Assembly: GCA_004335835.1 (NCBI GenBank)
Contig: RWJK01000521.1
Coordinates: 1-64,000 of the forward strand
Origin: Scenedesmus sp. ARA3
Taxonomy: Eukaryota > Chlorophyta > Chlorophyceae > Sphaeropleales > Scenedesmaceae
DNA: 64,000 nt
Reading direction: 5' to 3'
This document shows positions 1-64,000 of this stretch, piece by piece. Under the pieces are notes generated by a model. That model saw only the letters and a list, made by a program, of their open reading frames with translations. It did not search any database and had not been told where the DNA came from. The position numbers were made by a program, and so were the translations under genes. Within the stretch, counting starts at the first letter, position 1; the number at the start of each line of letters is the position of its first letter.

Positions 1-552
1 ACACGCGTAGCCTGCCCGCTTCTGGCCCAACCTCACTCATTGCTGGCATGTCTGTTGTTATGTAAAGTCAAGATGGGGATATTCTAACACACCTAAGGCA
101 ATCATGATCTGGTAAGCACGTTTTGTGCTGCAGGGATCATGAGGACTGACAGGTGTTAGTTTGACTANGCTGTTGTCATCAGGGTTCAAGTGCATGGTAG
201 TGTGATTTCGCTCTATTAAAGCAGATACAGCTTGGCTTGAATGCCAGCTGTTTGATTGTACGGGAGCAACGTTTGTGCATGCGCGTTTCCCTCCCACCCA
301 CCCTTGATACTCCATTGATGGGCTGTCATTTGCCTCTGCTTGACTACATACCACCATGTCAGTACTGTGCGGGATGTGTGCTGTGTGCTGCTCAGCTGAG
401 AATGCTGAGCTGTCACTGCTCTGGCGGCTGCTGTGTGCGCGGCACACGCGTAGCCTGCCCGCTTCTGGCCCAACCTCACTCATTGCTGGCATGTCTGTTG
501 TTATGTTAAGAGATGGGGATATTGTAACACACCTAAGGCAATCATGATCCGC
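1..552 (+). repeat. Direct repeat of about 105 bp inside the pseudogene intron
   Basis: Bases 1-110 and about 449-552 are near-identical (both begin ACACGCGTAGCCTGCCCGCT and end near CCTAAGGCAATCATGATC). The copies are 448 bp apart, with a few small indels. Both lie upstream of exon 649-753. Confidence 0.8.
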
Positions 553-729
553 TGTACTTGGAGCAGCTGCTTCATCATGCTGCTTCACATCGTGTGTCCT
601 GCTTTGATTCCTGCTGTGGACTTTGCTGTCTGGTGTCTGATCCTGCAGTTTGTCAACATCACAGAGGTCACGGCTGCATATGGAGCGGACACCAGTAGGG
701 GCCTGATGGAGTTTGCACGGCAGGCGCTG

Positions 730-860
730 ATGGAGGTGCCAGAGCAGTACAAGGTGCCGCGTTGCAGTGCATGCAGTTGCGTGCTGCCAGCAGTTCTGTT
801 TCAGCACTGTTATATGCTTTCTTTCAGCCTGATGGAGGTGCCTGAGCAGTACAAGGTGTG
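730..860 (+). repeat. Duplicated exon end plus donor
   Basis: The end of exon 649-753 (CTGATGGAGGTGCC..TACAAG followed by GT) recurs at 829-857, offset 102 bp, again followed by GTGTGC. This is one of many duplicated splice-site segments in the window. Confidence 0.8.
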
Positions 861-1466
861 CTGTTTGGCTTGTATTGCAGCGTTGAGAATGTCACAATGG
901 TGCGCGATCATCCGTCTACATGAGCACGCATCTGGAAGCACCTGACACCTTATCCCCTCGCTCACCTGTCCAAAGTGCTTTGATGCCGTTGCTGCTTATG
1001 GATGCAACCTGAGACCATGGTAACAATGTATGCCAGTTTGCTTTCTGTGCATACTGTGCTAGCTGTGCCCTGGCACTCACAACCACCGAGCAGCGTGCCT
1101 GTATGCGCATGTGCCTGCTGATCATGCAGCATGTTGGGCTGCTGGGCCGCACAATGCAGCTGCAGCAGCAGTGCCCACCACCTCTGGATCCACCAGCAAC
1201 CCTGGCAGCAGCAGCAGCACCACCACCACCACCATCACCAGCAGCAGCAGCAGCCGCAGCACCGCCAGCATCAGCATCCACTACTGCTCCACCACCAGTG
1301 CCCAGCTGGCCTCCAGCAGCACAGAAGCCGGCACAGGCAGCCGCCAGTTTGGAGTGGGGGACCAGCAGGCATGGCAGCAGGCGTTGCTGGCAGCAGCAGC
1401 AGCAGCAGCTGACGCGCTGGAGGCGTCTGTGCAGCAACAGGTGCTGCCAGTGGTGCCGCAAGCCGT

Positions 1467-1610
1467 GCAGCCGGCGATGACACCAGCAGTGACACCAGCG
1501 GTGACATCAGCAGCGACGCCGGCGATGACACCAGCAAAGACACCAGCGGTGACGCCAGCAGTGACGCCGGCGATGACACCAGCAGTGACACCAGCCGCGC
1601 CGCAAGCAGC
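1467..1610 (+). repeat. 12-bp minisatellite coding (PAxT)n
   Basis: About eleven imperfect units related to GTGACACCAGCG. In one frame they read PAVTPAVTSAATPAMTPAKT and so on. The intact paralogue has no matching array, so it expanded in the pseudogene copy. Confidence 0.75.
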
Positions 1611-2066
1611 GCCGCCAGCGGTGCAGGCAGCCGTGCCGGGGCCACCCCGGGTGGTGACACCAGCGCCAGCAGCCTATCCACGCATTTGAGTGACAAGGCA
1701 TTGAGGTGAGAGCATGGACAGACAGCGTACGACAGGCGCTGCTGCAGGAGGTCGTTGACGATTCCTGCTGTGTGTCAGGGGGGCAGCACGTCTGGCAGTC
1801 GGGCTAGCCTACCCTGCCTGCACTGCCATGAAACGCCGGCCGGCTACAATGCCAGCTTCGGTTGACATGGCTACTCAGCGGTCAGGCCTCCCCTGGATTG
1901 CAAGGATCTGAGCCTGCTCTAGAGCAGCACATCTGCTGCACAGCTGCAAATGAGGCTGCTGTTGCTGCTGCACTGCCTGCAGGACTGGCTGTCCAGCGGC
2001 AACGCTAGCCCCATGACACACCAGCCCCTCAGCAGCAGGCAGGTAGCTGCTGAATCATGCGCTTAG

Positions 2067-3163
2067 GTCCGCAATCATGAAGGCGCGGCAGGCGGCAGCA
2101 AGCAGCAGCTGCCACTAGCTTACATGCCTGCAGCTGCAGTGCGGCTGCCTCAGCAGGTTGATCACTGTTGAAAAAGACGTTGTGTGTGCCGCATGTCAAG
2201 CAATGCTACAGTAGGGGGCTGACATACATGGTGAGGCTGGCAATGCCACTGCCGCAACATACATGTTGTGCGGGCATGCAGTGGCGTTGCCCTGAAATGT
2301 GCTGAAACAACAATCATTTGGTGCCTCCTGTGGAGTTCGTTGTGCTGACCGCAAAATCTCAGATATTCCCCTCTCTTTGAACAATTTTACAGCTTCCAAA
2401 ATCACTCAAATGCAGGTCAACAGCAGAGTCTGCCTAGAGTGATGTGTGTGCACACATTGGCGTTGCGCTGAAATTGCGCTGAAGCAACAAGGGTTTGGCG
2501 CCTCCTGTGCAGCTTGCTGTGCTTTCCTGCATCCCAGATGTACTTTGATCATGTAACACGAACCCTATGAATCAGCTGCTGCTAAAAGCAGGGAACATGT
2601 GGCTGAGAAGCATTACATTGTAGGAGTATTCACTCACAGCAGCCTGCGCCGTGCACTAGTTAGCGCTACAGCAGTCTACTGCCAGATGTGCACAACCGTC
2701 ACCAACAGCAGCAGTCCCGGCAACTGGACGAACCGATACGGTAATTAATACCGTTGTATAATCTATAGGAGCGAGCTGGGGCGCTGTGTGTCTCGCCCCA
2801 CATAAGGCCCTACCCTTCCCTATCCTGACCTTCTTCACCTTCTCAGCAGCATGCGCACTGACATTCCATGCCCATTCTAACTCACCGCGCGTGATACTGC
2901 AGAAGTTTTCAAAATGCGTTTATCTGTTCTTTCGTATTCGCTGAAGGTGGCCAGCTCGCCTACAGCAATCACATCAAGCCTGTCTACAGCCCGCTCGCCT
3001 GGCGTACATGGGCAGCACGCACAGCCTCGCAAGTACGTGCTGGAAAACAGAACATAATTCTTGATAGCCCTATTTGTTGATGCATGCTTGGCTGCTACCC
3101 TGCACCCCAGCTTCCGCAGCTCTCAGGCTCTCCACGCATGCACTTCATGCACTGCTGTCCTTC
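2067..3163. other. Intergenic region with one imperfect tandem duplication
   Basis: No coding exon was recognised apart from the frameshifted pseudogene tail to about 2130. Bases about 2278-2350 and 2451-2525 are diverged copies (both carry GAAA..GCTGAA.CAACA followed by CGCCTCCTGTG-like sequence), about 173 bp apart. The promoter and any 5' untranslated exon of the next gene should lie here. Confidence 0.5.
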
Positions 3164-4841
3164 ATGCTAACAGATGATGTACACAGCGGCAGCAACACCT
3201 CCACTAATCGCTTTGAAGCGATCCGCGACCAATATGCATCGCTGGATGGCGTGAAACGCGCACTGCGCAGCGAAGGCCTGGAGTTCTGCAACCTGATTGT
3301 GGCAGTTGACTTCACAGCGGTGAGCAGGAGGGCAGAACTGCTTGATTGGAGTTGCTGTGAGGCTGCTGACAGCAGATTCAAGTATTGGCACTGCTGGGCA
3401 CCGCTGTGGTCCTATATTACTGTTGCTTGTGAAAAGGAGGTTGCGCTGCACTGCAGCAGCAGTCAAGTGTGCGACTGATGGTCCCACCATCAGCGGCGCC
3501 CCTTCAGCTTTATCTGCCCTTAACTAGCTCCATCTGCAACAGTCATCCACCTGTGTTGTGTTGTTTACGCTGCAGAGCAATGAGTGGACTGGCAAGCACT
3601 CGTTCTCAGGGCACAGCTTGCACCACTTGTGTACACAGCCCAACCCTTATGAATGGGCAATCAAAATTATCGGCAACACCCTTGCCGCTTTTGATGAAGA
3701 CCAGCTCATACCAGCTTACGGCTTTGGAGATGGTGAGACAGCAGGACAACAGGTTGCCTGCTGGTGTGCATGATACAGCTGCATGCCGTCCCTGCTTAGC
3801 ACTCCTGAAGGTTGCAGTGGCTCATCTGCATCTCCTCCCAAGCAGCTGTCTTGTTATGCATGTCATCTGTCTTCAAATCACTTTGCACCGTGCAGATTGC
3901 TAATTAAGCATCTTCATAATTATATCCAGTCAAGCAGGGGCACTGCGCACAAGTTCATGAATGCACAAACACCATACCACAACTGCCTGAACAACCCACG
4001 CAGCAGCAGCAGCACGGGTCTTCAGCTCTGACGTGCAAGGCCAGGTGACACCGCTGCTTCCACTCACCTGCTCAGCAGGTGTGTTAGTAGCACAAACGTA
4101 TACGCATGTATGCTGCCATTGCAGCCAGCTGCCAGGACACCCAAGTGTTCTCCTTCAACCCTCTCAATGAACCCTGCCAGGGCTTAGACAGGGTGCTGCG
4201 GAGGTACAGGTGCGGCGCCAGCTTACACGCTGCACTTTGCAGCTATTACATCTACCAATCTAATGTGTCATGACTGAAAAACCTGGCCCAGTTTTTCACC
4301 CCTGTGCTGGGTGCAGTGAATAATGATGTATGCATTCAGGCCTGCATTCCGCAATCAATGATCAGGAGCCAATGACACCAAACGGTCTGTTTCTCGTGCA
4401 TGTTGAAGCTCAACCAGCAGCAATAAAAAGGCGTGCAGCTCCGAGCATTGTGCCGCTGCTGCTGCTGCTGCTGCTGCTGCTGCCGCTGCTGCGCTGTGCA
4501 GGCAGCTGGTGCCGTCTGTGAAGCTGGCTGGCCCCACATCATTTGCGCCCGCCATTCGCCAGGCGTGCAAGACTGTCAATGACAGCGGCGGCCAGTTCCA
4601 CATCCTGCTGCTCATTGCAGATGGCCAGGTAGGGGCTGGGGCAACTGAACCGTCATTGCAAGGAGAGCTTAACAGCGGACGTTGGCCCAGCACTGTCGAG
4701 GGCAGCAGCTGCAAACTGTCAGCTTGCAGACAAGCCCTCGGTCGCTCTTCATTAGGTTCCCAACCCATGCTGTGTGGAGCGTGGACAGCAACATCAAAAG
4801 CAGCTGCTGCAAGCGCCGTACGACAATGCTGCTGCTGCTTC

Positions 4842-4875
<34 letters not shown>

Positions 4876-6362
4876 TCTGCTGCTCCTGCTGCTGCTGCTG
4901 TAATTGTCATCTTGGTCAACACAGGTGACGCGCAGCGTCAATCTGCAGCCCGGGCAGCTGTCCCCTCAAGAAGCCGCCACTGTTGAAGCCCTGGTAGAAG
5001 CCAGCCAGCTGCCACTGTCTGTGGTGATGGTTGGCGTGGGTGATGGGCCTTGGGAGCAGATGCGTGAGTTTGACGACGCACTGCCGCAGCGCAACTTTGA
5101 CAACTTCCAGGTAGGCGCTTCAGCCTGGATCTCAGCTTAAGCAGAAGCGAGTGAGATTTGATGCACGGCCGGGCACGGCTGGACGGTTGTTGAAACAGAG
5201 AATTGCCGTGGTGACCACAAACGCTGCGGCAGTGTGCTCCCAGAGTGGCGATAATGGAATCAGCAGCAGAAGCAGTTGCTTGGAGTGGCTGCCTCATCCG
5301 TCTGCCCTCACTGTGTCGCCCCAACCTGTCACTTTGCCCTGTGTCTGCTGCTGGTGTTGCCGTAATTTGCACTGCTCTTGCAGTTTGTGAACTTCACAGA
5401 GGTCATGGCTGAACATGGGGCAGACACCAGCAGGGGGGAGGCACAGTTTGCGCTGCAGGCGCTGATGGAGGTGCCTGCGCAGTACAAGGTGCGCTTCTGG
5501 CTGAAATTGTACTACCATAGCATGACAGGTATCATTGTCATTGCAATGTGCATGGGCGTTGGCTGTCCTGTTGCACACGCAATGCTCCAGCCTGAGCAGC
5601 ATCAACACTTGGTTTGGCTCCAAGCACTGTTGATTGTAGTGTCAGCCTGCACACCTCACACATGCGTGTGTGCGCATCTGTACATGTTCTGTGCTGCGGC
5701 TTGCAGATCATCAAGCGCCTGCGGCTGCTGGGTCACCACGTGCAGCTGCAGCCACCGTGCCCGCCACCCCTGGACCCACCGTGTGTGCCTGCATGCACAC
5801 TTCCCTTTGCTGCGGCTTGCAGATCATCAAGCGCCTGCGGCTGCTGGGTCACCACGCGCAGCTGCAGCAGCAGTGCCTGCCGCCTCTTGATCCCCCCACA
5901 CCGGCAGCAGCAGCAGCAGCTGGCTACACACAGCCGCGGCATCGCCAGCAGCATCAGCAGCAGCAGCAGCTCAATCCTTACCCTGCTGTTCACACTCCAG
6001 TGCTGCAGCGCAGCGCACCAGGCTGGGAATGGGAACTGCCGGCACAGCTGCCGGCACAGCTGCCTGCACACTCCCTACCACAGGATCATCCGGCCAGTTC
6101 TGGGTGGGATGCGCAGGAGGTGATGCTGGCAGCAGCAGCAGCTGATGTGTTTGAGGAGTCTGCTGTTCCAGCAGCGCCCCGAGCACCAACTCCGCTGGCA
6201 CATTGGTCCAGCTACCCAGACGCTAGTGCGGGCTGGGAGGCGCAAGCGTCCGCAGCAGCAGTAGAAGCAGCTGTGGCTGCAGAGGGGATTGCGCAGCGAG
6301 CAGTGCCGCCCGCGGCGCCACGGGCATCACCTGCAGTGGTGATACCACAGCCGCAGGCAGCC

Positions 6363-6393
<31 letters not shown>

Positions 6394-7036
6394 ACCCCCT
6401 GGAGAACCCGCTGTTCCTGTGCCCCATCACGCATGATGTGATGGAGTGGCCGGTGGTGGCGGCTGATGGCTTCACATATGAGAGGCAGGAAATCGAGGTG
6501 AGGGCAGAGGCAGGCACAGCACTGACACTGGATGGCCAGCACTGCTATGTGTCAGGTTGCAGCAGTACAGCAGGGCCAGCTTGTGAGATATGCGCCACAA
6601 ACAGCTGCCTTGAGAGAGGATAGTTACATGTCGGTCCTGGCACCATCTTAGATGGTATGAGAGTGAGCACAATGCTGCTGTGATTGCAGTTCCCTTCAGC
6701 ACTGCTGTGAAGCATTGGGGGCACTTGGTTAATGCATTGACCGCCAACTTGCACTGTACACACACGTGATTCATTGGGGCGCGGGGCCAATGACGATGAT
6801 GTGCTTCACATAGCTACCCAGCGGCAAGGGTTAATTCATGCAAGGGTCTGCGCTTGTCTTGATTGACGCTGAAACCAAAGGTGCTGCTGCTGCGTGTCAC
6901 ACAGGAGTGGCTGTCGACTCACAACACGAGCCCCGTCACGAATGCTGCACTGGAGCACAAGCAGCTGTTGCCGAACCATGCACTGAGGTCTGCGATCAAG
7001 GAGGCACAGCAGGCAGCAGCACGTGGCAGCAGCTAG
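3164..7036 (+). CDS. Copine-type vWA domain protein with C-terminal U-box (probable E3 ubiquitin ligase)
   Basis: Predicted ubiquitin ligase. Exons 3164-3319, 3576-3732, 4125-4209, 4502-4628, 4925-5110, 5384-5488, 5823-6497 and 6905-7036 join in phase to about 540 residues. The copine/vWA domain spans about residues 20-270: LIVAVDFTASNEWTGK carries the MIDAS DxTxS pattern, followed by AYGFGD, LAGPTSFAP, LLLIADGQVTRS and VMVGVGDGPW. An Ala/Gln/Pro-rich linker (about 275-462) precedes a U-box at about 463-535 (LFLCPITHDVMEWPVV, then EWLSTHNTSPVTN across the last intron, then LLPNHALRSAI). Land-plant RGLG ligases have the same first domain but, as known for that family, a RING finger at the end. 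ATG 3164 is the nearest in-frame start; ATG 3074 is also in frame, and an upstream exon is possible. A decayed tandem copy lies at 1-2066. Targets are unknown. Confidence 0.85.
4454..4492 (+). repeat. CTG run in copine intron, just before acceptor
   Basis: Nearly uninterrupted CTG units end a few bases before the acceptor of exon 4502-4628. A similar CTG/TTC run at about 4828-4901 precedes exon 4925-5110. Confidence 0.85.
5692..5881 (+). repeat. Tandem 116-bp duplication of the acceptor and exon start of copine exon 7
   Basis: CGGCTTGCAG followed by ATCATCAAGCGCC occurs with exon-like starts at 5707 and 5823. Only the 5823 copy is in frame with the U-box exon; splicing to 5707 would be out of frame because 116 is not a multiple of three. 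Confidence 0.85.
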
Positions 7037-7833
7037 CTTGCGGAGGAGCTCTGCATGTGCGCAGTGCGGCTGTTATCAATTGCTGGCAGTCTCGTGACAG
7101 TTTGTGTGGGGGGTATTTTGAGCGGCGTAGTGGTCAACATGTGCACTCGCGCCGGTTGCTTGAAGTATGTCAACTGTGTTGATTTTGCACAAAGCTACTG
7201 CGAGCCTGCCGCCTGCTGGCAGCAAGCGGCTTATCATGCGGCTGGCAGCTGCTGCATATTATAAAAAAGCATTTCGTCATTGGTACCTCATCTTCAAATC
7301 TTGGACATATGCCAAGGCTACTTCATCCGCCGGCAGCCAGCGGCAGGCTCATTTGAGCTGCTGCTAGGTGCCAGACATGTCTGCACAACATTCAAGTACA
7401 GTGGCACATTTGCTTACTCTTGGATGTTCACTTAATTCATTGACTGACTCCGTGGATCATGGCTGTCTTTGAATTGCCTGCAGCTTGCACCCGTGCATAG
7501 GAGCAGTTGACCTTCCGATGAGCTGCCTGGTGTGAAAACAGCACTCACTGAAGTGAGCGCTCATGTGACACCCTGCTTTTGACGTGCTGCTGCTGTGCAC
7601 GAGCAAAAACATTGCAACATACCTACAGTTCATCAAGACGTTAGTAATAAAGTTCGGCGCGCTCGAGCCGCTTCCTGCTGAGCTGCTTCTTCGGTTGTTC
7701 CTGGCGGTTTCCGTCTTTCACGGCTAGTTTCACATCAGAACGAGATCGCATCATTGACTTCAACCATCGCACATACAATATAACATACATTATATTAGGT
7801 CGACAGGTCAGCCGACAGAGGGCAGCAGGAACC
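7037..7833. other. Intergenic region, no gene recognised
   Basis: No exon with recognisable protein similarity was seen between the U-box gene stop and the esterase-like start codon. The sequence is less repetitive than its flanks and should hold the 3' UTR of one gene and the promoter of the next. Confidence 0.45.
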
Positions 7834-10570
7834 ATGTCGCTGTCGTGGAGGGCCAACCTGTGTGCCCTGTGCGCTGTGCTGCTGCTCGCCACGCACGCAA
7901 CTGCAGGTAATTTTCAATCAAAGCTTGTGTCAGTACTGGTGGAACTTTCCGCCCTGATCGAAGCGACAGGAATGCGTGGGCAGCAGTAACTGACTTTCTG
8001 CTTAGTCAGGCACTGTCAAGCATACATGGATATGGCCAGAGCTGCATGTCTGTATCCAGTAACTCAGACGCACCACCACCTGCTGTATCATCACAGGACC
8101 CTACCCAGCTGTTGCGAACAGGCCATCTTTTGTAGCAGTGGGCGATGGCCTGACTGAGAGCGCCTTCTCAAGCGAGCACATGGGCTGGGGGCTGCTGCTG
8201 CAGCAGAAGTACGTCCGCAAGGTATGTGACACAAACAAAAACGCCGCTTTGCATGACCGTGACGCCTAGTGCTGCTTCACCTGCCGCATCAACACATGGC
8301 CAGCCTGCAAAGCTGGTGTTAGTGGCAGCAGTCGCCTCGCTGCGCGCTGCCAGAAAACAGGACTCCCCACCCAGCCATGCCCCCTGCCTCCCTCTGCACG
8401 CCTGGCACACCAACCGAACAACACCGTAACCATGTCTGTGTAACTGTACGTTATTTCTGTGACGTTTGTCCTGCTGCAGGCCGACATCATCAACCGCGGC
8501 TATGGCGGCTTCTTCACCAGCTGGTTTGTGGACTTCATGCTGGACAGCCTTTTCAATGTGGGCAACCCCGCCCTGGGCATCATCTTCCTGGGCGTGAAGG
8601 ACAGCCTGACACCAGCTGTCTCAGGGTGAGCAATTGACAAGCGGCACTACAGTACCCTGTGTACCAGCTGCTCTAGCTGCAGCACACCAGCAGCAGCAGC
8701 AGCAACATAGATGGCGCCAGCCTGGGCATCATTGTCCTGGGAGTGAAGGACAGCCTGACACCAGCTGTCTCAGGGTGAGCTTTCAGCAGCAGTTTGAACA
8801 CTCATCAGCTAGCCAACACTGCACAGCTTATATACTGTGGGCAACCCCGCCCTGGGCATCATCTTCCTGGGAGTGAAGGACAGCCTGACACCAGCTGTCT
8901 CAGGGTGAGCATTTGACAAGCGGCACTACAGCAGCCTGTGTACCGGCTGCTCTTGCTGCGGCACACCATCAGCAGTAATACAGATGGAACCAGCCTAGGC
9001 ATAATCTTCCTGGGAGTGAAGGACTCCCTCACGCCAGCCAGCAGTGTCAGGGTGAGCTTTCAGCAGCAGTTTGAACACTCATCAGCTGGCCAGCACTGCA
9101 CAGCTTTTGAAATGTGGGCAACTCCACCCTGGGCATTATCTTCCTGGGCGTGAAAGACTCCCTCACGCCAGCTGTGTCGGGGTGAGCAGCTGACAAGCAG
9201 CAATGCATCTGCCAGCCAACACTGGGCCGCAGCCTGTGCACCAAGCTCTCTTGCTGCAGCACACCAGCAGCAGCAGCAGGGGATGATCATTGTAGGGGTG
9301 AGGGAATCCTGCACGCCAGCAGTGTCGGGGTGAGCAGCTGAACAGCAGTACTGCAGCAGCTGGCTTGCGCTGGGCTGCTGCCTGTGTGCAGAGGCTGCAC
9401 GCTCAACCAAATACGAGCAGCACCAGCAGCAGCGGCAGCACACGGCAGACACGCACTGGAGTTGAGTGCATCGTAGCAGTGTCCTCAATCTGAGGTTTTT
9501 GCAGTAGCAGCAGCGCAGCAGCTGCGGCAGCTGACATGTGTAGCCCAGCGCGTTGGCTCACCCTGAAATTGCTCCGCCTGCTACACTACACCTGCAGGAA
9601 CCACTACATCTCGCCGCAGCAGTTTGGCAGCAACGTGCAGCGTATCATGGACGCGGGCAAGAAGGCGGGCATCTCCAAGTTCCTGCTCATCACGCCGCCC
9701 CCAGTGTGTGAGGCATGCAAGGGCAAGACACCGGTGAGTGAGGTTGGTTTTCAGTGCCAAATATCAGTGCCATTATCAGTGCCAGCTGATGTGTAATCGT
9801 TGCTCTCGGCTGCTGCCCTCATGCCACCTCAAGTCGGTGTGCGAGGCATGCAAGGGCAAGACCCTGGTGGGTGGCGGCGGCTGGCTGTCAATGCGATGTT
9901 GCAGGTGGCATATGCAGGGAGGTGTGCAAATTTTGCAGCATAACCTACAGGCAACACAGCATGCACAGCAGTTGCTGGCAGTTTCGTGGCAGGAAGCCAT
10001 AGACTTCTAAGTGGCATGCAGGAACAAGGCTGCGCTAAAACTTTTACTCACATTCAGCGCTCCATCAACATCAGCGCTGCATCCAGAAGGAGTAGCTGCA
10101 TCGGTGCTCTGGCTCATGCTATGTCTGCTGCTGTGTCCCCCTATTCTCTTCACCACTTTCACCCCTTCCCTCCACCCGAGCAGAAGCCCTGGGACCGTGA
10201 GAACAGCCACAGCGTGCAATACGTGCAGCAGCTGGCGCAGCTCGCGTCCCGCAACGGCGCCGCCTTTCTGGACATCTTCTCCGCATGGCAGGCCGACCCA
10301 GACTGGCACAACAAGCTGCTGCTGCCTGACAAGCTGCACCTATCGCCTAAGGGCAATGAGGTCCTGTTCAATGCTATCGTATCAACCTTGGAGAGGAGTT
10401 TTCCTGAGCTTGCACCTAGTGGCCAGGCCCTGAACTGGCCACTGATGGATGTCATTTCGAAAGATGATCCTAAAGCGGCGTTTTCCAAGGTTGTGATGAA
10501 CCCTAGCAGGGTGGCGGGCAGCTGCGGGGGTGGCAGCACGCCGCAGTGGAGCCGCGGCCGCAGGATGTGA
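7834..10570 (+). CDS. Secreted SGNH-hydrolase-fold protein, isoamyl-acetate esterase (IAH1)-like, probably catalytically dead
   Basis: Exons 7834-7906, 8097-8221, 8480-8625, 9598-9733 and 10184-10570 join in phase to 288 residues. Residues 1-24 (MSLSWRANLCALCAVLLLAT..) look like a signal peptide. The fold matches yeast IAH1 and plant GDSL esterases: FVAVGDGLTE, RGYGGFFTSWF, GIIFLGVKDS, FLLITPPPVCEA and LLPDKLHLSPKGN. Active family members need the Ser of GDS in block I and the Asn of GxND in block III. Here residue 42 is Gly (GDG) and residue 106 is Lys (GVKD), while Asp209 and His212 of block V are kept. I infer loss of esterase activity, or a rebuilt site. The large third intron contains five extra copies of the end of exon 3. 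The start was chosen because it gives the signal peptide and the first intron is in phase. Confidence 0.85.
8556..9336 (+). repeat. Six-copy array of the exon-3 end and donor of the esterase-like gene
   Basis: The segment coding GIIFLGVKDSLTPAVSG plus its GTGAGC donor is present six times. Donor GTs lie at 8626, 8775, 8905, 9052, 9182 and 9330. Spacings alternate 149, 130, 147, 130 and 148 bp, which implies a two-copy higher-order unit of about 278 bp. The first copy is the real exon 3; the others lie in intron 3 and diverge progressively. Confidence 0.9.
9697..9870 (+). repeat. Duplicated end of esterase-like exon 4
   Basis: GTGTGAGGCATGCAAGGGC..GACACCG before the donor at 9734 recurs with the donor at 9867 (offset 133 bp). 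Confidence 0.85.
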
Positions 10571-11421
10571 CTGTCTGGGCAGTTGCAGGCGGCTGTTTTG
10601 ATCGTACACCTAGCAGTGTTGCTGGCATACTGAGCGCCAGGCGCTGCATGTGGTGTGATGGCATCTGATGCCTCCTCAGCATCAATTCCAGCTTGTGATG
10701 TTGTGCAGTGCAGAGGGTGAAGAGCAGGGAATCTTCGAAAGTCCTTCCTAGCCTGTGTGAGTACAGCGCAGCCCTATGATCCCACTGGAAAATGTGGTGA
10801 CCACACATTAATTGATTCAACCACTTCTGCCTGCCGCATGGTTATGCGCTGGCTTAGCTTGTAGGAATCGCCAACTGTAGCTCCGCAGCAGTTAGTGATT
10901 GCATATGCTGCTGTGGTGACGTGTCATGCCATGACAGTGTCCATTGTTTTCAGCCGCTGACAGCATGGCATGTGCTTGTGCAGCTTCATTTGGTGTAGAC
11001 AGATAGGTAGTGTTTCACCGTGTGTTTTTCAAAAGCGTCCAAACTCTCTATGATTATATTGCTTCAGCTTCGGCGTGGTAAGCCCTAGGGTTGACTGTTC
11101 ATGCCAGGCTGGCACAGCTCATGCCATGGCTGTCATTGACGGCTTGTCAAAGACCTGCACCCTGAACGGTGCAAACGTCATGTCTCAACAATTTATTTAC
11201 CATTTCAGTAGTTTTACTTCAGCTGCTGTTGCTGAAACGTGTAGCTGTGCTTGAGGTAAACTGCTCTCCACACCTCACACAGCCTCAAGCCTTTGCTGCC
11301 AAGTTCACCAACATTTTACTGTTTGAAAATCGTTATGCGCGGATGTGTTGGAAGCAACAGCAAGTTAGCTTTAAACTCCCGTCCTGCGCGGCCTGCTGGG
11401 CGCGTTGCCAAGTACACCACG
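10571..11421. other. Intergenic region; possible 5' extension of the phosphatase gene from 11293
   Basis: No gene was recognised. In the last 130 bp the phosphatase frame stays open upstream, with ATGs at 11293 and 11335. Starting at 11335 would add a 29-residue, Arg/Ser-rich, transit-like extension. Confidence 0.4.
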
Positions 11422-13771
11422 ATGGGAGAGCGCACAGTGAAGGTGCCGAAACTAGTGGCGTTTGACCTAGATGGAACATTGTGGTGAGTACAAAAACAAA
11501 TGAGTTCAAATTGTCCAGTTTGGCGGCAAAGGCAGAGCAGCCTGGGTGCAGCAACACTGGCAGCAGCAGTGAAGCAGCAGCAGCACCACCCACCCTGGGC
11601 TGGGTCTACCACGCTAGCATGCACAACAACTCACAGCAATTGACCTGCTGCGCTAGACTCCTATTATCTTACGGTGATTCTCTCATAAAACAGTACACAG
11701 CAACCTAGCCTTGGCTCCCTGGCACTAGCTGAGCTGCAGTCTTGTCTCTGCAGTGCCTGCACAGCTGCCGTGCATGACACAGATGCCACCCCTGTTATAG
11801 CTGGTACAGTGTCAGAGGGTGCCACGGCCCACGTGACACCACACAAACTATAAACAACATGTGCTGCCAGGTACCCTGAGATGTACATGCTGGATGGCGG
11901 CGCCCCCTTCCGCCGTGATGCCAGCGGGGCGGTGTTTGATGCAGCGGGGGAGCGCATCAAGCTGCTGGGAGACACCCTCAAGGTGCGCAGCAGCACACCA
12001 CTATATAGTTCTGAAACACATGCAGCAGCTTTGTGCCTCAAGCCGACCTGCTGGCCATAGACCTGTGTCATGCTGCTTGGCGCCAGGCATGCAGCTATGG
12101 AGCACACGCCAGCAAAACGACCTCGTTTTTGAGTTGAAGCGAGAAGCACACATGGCAGGCAGCCCTCAAGTCAGTGGAAAAGGCTGTGTAGATTTGTTGG
12201 TATGCAGCTGTTGCTGTTGCTGCTGCTGCAGCTGGACTTGGTATTATGCATGGTGAGCAGCCTCCTGGCAGCAGCTGCCTGCAGTTGGCGTCTGCATCAG
12301 CCTGACAGAGCAGCATAAACTGGTGTGGCTGCAGCACTCGAAGCAGCAGCAGCATGTGCTTACGTTGCGCACTTTGGCCATCGTCGGTGATGCTGTTGGT
12401 GATTATGCACAAGGCAGCTGGCGGCTCAGCTGGCTGATCTGACTTTGTACTTCTCTGCCTGTTATCCCATGTGTTGCTGGCAGGTGTTCGCACACATTAC
12501 AACACACCCAGACTGGTCTGACACAGAAATTGCCTACGTGTCACGCACAGAGTACCCGGAATGGTGAGGCACGCCAGCAGCAAGGGTCTAGCTGTAGAAA
12601 CCCCAGCGGCATGCAAGCATGTCAGGCGCCATGCCACACGGTTGAACCGCAGCATGCAGCGCATCAGCAGCATCAGGTCACTGCGTGACCTGTGCCTGTC
12701 TGGCCACAGCCTGCCTTGCACGTCCTGCAAGGACGGTGAGGCGCATCAGCAGCCGCGCCTCAACCCCAGCAGCACACAAGCGTGTCCTGTGCCCTGCCAC
12801 ACGGCTGAAACACTGCACACATCGCAGCGTCGGCTGTGTCTGTCTGGCCTGCGCCTGCCTTGCACGTCCTGCAGCCGCCCTGCTCTTACGGTGCCTTCAG
12901 GCTTTTTATAGATGCCATTTACTGTCTCACTCCGCTCACGAGGACCGCTATGCTGCGCTGCATCGCTGAAGCTGCTGTGTGTGGCTCGCCCTGCCCTCAT
13001 TACGCACTCGTGCTGCACTGCTGCTGCTGCTGCTGCTGCTGCTGCATGTGCCCCTGCTCTGCAGGGCCATCCCCTGCCTGCAGCAGTTCCCCATCCCTGG
13101 CCACCCACGCGGGCTCAGCCTGTTTGACGTCAGCGGCCACAACGAGATCTACCCCGGCAGCAAGCTGGCGCACTTTAAGGCCATACACAAGCGCAGCGGC
13201 ATAGACTATGAGGATATGCTATTCTTTGATAATGAGCGGTGGGTGCGCGCTGGGGCATGCTAGCGACAGCGTTGTTGCAGCAGCAGCTATGCTGACTTAC
13301 TTTGCGAGTGCTATGCTCTTCTTCGACACTGAGCGGTGGGCGGTGGGTGATGGGAGCGAAGGCGGATGAAAGTTTGTCACGTGGCAGCTGGGGTGGAGGC
13401 GGGTGCGCCAAGTGGTAGCGGCGAAGTAGCAGCAGCAGCAGCAGCAGCGGCAGCAGCAGCAGCAGCCGGGTTGACTGCCTCGCTGTCCATTCTGCGCTAA
13501 GCTATAGATGCTGGGTACACATGCAACTTGGTGCCAGTTCTTACCAGACATGTTTGCAACCTGCACGCCCTGCTTTGCTGCGTTCCAATGTTGCTGCAGG
13601 TGGAACATCACTGAAGTGAGCCGGCTAGGTGTGAAAAGTGTCTACTGCCCCCGCGGGCTCACGTCTGCTGTGTGGCAGGAGGGGCTGAGCATGTTTAAGG
13701 AGGGAGGTGCAGCAGCAGGTGACGGCAAGAAGCAGAAGCAGAAAAAGGCGGACAGTAGAGTATACGGCTGA
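11422..13771 (+). CDS. MDP1: Magnesium-dependent phosphatase 1 (HAD superfamily)
   Basis: Exons 11422-11483, 11871-11982, 12484-12563, 13065-13238 and 13600-13771 join in phase to 199 residues. Family members are small cytosolic HAD phosphatases that act on protein tyrosine or sugar-type phosphates in vitro. KLVAFDLDGTLW near the N-terminus holds the DxDxT nucleophile motif (Asp15, Asp17). HNEIYPGSKLAHFKAI carries the conserved EIYPGSK block, MLFFDNERWNI is the acidic metal-binding loop, and LGVKSVYCPRGL matches the family end, followed by a Lys-rich tail (KKQKQKKADS). In animal MDP-1 the acidic loop reads DDE as I recall; here the second Asp is Asn141. The start at 11422 gives the family's usual N-terminus. 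Confidence 0.88.
12563..12895 (+). repeat. Tandem duplication of about 170 bp in MDP1 intron 3
   Basis: The block from the exon-3 donor (GGTGAGGCACGCC..) to about 12733 is repeated, diverged, at 12734-12895. Both copies contain CCTGCCTTGCACGTCCTGCA and start with GGTGAGGC. Confidence 0.8.
13215..13347 (+). repeat. Duplicated end of MDP1 exon 4
   Basis: GCTATTCTTTGATAATGAGCG before the GT at 13239 recurs as GCTCTTCTTCGACACTGAGCG before the GT at 13336 (offset 97 bp). Confidence 0.85.
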
Positions 13772-15569
13772 AGGTGGATAAACCTACTTGAACTTGAATG
13801 TGCATGCATTGGTTGGGGTTGCGCATGCATGCTGGTGCCGTTGTCATGCGCACACATTATTGCGACTGTGGTCAGCTGCTATCTCGAATGGTCAGCACCA
13901 TGACCTGCAGAAGTCGCTGCACTAGCACTGCCATGCTGCACCAGCCGATCTGTTGCGCAATGCTGTCTCTCATTTGAAGGAAAGCAGCTTCATCAGCCAC
14001 TTGGCAAACAACCATGACAGCAGTTGATGAGGCACTTAATTGCCATGTTGGCGCTGCCCTTACCGTACCCACAGCCATTGTTGAGTTTGCTGTTGTGTGG
14101 CGAAGCGATCACCTTGTTTGTCATTGTGTGTATGTCACATCCATGATGCAATCATGACAGCTGTAAGCCAAGCTCAATGCGGTTGCTCGCTAATGTTCAG
14201 CAACGGCCGGACATGTGGCTCTGTGCAGACCTCATGCCCACTGGCTTGGCTGTGGCTTACGCAAGCAAAGCACTCAAGAAGCTCTTGCCAAAGACGTGCA
14301 TCCAGCAAGCAATTGCTTGATGTGTTGCAGCCTGGCAGGTGCACTTGCCACACGTGTGCTTTCTTGCCATTTGTGCTGCGCAGATTGTGATCTATGTCTG
14401 AAGGCGCATGCTCTGGATTGTACAGCAAGCTTGCCGTTTGTTGCCCGCTGGGAGCAGGCCACGTGTGCGCCTCGCTGGAAGAGTGGTTTTTTCAACACAT
14501 TGTTGCAGTGCAAACCAGGCATATGCATGCTGTGCCTTGTCCCACATCGCACAATGTAGACATGGCTTGGTACAAAGCTTTGCATATGTGCACATATATG
14601 GTTTGCACCAAATACAGCCTGCCGCAATGTCTTCATCTCAGCAAGTTTGCTGGCGGTACACTGCTTGCACTGCGGGGATGATTACAGTACAGATACTGTA
14701 CAGGCATGTTGTGCGCTGCCGCAGTGGCTACGGTTGTTGTCCTGGCAACTTGCTGACAATGTTGTGTAAATACCGTTGTTTGGTATCGCCGGCGGCAACT
14801 GCTGCACGGATGCATCGTCATGTGGCATTGCGGGTATGGGTTGGCCGCAAGTGTTGCAGCTGCTGTATTTTCTGTATGTGCAAGCTTACCCTAACCGTCA
14901 AACATGGCGATGCTTTGAAAATGCAACAGTATGCTGCTGGTAAATTTGCCGGCCCAGCCATTGCTTGGCTTGCTGATTTGGCAACTGCAGTACTTCTGCT
15001 GCAGCTGCAGTGCATAGGGCCACTAGGCAACCTGTTGTCAACTCTTCACACTGTTGCCACTTGCACCACTCATCATGAGTGATCATCATATTGGGTTGCG
15101 CGCAGGCAAGTGCCAAGGTAGGGTTTGCCCACACTATGTGATCACGTGTTACAGTCCCTCACTGTCAGCACCGGCAACTCTCAAGCAACTGCAAATGGTC
15201 ATGGGTGCAGCGCATTCAGCGCAATGCCTCTACCAGTAGTATGCATTACGTGATGCAATGTTGGGCAGCTGACCATAACCACCAGCACACATGTGCATTG
15301 TACAATGCCATCCTACTTCTATTACACACAACCCTAGGCCCCACATGTGCCGGGCTCGTGTACGGGCAGCTGCTCGTGAGCTATGAACTTGCTTGACCCC
15401 CAGATAGCATTAGTGGCGTTGTTCACCACATGCCCCAGCAATGTCAGCTGCTTGACATCCCTGCCGCCTCAACACTGCAGAGGTGCCCTTGGCACTGCGT
15501 GAACTGCACTGCTACTGCACGCTTGCGTCCCTGCTGCCGTGCTGCTACTGCTGCTGCTGCTGCTGCTGC
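13772..15569. other. Intergenic region of 1.8 kb between converging genes, no gene recognised
   Basis: MDP1 (+) and OSTC (-) converge here. Open frames up to 224 codons occur (for example 14408-15082) but show no recognisable domain and no intron pattern. The segment has fewer CAG/CTG runs than the genes. Confidence 0.45.
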
Positions 15570-17501
15570 TCAGTAGCGCATGTAACCGGGCATCTTGATG
15601 TTGAGGAAGGTCATCACAGCGCTGTACGCCATCACCAGGCCAAAGCCGCCCCTGCGGCCAGGCACACAGCACACCCCAACACCAAGCAGCAGGTCAAGTT
15701 GAGTGCTAGCCAGCCTGTTTGCATGCAGGCCAATATATTGCTGCCTGCATGTGCTCACACTGCACTGGGCCACATTGCGCTGCAATGTGGCAGTACTGCA
15801 GTGCGCAGGTGCGGAGCGCAGTTGCTGCAGTTGCTTGCACATTGATTGTGCTCATGCTGCTGCTTAAACATACGGCTGGACCCAGAATGACGCTGATGCC
15901 CTGCCAACTGCAGCCATCCTGCTACTGAACGCACACACTCCACAACAGTGCTGCTGCTGCAGCTGCCGCAGCTCACAGTGACGCCAGGATGAGCCTGCTG
16001 CCCTGGCCCTGCTGCCCTGCTGCTGCTGCCAACCACAGCTGCTGAGAAGCACAGTACAAGCAAAGCTGCTGCAGCTCAGAGTGACGCTGGGGCGAGGCTG
16101 CTGCCCTGGTGCTGCTGCCATCCGCTGCTGCTGCCCTGATGCTTCTGCTACTAACCACGGCTGCTGATTGCACAACATAAGCCAAGCTGCTGCAGCTCAC
16201 AGTGACACCAGGATGATTCGCAGCTTGTAGTCTGTGCGCTTGCTCTGGCACTGGTCCAGCGCAATCAGCGACAGCCCTGCAGGGACCACCAGTGCAGCAA
16301 AGGTGAGTTTGGCACAGCAGCAGCGAAGCTTGGGCCGGTCACAGTGCAGTAAGCACCCAACATTAGGACAGCTACTGCCACCATCGCCTGCTGCTGCTGC
16401 CCTCGCCTGCTGCTGCTTCGCCTGCTGCTGCTGCCGCCCTCGCTTGCTGCTGCTGCTGCTGCTGCCTGCCGCACCTCCCAGCGTGTACATCATGGCTCCC
16501 GAGATGCCCTCAATGATGTACTGCCCGTTCATGCGGTGGGGCATGAACGTGACAGGCTTCACCTTGCCTGCAGGCCATGGAACATGTGCAAGGGAAGTGC
16601 AGTGCAGTACGGTGTTGTCGTGATGCATTTGCACACAAGTTGATGATCCCTGGCTTCACCTTGCCTGCAGGCACCACACACAAGCACAAGAGAAGTGCGG
16701 TACAGAACGGGGTTGTATCAACTCCAAGCAAAGCGCACTACAGGCTGCTGAAGCTGCTGCTGCAACTGCTGCGCCTGGCGCTGCCCCCAGACGCTGCCAC
16801 TGGTGCTGCTTTACAGCTGGCACACGAGCAGCGATGCACCTCTGGCACAGCATCTGCATATGCTTGCGCATGTCCAGCAGTGCCAGCAGCTGACGGTCCT
16901 GCTGATTGAGCTGCTGCCTGTCTTGTCTGCAAATGTGCTGCTGCGCACACACCTGTGACCTCATCCTGCACTGCTGCGATTGCTGCCACAACTGCTTCCA
17001 CTGGTGCTGCTGCTGCTGCTGCTGCTTGAGCTTCCACTGGTGCTGGCCAACTGCTGCCGCTCCTGCAAGCGTGCTGCTGCCGCGCACACCTGTGACCTCA
17101 TCCTGCACTGCGCCCACTGCAGGAGGCTCGTTGATGATGTCATATGCGATGCCTGCCGTGACAAGGAAGTATGACAGGATGACCAGCGAACACACAGTGG
17201 AGGCCTTGGGCAGCTCAAACTCCTCCACCTGCAGAAAAGCCAAGTCATGTCAACAGCAGCACATTTAATTGATGAGCTAGCTGCTGTCGCTGCTGTTCAA
17301 ATCTCTGCAGTGACGGGGCGGTGCTGCTGCTGTCGCTGCAGAGCTGCTGAAGAGCAGACATGAGAGCGCTGCACGCCAGGTCAAGAAATGCATAGAACCA
17401 CCGCTCAGCTGGGATGCAAAGCCCAAACCCGATGCATATGAAGCCAATGGTCATGACTAAACACGCACCTTCGTGACTATGGTCTCAATCAAGCCCGGCA
17501 T
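15570..17501 (-). CDS. OSTC: Oligosaccharyltransferase complex subunit OSTC (DC2) homologue
   Basis: Exons on the minus strand are 17501-17469, 17228-17090, 16567-16475, 16276-16207 and 15651-15570, giving 138 residues; human OSTC has about 149. OSTC is a small ER membrane subunit that links the STT3A oligosaccharyltransferase to the translocon for N-glycosylation. Matching blocks are SLVILSYFLVTAGIAYDII, EPPAVGAVQDEVTG, VTFMPHRMNGQYIIEGIS, MMYTLGGLSLIALDQ and a C-terminal NIKMPGYMRY (human LPGY). Three membrane segments are apparent (about 18-38, 75-98 and 112-130). The donor of exon 4 is the weak GTCACT. It is required by phase and is the same in the duplicated copies downstream, so I prefer it over the adjacent GTGTCA. 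Exon ends 2 and 4 and exon start 3 are duplicated in the introns. The gene is divergent from the TPR-like gene. Confidence 0.88.
15880..16217 (-). repeat. Copies of the OSTC exon-4 end and donor
   Basis: The exon-4 end (reverse strand ATCATCCTGGT, then GTCACT) at 16207 recurs with equivalent ends at 16086, 15983 and, more weakly, about 15892. Each copy is followed by a CTGCTGC-rich segment. Offsets are about 121, 103 and 91 bp. Confidence 0.75.
16550..16715 (-). repeat. Duplicated acceptor and start of OSTC exon 3
   Basis: CCTGCAG before GCAAGGTGAAGCC (exon start 16567) recurs with an equivalent start at 16664, offset 97 bp. The similarity extends through GGCTTCACCTTGCCTGCAGG on the plus strand. 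Confidence 0.85.
16948..17115 (-). repeat. Duplicated end of OSTC exon 2
   Basis: The GCAGGATGAGGTCACAG end at 17090 recurs at 16953, offset 137 bp. Both are followed by GTGTGNGC. Confidence 0.85.
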
Positions 17502-17994
17502 GGCGTCTTTGCTGCTGCTCCTCTTTGCTACTGCTGTGGCGCTCTGCTGGCCCTGCTACGCTGCAGGCTACACCAGCCTGCGCAAACTATTTTAGATGGC
17601 AGTGATCAACAGCAACAGCAATGTGATGGAGGGCAAAAGCACCCGTGGGACACTTTCGAATGCCAACGAACCCTGCAACCGACTCGCAGCTGCTCAGGAA
17701 GTGTACCAGAATCCAACAATCAATGCAATTTAAGACAGGCGTACATGTTACCGGGCTGTATACCAGCTGCTGCTAGCATAACATGCAGGGCTCATGTGTG
17801 TCGCTAGGCACGACCAATCCCATATCACTCTTGCAGACAACGATTACACAAAATGATATTCATCGTTAGCTGTGATCAACTGCAAACCAAGGAGGATCAG
17901 GAGGCTGCTGTAAGCTTCAACTTGGGCACTGTTCCTACTCACCCACGGCACTTGCTGATCTTGGAGGCAGTCAGGAAGACAGCACATTGATAGC
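17502..17994. promoter_or_regulatory. Divergent promoter region between OSTC and the TPR-like gene
   Basis: Only 493 bp separate the two start codons, which point away from each other, so both promoters must lie here unless untranslated exons extend further. I see no convincing TATA box or named operator. Confidence 0.45.
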
Positions 17995-19507
17995 ATGTGG
18001 CTGGCGTGTGGACATAGCAGCCCGCCGCAGCTGCTGGCGCCCAGGCACTACACAGCAAGGCCAGCTGTAGCAGCAGCACCACCAGCAGTGCTGAGCAGTA
18101 GCAGGTCTCGGGTACGCTGCCGTGCCACCACAGACCTAGCAAAGTTTGCAGACAAGTCATACCTTGACAAGGCAGCAAAGCGCTTCAAGCTAGGTGAGGC
18201 GCTTGGCCACACATACAGGTCCACATGCCAGCTGTAGTGCCTGCAACCCACACGTGGTGCTGAGCTCCAGCAACAAATTGCCCACATACAAACCCTGCAG
18301 CATCCACCAGCAGCGCTGTCTGTCCATGTCTTTGGATGTGTGAGGCGCATGGCAGTGCTCGGACGTCGACACGCGTATGCCAGCTGTAGTGCATGCAAGG
18401 AGATCAAGTCATGCATCACTTTGCCGGCTGCACGTATGTCTCATCCTACAGCATTACACAACTCAGCTGTTTGGTCCCTTTGATTGGCATTTATACAGTT
18501 TAGAATATAGCATAACTTTTGTTGCGCATTGCAGGGCGTGAGCAGGGCCTTGAGGAGGACTTCCTGGTGGCAGTGGAGCTGGGCGCCACCAGCAGGGAGC
18601 AGCTGAGCGATGCGCAGCTGGAGTATGTCGACAAGATCAAGGACAAGCTGGTGCAGGTGGGAATTGGCAGCTGCTGATGGGGCGGCGGCAGCAGCAGCAG
18701 CAGGTGTCAAGTGATAGCTGTGGGTTCATGCGGAGCTGATGCACAGCAGTTGAGCGGCGTTTGCCAGGCAACCAGTGCAATGCGTGGAAACTAAAATTGG
18801 GTTGACAGGCCCGAAAAGGACTGAACTGAGTATGTTGACAAGATCAAGGAGAAGCTGGTCAAGGTGGGGCCTTCAAGCACGCTGCTGATGGGGCGGCAGC
18901 AGCAGCAGCAGCAGCAAGTGCCGTCTGACAACCTTCAATGCATGCGGAGCTGATATGCACAGCAGCTGAACTGCGGTTGCCAGGCCACCAGTGCAGTGCA
19001 GGCAAACTCACCGCGGGTTGACAGGCTTGCCTCTGGGCTCAACTGGTGGCCGTGAGCACTGCCTGCTGCCCAGCTTATGCTCAGCACACACACGCCATTG
19101 CAGTTGTCAGCAGCACCTGCGATTGGGGGAGACAATGTGTATTGCCTGTCATGAAAGCACAGACGTGATCAGCGTGCAGCTGAGCTTGCAGCTGAGCTCT
19201 CAACAACACAGAGCGCTTGCAGATTCTGCCCATGCTGTGCATGCTCACCAGCTGTGCCTATGAACCCGATGCACTGACGCTGTGTGTGATCACGCGCCGC
19301 ACTGCGCCGTGCTGTGCTGTGCAGCGCGCTGCTGAGCTGTCAGCGGAGGAGGCTGAGCGCAAGAAGCGGGAGGCGGCCTACATGGAGGCGGGCAAGATGG
19401 TGCGTAGCAGCGGCGGCAGCAGCAGCAGAAGCAGCAGCGGCGGCGGCAAGCAGAACATCAGCAAGCATGACAGCAGAGGGGACAGCAGCAGGAGCCAGCA
19501 GCAGAGT

Positions 19508-19558
<51 letters not shown>

Positions 19559-21002
19559 CTTGAAGTAGTGGCAAAAGTTCACTTCTCACAGCACCGTCAG
19601 CAACATCTGCCCATCAGCACGAATAGCTGGCATGAGCAGGAAAGTGTCCTCTTTTGTACCCTGCCTTGTATCTGTCTGCAAGCGCTTCACAGCGCTTGCC
19701 TCGTCCTGCAGCCAACCCTGCTTGTTGCTGCTCTTCGCCTGCAGGCCTACGAGCGCGGGCAGTACAGCGACTCTGTGACCTTTCTAGAGAGGGCTGTGGA
19801 GCAGTCGGGCAAGGCCAGCGTGCTGGGCGGGGAGGCCATGATGTGGCTGGCACTGGCATACCAGGTGCGGCCTAAAGCAATATGGTTCTGTGTGGGGCGT
19901 GGGGTTTCTGCTTGGCTTGCCTTGTGCAGGCCATGCTGTGGCTGGTGCTGGCCTACCAGGTGGGACACGGAGTGGGGTTGTGTGGGGCCCAAGCTCGTGA
20001 TTAGCTTGCTTTAAGGCTTGCTTTGTGCTGGGCGGGGAAGCCCCGATGTGGCTGGCACTGGCCTACCAGGTGCGGCCAAGGTTGTCTTTGCCTTACCTTG
20101 CCCAGCAATGTATGGTCTGCAGCCAAGGCTGCAGCCAACGCTGCAGCATGCGCATGTCACGCTACGTACAAGAGTGCCACGCGAGCAGTGTTTTAGAGTG
20201 CTGTAGTAGCTGCTGCAGCAGAAGGCTCCTCTGCTGTGGTTGCAGTCCCAGAGCATTCACTGTGGTGGCATGTGTGTTTTCCTTCCAGAGGCTCCCGACC
20301 CTGCTTTGTGACCCTTTGTTCTTTCCTGCCATGGAGTGCAGGCCACTGGGCGGGAAAAGGACTGCATCGACACCTATAAGTGGCTGGAGGACAACCACCC
20401 CATTCCCAAGGTCAAGAAGCAGGTACGGTGGCGGCATGCTTATATCATGTTATCACCACCAGCAGCAGCTGCTAGAGCATGAGCACGTGACGTACAGACG
20501 CACAGTCCTACAGTGTGAGCTGCAGGATGGCATGATTGGCACACGTAGCATCACTGTATAGTGCATGTTGTTGCTGCTGCTGCGTCTCACTGTTGCTGCT
20601 GCTGCTGCGTCTCATCGCTGCTGCTGCGCCTCACTGCTGCTGCTGCTGGTGCTGCTGCTGCTGCTGCCGCCAGGCTGCTGACCTGCGCTACATCATGGAG
20701 GCTCCCAAGCTGGAGCTGTCGCCTGAGGAGCGCGTGACCATCCCGCTGCTCAACAGCGAAGAAAGCTGGGTCAAGAAGGGGTGAGCGGCGGGGCCTGACA
20801 GCGGGGTGTGCTGCTGCTGCTGCTGCTGCTGCCGCCGCCATTGTTGTTGCTGCTCACACATCACCACGTGATGCTCGCATACGTCACGCATGCTCGTGCA
20901 GTGCCATCATCAGCATGGAACATAGGCTATCTTGCTGCTGCTGCTGCAGATGATGATGACTGATTTCCTGGCTAGGACCAATCACTTTTACTGCAACCCA
21001 TG

Positions 21003-21038
<36 letters not shown>

Positions 21039-21268
21039 GCAGGCGCAACAAGTCGTACACGCCCAAGTACAACGCCGCAGCAGCCGCGCCTCAGAAGAAG
21101 AGCAAGAGCTACTGGGACAGCGTGGACTGGGATGCGCCACTAAACAACATAGTGCCTGACAAGTGGTATGTACGGGTGGCCTGGGTGGTGCTGCTGGTGG
21201 GTATGACGGTGTATGCCAACTGGCAGTACGGCGGGGGCGGCAGCGGCAGCTTGGGAGGCGGCAGCTGA
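17995..21268 (+). CDS. Plastid-targeted TPR-like protein with C-terminal membrane anchor
   Basis: Exons 17995-18193, 18535-18656, 19325-19399, 19745-19864, 20342-20422, 20674-20780 and 21043-21268 join in phase to 309 residues. The N-terminus (Ala/Ser/Arg-rich, LSSSRSRVRCRAT) is typical of an algal chloroplast transit peptide. The middle holds a charged helix (AEEAERKKREAAYMEAGKM), a TPR-like stretch (AYERGQYSDSVTFLERA..GGEAMMWLALAYQATGREKDCI) and the block ADLRYIMEAPKLELSPEE. The C-terminus ends in one hydrophobic helix (WYVRVAWVVLLVGMTVYAN, about 275-295) and a Gly/Ser tail. From memory, this block order resembles uncharacterised land-plant plastid TPR-like proteins; I do not know the function. 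A thylakoid or envelope location is an inference. Confidence 0.75.
18626..19027 (+). repeat. Tandem duplication of about 207 bp covering the end of exon 2 and following intron
   Basis: GAGTATGTCGACAAGATCAA..CTGGTGCAG with the donor at 18657 recurs as GAGTATGTTGACAAGATCAA..CTGGTCAAG with the donor at 18864. The copied intron part contains CTGCTGATGGGGCGGC and runs to about 19027. Confidence 0.88.
19508..19556 (+). repeat. CAG trinucleotide run, about 16 units
   Basis: Uninterrupted CAG units on the coding strand inside intron 3 of the TPR-like gene. The orientation is opposite to the CTG runs found before acceptors. Confidence 0.95.
19825..20075 (+). repeat. Three copies of the exon-4 end of the TPR-like gene
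   Basis: GTGGCTGGCACTGGCNTACCAG followed by GT occurs with exon ends at 19864 (real), 19959 and 20069. Offsets are 95 and 110 bp. The third copy also retains CTGGGCGGGGAAGCC. Confidence 0.9.
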
Positions 21269-21518
21269 CACAGTGCGTGTGTTTGTGTTGTGTGTGTGTG
21301 TGTGTCCTAGTGTGACTGTGTGTCTTGAAACTCTTCTTGTGTCTCCATGGTGTGTCAGCTGCAGGCAGCTGACACACTGCGCATCTGTGTGTTTGATTAT
21401 CCCAACTTATCCTTGTGTCTCCATGGTGTGAGCTGCAAGGGTGTGAGTTTGGTTATGCCAGGTGATGGCCAGTGCCACAGGTTGCACAGCAAGGGGCGGG
21501 GCGTGGCCGCAGAAGTCT

Positions 21519-21580
21519 GCTGCAGCGTGACACATGTGCTGCAGCGTGACACATGTGCTGCAGCGTGACACATGTGCTGA
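21519..21580 (+). repeat. Three 19-bp units (CTGCAGCGTGACACATGTG)
   Basis: Three head-to-tail, essentially identical copies of a 19-bp unit downstream of the TPR-like gene. Confidence 0.9.
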
Positions 21581-22595
21581 GTGAGACCAGTGTGTTCAGC
21601 GGGGTGTGACGTATTGTCTGGCGAGCATGCCACTGGCGCGCATGGCCTGGGATTGTCTCCAAAGCAAACGTGGCCAGCATAAATTGGGCTCAACTTCTGA
21701 TCAGTGGCAGTGATGCCAGACTGCCGGACGTGTGTCACTGTCTGTCACTTGTCAGCCTTGCTGGTGCTTGTCTGGTTTGAGAGTGAGCTGTTGCCATGGC
21801 ATGGCCATGCTCCATGCAGCAGTGCTGTGCACACAGACAGCACACACATTTGTAGTGGGCTGCACCATCTGGAGTGCCACTGCAAAATGTACAGCATCAC
21901 TAACTGCAAATACCAGGTGTTGTACTGCCAGTGTGTGCTGTTGTTTGTGGCCCACTGCCTGCGGCAGGAAGTACATGGTGCACCGAGGGTTGAGACAGGA
22001 CCGTTTGTCTGCGTAAATGGTGCGAGCATCCAGTGCACGCATGTGCATTTGCTCCACCAGGTGGGTGCTCCGGCCAAGGCATCGACTACCGTGTATTTTG
22101 GTGTCTTGATGCCTGGCCGCCCTACAAAACCGTTTGTCATTCAACGTGCAGCTGCGGCCACTGCCGCGTCCACTGCGACGCGTATTATCACGTATCACAG
22201 TCGATGTTGTTTGTGATCAGGCATGATCGCATGTGACGCCAGGTCCTTGCTATTATGCTGCTGCTTCTCTGCCAGCGCACCCTGCATATGGATGGTATGC
22301 TGTGCAGTAGGCAGCATGCATGACCCAGTCGCACATTATGCAGGCCCTACGCTACGGAGGGCCCAGCCACATGCTGCGTAGGGCTTGTAATGTATGACCT
22401 GCATGCTCCTTATAACTCTATAATACATGCTGCGTAAGGGTAGCGTCTCTAAACCACTCCTGGTGCAGTCAACTTGTATCTCCAAAGTTTGGGCTACATA
22501 CTGTGATACTACCAGCTTGAAAAGGCAGAATCGAGTTGTTAAACAACCCACTTCTGTGCAAGACGTCTCGGGGAGCGTTGCTCGCCGCCTCAACT

Positions 22596-22901
22596 ATGGA
22601 ACCGGCCGCTACTGTTGCCGAGCACAAGGCGCGCTGCAAGCAGTGCATGCACTGCTCAAACGAACTTCCCGCTGAAATTCCGAGGAGATTAGCACAGTAT
22701 GCACACCATATTTGCCTCGAAATAAACCAAACACAACCATTATTTCATCCAATCTTTCAATTTTTTACACTGGCTTCACTGCAGGCGCCCTCCCTGCGGA
22801 TGACTGATGGTGTGCTTACAGCTGAAGCCGTCGCGGGCGAAGATAAGTGTTTGAAACTGCAAAAAAATACAAATTTGGTTAAATCCTGCGCTCAGGTTTG
22901 A
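22596..22901 (+). CDS. Weak candidate small protein with a CxxC-type N-terminus
   Basis: An open frame of 101 codons starts MEPAATVAEHKARCKQCMHC and includes a CKQCMHC cluster. The local sequence is less GC-rich and lacks the CAG runs of its neighbours. A CAG acceptor-like site at about 22785 suggests the frame could be spliced. No family was recognised and no downstream exon could be linked, so this may be chance. Confidence 0.2.
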   Translation: MEPAATVAEHKARCKQCMHCSNELPAEIPRRLAQYAHHICLEINQTQPLFHPIFQFFTLASLQAPSLRMTDGVLTAEAVAGEDKCLKLQKNTNLVKSCAQV

Positions 22902-23215
22902 CAAGAGACGCCTTTGATGTACACCGGGCGGTGTTACCAGCAGTGGTAGTGCAGCCGTGCCCAACGCTTGTGATGAACCTGAAGCTTGCAACGTCGGCTA
23001 CTGCACGTCGAGCTTCTACGATCAAAAATATTGATTTGTTTAAGCTGCAACCGACTTCGTGGGCTTTAAAGACTGTGTCTGGACCTGCGTAAAAGGGGCT
23101 CGACTGCTTGTTCGCATGCTCAACCCCAGCCGAACTTATTGACACAGTGACATGCTATTACAGAACGACTGCGGTGCTCTGTTGCTGTACACCGCGGTGG
23201 TTGCTAATTGACAGC

Positions 23216-25854
23216 ATGAGACACAAAACGCTCAGGTTGCTGGGCATCCATGTCGCTTACGCAGTGCTGTTGTTGGTTACTTTGCTGGGGTCAACGGTGG
23301 TCTCTGGCATCGGTGAGTGGCAGGCAGAGGCAGCGGCACGGCGCGTGTCTCAGCATGCCCCTGCCTTGCTGCTGGTCGACAGCTGCCAGCACTGCTGCTG
23401 CGTTAGGGGCGCTACCTGATGATATCAAACAGCGACATGACAGGCTGACGCGATTCTAGCAGCAGCACCAGCAGCAGCAACAGCACAGCAGCAGCAGCTT
23501 TGTACTCTGGCAGGCAGCACACAGCAGGACAACAACTTTACAGTAGATCAACAGTGGCAGTGGTAGACAGATAAACAGAGGTCATTCTTGAGGGGCCTAC
23601 TACTTTTAACCTTCATTGTCTTGCAGGCTGTCATCAGCTGAGGCGACAGCGCCACAGCAACAGCAGAGAAGCAGCAGCAGCGCAAGCAGTGCCACCAGCA
23701 GCAGCATCGCTTCCAATCACTGCCACCACCACCACCACCAGCAGCAGCAGCCGCAGCAGCAGCAGGAGCAGCACAGTTGTGCGCTTGCGTGCCCTGCTGG
23801 CGCAGGCGGCATGCTCGCCGTACTGCGCGCCAGGGTCGTGCTCCATGGACCAGGCCGGCATGGTGACATGCTTCCGCTGCATCAGCAACCTGCAGGCGCT
23901 GCTGGACGGCGACTGTGGTGGGTGGCGCTGAGCGCGCATGTGACAGCCGCAGCAGCGGTTGCTGGGCAGCAGTTGCCTGCCGTTTTGTGACAGCTGCAGC
24001 AGTTGCTGTCGGCCTGTGGTACCCGCAGCATTTGCTGTACAGCAGTTGCTGTCAGTCTGTGACAGCAGCAGCAGTTGCTGTTAGTCTGCGACAGCAGCAG
24101 CAGTAGCTGTCAGTCTGTGACAGCGGCAGCAGTTGCTGTCAGTCTGTGACAGCAGCAGCAGTAGCTGTCAGTCTGTGACAGCGGCAGCAGTAGCTGTCAG
24201 TCTGTGCCAGCAGCAGCAGTTGCTGTCAGTCTGCGACAGCAGCAGCAATTGCTGGGCAGCGGTCAAGTCGCCCTGCAGAAGAGATGCAGACGCTGGTCTG
24301 CAAGCAGGCAGTTGCAGCGTGAGGCATGTTGAGTGAGCTAGCACGCGTGCTGCACCCTGTCTTGTCGTGGCGTAGCGTACACATAGGTCCGTCATCTTAC
24401 ATTCGTCTGTCCCACTGCTCGTACACTAACCAGCACATGTACTGCCTTCAAGCTGTACAATGTTATTTTCGCTCACCCTCTATGCCGAAACTGCCGGTCA
24501 CAGGTTATGTGAGCCCTTCCTCTGCAAGATGCTGCTTGCATCCACCTCACGTGGCTGCAGGCTGCAGGCCGTTGTCACTGCTAGGCATTATAGCACACAA
24601 GCTGACAACTGCGGCGAGTTGTGCATACATTGTGGGAAGAAACCACTGAAACATCGCATGTGTGTCACTTTCGCTGCAGGCTGCAGGCCGGGCAGGTATC
24701 TGGTCAACAGCGGCGGCAGCCTCACCTGCCAGCTGTGCCCCAGGGGCAGCTGGTGTCCAGGCGGCAGCGCTGCTGCTGGCCCAGTCACGCGGCCCTGCTC
24801 ACTTGATGGCAGCATGACCACGGCCAGAAGCGGCGGCGCACAACAGGCGGACTGCGGTGAGAGGCAATTGGCTGGTCTAGGAGTATTTATTTGGAGATGT
24901 GGTGTGTTGGAAGCATCTTCCAGCACAGACAGCAGCTGCCTGCTGGTTGGGGTATCTGGACATGTCGTGTGTTCGGTTGTGTGCATGCCTTTTGTGTATC
25001 AGTTACACTCCTGTGCACGGCAAATGCACATGGTGGCTGACCTGCAACCACAGCAGCTGTCAAGCTATTTTGATATTGCCGTAACCGTAACCCCTGCGTC
25101 TGGTCCTGCTGCTGTACTGTCACAACCTTACTTTGCACACAACAGTGAACAGCCCGGGATACTACTACATAGCAGCAACGAGCTCAGCAGCGCCCTGCCC
25201 CGCCAACACCTACTCAGTGGGCCTGCGCTACCAGCCAGCCTGCACCAGCTGCGCGGGCGGCTTCATGACAGACCCCAATGCACTGCCAGCGCCAGGCAGC
25301 CTCTTCACTAGCGGCGAAGCCTGCAGTAAGTGTGCGCTGCTGGTGCATGCACAGTAGGCCATTTGGAGGTGTCCAGCAGTTGCGCTTGCGGGTGCTGCGG
25401 TGCCCTTGCACAGATATGCTTAGCAGCAGCAGCAGCGGCAGCAGCAGCGTAGCCCTGCATGGCTTCATGACAGACCCCAACGCCCTGCCAGCCCCTGGCA
25501 GCCTCTTCGCCAGCGGGGAAGCCTGCAGTGAGCGTGCGCTGCTGGTGCATGCAGTGTGGGCGTTTGAGGGGTTCCAGCACTTGAGCCTGCGGATGCTGCG
25601 GTGCCCTTGTACAGGGCATACATAGAAGCAGCAGCAGCAGCAGCAGCGTAGCTCTGCATGGCTTCATGATAGACCCCAACGCACTGCCAGCAGCCCCAGG
25701 CAGCCTCTTCGCCAGCGGGGATGCCTGCAGTGAGTGCACACTTTTTTTTCGGCGCAGGCACTGCAGCGGCAGTGAACATGCAGCGCAGGCCATCCAAAGG
25801 TTCCAGCGCTTGCAGATGCCGCGACGTTGCTGCAAGCCGTTGCACAGGACCTGT

Positions 25855-25895
<41 letters not shown>

Positions 25896-26043
25896 GCAGC
25901 GCTGCATGTTGGATTTGAGAAGAGCTGGGCAGTGCATATCATCAACTCCTGCTTTATTTGACTAACCAGCGATGCCTTCAGGCTTACTCAGCAGGCTGCA
26001 GCTGCTCTCGTAGCAATGGTATGCTTATAAGCATAGCTGACCC

Positions 26044-26086
<43 letters not shown>

Positions 26087-29000
26087 GGCGGCTGCTGCTG
26101 CTGCTGCCCTGCAGAGCTGAAGCCGGGCTTCTTCATGCGCTCGCCCAGCGTGCCCCTGGCAGTGCCCTGCCCCAACGGCAGCTACAACGCCGGCAACAAC
26201 CGCGTGTATGGCTGCACAAAGTGTGCCGCAGGCCATGTCACGACTGACGGCCCACAGAAAACGTCAGCAGCTGACTGTAGGAGTGAGTGCCTGGACCATT
26301 GCTTTCAGCAAGTGATGCCAGCCCAAACTGTGCTTGACAGCCCGTGCATTGCACAACCAGTGCCCTCACGTACTATCACTTTGGAGCTGCATGCACTGAT
26401 GTGTGGGCACTGTTTCCTCACTGAGTGCTGCACTGTTGCCAAATGCTGCTGCTTGCTGCGCCATTCTCTGTTCGCTGTGCAGTTCTGGAGCGCGGCTACG
26501 AGGCCAAAACAGTTGCCGGCAGCGGCGAGATAACAGAGGCGCAGCCGTGCCGGTTGAACGCCTGGTGCCCCGGCAACGTGGCTGCCCCAGGCTGGACAAA
26601 GTGCCCTGCCAAGAAGTGGACCAGAGCAGCAGGCAGCTACTCGGAGCAGCAGTGCCGTGAGTATGCTGTCTCTTGCTGCTGCCGCACACACGTGCACAAT
26701 CTCTTTCCAACAAACAGCCGAAGCATGTAAAGTTGTGTCTATGTTGCTGTGGCCAGGGACTGTACTTGGCTGTGCTATGCGCTGTTGAACATGTTACAGA
26801 TGAGAACAATTATGATTCTCAGTATGATACTGATCAAGCTGTCACACTGCTGCTGCTGTCTGCCTGTCTGCCTGCCTTTCTGCCTGCCAGTTGTACCGCC
26901 GGGTTACTACCTACCGGATGGTGGCGGCGACATCCAGCAGTGCGCTACCGGAGCTAATGGCACTTACAAGGCAGGCTGGGGCCCAGCAAGAGGTGAGCAA
27001 TGAAGCCTGTAGTCTAACCAGATGACCTCTGCACCCACATCAAGTGCGCGCATTACATGGTATTCAACAGTAGCCCATGCTGCAGTTGTGTTGCGCTGTT
27101 CATGCACGTTGTTGCACAAACACCACCTGTGCCAAATCAGAACTGGCACGCCAGGCTGAGGCTGGTGCAATAACACCGCATGATGCTCTGCAATCGCCAG
27201 TTTGAAACCCCAGAGTGCTGCCGCACAGCTGTGATCTCACACCCAGCTGATATGCTTGTGCCTTTTGACACTGTCTGAACCTGCTGCCTGCAGCCTGCAC
27301 GCTGTGCAACTCCAGCATTCCCTACTGCATCCTCCCAGTGCCTCTCTGCCGTCATTCTTGAAACATCCTGACGACATCCGCCAATTCCTGCCCAACGCCT
27401 GCAGCCTGCATGCCTTGCGTCTCAGGCATCTTCTGCTGCATCTTCACAGTCCCTCCACTCTGTCACACACTCTGTAATGACATAACACCGACACTGATCT
27501 GCTGTGTCTACTTGCTGCCTGCAGCCTGCACGCCGTGTGGCTCTGGCATCTTCTCAGGCGGCAACGGCAGCGCTGACGTGTTCGACCCTGACACACAGAC
27601 CACAGTCACGACAGCACTCGCTGTCAACGCCAGCGCATGCTGTGAGTTGCGCCCGGCTTAGCATGGCAGCATCATTGCAAGCTTGCCAGCATTCTGATGC
27701 CTCACAGCGGAGCTTGCATAGTACATGGGTGCTGCTTTGCCGCTTTCATCTGTCTTGCTGCTTGATTAACGTAGTAACATGCAGCTGCCCAACTGAGCTT
27801 GCTGCCCCACCAGGGTTGATGCGTGCCCTGGGGTCGACTGTCGTGCACTCCTCGCTGCTGTCCTGGGCCGCAGTCGTGCACCCAGGCATGCCCATGCAGC
27901 GCGCACTGCAGCCGCTGCACTGCGCTTGCAGCCCCAGATGTTTAGCAAATACGGATCTGAGCGCGCACCCGCCTGCTCTGTTTGTCCTGCCGCAGTCGTG
28001 TATCCCGGCATGGGCATGCAGCGAGCTCTCAAGATGGTCAAGGACTACTACGGCTGCTCCCAGCTCTAGGGCCTTTTTCACCCAATTCATGTTTAGATCT
28101 AAGATGTGCCCCTGTTTGTCCTGCCGCAGTCGTGTATCCCGGCATGGGCATGCAGCGAGCTCTCAAGATGGTCAAGGACTACTATGGATACTTGCAGCTC
28201 TAGGGCCTGTTTATACTTGATTCATGCTGAATCTAAGTATGCATCCCTGCCTGTTTTGCTGCAGTCGTGTACCCAGGCATGGGCATGCAGCGAGCCCTGA
28301 AGATGGTCAAGGACTACTACGGCTACGCAGGCAGCGTCTGCAGGCGCAACACAGGCATCAACAGCGGCAGCAACTTTGGCCGCACCAGCGTCATGCGTGG
28401 CCTAGTGGTGGCGCCATGCATGCGCTGCGCTGGTGTGCCGTACGGGGCCTACAACGAGACAGGCGGCTATACTGGGTGTGGTGAGTGCTTTTCTCCAGTC
28501 TTCCCTGCACACCTTTGGTTGCACATGACTTGAGAGATCTGTTGTGTGCCGTACGAGGGCCTATGATGCGACAGGCAGCTAAATTGGCTGCGGTGAGTGT
28601 ATATCTGCTGCCATCCCGGCACATTTTTCTGGCGGCAATGACTCTCCTGCAGTAATGCGCACAGCACTGCGGATAAGAATTGAGCTGCTGTTGACCTTGA
28701 CACTCAAACAGCCACCTCACTGCCGTCGCCGCCGCTGCCACTGCTGCCGCTCTGTCTGTCGCCGCAGCACTACCAGAGGGATATGCCGCGGTCAGTGTCG
28801 GTGGCAGCATCATCTACACCACCACTGCCTTCTCATGGGCCCGCGTGCGCACTGTCACGACCTGCCCCAAGGGCTGGTGGTGTGTTGGCGGGGACCCCTC
28901 CCGCAATGCAACAGCCAAGCCAGTGCAGTGCCCTGACGGCTTGACAACAGCAGCAGCAGGCGCCATCAGTGCGGCAGCGTGCACGTCCTCAAGTGGGTGG

Positions 29001-31083
29001 CTCTGCAATTTTAAAGCTCTGCAGCGATGCGATTTGCAGTTCTGCTGTTTATTCGGAGAGCTCTACAGTGAAAAGTGCTAGAGTATCCTGTGCTCGCAAT
29101 TCCATAGTGTGACAGGTGTGCTGCCCATGGTCGTGTCATCATGTGTGCTTGCAGTTGCTCACTCCACCATGCTCAGCGTCCTTATGATTGCTGACAACGC
29201 TTGCTGTCTTTGCTGCTGCTGTGTTGCCGCCTTTTGCCTCATGCCGCACTTGCTGTCCTGTGCAGTGTGTGAAGCATCAAACAGCGAGTGGCAGCAAGCC
29301 TCCAGCTCATGCATCTGCTCAGCAGGCTACGTGCCAGCAATTGGCACTAGCTACGCCCTAGGCAACCTCACATGCGAGCCCTGTGCTGCTGGCACTGCAG
29401 CAGCAGCAAACGAGGCTGTATGTGCTGCATGTGGGGGCAATACATACAGTGCAGCAGCAGCAGGGGCTTGCGTCAGCTGCCCTGGGAGCACTGTGGCAAA
29501 CACTGGACATACAGCTTGCGAGTGCCCCGCAGGATATGCACCTGCCGGTGAGCTTCTTATGATGGATCTCTAGAGATGTTCTGCTGCGTCACGACTTGCA
29601 GGAGCGCATTGACTGGCAGTGCTTTGCACATTTACTGGCTAGTGAATTGAGTGCCAAAGAGACTGAGAGCGACGCTGCTGCAGCAAAGTGCACTGTAGCA
29701 CCTGGGGTTGCATGCTTGCTAGGGTAGCTGCGGTAGCGCATCAGCAGTGCCACTGATCTCTGTCTCTGAAAAGTGCCTTCAAAGCTATTCTAACCTGTTT
29801 GCCGCACTGCTGTGCCGCATTCATGCCTGCAGAGTCGACTAGCTGGGCCAATGGCAACCTCACATGTTCCGCTTGCAGCGCTGGCACATACGCAGCAGCA
29901 GGATCCCCCAGCTGCAGCAACTGCGCTGCAGGCACCTACAGCAGCAGCGCAGCAAGCAACTGCACAGCCTGCAGCAGCATCCAGTACAGCAGCAGCGCTG
30001 CATCTACATGCAGCGACTGCCCTGCTAATGCCGCAGCGATTAGCAGCAATACAGCTTGTGCCTGCAATGCTGGACATGCACCTGCAGCAGACACCAGCTG
30101 GGCCAGCAGCAACCTGACATGTTCTACTTGCAGCGCTGGCACATACGCAGCAGCAGGAGCCTCAACCTGCAGCAGCTGCGCAGCAGGAACTTACAGCAGC
30201 AGCACAGCAAGCAACTGCACAGCCTGCAGCGGCAACCAGTACAGTGGCGATGCGGCGTCAACGTGCAGCGACTGCCCGAACAATGCACTCGCAATCAGCA
30301 GCAACACAGCCTGCGCTTGCAGTGCTGGATTTGCACCCGCAGCAGACACCAGCTGGGCCAGTGGCAACCTTAGCTGTGTAGCATGTACTGGTGACAGCTA
30401 CACCGCTGCTGCGGGGACCACATGCAGCAGCTGCCCAGCCAACTCAACAGTGAACGCCCAGCACACCAGCTGCAGCTGCAACACTGGATGCCAAGCGGCC
30501 GGCACTTTCCCAAGCCTGACCTGCTCAGCATGGTAGGTTTCTGCATGGCTGTAGGTGTTGTATTGCATTGCTCACATAACAGTGGCAATGCAGCAGTGCA
30601 CATTGAAGGGGTAGAGCTCTGCTTCTGCTTGCATAGATGCACAGTAACACACAGCTGGCACTTGCCAAGCAACCAAAAACCTTCTTAATGATGCTTTCTG
30701 TCTGTTCACCTGCTGCTTTTCCCTGCTGCTGCAGCGACTATGAGCCAAATGCTCCCTCTGCGCTTGCCGCTGGCGCCACCAATTCCAGCAGCATCAGCGT
30801 AACTTTCAACACCAACATTGCCGGCATTGTGGGGCCCAAGGTCGCAGCCACTTTCGAGCTGCGCTGCTTTCTTGCGGCCAGGACTGCGACCTGCGCTACT
30901 GCCAGCCCTGATGCTGTGGCTTCTGTGACAGCCGACACTGCAGCCACACAGAGCATCAGCATCAGCAGTGGCCTGCCAGGCACTGATGCGTTGTATGGCT
31001 GCTTTGCGGTGGCATTCAACAGCTATGCAGCTGGCGGTGTGTGCTCTGGCAGCAGCGTACAGGTGACTAAGCCAGCAGCATAG
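23216..31083 (+). CDS. Large secreted cysteine-rich protein with ephrin/TNFR-like (GCC2/GCC3) modules
   Basis: Thirteen exons join in phase: 23216-23312, 23627-23917, 24680-24856, 25146-25325, 26115-26282, 26483-26656, 26891-26992, 27525-27641, 28265-28480, 28768-28992, 29266-29547, 29833-30532 and 30735-31083, about 1025 residues. Residues 1-33 form a signal peptide (LGIHVAYAVLLLVTLLGST). Exon 2 adds a Ser/Thr-rich linker and a first Cys cluster. Exons 3-11 each carry a module with the pattern C..G.Y..C..C..G (for example CQLCPRGSWCPGG and TCPKGWWCVGG). Exon 12 holds tandem modules such as CSAGTYAAAGASTCSSCAAG, repeated with a period of about 82 residues. The last exon codes a non-repeat Ala/Thr/Ser-rich domain. 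No membrane helix follows, so secretion to the wall or extracellular space is inferred. Ligands are unknown. Eleven consecutive introns are phase 1; only the last is phase 2. Confidence 0.82.
23985..24250 (+). repeat. 29-bp minisatellite in intron 2 of the cysteine-rich gene
   Basis: About eight units, period 29 bp, of the form CAGCAGTTGCTGTCAGTCTG + TGACAG. Each unit contains the inverted repeat GCTGTCA-GTCTG-TGACAGC, so the array can fold into regularly spaced hairpins. Confidence 0.88.
25262..25735 (+). repeat. Three copies of the exon-4 end of the cysteine-rich gene, exact 202-bp period
   Basis: The segment coding FMTDPNALPAPGSLF..ACS with its donor occurs with donor GTs at 25326, 25528 and 25730. 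Both spacings are 202 bp. The last two copies lie in intron 4, each flanked by CAG runs. Confidence 0.92.
25856..25896 (+). repeat. CAG run in intron 4 of the cysteine-rich gene
   Basis: About 13 CAG units on the coding strand, shortly after the third exon-end copy. Confidence 0.95.
26044..26108 (+). repeat. CTG run directly before exon 5 of the cysteine-rich gene
   Basis: About 20 near-perfect CTG units ending within 10 bp of the CCCTGCAG acceptor of exon 26115-26282. Confidence 0.95.
27287..27560 (+). repeat. Three copies of the acceptor and start of exon 8
   Basis: CTGCAG followed by CCTGCACGC/CCTGCATGC has exon-like starts at 27294, 27405 and 27525 (real). Offsets are 111 and 120 bp. 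Confidence 0.85.
27867..28330 (+). repeat. Four copies of the acceptor and start of exon 9
   Basis: GCAG followed by TCGTGTAYCC.GGCATGGGCA starts at 27874, 27994, 28130 and 28265 (real). Offsets are 120, 136 and 135 bp. The 28130 copy is in phase with the real exon but runs into TAG after LQL. Confidence 0.92.
28436..28600 (+). repeat. Duplicated end of exon 9
   Basis: GTGCCGTACGGGGCCTA..GGGTGTG with the donor at 28481 recurs as GTGCCGTACGAGGGCCTATG..GGCTGCG with the donor at 28593 (offset 112 bp). Confidence 0.88.
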
Positions 31084-31200
31084 TAGGATGCTCAAGGGGC
31101 GGCACAGTCTGTGTGCATTCAACAGCTATGCAGCTGGCGGTGTGTGCTCTGGCAGCAGTGTGCAGGTGGCTAAGCCAGCAGCAGCGTAGGATGCTCAAGG
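31000..31200 (+). repeat. Tandem duplication of 106 bp covering the stop codon of the cysteine-rich gene
   Basis: The last coding block (FNSYAAGGVCSGSSVQV) and the TAG at 31081-31083 recur in frame-like order, with a second TAG at 31187-31189. Both copies are followed by GATGCTCAAGGG. Confidence 0.92.
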
Positions 31201-34200
31201 GCTGGCACACATTATGTGCCTGGTGCAAGCCTTGAAGGTGAATTGCCTTGGCTTTGGGTGTGTGGGCTTCTGTTTGTTTTCGTTCGTTTGTTTGTTTGTG
31301 TGCTGTGGCAGGCGAGGGCTGATTTTGCAGCATTGTGGTGAACAGCGTGTCAACGCTGTGCTTTCCTTTTCTCAGCATGCAGCGAGCTTGCTATACACCT
31401 AAAGCACTCTGAAGTTGCTGCTTGCAGCTGCATGCGCGCATTACGGCGGTCGGGCATATTGGCGATATGCTCTGCATGTATCAGTATTGCATCTCTGGTT
31501 CGCTTGCACAGGAAGCAGGGGTGGGTGCGTCCCAGCAACACAAGCTGTTGCAGGCTGCACCGGGGATTGCAGGCTGCACCGGGGACAAGATGTTGCAGAC
31601 TTTTGGCGCTTGAAAGCCATCGGCGAACGTACGGTGACTGCGGGAACAGTCAATGAAAGGCATGGCCTGAACTGCAGTGCGCTGTGGGCTGAACTTGCAA
31701 ACAGCCTAGCATGTGTCTTCGTGCCTGCATCAGACTAGTGTGAGTGCAGAGCAGTAGTGCATTGTGGCCCTGTTGCCCTGCAGGGCGAGGGGGGGTGACC
31801 TGATGTTGATTGTGTAGGTCGCTTGTGGGTGGAACATATTAGCATTCTTTGTGCGGTACAGTGCTGTGCCTGGTACCATGCAGACCTTGCGGTACCGTGC
31901 TGTGCTTGGTACCAAGCAGACCTTGCGCGTGTCATTCAGCGCGGGTGCGTTGATGATCTGTTGTGGTCAGGCCTCTAGGAAAGGGGCTGACACTGCTTCC
32001 GTCCACATGCTGTGCGATAGCTTCAGGAGCAGCCACCTGTGTATCCTGCCACTTCTGAACAGAGTCGGCTACTAGCTACCATGTATAGTTTATGCAGCAT
32101 AGGTGCATGTTGCTTGATCACCTTCCTTTGGTGCCTCTTCTGTACCCCACATGCACCATATACTGCTGCATGACCATGAAATGTAGTTTGTCTTGGGCTG
32201 CTTGATTGAGCAGCAAGTTGTTCGTGTGGTTTTAAGCTGAAATGTGCTTGCTATGGAACAGCAGCAGCAGCAGCAGCAGCCAGCAGCAGCCAGACATCAG
32301 CTAGGTGTGTTCTGCATGGTTTGCATAGTCCTGCAGAGCACCACATGAGCTTGTTTGTTGTAGCAACATATGTGGCGTGCGCGCCAGTGCTTCTACTCCC
32401 AGGCTATGGCAGCAATGCCCCCACCATGCCGGATGCATCACAGTGTTGATGCAAGTATCAAACTTTCAGCATGTTGAGGTGCTGTTTCTGAGCATAGGTG
32501 CTGCGAACGAGTTTTGACAGTGTACAGGGGCGACAGATTAGAATTAGTGGGAGATGAACACAACCCTCTGCAGGCGTTTGCTGTTGCACAGTTTCCGTTT
32601 TGATTGAAGCTGCAATAGCCTGCAGGAAGCTGGCACTCAGGGCAACACTGCCAGCACTGGTGTGGGTGTGGTCTGCTGCTTGAGTTGGTGGGACCACATG
32701 TTTGCCACGAGGACAGCTGCTGGTGAACGCTGCTTCAGTGCAGCTGCTAGTTGTGCCAGTAACAAACCTGCTGGCGCTGGGGAACTCAATCTGCGGGACC
32801 ATCCAGCCTCATCCAGGCTGGAGGCCGTGTAGTCTTGCCATGTTTGCCTGGCTTCACCTCTACAGCTGTTGTCACTGTTGGCACTGTTGACACTGTTGCT
32901 GCCGAGTTCCTAGCTGCTGCACGGCAGCATCTGTACGGCAGCCTTGCTTGCAGCACTGGGGTACGGCGGTTTGTCCTTTCAGGGTTGTGCAGCGCTGTGC
33001 GCATGACTGTGCACTGTGTGAATCTGCATGACGTGCACATCAAACATTGCTGTCAAGCTTTCTTTGAGCCAGATTGGCTGCTGAGGGGTGCCAGTAGTAA
33101 CTGATGGTCAGCGGTTGGCGCTGCCTGTTGGCTTGTTGTCGGAGGGAGGTTGCAGGGGTCAGTGTTTGGTTGCTCATGTGTGACTGCGGCAGCGTTGGGG
33201 TGGTGGCGTGTTGTGTGCAGCACGCAGAGCTCGTTAGTGCCTTAGGCAGCTGGCTCTACTGGAGCACGCAAGGTGTTTCCCTGCACGTCACCTTGCCTTG
33301 CTGCAGGGTGAATGGGGGGTGCTGGTGGGGTGGCAGGAAGTGTTTGTGGGATCATGTTTCGGCGGCTGGCGTGGCTGCCATGCAGCATGCCCCCTGCTGC
33401 CGGAGGCCTGCTGCTGCTCGGTTGTAGGCATGCTATCTGTTGCAGCAGCAGCGCAGCAGGCATGGTGACGTTGTTTGGGCACTGCCGAAGCTGCCAAGCA
33501 GCGCTGCTGTGCGCTGTGATGTCAATCGCTGGTGCAGTCAAGCCAGCCTGCTATTACTTCATGTGGCATGCTCAGTGCAGAGCCTGGCAGCAGCAACTAT
33601 TGGGCCTTACCCCACCAGTCGGGCAGCAGGACTGCCAGTGCCAGTGTTTGTGATGGTTATTCTTCCTTTGTGGGCTACTTTATGTACTATTTGGTGGGAC
33701 AGACCGTTGCTTGAGCACGAAACTGTGCCTTAGGCGTCCAGCCTGACGTGTTGCGTCATCATGATACGATGTCACCCTCCTTGCTGCAGCGGTCAGCACA
33801 TGACTGCCACCCACACAGTTCGGTGCTTGCACTGCCTCTTTGCCTTGACATTTGTTGCTGTTGGTCACTGCTGCCAAGGCTATGTGACCAAGGTGTTTCT
33901 CTCATCGCAACATGATCTCTTCTGGTGATGCTTGGCAATGCACGCAGCTGGATCCTGCAGCTGCAGCTGTGGGATAGTTGGGTGCCTGATGGGAACTGCA
34001 GTGGGTGTTCCTCCCTGGTTGCTTGCCAGAGAGGTTGGGCGTGCACGGAGCGAACACTGCAAGGTGCATCGTGCTGTGGTGTTTCACCCTCCACTTTGTA
34101 GTGTCAAAGCAGCAGCCTATCCCACTATGGCTGGTGCGTCTGTAGACGGCGCCCAAATCAGCGTGTGTGGCACCGTTTTTTTTGTGTGGCACCGGTTCAT

Positions 34201-34839
34201 TGGATCAGGTGACTTCATGTGATAGCCTGCGCTGCGCAGCCTGCTGGCCAGCATGGGGAGTGACTGCTGCGCAGCAGACACAGTGTATCAGTGCATGCAC
34301 TGGTTGTAGGGAGTGTGCTGTCCCTGCAGCGACATTGCTGAGCACCTGGTGCTGCAGAAACGCTTAACAGAGGTTGTAACCATATCTTGCGGACACTGTT
34401 ACGCATCCAAACTCTGTGTCAACATCCAACTATATCCACATCAAGTGGAGTCTGAGTCAGTTACACATCGATCAGGTTACAACAGCATGCCAGTGTTCCC
34501 AAACACCGTGCACGCAAGGATCCAACCCTCCATCCCTCTACCAGAAAGCCAACCTGGCTGCTTCAAAAGCATTCAGCACCGTGCACAACTGCGCAGCCAG
34601 CCACCTCACTGCAAATCTGCTCAACGGCATGCCCTTGCCTGGCCTAGCCCATCAGCACATTGGCATGGCGGCCTGCCGTTTATGCTGCACTGGCAGCCCA
34701 CTCCATCTATGATCAAGCCATCTCCTGCGCTGCAGCAGCAGCCCGCCTTGTGCATAGCCAGGCTACCTCTGTGCTGCACTGACCATCCAATCGGTCCATT
34801 ATGCACAGCCAGACTTCCTGTGCTGCTGTGCAACACTGC
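31201..34839. other. Gene-poor 3.6-kb stretch, no gene recognised
   Basis: No exon with recognisable similarity was found on either strand. Several 60-110-codon frames exist (for example 32458-32802 minus and 33312-33653 plus) but without domain or intron pattern. Short tandem repeats occur near 31548-31585 and at 31852-31923. A small CAG run lies at about 32262-32282. Confidence 0.45.
31852..31923 (+). repeat. Two 36-bp tandem units
   Basis: TGCGGTACNGTGCTGTGCNTGGTACCANGCAGACCT is present twice head to tail with few mismatches. Each unit contains the palindrome GGTACC. Confidence 0.9.
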
Positions 34840-35100
34840 CGCCACGCCATCTCCGCCAAGGCCTCACACAAGCCCTCCCGGCCCAGCTGCGCTGGCTTGC
34901 CGGCCGTGCTACGGCTGGCGCCACATGCACTGCTGCTGCATCTCCGCCAAAGCCTCACAGCAGGCCCTCCCCGCCCAGCTGCGCTGGCTTGCTGGCTGTG
35001 CTTCGGCTGCCGCCACGTGCCACATGCACTGCTGCTGCATCTCCAGCAAAGCCTCACAGCAAGCCCTCCCCGCCCACCTGCACTGGCAAAGGCTTGGCGG
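34840..35100 (-). repeat. Tandem copies of the last-exon end of the Abraxas-like gene
   Basis: On the minus strand the block GGGCGGGGAGGGCTTGCTG..GAGGCTTTG..GGAGATG recurs three times with a period of about 90-110 bp. The first copy contains the gene's stop at 35054-35056; the others lie in the 3' flank. Confidence 0.85.
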
Positions 35101-35548
35101 CTGCCTGCGGCCCTGCCAGCAGCTGCTCCTGCAGCGCCTGGTTGCTGGCTCGTAGAGCATCCAGCCGCGACTGCTTCGCCGCCACCTGCAGCACGCACAC
35201 GCGAGCCATCAACGTGCAAGTACGGAGTGAACATTGCAGGAGGCTAACTGACCTGTAAGTACCTGTAGGCACCTTCTCAATCGTGCATATGTTGCGGGAC
35301 TTGTGATAACGCCAAATTGCACTGCTGCTGACTTCTTCATGCTGAACCTTGTATGGATCATCAATTGATAGTTGATAACATGACGAACGCTGTGATTGCA
35401 ACCCGCCCCACCTGCGCAGCAGCCACCTGCAGCTCATCCAGCAGGCTGCCGTACAGCCCCTGCACCGCCTGCAGTGCCCCACCAGCCTGCGCTGCTGCTG
35501 CAGCCTGCAGCGCCGCCACCTGCTGCGGACCCAGCAGCGCTGCTGAGC

Positions 35549-35580
<32 letters not shown>

Positions 35581-36961
35581 AGCACAGCCGCCAGCGCTGG
35601 CAGCGTCGCAGAGCCCCACTTGTTGCTGCTGCTGCTGCTGCTGCCAGAGCTGCTGCTGGGCCCGGAGCTTGCTGCAGCTGCTGCTGCTGCCTGGCCCGCA
35701 CCCAAGTTGTGCACTGCCAAGTCAAGCGGCTGCAGCAGCGGGTGCGCTGGGCCTTGCCTGTTGCTGCTGTGGCCGAAGCCACTGCTACTGCCGAAGCCGC
35801 TGCTACTGCCGGTCCAGGCAGCGGCACGGCTGCTGTTGCTGCTGCTGCCAGCATCCTTCACTTTGTAGAACTTGTACTGCAATGACACTGTGGCAGTGTT
35901 GTGATCGGGCTGGCTGGTGATTAGGCCAAACATGATGGGCTGCTGACTGCTGCTGCTGTTTGCCCGCCAATCCTGCAGCTTCCTGCAAACTGCTGCTTCT
36001 CGCATCGATGGGTGGCAGGGGGTCCCAGGCCGGTAGCTGAACCAGCCAAGCAGCTGCTGCTGGGGATGACTGCTGCTGCTGCTTTCAGTGCTGGCTGTGC
36101 TGCTGGAGCTGGCACGCTGCAGCAGCTGGTCAAGCTGGTCACCTGAGGAAGATGTAGCAATTTCATAGGCAGCTGCGTCAGCTTTGGAGCAATGGCAGTG
36201 TTTCAGCAATGAATGTGAACACCGTAGCCCACGCTATGCTGACCTTGGCATATCAGCTGGCACTTTGAAAGGGACTGAACCAGCTATGAGGGGACACAGG
36301 GCAGCAGTATCTGCACAAATTGCACAGCTTCCAGGACTCCCTACCTGCTATGTCCCCAGTGTTCGTGTAGAATGATTGCATGCTGGTGCAGCAGCAGCTT
36401 GCGGCGATGCGGCCCTCATGCTGCTCCACAAGCAAGGCATCTGGCAAACAACACGCAGCAACAGCAGCAGCAAGCACGGGAAGTCAGCAATAAGCAAATC
36501 ACAAATCGGAGTAGCCACAGTGGCTGCCTGATCAGGCTTGATCTGCACCGCTGGATGGCTTGCAGCTGGGTTCTAGCATCTGCAAAAGCTGCCATGGCAG
36601 TGTGGCCACACTGTGCGTACGGCAGCAAGCATGCTCAGCAGGAGCAACACAACGCCGTCATCTGTTGATATCCTGCAGTGTAAGTTGACTTCAGGACTCC
36701 AGCTGCTTCCCATACCTGCTGAGTCGTGTGCTTGCGTGGTCTGGGTGGTGCACACGCTGCCTGCAGGCACAAGCAAGCAACATCAGCAGGAAGATAGATA
36801 AGATCCCCTCCCTACTTCACGAACGCTGCTGTTTAATACCTCAATGATGTAGTTTGTTCGTAACACTCACCAAACAGCAGTCCATCGCAGGGGCTGCCGT
36901 TGGTCAGCAAGGAATGCAGCAGTGCTGCTAGTGTGGGACCAGCGATAGTCAAGCTATCCAT
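35054..36961 (-). CDS. Abraxas/FAM175-like MPN-domain protein (BRISC/BRCA1-A type scaffold)
   Basis: Minus-strand exons 36961-36871, 36760-36716, 36440-36345, 36172-35412 and 35185-35054 join in phase to 374 residues. Abraxas proteins are catalytically inactive MPN scaffolds that pair with the deubiquitinase BRCC36. The N-terminus MDSLTIAGPTLAALLHSLLT, then SPCDGLLFG, matches the MPN start. ASCCCTSMQSFYTNTGDIA matches the family's C-F-x-LYSFYNSxGEV block, LLGWFSYRPGTPCHPSMRE matches V-GWYxxR..T..xxRE, and LDLAVHNLGAGQ matches the VPLVVANLG block. No JAMM metal motif is seen. A Ser/Gly/Ala/Gln-rich insert with a polyQ run separates the MPN part from a short C-terminal heptad-like coil (SRLDALRASNQALQEQLL). 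It is divergent from the TBC gene. Assignment rests on motif order recalled from the animal proteins. Confidence 0.72.
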
Positions 36962-37704
36962 ACTTGCAGAACCCAGTCAAACGAAATCATTCGATGTGAC
37001 GAGTTGGCGCAGCCCCTAGGTGAATGGGCTTTCGCTGAGATAGAACAGCCCGAATGACAGCTGAGCGGGTGTGCTAGGTCTTCAGCAACAATGGGCTGCT
37101 TGCCTTTAAATGCGTCCAATGGGGTGCTGGTGTATGAGATCAAGGAATACAAAGAACCTGCCATGCATGCGCACCGCTCTACAAACCAGACAACGACGAC
37201 ACCTGTGCTGCCCGTACCTGCGTCCTTGTGCTCCCATACGGCTGTGTATGGTTTGATTAAGAAGTGAGCTTTGACCAAGTTAATCATCCTCTGCTGACAC
37301 TGGCTCGGACCCTACTCCATCACTCAGCACAACAGACAGCTCGTCATCCCAGCCAGCGAGCGTTGTAATGGGCTAGCTCTAATCGCAAATAATAGCAGCA
37401 TGGTTTCCCATGCGCTACGTCTGGATGGCAGCAATGCTGGACAGCCAGGCAGTGCTGGCCAGCTCAGCAGCAGCCATGAGCAACTGCCACTGCTGTCCCA
37501 GGCGCCATGTGATGCTGGCTTCACAGCAGTTGCCAGGTAATCCGACTTACACAAGTACATAGCATTGTATTAAGTTCAGCCTATGCTAGCTGCGCAAGCA
37601 CGAGGCATCCCACACTGCTGTGCAGCGAGCTCAGGCTGCGCTGCAAATGCTGCTGGGCTCTTCCGCCTGTAGTCTACAATGCACCGCAAGCATAGGCATG
37701 ACCG
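36962..37704. promoter_or_regulatory. Divergent intergenic region between the Abraxas-like and TBC genes
   Basis: The two genes point away from each other across about 0.74 kb, so both promoters are expected here. No TATA box was confidently seen. The TBC gene may have an upstream exon in this stretch. Confidence 0.4.
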
Positions 37705-39970
37705 ATGTTGTTGCCACGTTTCATGCATTGCGCCTTTGATTCAAGCAGGGAGGCGAGCTGTGTGCACCAGGGCCTCTGCGCTCAGCTAGTACACCCGCCA
37801 GCGCCAGCGTCAGCTGCTCGGACATCCAGCAGCAGCAGCAGTGACAGCAGCAGTGGTGCACAGCTGCAGAAGCTGACTCCTGCTGACGGTGCAGCCCCAG
37901 CCGCTCCAGGCACCAGCAGCAGCTGCTGCAGCAGCCAACAAGGCAGTCCAACTGCGCCACGCACCTGCAGCAATGCTGGTGGTGCAGCAGCAGCAGCAGC
38001 CGCTGCCTTCGGCAGTGCAGGGGTCCGGGCTGCTGACCATCAGGCCAGCAGTGCCGGTGATGCTGGCAGCTATGCAGAAGAGTATGAAGAGGATGAAGAT
38101 TGCTGGGCCAGTGGTAGTCATGCAAGCAGCAGCGACACGTTCTCTGAAGTAGGGGACCCAGCAGCAACAGAGGTAGGTGGAGCGAAGGTCAGGCAGCAGG
38201 CCAGGTGCACTGCCACTGACAAGGTTGCTGTGCATGCCCAACAGGTGCAGGCCTACAATCACTTGGCGCACAGCAAGCGGCACGCCTTGTTTTGAAAACG
38301 TCCTTGAACCCTAGTATCTGAAGCTGCAGCAGTGCCCACTTTGACCGCAAGGCCTCAACCCACCCTCGCCTGCTGCTGCTGATGCTGATGCTGATGCTGA
38401 TGCTGCCTTGCCCCCTACCTCAGGTGGTGTATGTGCGCGAGGGAGTTGCAGTGTGGCCCAGCCACAGCCGGCGCATCCTGGGGCGGCTCAGCTTGGTGAA
38501 ACAGCATGCAGTGCTGTTCATGGCTTGGCTGCCATACAGCGCGCCACCTGCAGCAGCAGCAGCAGCAGCAGTGCAAGCGCAGCCTCTGGCACATGCAGCA
38601 GCGACAGCCGGCAGCAGCACAGGCAGCGTGGCAGATGTACAACAGCAGCAGCGACAGCGGAACCGGGGGCATTCACAAGAACAGCAAGGGGAACAGCACA
38701 TAGCACAGCATGAACAGGTTGAGCAGCAGCAGCAGCAGCAGCAGCAGTGTACAGCTCATGCAGAGCAGCAGTATGATGTAGACGGTGCCCTGCAGGGCTG
38801 TGAGGAAGAAGCCTCGCAGCCTGACAGCAGCTGGCTGGAGCAGCAGCGGCAGCAGCAGGAGCAAGACACAGACAGGTTCAGCCTGCCTGTGCCGCTGGCA
38901 ACACCACGGCAGCAGCAGCAGCAGCAGCAGCAGCATGGACCAGCCAGTCCTACAGCTGCTGCTGCCATTACATCAGCAGCAGCTGCTGCCCGTACCTCTG
39001 CACCAGGTACTAGCAACAGCTGCAGCTCAATACTGGCCAGCAGCAGCAGCAGCAGCAGCAGTGCTGATACTGGCCGCAGCTTGTATGCCATCCACCCCAT
39101 CCCTCTGTCAGATGTGAAAGCCCTAGTCAAGCACACACCACCACTAGGGGTGCACCAGCTGACAGTTGTCCTCACCAGCGGCCTCACTCTGCCTCCGTTA
39201 CACTTCCACAACGGCGGCCTACGCGAGCTCATTGAAGCGCTGCGCCAGCACAGCAGCCTGGTCAAAGCAGCGGGCGTTAGTAACACATACCTGGTCAACG
39301 ACACAGCTGACCCACTGCAGCGTTGCTTACTGGCATTGGATGTGGCAGATATCGTGCTAGGGGCGCCGCCGCCAGGCGCTAGCTGTGTGGCTGCACCAGT
39401 GGGGCTTGAGGTACAACTGCAAAATGAGGATGCATTTGCTGATGGAGGAGTGATGGGCTGGCAGGCAGTCGACAGTGCAGCAGCAGCAGCAACAGCAGAT
39501 GGCGCAGACGCAGCTAGACAGGCAGGCAGCAGCAGCAACTTGTTTGGCCTCGGGGCGAGCAGCCGGGCGCGGCTGTCTGCAGCAGCGGCTGCAGCGGCAG
39601 CAGCAGTGGCTGGCGCTGGCAGTCCTGCGCTGCCGCACCTGCCGTGGGGTGGCTTTGGGGCTGGCTATGCTGGAGCGAGCAGCTATTCCTGGGGTGCACC
39701 AGCAGCAGCGGCAGCAGCAGCAGCAGCAGCAAGTGGAGAAGCTGAAGCAGCTGATGGTGTAGGTGCAGAGCATGGCAGCAGTAATGCAATAGCATGGAGC
39801 GGGCTGCGGGGCAAGCTGGCCAGCCAGCTGAACAGCACACTCAGCAAGGTGGGGCAGCTGGCAGTTGAAGGGGCCAGCAGCATTGTGGCAGCAGCCATGG
39901 ACAGCTGGCATGCTGAGACGATGCGGCACTTTGATGAGGAGGTGGCGCTGTTTGAGGAGTGGGGGCAGGC

Positions 39971-40004
<34 letters not shown>

Positions 40005-43000
40005 GTGCAAGGGCAGCTGGACTGCCAAGGGCGGCAGGGTTTGCAGGACACAGTTGCAGCAGCAGCCGTACCTGGCAACGACCATGGCGGCAGCAGCAGT
40101 GACCAAGCGCTTGCGGCTGCACAAGCCGCACAGTCGCCACTGCCGTCTTCCGCAGCACCGCCAGCAGCAGCTGACAGCTCTGGCTTTGCCGCAGCAGCGG
40201 CAGCAACGCTTGCAGTAGACGTCATCGCAGCTGCTGCTGCTGGCGGTGCGGCAAGCTTGTCCGCTCCCACTGCTGCTGCTGCTGCTGCTGCTGACGTGGA
40301 CACCAGCCTGGGGTCATTCGAGCTGCTGGAGGATGACTCATCATCACTGGCAGGCCCAACGCAGCAGCTTGCTGCGGTGCGGGCCCGTGCCGCGCCGCCG
40401 CCGCTGAGCAGCGAGGAGCTGGCCAGCTTTCTCGATGGTGACGGGCGGCTGGTGGACGAGGCGGGGTTCAGGGAAAGAGTGTTCCAAGCAGGTGATTGGA
40501 TGAGACGGGCAATGGATGATGCGGCAATGGATTCTGCGGGGTGTGAGAAGGATGTGCTGTGTATGCAAGCGTGTGGCTGGCTGCTTGCAGCGTCAGGCTG
40601 GAGGCATGTGCACTGGCAGCATGTGGTGCGCTGCTGGGGCCGCTTCTGGCTGTGTCCACATTTGCTGTCACGCTGCTGCCAGTGCTGATGGCTGCTACCG
40701 CTGCGCTGATCATGTGTCTTTTCTACTTACTATTGTTTCACTTTTCAATCGACCTCGCAGGCATCGAGCCGGCTGCGCGCAGGGAGGCATCAAGCCATAT
40801 GTAACCACCGTTCCATTGTTACAGCCTTTTCATCAGGCTTCCTGCTTGTGGCAGCAAGGCATCTGCAGGAACTGCTGCTGTCTGATCTACATCTTTTGTA
40901 ACAATCTTGCTGCTGCTGCTGCTTCTGGGCTGCTTTACATCCTTTGCCTTTTCGCAGGCATTGAGCCCACCGCGCGCCGTGAGGCCTGGAAGTGGCTGCT
41001 GGGCGTGTACCCTGCCGGCAGCAGCAGCGCACACCGGCAGCAGCAGCGCCTGCGGCAGCAGCAGCAGTACGCGCTGCTGCAGGGCCAGTGGGCTGCGGTG
41101 GGCCCTGAGCAGGCGCGGCGCTGGGGCAAGTGGCGGGAGCGGCGCAGCAGGATTGATAAGGACGTGGCGCGCACCGACAGGTAAGGGGCGGTGGAGGGGC
41201 TGGTGCTGTTTTGCGGGGACTTGCAGGAAGCACACTCTGCAACAGCACAATACGAACCTAGTGCTCACTTGCAAGTGAAACAAGGACGTGGCACGCACCG
41301 ACAGGTGAGGGGGCTGATGGCGTTCTTGCTATGGCTTGATGGGTATTGTGATGATCATGTGGTGGGGGACAGCTGCGGCTGTGCTGCTTGGCCAACACAG
41401 CTCTGCACGGTGCCAGCAGGTGGTGCACTAGATGGCAGCTGGGGCCTAACGTATGCAGCGGCAATGCGTCACACACGTGCAGTGGTTGCAATTAACGGGC
41501 CTCACACCACGTCATTGCTTCCTGTGTTGCTTGGTCATCCTGCAGGCTGCACCCCTTCTACCGGGGCCGTGACGCGCCGCAGCACCTGGCCGCGCTGCGT
41601 GACGTGCTGCGCTGCTACTGCCTGTTCAACTGGGACCTGGGCTACTGCCAGGGCATGAGCGACCTGGCCAGCCCACTGCTGGTGGCAATGGAGGGAGACG
41701 AGGTGCGGCGAGGGGGTTGCGCAGCGGCAGCAGCAGCAGCAGCAATGATTCTGCAGCATCATTGTCTGCTTGGTGGTTCTTTGTTATGTTGTGTTGGCGG
41801 GTGAGCGACTGGCCATGGAGGGCGAGAGGTGACGCGAGGGGGCAGCAGCAGCAGCAGGAAGAGCAGCAACGTTTAAATCAGACCTGCATGTGGTGTTTGG
41901 GGTCTTTGAGATCTCCAGTTTCAACGGCAGCAGTAAGGAGAAGCAGCATCAAGTAAGCAAAGGATCAACTTTCAACCTCTCCTGGCTGCAGGTGGATGCC
42001 TTCTGGTGCTTTGTGGGGCTGATGGAGCGCATGGCAGGCAACTTTGCGCAGGACCAGGCAGGCATGCACACGCAGCTGGCAGCGCTGCGGCAGCTGGTGC
42101 AGGTGCGGCTGGCTGGGTGACAAGATGCTGCAGGAATGTGGGCTGTGAGGCACTTTATGCGGCAAGCATGCGGCGTGTGCCTTCCAAAGGTGTCTGCACG
42201 CTACAGCAACTAGTGTGGTGCATGCTGATGGTACAGCCCTGCACATGCTGCAGTGATCACGTCAACTTTTCAGTATGTTGTCGAGCACTGCCGTCAGCTG
42301 TTCAGCATGTGGCGTACAGTGCTGCTTCAGCTTCACAGCTGTAACTGTATCCTGTGTGCGCCTGCTACATGGACTGCTGCTGCTGCTGCTGCCGCCTACA
42401 ACTCACCTGCAGGTGCTGGACCCGCAGCTGCACGCGCTGTTTGAGGCGCGCGAGTGCCTCAACTACTTCTTCGCCTTCCGCTGGCTGCTCATCCACTTCA
42501 AGCGCGAGTTCCCCTTCGACCAGGTGCGACGCTATCAAGGCCTACTGCGCTGTTTTCCAGGGGTTGTGTTGCCGCTTGGCCGCTTGCAAGGTTTGCGTGC
42601 CACAGGGCCCACAGTTCAAGATAGTGAGGTTCGGGGCTTGGGCCCAGCCACTGCAGGCGCGGTGGAGCTGCATCGTGCATTAAGTAGATCCATCACAGCA
42701 GCTGCATGCGTGCAGCCACGTGACGGCTTCCTGCAGCACGAAGGCGCCGCTTGCTGCTGCGCTTACCTGCACAGACATGCAGGCATTGTGATCCCAGGTC
42801 TCAGCTCCTCCACCGTACCTTAGCCGCTGAAGTTTCACCTGCCATCCGCCACTTTGCTCTCCCCAACCTACTCCACTGCCACACTGCTGCCGCCCCCCTC
42901 CCCTGCAGGTGCTGTGCCTGTGGGAGGCGTGCTGGGCCTGCCCCCTGACCCCCCACCTGCACCTGTACCTGGCAGCAGCAGTGCTCATCCAGCACCGCCG

Positions 43001-43160
43001 GCTGCTGCTGACCGACCCGGCGCTGGACTTTGACGGCCTGCTGCGCTTCTGTGTGGGCCTGGCGGGGCGGCTGGAGCTGGGCGGCTGCCTGCGGCTGGCG
43101 GAGGCGCTGGCGTTGATTGCGGGGCAGGCGGGGCAGGAGTTGCTGGCCGGGCTGCCATAA
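37705..43160 (+). CDS. Gyp7/TBC1D15-type Rab GTPase-activating protein
   Basis: Exons 37705-38172, 38424-40491, 40958-41180, 41546-41702, 41992-42102, 42413-42523 and 42909-43160 join in phase to about 1129 residues. It stimulates GTP hydrolysis by Rab proteins; the family targets Rab7-type GTPases. Exon 2 opens with VVYVREGVAVWPSHSRRILG, as in the N-terminal Rab-binding region of TBC1D15, then GLTLPPLHFHNGG and DPLQRCLLAL. A low-complexity Ala/Gln/Ser-rich segment with polyQ follows. The TBC domain begins GIEPTARREAWKWLLGVYP. The arginine finger is in RIDKDVARTDR, the glutamine finger in LGYCQGMSDL, then VDAFWCFVGLMERM and FFAFRWLLIHFKREF. Both catalytic residues are present. The start is uncertain: the frame is open from ATG 37705, but exon 1 is low-complexity. 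Exon edges are duplicated in several introns. Confidence 0.85.
40755..41000 (+). repeat. Duplicated acceptor and start of TBC exon 3
   Basis: TCGCAG followed by GCATYGAGCC..GAGGC has starts at 40761 and 40958 (real), 197 bp apart. The upstream copy is in phase but reaches TAA after SSHM. Confidence 0.9.
41150..41325 (+). repeat. Duplicated end of TBC exon 3
   Basis: AAGGACGTGGCGCGCACCGAC + AG with the donor at 41181 recurs at 41282-41304 with its donor at 41305. Offset 124 bp. Confidence 0.9.
41680..41840 (+). repeat. Partly duplicated end of TBC exon 4
   Basis: CAATGGAGGGAGACGAG and GTGCGGCGAGGG at 41687-41714 resemble CATGGAGGGCGAGAG and GTGACGCGAGGG at about 41814-41840. Confidence 0.65.
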
Positions 43161-43505
43161 TGTGGTTGCATCGCTGGCGGGGCTGCTGTATCGTAGCGGT
43201 CGGAGGGGCGGCTGGAGCTGGGGGGCTGCCTGCGGCTGGCTGAGGCGCTGGCACTCATTGCCGGGCAGGCAGGGCAGGAGCTGCTGGCCGGGCTGCCTTA
43301 GCGGCTACTGGGCTTGCGAACAGCCGGTCTGCTGCGCAGCAGGGATGCGGCTGGCGGAGGCGCTGGCGTTGATTGCGGGGGACGCGGGCAAGGAGCTGCT
43401 GGCTGGCTGCCATAATGTGGTGGCATCACTGGCAGGGCTGCTGTATCGTAGCGGGCGGCGGGGCGGCTGGAGCTGGGGGGGTGCCTGCGGCTGGCTGCGG
43501 CCGCC
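43063..43505 (+). repeat. Copies of the last coding block of the TBC gene past its stop
   Basis: The block coding RLELGGCLRLAEALALIAGQ with its stop at 43158-43160 is followed by a second copy ending in TAG at 43299-43301 (offset 141 bp) and a rearranged third copy at about 43340-43505. The linker TGTATCGTAGCGG is also copied. Confidence 0.9.
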
Positions 43506-44406
43506 TGTGTAGCATGTACTGTGCCTTGCACAATGCTTTGTGCGGATCATTGTGTGCATTGTATTGCTCCTATGAGTGTGTGTGTGCAGTCGTGCTGCAC
43601 GTAAGCCGCACAGGCCATGTTTGTATTGTAGGAGTCTCAAATGTAGGCCACCAAGTGCGATGTAGTGTCACTGGCAGTGAAACCAGCTTGCTTTTGTTTT
43701 TTACGGGTTGCGTGTACAGCCGACAACGTGTTATGCTTACTGGCAGGTGCTGTGGCGTGCCACTTTCGTAATTGGGAAAGCCCTGTTTGTGTGTATGCCA
43801 ACCTTGCCACTGGCGTGCATGCCGGTGCGCGCTGCTGGTGTACAGGAAATTCTTGAGTTTTGCATGTGTACTTTTACGTTTACATTGCTGTTGCAGGCCC
43901 TGCATAGGTCAATGTTTGTCGTTGAATATATTCATCTGATATAGGGCAGTGTTGTTTCAATTTTTATAGGTGATCATAGAAACTTGCATGTAAGCAGGCA
44001 TTGCCGGGCCTTGGATGGCTCTCTGGGCAGCAGTACCTGTGTAGCCATGGCTGCCTGCAGCAGTACGTTCATGATGTGGAGCACATGAGGGTAACAGGAC
44101 TCTGTTACAGGTACTCACTGGTCCTTTCATAGTCAACAAAAGCATCTGATGCATCTTACAGCACATGTATCGAGTAATCGGACCGCCCACTGAGCTTTCA
44201 ACTCTTGTCATCACGGTTGTCATGTCTGGCCCCAGGCTCAAAGGAACGCTCGAAACAAGGTGCATGGCGATGGTTCATCGGATCTAGTTGCCTGGTGCTC
44301 TTACTGCCAGTGCTTGCTGCTTTCGGTGGGCGTACCCCTTCAACTGTCTGATGAAGCAGTGACTTGGACAGACCTGCAGCACCTCGGCTGTGCTTCAAAA
44401 CACGCT
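43506..44406. other. Intergenic region, no gene recognised
   Basis: No exon was recognised and this stretch is nearly free of CAG/CTG runs. It should contain the TBC 3' UTR and the promoter of the GPR107-like gene. Confidence 0.45.
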
Positions 44407-47149
44407 ATGAACAAGCTATTGCTGCTTGGGCTCGTGCTGGCCGCCCTGGGGTCAGCGTATGCCCGCATCGAGTACGCTCATGTGTTCTACGACGACAGGC
44501 CGCTCATAGAGATCACACAGCCCTTTGGCTTCGGCAGTAGGGGTCACATAGACATAGTTCTGCGGGACATCAGCATCTGGAGGCGCCATGACAGCGAGGA
44601 CGACTACAAGCTGGGCAACGTTGGCTTCTTCCTGGCCAACATCAACTCAGCCAGCTCCAGCGTCACGCAGGAGATGCTCTCGCAGGCGTGCCTGCTAGAA
44701 GAGCGGGACCTGTTGAAGCTCTTCACGTTTGCTGACCCCAAGGTGGAGGCAGTCATCGATGGCAAGGCCCCCAACGTGACCTTCCATGTGGAGGTCAAAG
44801 ATGGGGGCCTCTTCTCGGTCTTCTTTGCCAACTGCGAGCAGCGCACGCCCGTGTCATTCGCCATGAAGGTGTCTGCCTACAACCTGGTGGGGCCGCAGGG
44901 CCGCAAGGACTACCTGTCCATCGGCGAGGGAGAGCTGGACGTGATGTACTGGGTGCGCAGCAGCAGCAGCAGCTACAGCAGCAGCGGCATCAGCGGGTTC
45001 AGAGTGCTGAAATGGAACAGTGATGGCAGGGGTTGGTGAAGGGGGGTGTCACCAGTGTCAAAGGCAGCAGTAGGGCTTGTCAGTAGCGTTCACAGCAGCA
45101 GCAGCAGCACGCTGCTAGCACCAGTTCGCAGCATCGTATGTTACACACGACAAGCCGTCCGCCGGATTGCAGTTTGCAATCACCAGTGTAACTATTGCAA
45201 ATAAGCAGCATGAAGCTTCAGTAGGCAGCAATGGCAGCAGCAGATCAACTCATCAGCTGAATATCTTTAGCACACCAGCTTGGCAGTGACAGCAGCGTTA
45301 TCCCACTCTGGGTAACAGCTGCAGAACAGATTGCATTGCAGTTGCATAGCGGGCGCGAAAGCACCACCAACACCAGCAGTGCTTGTGCGTGCAGCATGCT
45401 GCTCCGGCCCAGCACCAGTCAGGGATGTCCAGCAGGTGCTTGCTGGACGGTACCACAGGGCAGCAGCAGTGACAGCCTGCAGCTGCTGTTCATTCAGCAG
45501 CCCTCATACACACATCTGTTCCGCGCCCGCTCAATCTCACCATCTTGTGCTGTTATCTCCGCTGGCTGTTACCATCCTGCCTCCATCCCTGCCGCAGGTT
45601 ATGTTTGGCCTGTTTGCCACCATCACCGCAGCTTGGGCCACAACTCTAGTGCGCGCGCGCCGCACTGCCGGCAGCGTGCACTCCATCCACTGGCTTATGC
45701 TGGGCCTAGTGGCCTTCAAGACGCTGACGCTGCTGGCGCAGGCCTGCATGTACCTGGTTATTCAACGCGCCGGCAGCCCGCATGGCTGGAACTGGGTGTA
45801 CTACATCGCCACCTTCTTCAGGGGCATGCTGTTCTTCAGCGTCATCGTGCTGATTGGCACGGGATGGTGAGGAGCTGCTGCTGCTGCTGTCGAAGCAGTG
45901 CTGCTGGCAGTTATCATTCGGCACAGCAGGCAGTCGCCAGGGCTCAGTAGGCGTGCCGGCCTTTGAACGTGATCTGCAAGCTCGGGGTGTATATTCTGCG
46001 CCGCAGCAACTGCTTTGGCGGCTTATGAGCATACAGATGCATCTGCATGCAGCTTGAGACGCAGTGGCAGCATGGATGCAGACGTTCGCTGCCGGCTGGC
46101 GTGCTGAGGCTCTGCTGTGCTTTGTTGCTTGTGCTGCTGCCGCATGTCATTGGTGTTTGTGCTGCTGCTGCAGGAGCTACATGAAGCCCTTCATTGATGA
46201 CAACACGCGCAAGGTGCTCATGGTGGTCATCCCGCTGCAGGTGCGGTCCTAGGTTTCAGGCGCTGTAGCGTTTGTGTGCGGAGATTAGGGAAGCAGCTGC
46301 TGCTGTGGCGGTGCAAAGGTGCAGCTGTGGTTACTGCGGTGGCCGCGTAGGTCGGCATCATCAGCAGCAGCAGCGCTGGTGAGGAGTCGCCCAGCTTGCT
46401 GTCACCCACTTACTGTCACCTTGACACACGCGGCTGCTGTCACCGGCTGATGTAAACCCTGACACACCCGGCTGCTGTCACGCTCCATGCCGCCGCAGGT
46501 GCTTGCGCTCATACGCCTTCAGTCTGACACACGTGGGTGCTGTCACGCCGCGCCGCCACCGTCAACACACACACTTGCCGTCACCCGCCGCCGCAGGTGT
46601 TTGCGGACATTGCCATCGTCATCACTGGCGAGGAGTCACCCGTTTACTGTCACCTGACGCACCCGGCTGCTGTCCCCTGCTTGCTTGTTGTCACCCCCGC
46701 CCCACCCCACCCTCCCACAGGTGTTTGCGGAGATCGCCATCGTCATCACTGGCGAGGAGTCGCCCTCCATCCGCGACTGGGTCACCTGGGTGAACATCCT
46801 GCACTTTGTGGACATCCTGTGCTGCTGCGCGATCCTGTTCCCCATCGTGTGGAGCATCAAGCACCTGCGCGACGCCAGCGAGACAGACGGCAAAGCGGCA
46901 CGGGCGCTTGAGAAGCTGCAGCTCTTCCGGCAGTTCTACATCCTGGTCGTGGTGTTCATCTACTTCACGCGCATTGTGGTGTTTCTGCTGCGGGAGAACC
47001 TGGCGAATAGCTTGTATGCGTGGGTTGCGGATGCAGCGTATGAGCTGGCGTACCTGGCGTTCTATGTGTGGGTGGGCGTGCGCTTTGCGCCGAATGCCAA
47101 TAACCCGTACACCAAGCTGCGGCAGGAAGAGATTGAGATGAGGGTGTAG
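44407..47149 (+). CDS. GPR107/108-type seven-transmembrane protein (lung 7-TM family)
   Basis: Exons 44407-44952, 45598-45866, 46174-46240 and 46721-47149 join in phase to 436 residues. The family consists of Golgi/trans-Golgi membrane proteins with a lumenal N-terminal domain and seven helices, linked to membrane trafficking in animals and plants. Residues 1-19 are a signal peptide (MNKLLLLGLVLAALGSAYA). The lumenal domain runs to about 180 and ends LSIGEGELDVMYW. The membrane part shows HSIHWLMLGLVAFKTL, FFSVIVLIGTGWSYMKPF, KVLMVVIPLQVFAEIA, DWVTWVNILHFVDILCCCAI, LFPIVWSIKHLRDASETDGK and LFRQFYILVVVFIYFTRIVV. These match plant homologues block by block as I recall them. The cytosolic tail is short and acidic. 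The start gives the signal peptide at once. The acceptor of exon 4 is present in three copies. Confidence 0.9.
46499..46770 (+). repeat. Three copies of the acceptor and start of GPR107-like exon 4
   Basis: CAG followed by GTGYTTGCGG starts at 46499, 46597 and 46721 (real). The second copy reads VFADIAIVITGEESP before diverging. Offsets are 98 and 124 bp. A further fragment GAGGAGTCGCCCAGC lies at about 46380. Confidence 0.88.
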
Positions 47150-47871
47150 CGGGGAAGGGGGTGGGTGTGAAGGGCTGATCGGTCAGGTTTGGGTTTGCAT
47201 GGTGGGTTGAGTGTGGTGGTGTGGTTGCATCAACCTGCAGCCGGTGTACTGCCAGCGGCTGTTGGGGCTGCAGCTAGCTGTGTTGCAGTGGGGACGCATG
47301 CACTTGGAGAAGGACATTCACTTTGATGGTTAATTGATGTGAATTGATGTGATTGGTTAAGTGGTTTGCATGGCATAGCTGTTGGTGGTCGCTGTGGCGT
47401 CCTGCCAGCTGCATGTTCACTGTCCCCAAGTGGCGCGTATGCAGGCAGATGGACAGGCACAGGTGGCGTTGCTGGTAATGCAGCAGCGCCTGCTGGATTG
47501 CTGCAACCTGGGTATTTGTGGTGTCCTTTGTATGGGAAGGCGTGCAATCTGCTGTGTTGCTGCCAGGCCTGGCTCTTTAAGCATGTGCGGGGTCGTCCTG
47601 CTGATGTGACAAGCTCGAAACCCTAGCTGCTGCTTTTATCAACTGAATTGCACCGACATGATGTTGGACGTTTTCTTCACTGTTAAGCGTGAGCTCAACA
47701 AGCAGCAGACTTCGCAGCTTGCAGGAACATGTGGTCCCGTGTTTGAGTCCGCCTTCGCACAACGCAACAACACACAGTGCATGCCGCCCAGTGCAGTATA
47801 ACTTTCACCGGCTGAACACGCTTGTCACCAGCTGGCGGATTCACGAGTGTACCTCAGGAACTGGCACACCA
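47150..47871. other. Intergenic region, no gene recognised
   Basis: The SET-protein frame remains open upstream to 47689, so the true start could lie earlier than 47872. Otherwise nothing was identified. Confidence 0.4.
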
Positions 47872-48022
47872 ATGCAGCACACCGTTGGCGGCATGCAGGC
47901 TGCAAGCAGCAGGTTTCGCAGCTGCCACCGCGCCTGGCTGTACAGACAACAAAACATCAATCTTCATAGGATACGATGGCAAGCTGCACCAGCACAGACG
48001 CCTGCTAACACCACCAATGGCA

Positions 48023-48059
<37 letters not shown>

Positions 48060-50179
48060 GCCGCTGTTGGAATGGATGCAGCAGCAGGGCTGCAGCGTGT
48101 CTGGTGTAGGGCTGTTCTATGAGCAGCAGCAAGGCGGCAGCATGTCAAGGGAGCTCAGGGCCACTCAGGTGCGGCTTTGATACATAAGTGCTGCTAGCAC
48201 TGCAGCAGCTTGTGCGGCAGGCCCACTGAAACAGCAGCATCAGCATGTGTTGTAGTAGCTTGTCTACTAACCCTATAGTTGTGCACTTCAGCAGTGCAGT
48301 TTGTGAAAGGACAAACAGGTGCATGCGGCAAGCTGCATCTTGTGACGTGATGTGCTGCGTGGCTGCAGGACCTTGCACCTGGTGATGTGCTCATCACAGT
48401 GCCACTGGCAAGCACCATCCACTACATAGATGAGCAGCAGCAGCAGCAGCAAGCTGCTGGGAGCCCTACCAGCAGCAACAGCAGTGACAGCAACAGCAGC
48501 AGCAGGCTGGCTGCACTGCGCAGGCTGCAGCGCAGCGTGCCTGCTGCCTCTGACAGTGGCAGGGGGGCATGGCAGTTCAAGGTGGCCCTGGAGGTGAGGC
48601 CAGCAGCAGCAGCAGCGGGCATGGTGTGGCCTGTTGTGTCCAGACTGCACCTGTACCGTGCGCTAGGGAGCCCTCTGAAGCCCTGCGCTTGCTGCATAAC
48701 AGATTCGTTTACAAGCTGCAACTGCATCACATCCCTGGCAGCTGACGGTGCAACAGATGATGATACATCTCTTCCATGTGAAATGCAGCGGATATGCAGA
48801 CGGCAACATGCGTCACACTAACCCTGTATGTTATGGTGTGCTACCACCCCGATTACAACCCTGCTGTACACATGCACCTGCACTTGCTCATCATGCAGAT
48901 CCTGTACCACTACTGCCAGGGCCCTGCCAGCCCTCTGCACGCCTACATCCAAACCCTACCTGGGGTTCAGCAGGGCATTCCTAAACCCCAGATAGCCATG
49001 CTATACCCTAAACCCCAGCTGCAGGAGCTGCAGTACAACCCTCTGATAGGCGATGCAGCCAGCCAGGCCTACTGGTGGAGGCAGTACAGCAAAGAGGTGC
49101 TGGCAGCGCTTCCTGGCAGTGCTGATGATCCATTTGGCGGGCAGCTGGTCACACAGGAGCAGCTGGGTGAGGCGAAATTGACTATCAGCCATGTTTTGCC
49201 ATCAGCATGCTGTGGCAGCTGGCCCTAGTTTTAACGATGAGGGATCCTTGTAGTCACCACCACGCTGCACACAGGAGCAGCTGGGTGAGCTCGTAATGGG
49301 CTATGCCCCGCTTTTTGGCCAGCAGCATGCTGCGGCAGCTGGCCTTGTAGTCACCAACACGCCGCAACTGATGCTTGCACGTCAGCTGCGCTGCAACGCT
49401 GCACTTGTCGTGCCTTGTGCGGATCACGTAGGTGCTGCTGTGCAGCAGGCTGGGCGCTGCCGCCGGCCATGTCTTGTGTTGCCCATACCAGACGGACCGG
49501 CAGCTGCTTGCAGTACTTGTTAGCTGCTTTTGTGTGCTGCTGCTTTGCAGGCTGGGCGCTGCCCCTGGCCATGTCTTGTGTTAGACGTACCAGACGGACT
49601 GGTAGCTGCTTGCAGTACTTCAACGCTGGATTTGTGTGCTGCTGCGTTGCAGGCTGGGCGCTGTCTCTGGCCATGTCTCGTGCATTTGGCTTCAAGCGCC
49701 TCGGGGGCTGGGCGCTGGTGCCGCTGGTGGACATGGCCAACCACGCCCTGGCCAGCAACGCAGAGATACGCTTCGGGGAGGACGGTGTCGTGCGCATGAT
49801 GGCCAACAAGCAGGTCGGTTGACTGGGTTGTGACACTTTGATACAAGCAGGTTCTGTTGAGGTCTGATGTTGCATCAATGGAATGGTGGGATCAGGATGC
49901 ATTTTGACAGGGCTGTGCCGTGACCCTGGGTGCTGCTCATAGCTCATGGCTGCACAGCCAGCCATGTTGAGGAGCATCACCTGTTGCTCTCAACATCTGT
50001 ATCATGCAGGCGTCACGGCTTGCAATGGATACAGTGGTTGTTTGGTGCTGGTCATCTGTGAGAACCATACTTGGCAGGAAGAATTCCACCAGGTGTTGCA
50101 GGCAACACACCACCGCTTCTGCCACTGCTGCTGCTGTTGCACTCCACGTCACAGGTTCGGCAGGCTATCCACAATACAA

Positions 50180-50225
<46 letters not shown>

Positions 50226-51972
50226 GCCGCTGCTGCTGCGCTGCCAGGTGTCTGCTGGCGCCCCCATCCTGCTCAAGTACGGCTCCCACGACAACGCCAA
50301 CCTGCTGCTGAGCTTCGGCTTTGTGCTGGCCGACAACCCCGCTGACACCTTCGCCTGGCCGCTGGACATGGAGCTGCTGCTGGTGCGCAAAAGCGGCTTG
50401 CTGTGTACACACTCGTTATGCTAATTCTGTTGTTCTCATCTTGCCGCGTGTATGGCGTGTGTTACACAGGACTGAGGACTCGTAGATGTTAGCTGAGCTA
50501 GTTTGGTTGTTTACAACGCCCTCATGGCAGCTGCTGCATGCTACATGTGTTGCTGCAGTGAGCAAACAGCTCTGGAAGACGCTATGCATGCAGCAAGCAG
50601 CACACACTTATATGAATTGTCGCCTGCGCTGCCTGCTCACCCCTGCACTCCAATTCTGCAGGCTGCCATCTACCAGTTTGTGGGTGGGCAGCTGCCACCC
50701 AGCGGCAAGGCAGTGGACGGCCTCAAGACCTGGCAGCGCACCACGCTGCAGCACCTGGGACTACTGCAGGCAAATTCCAGCTCCTCCCCCAGCAGCAGCA
50801 GCAGCAGCAGTGAAGCTGCATGCAGCAGCACTGCTAATGGGCAACAGCACCAGCCAGAGGCAGCAGCAGCAGCAGCTCCGTTGGTGGTGCGCATCGGTGG
50901 GGAGCCTCCTGTATCGTCTGAGCTGCTGGCTGCTGTGAGGGTGGTGCTGGCCACAGTGAGTGAAAGCATTGCGGCGGCACAGCGCAGTGTAGCAGTGTAG
51001 GATCGCAGTCTACAGCAGTGTTTGCTCTAGATGGTGCTTGCACCTGTTGATTGTTTCTGCCGGTGCATACTCCATACTGGATCCTGAGCTGCTTGCTGCT
51101 GTGAGGGTGGTGCTGGTGATGGACCAGGGCAGCTGAACAGGCAGAGCACAGCAGCAGTGGCAGCACTGCAGCATATGCTGCAGATCTGCTATCTAGATAG
51201 CACCTATAGTCACTAGTTCCGGCGTAAGCATGTGTGTGGCAGTATTGCTCCTGGCATACGCATCAAGCCGCTGCAGCAACAGTGCTTGCATTCGGCATTG
51301 TTTAGCGGAATGGACGTGGCAGCTTTGTTGTCAAAGGCACGCTAGTAGGGAAATATATATTTCCCTACTAATATAATATATGGGCATGTTGTGGCGGCTA
51401 TCTTGCCAATGTGGCTGTTTCCTGTTGCTGTTACCCAACCTGCAGGAGCGTTCTTCAGTAAAAGGCAAGTCCCTGGAGCAGCTGGGTGACTGGCAGCAGC
51501 CACTGTCTGCGGCTCACGAGGTGCGCCACTGCATACTGGGGCTTGCCGTGCCAAGGATGCTTACTGGGCACATGGTTCGTCAGCAATCAGGATTACAGGA
51601 GACAGCCGTCAAAGTGGTGCGAGTACTTGTCAATTGACGCTCAACACGACCATGTCTCGTCAGCAGCTTCTACAATGCAACAATAACTGCCTTACTTACA
51701 TGCGCTGCTGCTGCTGCTGCCGCTGCTGCTGCCAGGCGCTGGTGACGAAGGCGCTGGTGGGCCTGCTGACTGTGCTGTACAAGAGCTTCCCCACAAGCAT
51801 ACAGGCCGACAGGGCGCAGCTGCAGCAGCCGGCAGCAGCAGCAGCGGGCGGTGATGCGCTGGCTGCTGAGCGGCATGCCACAGCTGTCCAGTTTAGGCTG
51901 GGGCTAAAGCTGCTGCTGGAGCGGTCTACTAAGGACCTGATTGTGCGGCTTAAGGAGCTGCTGCAGCAGTAG
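47872..51972 (+). CDS. SET-domain protein methyltransferase, Rubisco-LSMT/SETD family
   Basis: Exons 47872-48168, 48369-48593, 48899-49166, 49653-49813, 50248-50382, 50662-50955, 51446-51520 and 51736-51972 join in phase to 563 residues. The family transfers methyl groups from S-adenosylmethionine to Lys (or His) of non-histone proteins. Visible blocks are LLEWMQQQGCSVSGVGLFYE, DLAPGDVLITVPLASTI, LHAYIQTLPG, WALSLAMSRAFGF, LVPLVDMANHAL (Asn293/His294 of the SET pseudoknot), ILLKYGSHDNANLLLSFGFV (Tyr328 at the expected catalytic position; the second Tyr of the usual YGF is Phe), and a C-terminal LSMT substrate-binding-like region (LYKSFPTSIQADRAQL). The N-terminus is Arg/Ser/Ala-rich and could target an organelle. 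ATG 47872 was chosen as the first plausible start, but 47689 is also in frame. Exon 4 has three equivalent acceptors. Confidence 0.85.
49153..49375 (+). repeat. Tandem 118-bp duplication at the end of SET exon 3
   Basis: CACAGGAGCAGCTGG followed by GTGAG occurs with exon ends at 49166 and 49284. The copied intron part includes AGCATGCTGYGGCAGCTGGCC and GTAGTCACCA. Confidence 0.9.
49449..49720 (+). repeat. Three acceptor/exon-start copies of SET exon 4, exact 102-bp period, all in frame
   Basis: GCAG followed by GCTGGGCGCTG..GGCCATGTCT starts at 49449, 49551 and 49653. Spacing is 102 and 102 bp, with no stop codon across the whole array, so the three acceptors give proteins differing by 34 residues per unit (GWALP.AMSCV..TRRTGSC). 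Confidence 0.93.
50182..50240 (+). repeat. CTG run before SET exon 5
   Basis: About 18 near-perfect CTG/CCG-type units end just before the CTGCCAG acceptor of exon 50248-50382. Confidence 0.95.
50915..51125 (+). repeat. Partly duplicated end of SET exon 6
   Basis: GAGCTGCTGGCTGCTGTGAGG + GTGGTGCTGG at about 50918-50951 recurs at about 51087-51118, in intron 6. Confidence 0.75.
51343..51370. repeat. 28-bp perfect palindrome
   Basis: Each 14-base arm is TAGTAGGGAAATAT and the two arms are exact reverse complements with no spacer. It lies in SET intron 6, in an AT-rich patch unlike the surroundings. Confidence 0.95.
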
Positions 51973-52061
51973 CAAGCTGCAGTCCACAGCATTGTGCTTC
52001 TGCAACTTGGTGCGACTGCGGGCGGGCGTGTTGTTGACAGGTACACAGCACCACGGTGCTT

Positions 52062-52066
52062 TGTAA
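52062..52066 (+). terminator. TGTAA polyadenylation signal candidate
   Basis: TGTAA is the usual poly(A) signal of chlorophycean algae. It lies 90 bp after the SET gene stop, a plausible 3' UTR length, but it is only five bases. Confidence 0.35.
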
Positions 52067-52924
52067 GACCACAAACATTGGAGTAACAGCTTGTTGCATT
52101 GAGTGTACATCGAGTGTACAGCACATCATATGCAACGTGCAATGCAAGGCCACCACCGGTCGTGGAGAAGATGCCTAGCAACTTGCACGGCAAAGCATTA
52201 GGAGTCCCGGCATGATGCACCTAAAGATGGGTCAGACTCTGTCACAGCTGTGGCTCTGCAGAGTCACGGTGACTACACTGCCAGCAGCAGCTGTCAGCCG
52301 CCCGCATCAGCAGCTGCTGATGTCAGCAGTGGCCGTTGACAATCGAGCAAGATCACGTGTAGCTCACACAATCCGTGTTCCTCCTCGTGTTCCTCCTGGT
52401 AAACAAAAAGAAACCGAGGGCCATGTACTGCACCAGCCTTCATACCAAGCAAACTTCCACTGCAGATGGAAGCCTTTCCTGCTGAGCAGCTTTCTATTTA
52501 ACCAGGTGTCTGTGGCGGCGTATGCCGCATGAACACACCGTGTAACTCCTCTATCTCCTGCTGAGCAGCCTCAACAAAAGAATCTAGACACATGCCAACC
52601 AAAAACAAACACCTGAACTGCACCATCACACCACCTTTGCGCGCAATCAGCACTGCCGACCGGCTGTGTCCCTGACACAGTCCTACGCAACAAAAAGCAC
52701 TGCTAAAGCAAAAAAAAGCACTCCTAAGCAAGAAAATGTGTACCACTACATACTTGCATGCAGCAAACGTTGCTGCGGCATGGTGTGGCAAGCTGATCCT
52801 AGAGAAAAGAAGCACCGTTGGCGCCCAATTAAGAGAAGCACCTCAACACAGCACCAGGAGCCTGGCATCGTTCCAGCACTTGACTGAGCCTAAGCAAAGA
52901 AGCACATGGTTGCCAAATGCTACG

Positions 52925-52972
52925 GCAGCAGCTGCAGCAGCAGCTGCAGCAGCAGCTGCAGCAGCAGCTGCA
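52925..52972. repeat. 12-bp CAG/CTG composite repeat, four units
   Basis: GCAGCAGCTGCA units repeat exactly four times. Each contains CAGCTG, so the array is largely self-complementary. Confidence 0.9.
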
Positions 52973-53085
52973 GGCGGCCTGCGTCACTTCATAGCTACCG
53001 TTCCAGCACTTGCACAAAAAGGGGCAAGACGCCAGCAGCAGGCTGCAGCAGGGCTTGCTGCAGTGCAGCACAACTACCCATAAAC

Positions 53086-53145
53086 AAGCCTAAGCAAAAG
53101 AGGCCTAAGCAAAAGAAGCCTAAGCACAAGAAGCCTAAGCAAAAG
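53086..53145 (+). repeat. 15-bp tandem repeat, four units
   Basis: Units of AAGCCTAAGCAAAAG. Because 15 is a multiple of three, one frame reads KPKQK four times. I cannot link it to a gene. Confidence 0.9.
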
Positions 53146-53979
53146 AAGCAAAACACCAACTGCTGCTACTGAACCGCCTCTGCTCAGTCAATGAGGCACT
53201 TATACCTATTCGTCACAGGAACTGCTGCAGCGTCACGCGCACAGCTATACAGACACAAGAAGCTAGATGGCCGCAACTGCCAGCGCTACCGCCTGCAGCT
53301 TTGCGCCCATGGGGCATGTTCGGCAAAAAAAGGAGCCGGGCAATGCTGTGCTGCCTGAGTCGACTGCTTGACGTTTCAGCCGCTAACATGACGCGCAGCG
53401 CAGCATGTGCCATCGTGGACGCCCCGCATGCAACCTTGCCCATGCGGCAAGCCACCTGCATATGCGTCAGCCATTTCAGCAGTACTGCCTACAACAGCAA
53501 CCGTTGCGGGGTTTCTTTGCCATGATACAGCGACTGCAGTACATTTGCGGCAAGCAACGGTGCCATGTGAAATAAGGAGACCACGCACAAGCAGCCCCAC
53601 CAAGGAAAACAAGCAAACCGACTTCCCTTGCAGCTCAGAAGATGCAGCATGCGCTGAAACATCAACAGAGATGTGAGTGCTGTGATTGGTATGCTGTACT
53701 ACCCATACTGAACCATTTCAGTGGGTGCGCCTTACTGCTGAAGGCGCCTCAGCACTGACCAGTAAAGCACGAATGCATCTGGGTTTGATGGTAGCACTGA
53801 GTGACCCCTTCACCTGCATGTATGTGCACGCATCCCCCTCACCACTCATATCTGCATGCATGCAGAAACTAAATGCAAAAGAAGAACTATGCAAAGAAGA
53901 CCTATACAACTATGAGCTGTGCAAAAACAAGCATTGCTTTACTGCAGTAGCAGCCGCTGCCAATGCTACCACCAGTACT

Positions 53980-54340
53980 GCCGGCCTGCACTGACACGTC
54001 CTTGCTTCTGGCCCAGTCGCTGGCGCTGCACACTACAATTGCTGCAGTCCACTCAGTTAGCCAAACACAAGACGCATCCACTGCGGCGACGTGTGCCGGT
54101 GCAGCACCGCTGCACGCAGCGCCAGCACGCACTGATGCAATCTTGTCTTGCACACTGCACGTGGCTGGCACTGCAGCCCAGGATGGTAATGCATACTATA
54201 TTTCAAACAGCAGGCCTAGCCACGGCAATGATCTGTGCTGGTCCTGCACCAATTGCACCATTGCACGCTGCGCCGGCGCGTACAGACGCGTCCTTGCGGC
54301 CAGCTGTGCTGGATCGCTGGCTGCGGGACTCAAAGGCAAA
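53980..54340 (-). repeat. Copies of the C-terminal coding block of NRT2 beyond its stop
   Basis: On the minus strand the block reading ASVRAGAACNGAIGAGPAQI in the last exon recurs as ASVRAGAACSGAAPAHVAAV (about 54070-54150) and, weaker, as DVSVQAGSTGG (about 53970-54005), each preceded by a similar sequence. Confidence 0.8.
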
Positions 54341-54935
54341 GCGTAGGCTGGCTGTATGTAGGCCCTGCAGTAGAAACCAAGCAAGCGGACACATTCACTG
54401 TTCCAACATGTGAACATCCTCTCTAGTATCAAGAACGTTCTTACCAGCTAGGCTAGACAGTTTTCTGCCGGCACATTGGTAGCGGTGCAAGAGGAAGGCA
54501 TCTCTGTTATTCTACTTGAGCAGAACACATGTAATGCAACCTCTAGGACATTGCCCCATCACATGTATATGCATTCCTTGTGGGACACATCTGAGAGGTT
54601 GAGTTCTTGTGGGACACATTTGAGACAAAATGTGGGCCAGGCTACTTTGATGTGTCCCACCTGTGCTATCTCCTCTGGTGTGAACTCTGCCATGTAGTAC
54701 GCCTCCTCACTCAAGCCCTCCTTGGGAGCAGTGAGCATGCCACCCCTGGCAGCAGCAACAGCAGCAGCATCAGCAGCATGCTTCAACATGACGAATGCAC
54801 CGCCAAAACCCACACCAACATGAGATTCATTTGGAAGCATTTCAGTTGACAACTCGATCAACTCAAGCATTCCCCCTTAGTCTACAGCACTGGTTAGCCC
54901 TGAGGGGATGTGCACACGCAGTGCAGCATGGCAGC

Positions 54936-54976
<41 letters not shown>

Positions 54977-57900
54977 TAGCGGTTGCATTCAAGTTGTGCC
55001 AGTGCCCAAGGAGGAAGTACGTACCACACGAGGAACTGCACGAGTGCAGATAGCGCCGTCACCGCCATTGCTAGAACTCCCACAAGAGGACTCCACATTG
55101 AATCATCGAAACCACAATACGGGCAACGCATTTGAGCTCCATCCTGCTCACCACATGGGGAGGTAAACCAATGCATAGAGTGCTGTCGCTGCCATGACCA
55201 GCACCCCCAGCCATGCGAAATCCACAGAACATAAACCGCATTGAGCCCCATCTGCCTCTCACCACATGGGGAAGTACACCAGTGCGTACAGTGCCGTCAC
55301 TGCCATGGCCAGCACTCCCATCCAGAAGAAACCTTGTGGCGTGCTCAGAGGCGCATACGTGAAGAAAATGGCCTGGTTCAGGGAGGCGCCTGCAGCAGCA
55401 GCAGCAGCAGCAAAGTGCCTGAGTGATCTCTGCCGTGGTGGTGGTGCTTAAAGAGCTTCGCAGGTTCAGCTCATGCACATACAAAGTCATCAGCTGACAT
55501 TGTGCAGTCATTGTCAGTCAAGTGGTAAGTGTGCCACTGGCAGGTGACTAGGAGCCATGCAGCAGACAAGCAGTGCACTGATAGCTGGATATGTTGCCGC
55601 TTGCAACAGTGCTCGGCAGGCCGCAAAAGCAGCATAAAGTGCATCACATAACCAAAACCGAGCGTGCTAGGCAGTGATGGTGCATCCTGAGCACTGTTCA
55701 GCTCACCAACATTGCCGCCAGCGCCAACAAAGCCTGCAACCAGCCCAGTGGACCGTTTTGACACAAACGGCACCACGCCAAATGAAAGCCCGGCGCTCTG
55801 CTGGCATGTAACTGACAGCATCACCAGGACTGCCATAGTGGAGGGAAGGCTGCTGCTTACAAGACCCAGCAGTAAACACATCAGGCCTGCAAACAACAGC
55901 AGCAGCGGCAGCAGCAGCAGGCACAAGGGACCCATGCTTCAGCCAGGCCTCATGGTGAAACAGACAACAGTCGATGGGATGTGTGTGCTTGACACTTCCT
56001 AATTTGTCCATCAACAGCTTGCAACTATCTTTCAGCATCAGCAATGCAAAGGGCAGCTGACTAATGGTTCACGGGAAGGCTGCTGCTAACAAGCCCCAGC
56101 AGCTTCGCCTGTTTTGCCAGTAGGCCTGCAGAGTAACAGCAGCAGCAGCACGTTACGCAGCAGCTGCATGCAAACTGAAATCTCACTGCCAACAGCAGCA
56201 TGATACACAACACTCACCTGCAAGTGTCTGCGTGATCCACGGCGCCCACAGCCGTCCCAACATACCCCAACGGCTAGCCACATAGTCACTGACGGCATGG
56301 TGATGACAATTCAGTTTTACCTTTCAGCAGGAGCTGAACAGCCCCTAAGTCACACATGTTGTCATTTACAAACAAACATGTTACATGACACCCACCTGCA
56401 AGTGTCTGTGTGATCCACAGCGCCCACAGCCGTCCCAACATACCCCAACGGCTAGCCAGATAGTCACTGACGGCATGGTGATGACAGTTCAGTTTTACCT
56501 TTCAGCAGGAGCTGAACAGCCCCTAAGTCACACATGTTGTTATTTACAAACAAACATGTTACATTACACCCACCTGCAAGTGTCTGTGTGATCCACAGCG
56601 CCCACAGCCGTCCCCTCATACCCCAACGGCCCGCCCATAGTGACTGAGCAGGCCGCCACTCGGCCTGCTGAGGATGTTGGTCCCAAAACAACAGGCTTTA
56701 CATAACACGTTATGCAACACTCACCTGCAAGTGTTTGAGTGATCCACAGCGCCCACAGCCGTCCCCTCATGCCCCAACGGCTGGCCACATAGTCACTCAG
56801 CAGACCGCCGCTCGGCCTGCTGAGGATGTTGGTCAAACCAAACACAGATGCCAGCAGGCCAGCTGTCTGCAAGCCCAGGGAGAACTGGTCAAACATGTAC
56901 TGCGACAGCAGGTTGTTCATGGTCAACTCCACTCCAAAGGAGTAGCCGTAGGTGGCCATCATGACCCAAGTCCTGCAAGCAAGCAGGCGGCAAATGGCAC
57001 AGGGGCGATAAGGGCAGGCTGGTTTGGCATGCTGGATTGGCAGTTACTTACACTTGTTGGCAACGGCACTGACATTCAGTGAGCATTGAAGGTCCTAAAT
57101 TAGCAGACTCGCATTGATACATTTTGACACGGTTGAAAGATCTTTTGTTACACACTGCAAGAGACGTCAAATGTGCTAGGTCAAACATGGTCAACTTACC
57201 TGTAATTGGTAACAGCAGCCCGCCACATGGCCATGTTTGACTGCCGCTTCATTGCCCCACTGGCTTTCAGGTCAGCATAGTTGCCATCAGGGCAGTCTGT
57301 GGCAAACAGCATTGTTGTGATTGTCATAAACACCTGATAGCAGCAGCAGCAGCAGCAGCAGCAGCAAACAGCAACAGCATGCTAAGAAGAGGGGCAAATG
57401 TAGACGCCAAGTAGCGTTCAAGTCGGGTGCGTAAACACACAAACATGTCAGAAACAGAGAGAATACTTACACGTGGCTCCGGGCACCATCTTAGACAGCA
57501 GCCAAATCAGCTGAACACCATGTCAAAGCGTGACTCAGAGGTAACCAGCACAGCAGTAGATCACAATGTATCCATCTTGACGAACACCTTGTCTCCCCAA
57601 TTTAAAGCAAGAATGCATCTGCGGTGTGCCAGTGGCATACCCTACTCGACCAGCAGCGTGCTCAGAGACGCGCAACCAACAGCATGTTGTCAAGATTATG
57701 TGAACATGTGGTGTGGACAACAATAGCTCAGCGGCTCGCAGCGGCAGGAAATCCAAAAGTCATATTTGATACAGACACGGTGCAACAGCACAACATTATT
57801 GCAACTACCGCAAGTATAGATCTCATCTTGTTTAAGATACATATGTTACTGACGAGCCAATGACACATCAATGCAGGTTGGTCCCCACCTGCAGGCAGCC

Positions 57901-58016
57901 GGGCACCATGAAGCACCACCGCCACGCCACAAACACAGGAAGGCCCATGCTGCTGACAATGGCGTTGCAGACCAGAGGCATCAGCAGCAGCGCCCAGCCG
58001 CCACCCGAGTTGCCCT

Positions 58017-58049
<33 letters not shown>

Positions 58050-59959
58050 CCAGTGCGGGTCTAGTGAACGACAACACCTGTCACAGGGAATGTAAAGTAC
58101 ATCCAGCACTTGCTGTCAGTACACTGAAAGCTACATGCAAAAGGTTTTTGACAACTCAGACAGAGCCTTTGCTGCAGCACGCGCCTGCATTTCTTTGAAT
58201 TTCCTTTTTTTTGCATATAAATATCAAATCGCCTCACCAGGCCGGCTCCGCAGGCATTTGCAAAGCCCACCACCTTCACGTTGAACATGCTGGAGCACCA
58301 GAACTGGCACGCCACAAAGTTGGACAGAGTGAAGCCAATGAACAGCCTGAGACCCAGGTGCACAGCCGCACAGGCAGGTCAGCAACAGCAACAGCAGCAG
58401 CGGCAGCAGTAGTTGCTCAAAAACTGCTGAGCAGAATGAGTGTTTTGTTGTAGGAAGCAGGGGTTGAGGCAATGACTGAGCAGAGCGGTACCCATGCGGC
58501 AGCAGATGTCAGGGGATTGCGCGTGAAGGGCACATGCGTATTGCGGAGCATACACTGGTATGGTAGCCTTGCTTTACAGCTGACATCATCTGCCGACTCA
58601 GCACATACTACGCTACAATGGCAAACACGAGAGGCCACTTTGACAAGGTGGTGCAACACTGGATGTTGCACTGTACTACGGTACAAACAAAGGCTGCAAG
58701 ACGGCTAGGCTGCGGCAGCTGACTGGTGCATGGCCACCTGCAGGTAGGTCTCACCTCGCTATCAGGAACTGTGCTGGCGTCTGTGCCAGTGCAATGAGGA
58801 ACACAGCAGGGCTGGTGAGCCCCAGGCAGCAGCAGATGCCCCAGCGAGGCCCGTAGCGGTCAATAGCAGTGCCCATTGCAATGCGGCCTGCAGGCGCAGC
58901 GCACATCGTAAAACAAGCATAAAAGTTTCAGTAACGGACAGCAGCAATGCTTATTGCAATGGCCTGCGGGCACACATTGTGATCAGTGTAGCACGCAGCA
59001 GTTCAGAACCATATGAATCAATGAACCACGGCGGCTATCTGTTTGCAGGCCCTCATTTGCAACCCAAGCATCAGTAGGGGAGTGGCCAGCCAGTCAGCTG
59101 TTTTTGCAGTTACAGCACACTGTGCTAGTTCCTTGCAGTCTGTACGCCAGTTCCTTGCAGTTTGTGCGCCATGCAGTGGCAGATCTACAGCAGTGCACTG
59201 CAGCTGGCAGCGCGATTACGACAAGCTTGAATAACAGACCACACATAGAAGTATTGCTGAACAGAAGTTCACCTGCGATGGCGCCACACACTGCTGCAAT
59301 GCCAGCATTCCCAATGTCGAATGTTGTCAGGTTGAGGGACTCCCTGATCAACGGCAGTAGCGCGGCTGGGCTGAACGTGGAGATCCAGGCACAAAAGAAA
59401 GATGACCACGCCTGCAAGTACACAACAAGTGGAGCGAAGTAAATAATATCAGGATTATACAGTGAAACAGGTTGCGGGTTGCTACACTGCCAGCTGGCAG
59501 CTGAGACAACGTCTACCCGCTAGCCCGGCTGACTCCTTGTGGCAGAAGTTGTGATGAAGCGAGAGCAGTTGAATCAGAGCGTTCAGTGGCAAGCTTTGAA
59601 AACTTGGTTGGAAAACTGGAATTGGATACTCATGGCTGCTGGGCAAAAGGAGGCAGGTCACCAACAGCAGCGCTGAGCGAGTGCAGTGTACTGCCAGTGC
59701 AGCTGGATCATGTGGGTGCCACCTGACACGCTGCTGCGCATGTGAACGGTCAAAGCTGGTAAATGATGGTATCCACCCACAGATAATTGTTAAAATGCCG
59801 CGGGGTTGCGATTTACTGCTGCACAAGACTCCTCACAGCAGGCTGAGCACTCACGAAGTGGAAAGCTACCATGTGCGGTCTAGAGAAGCTCCACGGTCTC
59901 ATTCGCAGACTCTTATGCTCAGAGTCTACGGGAACGCTAAATGCCGTGGGTGGCTTCAT
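54203..59959 (-). CDS. NRT2: High-affinity nitrate/nitrite transporter, NRT2 (NNP) family
   Basis: Minus-strand exons are 59959-59855, 59411-59273, 58887-58755, 58346-58238, 58014-57889, 57333-57200, 56972-56725, 55886-55707, 55389-55263, 54745-54661 and 54364-54203, giving 515 residues, the usual size. It imports nitrate across the plasma membrane by proton symport with 12 helices. Signatures include SFSRPHMVAFHF, STFSPAALLPLIRESLNL, DIGNAGIAAVCGAIAGRIAM, FVACQFWCSSMFN, the first nitrate motif GAGLGNSGGGW, YGYSFGVELTMNNLLSQYMF, NILSRPSGGLLSDYVASRWG, RLWALWITQTLAG, FGVVPFVSKRSTGLV and the second nitrate motif GFVGAGGNVG. The tail (EEAYYMAEFTPEE..GLHTASLRFA) also fits. A longer start at 60010 is in frame. 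Algal NRT2 proteins often need a NAR2 partner, not seen here. Nitrate regulation is likely but not visible in the sequence. Confidence 0.93.
55019..55275 (-). repeat. Three copies of the NRT2 exon-9 end
   Basis: The exon end CCCATGTG before GT at 55263 recurs with equivalent ends at 55152 and about 55025. The segment coding AMAVTALYALVYFPM is recognisable in each copy. Offsets are 111 and 127 bp. Confidence 0.87.
55840..56135 (-). repeat. Duplicated acceptor and start of NRT2 exon 8
   Basis: TGCAG followed by GCCT..GGGNCTTGTNAGCAGCAGCC begins at 55886 (real) and 56125. Offset 239 bp, with the copy in intron 7. Confidence 0.82.
56214..56840 (-). repeat. Four copies of the NRT2 exon-7 end
   Basis: The block coding ASRWGMRGRLWALWITQTLA plus donor has exon ends at 56725 (real), 56574, 56396 and 56218. 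Offsets are 151, 178 and 178 bp. The two copies with 178-bp spacing also share about 100 bp of intron (AGCAGGAGCTGAACAGCCCC). Confidence 0.93.
57337..57365 (-). repeat. CTG run (minus strand) before NRT2 exon 6
   Basis: On the coding strand this is a CTG run ending at the CTATCAG acceptor. Similar runs precede exon 5 (58016-58048), exon 9 (55390-55411) and exon 10 (54750-54780). Confidence 0.9.
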
Positions 59960-60992
59960 TGTCGCTGCTGCTGTAAATACCTCGAGCTGGCACGCCGCCC
60001 AGTCCTTCACGGTCTACAGGTAATAGCTAAGGATATGCACGTATATCCTGAACAATAATAACGCATGTGGTGATCTGGACGCGGGTACGAATGAGCACAT
60101 GGCTGCCAGGTGCCCGGCTTGAGGGACCATGTGAACAGTCCACCTGACCCCTCAACATGTACATTCAATTTTGATAGCTGGAATGGCCTCTTTACAATTT
60201 GGGAGTCTCACGTATATCATTTCGGACTTAACCTAACAGGTTTTAAGCAACTTACAATTGTCTACGTGACTCCTGCAACCCAACCAGAGAAGGACAGTAC
60301 TACTGCAGTAGTGCAGCAGTTGTAGTGCGTGCGGGTGGTGATCACACCCGGCGGCACACTATTCATCCAGTTCATTAATGTACAAGTTTATAAGACTGGA
60401 GATTCAAATGGGTAACCCCACATAGCATGGCTGCAAGTATTGCTCACAACGATACGCGTTCATGCCGCAGCCTCTGTGACGCTATCACGCTGCCCTACAC
60501 TGCAAAGACACAATCAAGTGCATAGCTTGTGCATTTCGCAGCACCTCAGCACAAGACATCGTAATGGCCTGTTGACAACAAAGCTGCCAAATGCGGGCAA
60601 AAAGGCAGGGCTGCACGTCACTTGCCTTGTTTACAAAACATCTGCTGAGCAGATTCTGCTCTCAAACAAATGCTCTCAACTGCTGTCAACTTTACATCAA
60701 CAAAGGCACTATGCTCAACCACGACACACAATTCGGACATGCAATGCAATATTGCATTGCATGTCATTAATGTAGAACTGCCAATCAGCAAACTACATGT
60801 GTAACTTCATGTGACATGGCCGCAAGGGTGCATACACCATTGCTGACTGATGGAAACAGCAAACTGCTGTATCCGGCGTACCAACATGGCTCAAGTATGC
60901 CGCATCAGGTCCTGCAGTTGGGGCCACATGGCATGGCTGGCACAGTGCACCGACGGCGCCTCCAAGGTCGCTGCTGTCAACAGTGCCCTTTC
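59960..60992. other. Upstream region of NRT2 / downstream of the surface-protein gene
   Basis: About 1 kb with no recognisable gene and lower GC than average. The NRT2 promoter should lie next to 59960. An inverted repeat GCAATGCAATATTGCATTGC (two 10-base arms) sits near 60741-60760. Confidence 0.45.
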
Positions 60993-61901
60993 TCATGCAA
61001 TGGGGAGCAGGCTGTCACTTTTCCTGCCTGCCACGTGTTTCTTGTCGAGTGCCCATCTCCAGCTCCTGTACGCCGTGGCAACAATTGCTGACAGGCCCAC
61101 CAGGCAGGAGGCGGCAATGCCGATCATGACGCCAGTGCTCGGCTTGGAAGGTGGCGCTCCCGGTGTTGCTGCTGTTGCTGCTGTCCCTGCTGTCTCTGGG
61201 GAGGGAGATGGAACTGCCGATGAGCTGCCTGGTGCTGCTGTAGTGGTGGCATTGGTGAGGTTGCTCGTTGGCACTGCCACGGGTGCCATCATCAGGTTTA
61301 TGGCATCCGCAACAGCGCCGCTGTATCCTGCGTAACCTACCGCAACATACTCTGTTGGCCCTGAGTTTGGAGGGCAGTTGAACTGCAATAAACTTCCTGC
61401 CTTGCCATTGGCCAGCTCCTGCCCGACGCCCAATAAGTTCATGAACCAACTGCCACCACGGCATAAGTTGTAGTAATAGCCCTCAAGTTTGAGGCAGCTG
61501 TAGCCTGATGGAGACGAAAAGCTAGGGTGTCTGTTGAGGTCGTACTTCTCTGACGCTTGATTTCTACCTGCAATGGCTGGGAGCGCAGTACCATCGCTGC
61601 AGCGTCCCTGGATGGAGACAATTGACAGCAGTGGTATTCTACGGCCACTGTTACAGTCATCCACGTTGTCGGCATCCACATCGCCTACACCAACCACCCA
61701 GCGCTCTATGAACGTGTTGTTTGGGCATGTTGCCTTGATGACCCGATGGTGATCAAGTGGCTCTTTTCCGTTGGACCAGCCAGTTTCAAATAGTGCTGGG
61801 ACTGCAGCTGCAGCTGCTTGTGTGCTTCCAGCAGTGAGCAGAACAACGGTCGCCACCAAGCTGTAGATATGGCTATACTTCGTATACAGGTAATTGTCCA
61901 T
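60993..61901 (-). CDS. Unknown type I membrane protein with cysteine-containing ectodomain
   Basis: Single-exon gene of 302 residues if started at ATG 61901, which places a signal peptide at the N-terminus (YSLVATVVLLTAGSTQA). The frame is open 49 codons further up, to 62048. The ectodomain (about 35-215) contains regularly placed Cys and the blocks ATCPNNTFIERWVVGVGDVD, VSIQGRCSDGTALPAIAGRN, GYSCLKLEGYYYNLCRGGSW and LLQFNCPPNSGPTEYVAVGY. A Thr/Ser/Pro/Ala-rich stalk follows (VPSPSPETAGTAATAATPG), then one membrane helix (TGVMIGIAASCLVGLSAIVA) and a short basic tail ending SDSLLPIA. I do not recognise the family. The architecture suggests a cell-surface or wall-contact protein. Related C-terminal ends lie at 63385-64000. 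Confidence 0.7.
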   Translation of the reverse strand: MDNYLYTKYSHIYSLVATVVLLTAGSTQAAAAAVPALFETGWSNGKEPLDHHRVIKATCPNNTFIERWVVGVGDVDADNVDDCNSGRRIPLLSIVSIQGRCSDGTALPAIAGRNQASEKYDLNRHPSFSSPSGYSCLKLEGYYYNLCRGGSWFMNLLGVGQELANGKAGSLLQFNCPPNSGPTEYVAVGYAGYSGAVADAINLMMAPVAVPTSNLTNATTTAAPGSSSAVPSPSPETAGTAATAATPGAPPSKPSTGVMIGIAASCLVGLSAIVATAYRSWRWALDKKHVAGRKSDSLLPIA

Positions 61902-63229
61902 GTGCGCAACTGGAGGTGAAAAAGGCCGATGCGAACGTGCAAGCCTTGGAGGAAAAACAGACTTTTGAAGATCGCTTAGAACTATACCTAGACTTGTCAG
62001 CGCGCGTATATGCTGAACAGGCGTAGTCATATGTGCATAAACAGGCAACAGCTCCCAATAAGCGGACGGGATGCCACACTGTGGCTACTGTGACACTACC
62101 ACCAGTGACCTTCCTCTCCTTCCTCGTTACGTGAGAAGGTTGTCGCAGGTAGCCTTTCGGCCACTATATCGAAACAAGTAAAAGATAGAACATATAGAGG
62201 TATATATGCTCCTTTGATTTGTCGGTGCGCCTGCAGCCGACGTGCTTGCTGTTTCATGTGCAGCGTAGCAGGATTCCTGGCCAGTCACCAGCGGCTGGTG
62301 CAGCGGGTTCATGTCCTGCTGCTCCACCTAGGAGCTGCTGCAGCACTATAAGCTTTTGTAAGCTGCTTCAAGCACTCAAACTGCCCTTTTGCAATTTCGG
62401 GGTGATCACTGAAGAAGCTGGTAAGCACAGTTAGACAGCCTGTGTGCGGCACCATGATGCTTGATCAGTCCCGATACATGTACATGAACAGCCCCACTTG
62501 GAGTGCCAGAGACTTTAGCGGGGGTCTTCTGGCTCAGCATTGCTTGAAGGTGCGCAGCTGTGCATGACCAGCGTACTTTGTTATCCTGTCTTCGTCTAGA
62601 ATTCGTCATTTTACATCTGCCGTGTCAGCTTTACCTAGCCGCACTGAGCAGTCAGTGGTGAAAACACAAGCTGCAATGAAATGCTGCATCAGCATGTTGC
62701 AAGTTTGTAGCGCATCTCGGGCACACGGCCTGTGACTGAATGCCTGCATGTGCAGTTCTGGCTGCAACATTTACTGCTTGTGCACATTGCAGCAGCTCTG
62801 CAGTCAACAATTTCATTACTTCTGCCAACAGAGTGTCGATGCCGATTGCAGGCAGCTGCAGACAGACAGAGGTTTACACTGTTGCTGAGCAAGTGCCTTC
62901 AACACAACATGTCTCTGCAAGTGCGATTGACGCATACTAGGCTCGACGTCGCACTGTGCATTTGCGCTTGAAGTATATGCATATGCAAATGCAACAATGT
63001 TGATGGCAAAAGTCAACACAGCTAGACTGCAAGCCATCATAACGGTCATCATATCATCAAACAGCCACAAGTGCGTTTGACACAAGCCAGGCACAAGCCG
63101 CTTAGGTGGACAGTCAAAGCACACATGCGATACACTGCCAGTATATGTACAGTGTATATCATGATCAATCTGGCACAAGCACAAACATGCAATTCACGCT
63201 TGTACATATACAATGTGGTGGCGTCTGAC
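61902..63229. other. Intergenic region, no gene recognised
   Basis: Mostly AT-richer than the rest, with no repeats of note and no recognisable exon on either strand. Confidence 0.4.
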
Positions 63230-63384
63230 TACTGGCTTGTGGCAAGAGCATGCTCTGCGCAGTACAACTTTGATTGGTGCGGCAGCGTCGTTGGAGCTTG
63301 TGGTACACAGCCAATGGCATAGGGCTGATACTGATCCACAGACGGCTGGCACCGTGCATCATCGGCACCTGCTGGTGGCTGCTG
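63230..63384 (-). repeat. Diverged fragment of the surface-protein family
   Basis: On the minus strand, CCATTGGCTGTG..CACCAATCAAAG and neighbouring words match the part of 63385-63837 coding CIGCAQRCNTNHS. It is too short and diverged to code for anything on its own. Confidence 0.5.
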
Positions 63385-63837
63385 TCAGCGGCACCAATAA
63401 CATACAACTGGAAGCAAGCTGCCAATTTTCTTGCCTGCCGCCAGCTTGTTTTTGTTGTTCCATTGCCACTCCCAATACCCGATTTTTATGAGTGCTGACA
63501 GGCCCACAAGAGTGGAGGCGGCGATGCCAACAATGACACCCGTGCTGAGTTGAAAGCCGGTGGCCCTTCTGCGGCTGCTGCTGCTGCTGCGGCTGCTGCT
63601 GCTGGGCTGCCTGGTGGTGCTGTGGTTGTGGAAGCAGTGGTCGTTGCACGCAAAGGTGTTGCCGCTGCTTGGCACTGCTGCTATTACAAAGCTGGCGGCG
63701 TCCACAGCAGCGCCAAACACAATGATGCTGTGATTGGTATTGCAGCGCTGCGCACAGCCAATGCATGGGGCTCCTACTGGCTGACAGTATGGCTGGTGCA
63801 GAACACCATGTTCGCCTCTTACATAGCTGCTATACAT
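63385..63837 (-). pseudogene. C-terminal fragment of a surface-protein paralogue
   Basis: An open frame of 150 codons contains STGVIVGIAASTLVGLSALI, then a basic tail ending KKIGSLLPV, closely matching the C-terminus of the 60993-61901 protein. Upstream, a Ser/Arg-rich stalk replaces the Thr/Pro stalk; in a neighbouring frame the same DNA reads TTTASTTTAPPGSPAAAA, which suggests a frameshift. Only about 450 bp separate this stop from the next copy's stop at 63830, so no room is left for a signal peptide or full ectodomain. I read it as a duplicated gene end rather than a gene. Confidence 0.6.
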
Positions 63838-64000
63838 TTGGAAGGAAGCTGCCGCTCTTCATGCCTGCCGCCAGCTTCTGTTCATTGTTCCACATCCACG
63901 CCCTGTACGCAATGGTCATTAGAGCTGACAGGCCCACCAGAGCAGAAGCGGCAATGCCAGCAATGGCGCCTGTGCTGAGCTTAACAGATGTCGCCTCTTG
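63830..64000 (-). CDS. C-terminal end of another surface-protein paralogue (runs off the window)
   Basis: The minus-strand frame entering from 64000 reads KLSTGAIAGIAASALVGLSA, then LMTIAYRAWMWNNEQKLAAG, and stops at 63830-63832. The membrane helix, basic tail and SFLPNV end match the 60993-61901 protein. The ectodomain lies outside the window, so I cannot tell whether this copy is complete. Confidence 0.65.
   Translation of the reverse strand, partial: QEATSVKLSTGAIAGIAASALVGLSALMTIAYRAWMWNNEQKLAAGMKSGSFLPNV

Follow-up and report, generated by a model that had tools for sequence, protein, structure and literature searches.

Genes and copied segments in the window

The window, i.e. the whole 64-kb stretch of DNA analysed, was annotated with our own HMM, self-trained without RNA and with a minimum exon length, a version without one having drifted into CAG repeats; long ORFs were unsuitable as a training set due to their low stop density. 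The sole verified gene encodes an esterase, whose protein, when spliced at the first donor, shows 100% identity over 288 aa to NCBI OEZ86_012294 (Tetradesmus obliquus). Six of the seven further spliced predictions matched Pfam at E ≤ 0.001, namely Copine, TBC, MFS (NRT2-like), GOST and CAND6/7 (GPR107-like), OST3/OST6 (26.6 bits for a cut-off of 27) and, for the SET gene, Rubisco-LSMT-binding, its SET domain being slightly below the cut-off; no Pfam match was obtained for the TPR-like prediction.

Comparison of the window with itself revealed 29 clusters of local direct copies. Self-BLAST gave 47 same-strand matches at an offset of 60–750 bp and six more same-strand matches at greater distance, with no inverted match at 60–750 bp. 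According to our gene models, the best pair spans a predicted exon edge in 21 of the 29 clusters, in agreement with the initial annotation, which had described copied segments crossing exon edges in nearly every gene. The latter wording suits the window but not the genome, where density is patchy and two of 20 other stretches hold no cluster. The 33 offsets listed in that annotation (repeats merged) were re-checked by taking the best 30-base match at most 3 bp from each offset within the gene named, with diagonals 1000–1400 bp away as a control. All 33 exceeded the control maximum and all but two clearly, GPR107 98 (20 vs 19) and NRT2 127 (21 vs 20) being ahead by a single base and left uncounted. 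Twelve scored best at a neighbouring offset: esterase 147 and 148 (149) and 133 (130), OSTC 97 (98), TPR-like 207 (205), cysteine-rich 111 (112), 136 and 135 (134) and 106 (103), GPR107 98 (96), SET 118 (120) and NRT2 239 (238). Among these, 133, OSTC 97, 207, 111 and 118 were also recovered at the exact offset by the self-BLAST.

In the copine gene (+ strand), exon sequence with a likely donor (AAG/GTG at 754, by eye) is copied at offset 102 over 30 bp with 97% identity (727..858), a pair left out of the 21 edge-crossing clusters since the final model puts the exon end at 766; a 92-bp segment with a TGCAG acceptor, also placed by eye, is copied at offset 116 with 88% identity (5689..5896). 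The exon 3 copy of the esterase (+) used in the annotated protein (first donor), as the identity to OEZ86_012294 shows, lies at 8480..8625, and five phantom exon-3 ends with donor, i.e. copies of the exon edge, occupy 8697..9386 in a tandem array of about 279 bp with alternating types. Among the esterase copies, differences of 8 and 9 bases in 48 leave the amino acids unchanged, and the intron parts of the array diverge by about 0.11. The end of exon 4 is also copied with its donor (9704..9873, offset 133, 37 bp, 89%). An exon end with its donor recurs at offset 97 in the MDP1-like gene (13205..13340, +), and the OST3/OST6-like gene (−) has an exon edge copied at offset 97 (16555..16716) and a donor-side copy at offset 137–140 (16911..17111).

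The TPR-like gene (+) combines an exon end and intron head copied at offset 207 (18621..19026, 199 bp, 78%) with exon-end copies at offsets 95, 110 and 205 (19820..20077). Three segments of the cysteine-rich gene (+) are concerned: a 202-bp tandem array of 2.4 copies that takes in an exon edge (25259..25736), an acceptor and exon start at offsets 111 and 120 (27272..27554), and an acceptor and exon start in a tandem array of about 134 bp (27859..28326), in which two phantoms each differ from the exon at 4 positions across 48 exon bases, all silent. The TBC gene (+) has an exon end and donor copied at offset 124 over 31 bp with 94% identity, the following intron being without detected similarity (41158..41312), and a segment repeated at offsets 141 and 256 (43061..43501), in which the predicted stop occurs in two copies, as the claim of stop-codon copying had it. 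An acceptor and exon start are copied in the GPR107-like (GOST) gene at offset 124 (46591..46765, +, 51 bp, 92%). The SET/LSMT-like gene (+) has a donor-side copy at offset 118 (49150..49344) and an acceptor-side 102-bp tandem array of 2.5 copies (49432..49682), and the NRT2-like MFS gene (−) a donor-side copy at offset 110–111 (55127..55324) and a 178-bp tandem array with an offset-151 copy, in which the exon end is present four times (56199..56834).

Extent, orientation and age of the copies

Matches with more than 40% CAG/CTG in a copy, a bit score below 43 or an offset outside 60–1000 were dropped before counting, as were low-complexity probes and predicted exons shorter than 30 bp or weakly scored. 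At 30–1000 bp, 218 direct matches were found versus one inverted, i.e. the same orientation and short distance as expected of local tandem duplication; the direct matches were densest at 100–150 bp and almost none lay past 1 kb. In total, 216 matches formed 104 clusters, which together occupied 40.4 kb out of 239.3 kb of non-N sequence, and 90 of the 104 touched a predicted exon edge versus 66.3 ± 4.5 under random placement. Probes from all stretches, window included, had a copy for 84/247 donors, 61/232 acceptors, 103/755 exon interiors, 197/2397 intron interiors and 36/1546 intergenic positions, and the reverse-complement control gave approximately 0. In the 20 other stretches, for a close direct copy at a distance of up to 450 bp, the values were 115/367 (about 31%) for predicted splice sites, 88/592 for exon interior, 144/1688 for intron interior and 21/1116 for intergenic sequence. 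The excess at splice sites described for the window is thus present relative to intron interior in further stretches, with a ratio of 3.65 (95% 2.9–4.6). In four hold-out stretches, which contained 1, 0, 15 and 3 local matches, splice sites reached 7/94 (7%) versus 9/464 for introns (Fisher P 0.01), the comparisons with exon interior (7/162, P 0.39) and intergenic sequence (19/168, P 0.39) being not significant. These data support the occurrence of local direct duplication throughout the genome, with splice sites over-represented among the copies.

The edge excess depends on the identity of the copies. At 95% identity or more, 6 of 14 copies lie at edges versus 5.0 ± 1.7 expected, so that no preference is detectable in the youngest class, which is weakly tested because it holds 14 copies only. 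The counts rise to 26/33 versus 13.5 expected at 90–95% and 34/37 versus 20.1 at 85–90% (60/70 versus 33.6 for 85–95% pooled), with 22/28 versus 15.8 at 80–85% and 31/41 versus 26.6 below 80%. Over-representation at splice sites therefore stands, but targeting of these sites is unsupported, at the low power of the youngest class. The view of the duplication as an ongoing habit is unsupported as well: identities peak at 85–95% and near-identical copies are few, a number that collapse of the youngest copies in the assembly may have lowered.

Phantom sites, coding signal and intron parts

Phantom donors score close to real ones (median 6.05 versus 6.16) and keep an intact GT in 52 of 60 cases, which is partly an ascertainment effect; the proposed multiplication of splice sites is consistent with these real-looking sites. 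An acceptor is present at the far end of donor-side phantoms in 5/60 (random 21%) and a donor at the far end of acceptor-side phantoms in 2/23 (random 11%). The differences between exon and phantom show a third-position excess of 3.2 (2.5–4.4), where at most about 1.6 is expected if the phantom is neutral and the exon next to it constrained. For partners in predicted introns, 122 of 195 changed codons are synonymous. Base composition was tested as the cause of the third-position signal and ruled out. Translation of the phantoms was also dropped as its explanation, since indels are frame-blind (77/88 are not multiples of three, and 483/570 in non-exonic pairs) and 17 phantoms incapable of being coding exons give the same signal (37/60). 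Open spacers are no more frequent than by chance (10/46 versus 9.9 expected and 7/27 versus 6.2 expected). Offsets divisible by three number 6/47 for partners in predicted introns, a deficit that may be an effect of HMM labelling, because all 98 pairs give 24/43/31.

Indels amount to 43.0 per kb between two non-exonic copies versus 10.9 in exon-versus-nonexon parts. The intron halves thus decay faster, and older copies often retain exon sequence and a few intron bases only. Both exon and intron parts are contained in 53 matches, and TRF detected tandem arrays whose introns are similar and whose copy number is about 2 to 2.6. In spaced pairs, similarity ends 3–9 bp into the intron in 49/83, as seen with probes exon-weighted by design (28 exon and 8 intron bases). 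The positional profile, based on probes not so weighted, places the highest copy frequency within 12–24 bp exon-side of splice sites, with a fall from 0.215 to 0.049 across the donor. That homology always ends at the splice site was weakened by gapped comparison of intron heads: "exon-only" pairs had copied intron-head traces in 24/65 at P < 0.05, with 3.25 expected, the remainder being not significant. A comparison of paralogue introns yielded no locus.

Origin of the copies and relation to known systems

We favour, with moderate confidence, a general short tandem duplication from which uneven decay and selection leave exon-edge remnants. Frequent short-range direct duplication, mostly of 60–750 bp with a mode at 100–150 bp, would occur or have occurred anywhere in genes, most likely via replication slippage or unequal exchange. 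If the segment spans an exon boundary, one of the resulting edges would keep working and its copy would form a phantom edge within the intron; insertions within exons would mostly be purged by selection, and intron halves would fade fast by substitutions and indels. The surviving remnant, an exon end with splice-site bases by the working exon, would consequently resemble splice-site targeting. Several observations count against this reading. The third-position excess surpasses that of a neutral phantom, including in the phantoms incapable of coding; uneven decay does not explain the lower frequency of intergenic than intron copies in the 20 stretches, an order that the hold-out stretches reverse; the edge excess is non-monotonic with age, appearing at 80–95% and being smaller below 80%; and in some copies, as at L024:5103-5143, identical exon ends precede an intron without detectable similarity, an outcome unexpected under simple tandem duplication.

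The third-position differences could perhaps come from exchange between diverged alleles. Taken as the origin of the copies, unequal exchange involving alleles that have diverged, or hybrid parents, with copies born carrying allelic differences that are mostly synonymous in exons and many in introns, seems unlikely to us, even if it would account for the third-position excess independent of codability, the abrupt loss of intron similarity, the frame-breaking indels of the phantoms and mosaic arrays such as that of the esterase, with its silent differences and diverged introns. A report on a related strain, Scenedesmus sp. NREL 46B-D3, describes it as probably diploid, its alleles being separated (PMC7955037), in agreement with such an exchange. 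Against it, a third-position divergence of at least 0.1 between alleles would be required, the sole independent ORF differs by about 2% only, and a search with five stretches brought up no second haplotype in the assembly; for L012 and L024, the matches at other places are partial and diverged. We hold it improbable that the phantom edges are kept by selection, either as redundant splice sites or as alternative ends of exons, giving the same protein under coding constraint in a large fraction of the alga's genes. The donor scores, the end of similarity a few bases into the intron and the third-position bias would suit selected ends, but a second splice site at the phantom boundary is rare on both sides, spacer openness and offsets divisible by three do not exceed chance, indels ignore the frame and the annotated esterase employs one copy.

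A copying process tied to splice sites and linked to RNA or transcription would make the edges true hot spots, as the exon-side peak, the drop at the donor and the poorer intergenic sequence could suggest; with the edge excess undetected among the youngest copies and weak similarity often persisting in intron heads, we regard it as very doubtful. Least credible of all is an assembly artefact, in which overlapping contig ends of diverged haplotypes would have been joined unmerged. The 100–250 bp scale, the direct orientation, the exon-like divergence and the N gaps in 5/20 stretches are what it would produce, but true tandem arrays with similar introns speak against it. Furthermore, one ORF in L023 runs from the exon end through the spacer into the phantom, and an independent source (P0018) contains it with 98% identity over all 245 aa, so this arrangement, in this one case, is no invention of the assembly. 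A second search of that kind, in L015, found no spanning ORF.

The initial annotation had related the copies to intron gain by tandem duplication of AGGT-containing sequence. A usable AG/GT common to both copies occurs in 5/68, versus 8% of 870 control exon windows; this route is unsupported because shared AG/GT is at control level. With regard to introns absent from relatives, the ORF of a relative (P0019) lacks the copy in the approximately 30 residues past the exon end of L023; P0020, apparently derived from a transcript, is uninformative on introns. The suggested intron enlargement is consistent with a mean intron length reported as 462 bp in T. obliquus versus 230–302 bp in three other Sphaeropleales (PMC5966456), to which the copies may contribute. 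A full-text search of non-subscription literature returned no paper on such copies in T. obliquus. If the sampled frequency holds (about 31% over the 20 stretches and 7% over the four hold-outs), the genome offers a natural experiment on spliceosome choice between near-identical sites, informative also on intron growth and on the effect of common tandem duplication on gene structure, with, by extrapolation, probably thousands of pairs of real and decoy sites sharing the same local sequence for RNA-seq. T. obliquus is thereby suited to the study of intron growth and splice-site choice.

Local direct duplication including splice signals is reported in potato RdRp, where an intron/exon boundary was copied too (PMC4974935; cf. 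PMC3443670, PMC2891723). Unlike in those isolated cases, the copies here mostly adjoin existing introns, none is shown as a new intron, AG/GT is unenriched and the density is far higher. Tandem or mutually exclusive exons also repeat similar exon sequence beside the original in one gene, but the copies described here are exon ends without a second splice site, not whole exons, and an own acceptor and donor per copy is found at the low far-end counts given above. Introners and other mobile introns would likewise multiply splice sites across a genome; in the two duplicated stretches searched genome-wide, the copies here are local, not dispersed near-identically across genes: window:8480-9400 had only two 40-bp pieces elsewhere, and window:30000-30500 only pieces of at most about 110 bp at 76–84% identity.

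Local copies in the window and across the genome

Self-comparison of the window, positions 1 to 64,000 of contig C357 in an 87.3-Mb, 1567-contig assembly, gave 47 same-strand local matches at offsets of 60–750 bp and no inverted match in that range, with 6 further same-strand matches at distances above 750 bp. All 33 offsets read in the initial annotation rose above control diagonals, two of them by a margin of one base only. The best pair spans a predicted exon edge in 21 of the 29 window clusters. A minisatellite with a 29-bp unit (7.4 copies, 91% matches) lies at 24040–24254, and CAG/CTG trinucleotide runs are abundant all over the window (e.g., 4451–4496, 19406–19557, 26045–26107 and 50182–50244).

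Exon edges were taken from self-trained HMM gene models. Protein identity confirms one of these models in the window, the esterase (exons within 7834–10569), whose spliced product shares 100% identity with NCBI OEZ86_012294 of Tetradesmus obliquus over 288 aa; the source organism is thus T. obliquus or a very close strain. Seven other predicted proteins were compared with Pfam: six had a hit (E≤0.001) to a family that suits the gene, and the seventh had none. The OST3/OST6 hit and the SET hit were slightly below the curated cut-offs; the protein with the SET hit also matches Rubisco-LSMT-binding.

The genome was sampled by 20 stretches (189 kb) on 20 contigs, chosen by number alone. When the window is added, the sampled DNA amounts to 239.3 kb excluding N and contains 104 clusters spanning 40.4 kb; 90 of these clusters touched a predicted exon edge against 66.3±4.5 expected. 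In a cluster-independent probe test, where a 36-base word counted as copied if a direct copy matching 27 or more of its bases lay 40–450 bp away, local copies were found, window included, for 84/247 donors, 61/232 acceptors, 103/755 exon-interior, 197/2397 intron-interior and 36/1546 intergenic probes, the reverse-complement control being approximately zero. With the window left out, the counts were 115/367 for edges, 88/592 for exon interior, 144/1688 for intron interior and 21/1116 for intergenic DNA, an edge-to-intron ratio of 3.65 (2.9–4.6, locus bootstrap). In four hold-out stretches (L029–L032) labelled by the frozen HMM model, copies were found for 5/46 donors, 2/48 acceptors, 9/464 intron-interior, 7/162 exon-interior and 19/168 intergenic probes; the edge over intron contrast was kept (P 0.01) at an overall level below that of the 20 stretches, and there was no significant difference between edges and either exon interior or intergenic DNA. 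Local duplication is real and, given this lower level and two sampled stretches with no cluster (L013, L014), the habit is genome-widespread yet patchy.

The frequent copies of intergenic probes in the hold-outs run against the general pattern. Separately from the probe counts, 15 of the 19 hold-out BLAST matches came from L031. The densest stretch, L012:430–4765 on contig C211 (29 matches in 5 kb), has partial matches on other contigs and may represent a multi-copy gene or a family of repeats.

Shape and age of the copies

With evenly placed probes, copy frequency was highest within about 24 bp of the splice site on the exon side and fell across the site. In 83 spaced pairs, ungapped similarity extends 16–148 bp into the exon; on the intron side it covers only 3–9 bp in 49 of these pairs. 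Phantom donors, i.e., donors copied into the adjacent intron or flank, retained GT in 52 of 60 cases with scores comparable to those of real donors, and no matching splice site was found at the opposite end of a phantom copy; phantoms are exon ends rather than exons. The weak intron-head similarity past the splice site in 24 of 65 pairs with a short intron-side match suggests that many of these pairs are decayed tandem duplications, and others, such as L024:5103–5143, show none.

Concerning a possible assembly artefact, sampled stretch L023 contains an ORF spanning an exon end, the spacer and the phantom (offset 93), and this ORF is found with 98% identity over 245 aa in an lgn-labelled source, which we take to be Logan assemblies of public reads. 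A relative's ORF (P0019) carries no copy within the short stretch visible past the exon end, and a further database ORF (P0020) is seemingly transcript-derived, hence uninformative on introns. A second spanning-ORF search, at L015, found none.

Edge-touching copies numbered 6/14 (5.0 expected) at ≥95% identity, 26/33 (13.5) at 90–95%, 34/37 (20.1) at 85–90%, 22/28 (15.8) at 80–85% and 31/41 (26.6) below 80%. The edge preference was thus undetected in the youngest class, a small sample, strong at 85–95% and weaker again in the oldest class. Indels per kb reached 43.0 in non-exonic copy pairs versus 10.9 in exon-versus-nonexon parts. This age pattern and the indel contrast favour uneven decay with selection over a targeting of splice sites. 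Copy identity has its maximum at 85–95%, so that the ongoing duplication proposed in the initial annotation is unsupported as a present activity; the assembler may have collapsed near-identical young copies. The proposed intron-gain reading is supported in part, by the widespread local copies and their excess at splice sites; targeting of these sites and current activity are unsupported.

Codon positions

Differences between exons and copies fell on third codon positions in 289 of 422 cases (98 pairs), and, for partners lying in predicted introns, 122 of 195 changed codons were synonymous. The third versus first/second position ratio was 3.2 (2.5–4.4), where at most about 1.6 would be expected if the phantom were neutral and the exon next to it constrained. 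In 53 matches with both exon and intron parts, divergence was 0.146 in the intron; at codon positions 1, 2 and 3 it was 0.096, 0.061 and 0.193, positions 1–2 being near the neutral-phantom expectation and position 3 high. This excess does not fit decay plus selection. The signal was kept (37/60) in 17 phantoms incapable of being coding exons, yet in exon-derived parts 77 of 88 indels were not multiples of three, the spacers showed no unusual openness of reading frame, and offset remainders 0/1/2 modulo three were 24/43/31. Either an origin of the copies in a diverged allele or an earlier coding role would account for the pattern.

Known introns and a dispersed repeat

Tandem duplication is an established intron-gain route (PMC4974935, PMC3443670, PMC2891723). 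According to a published table (PMC5966456), introns average 462 bp in T. obliquus, with 7.8 per gene, and 230–302 bp in R. subcapitata, M. neglectum and C. zofingiensis. No report of the duplication habit in T. obliquus was found in full-text searches of open-access papers. The underlying process is of a known kind; its density and the splice-edge remnants are unusual.

A dispersed repeat of ~84 bp (L015:2597–2680), which carries a CATTA tract and is predicted to form two hairpins, had no Rfam match and no tRNA. It recurs at L014:884–968 (99%), at L024:4113–4193 (84%) and, with 40 of 478 first-look candidates scored, at 39 or more other genomic places at 94–100% identity.
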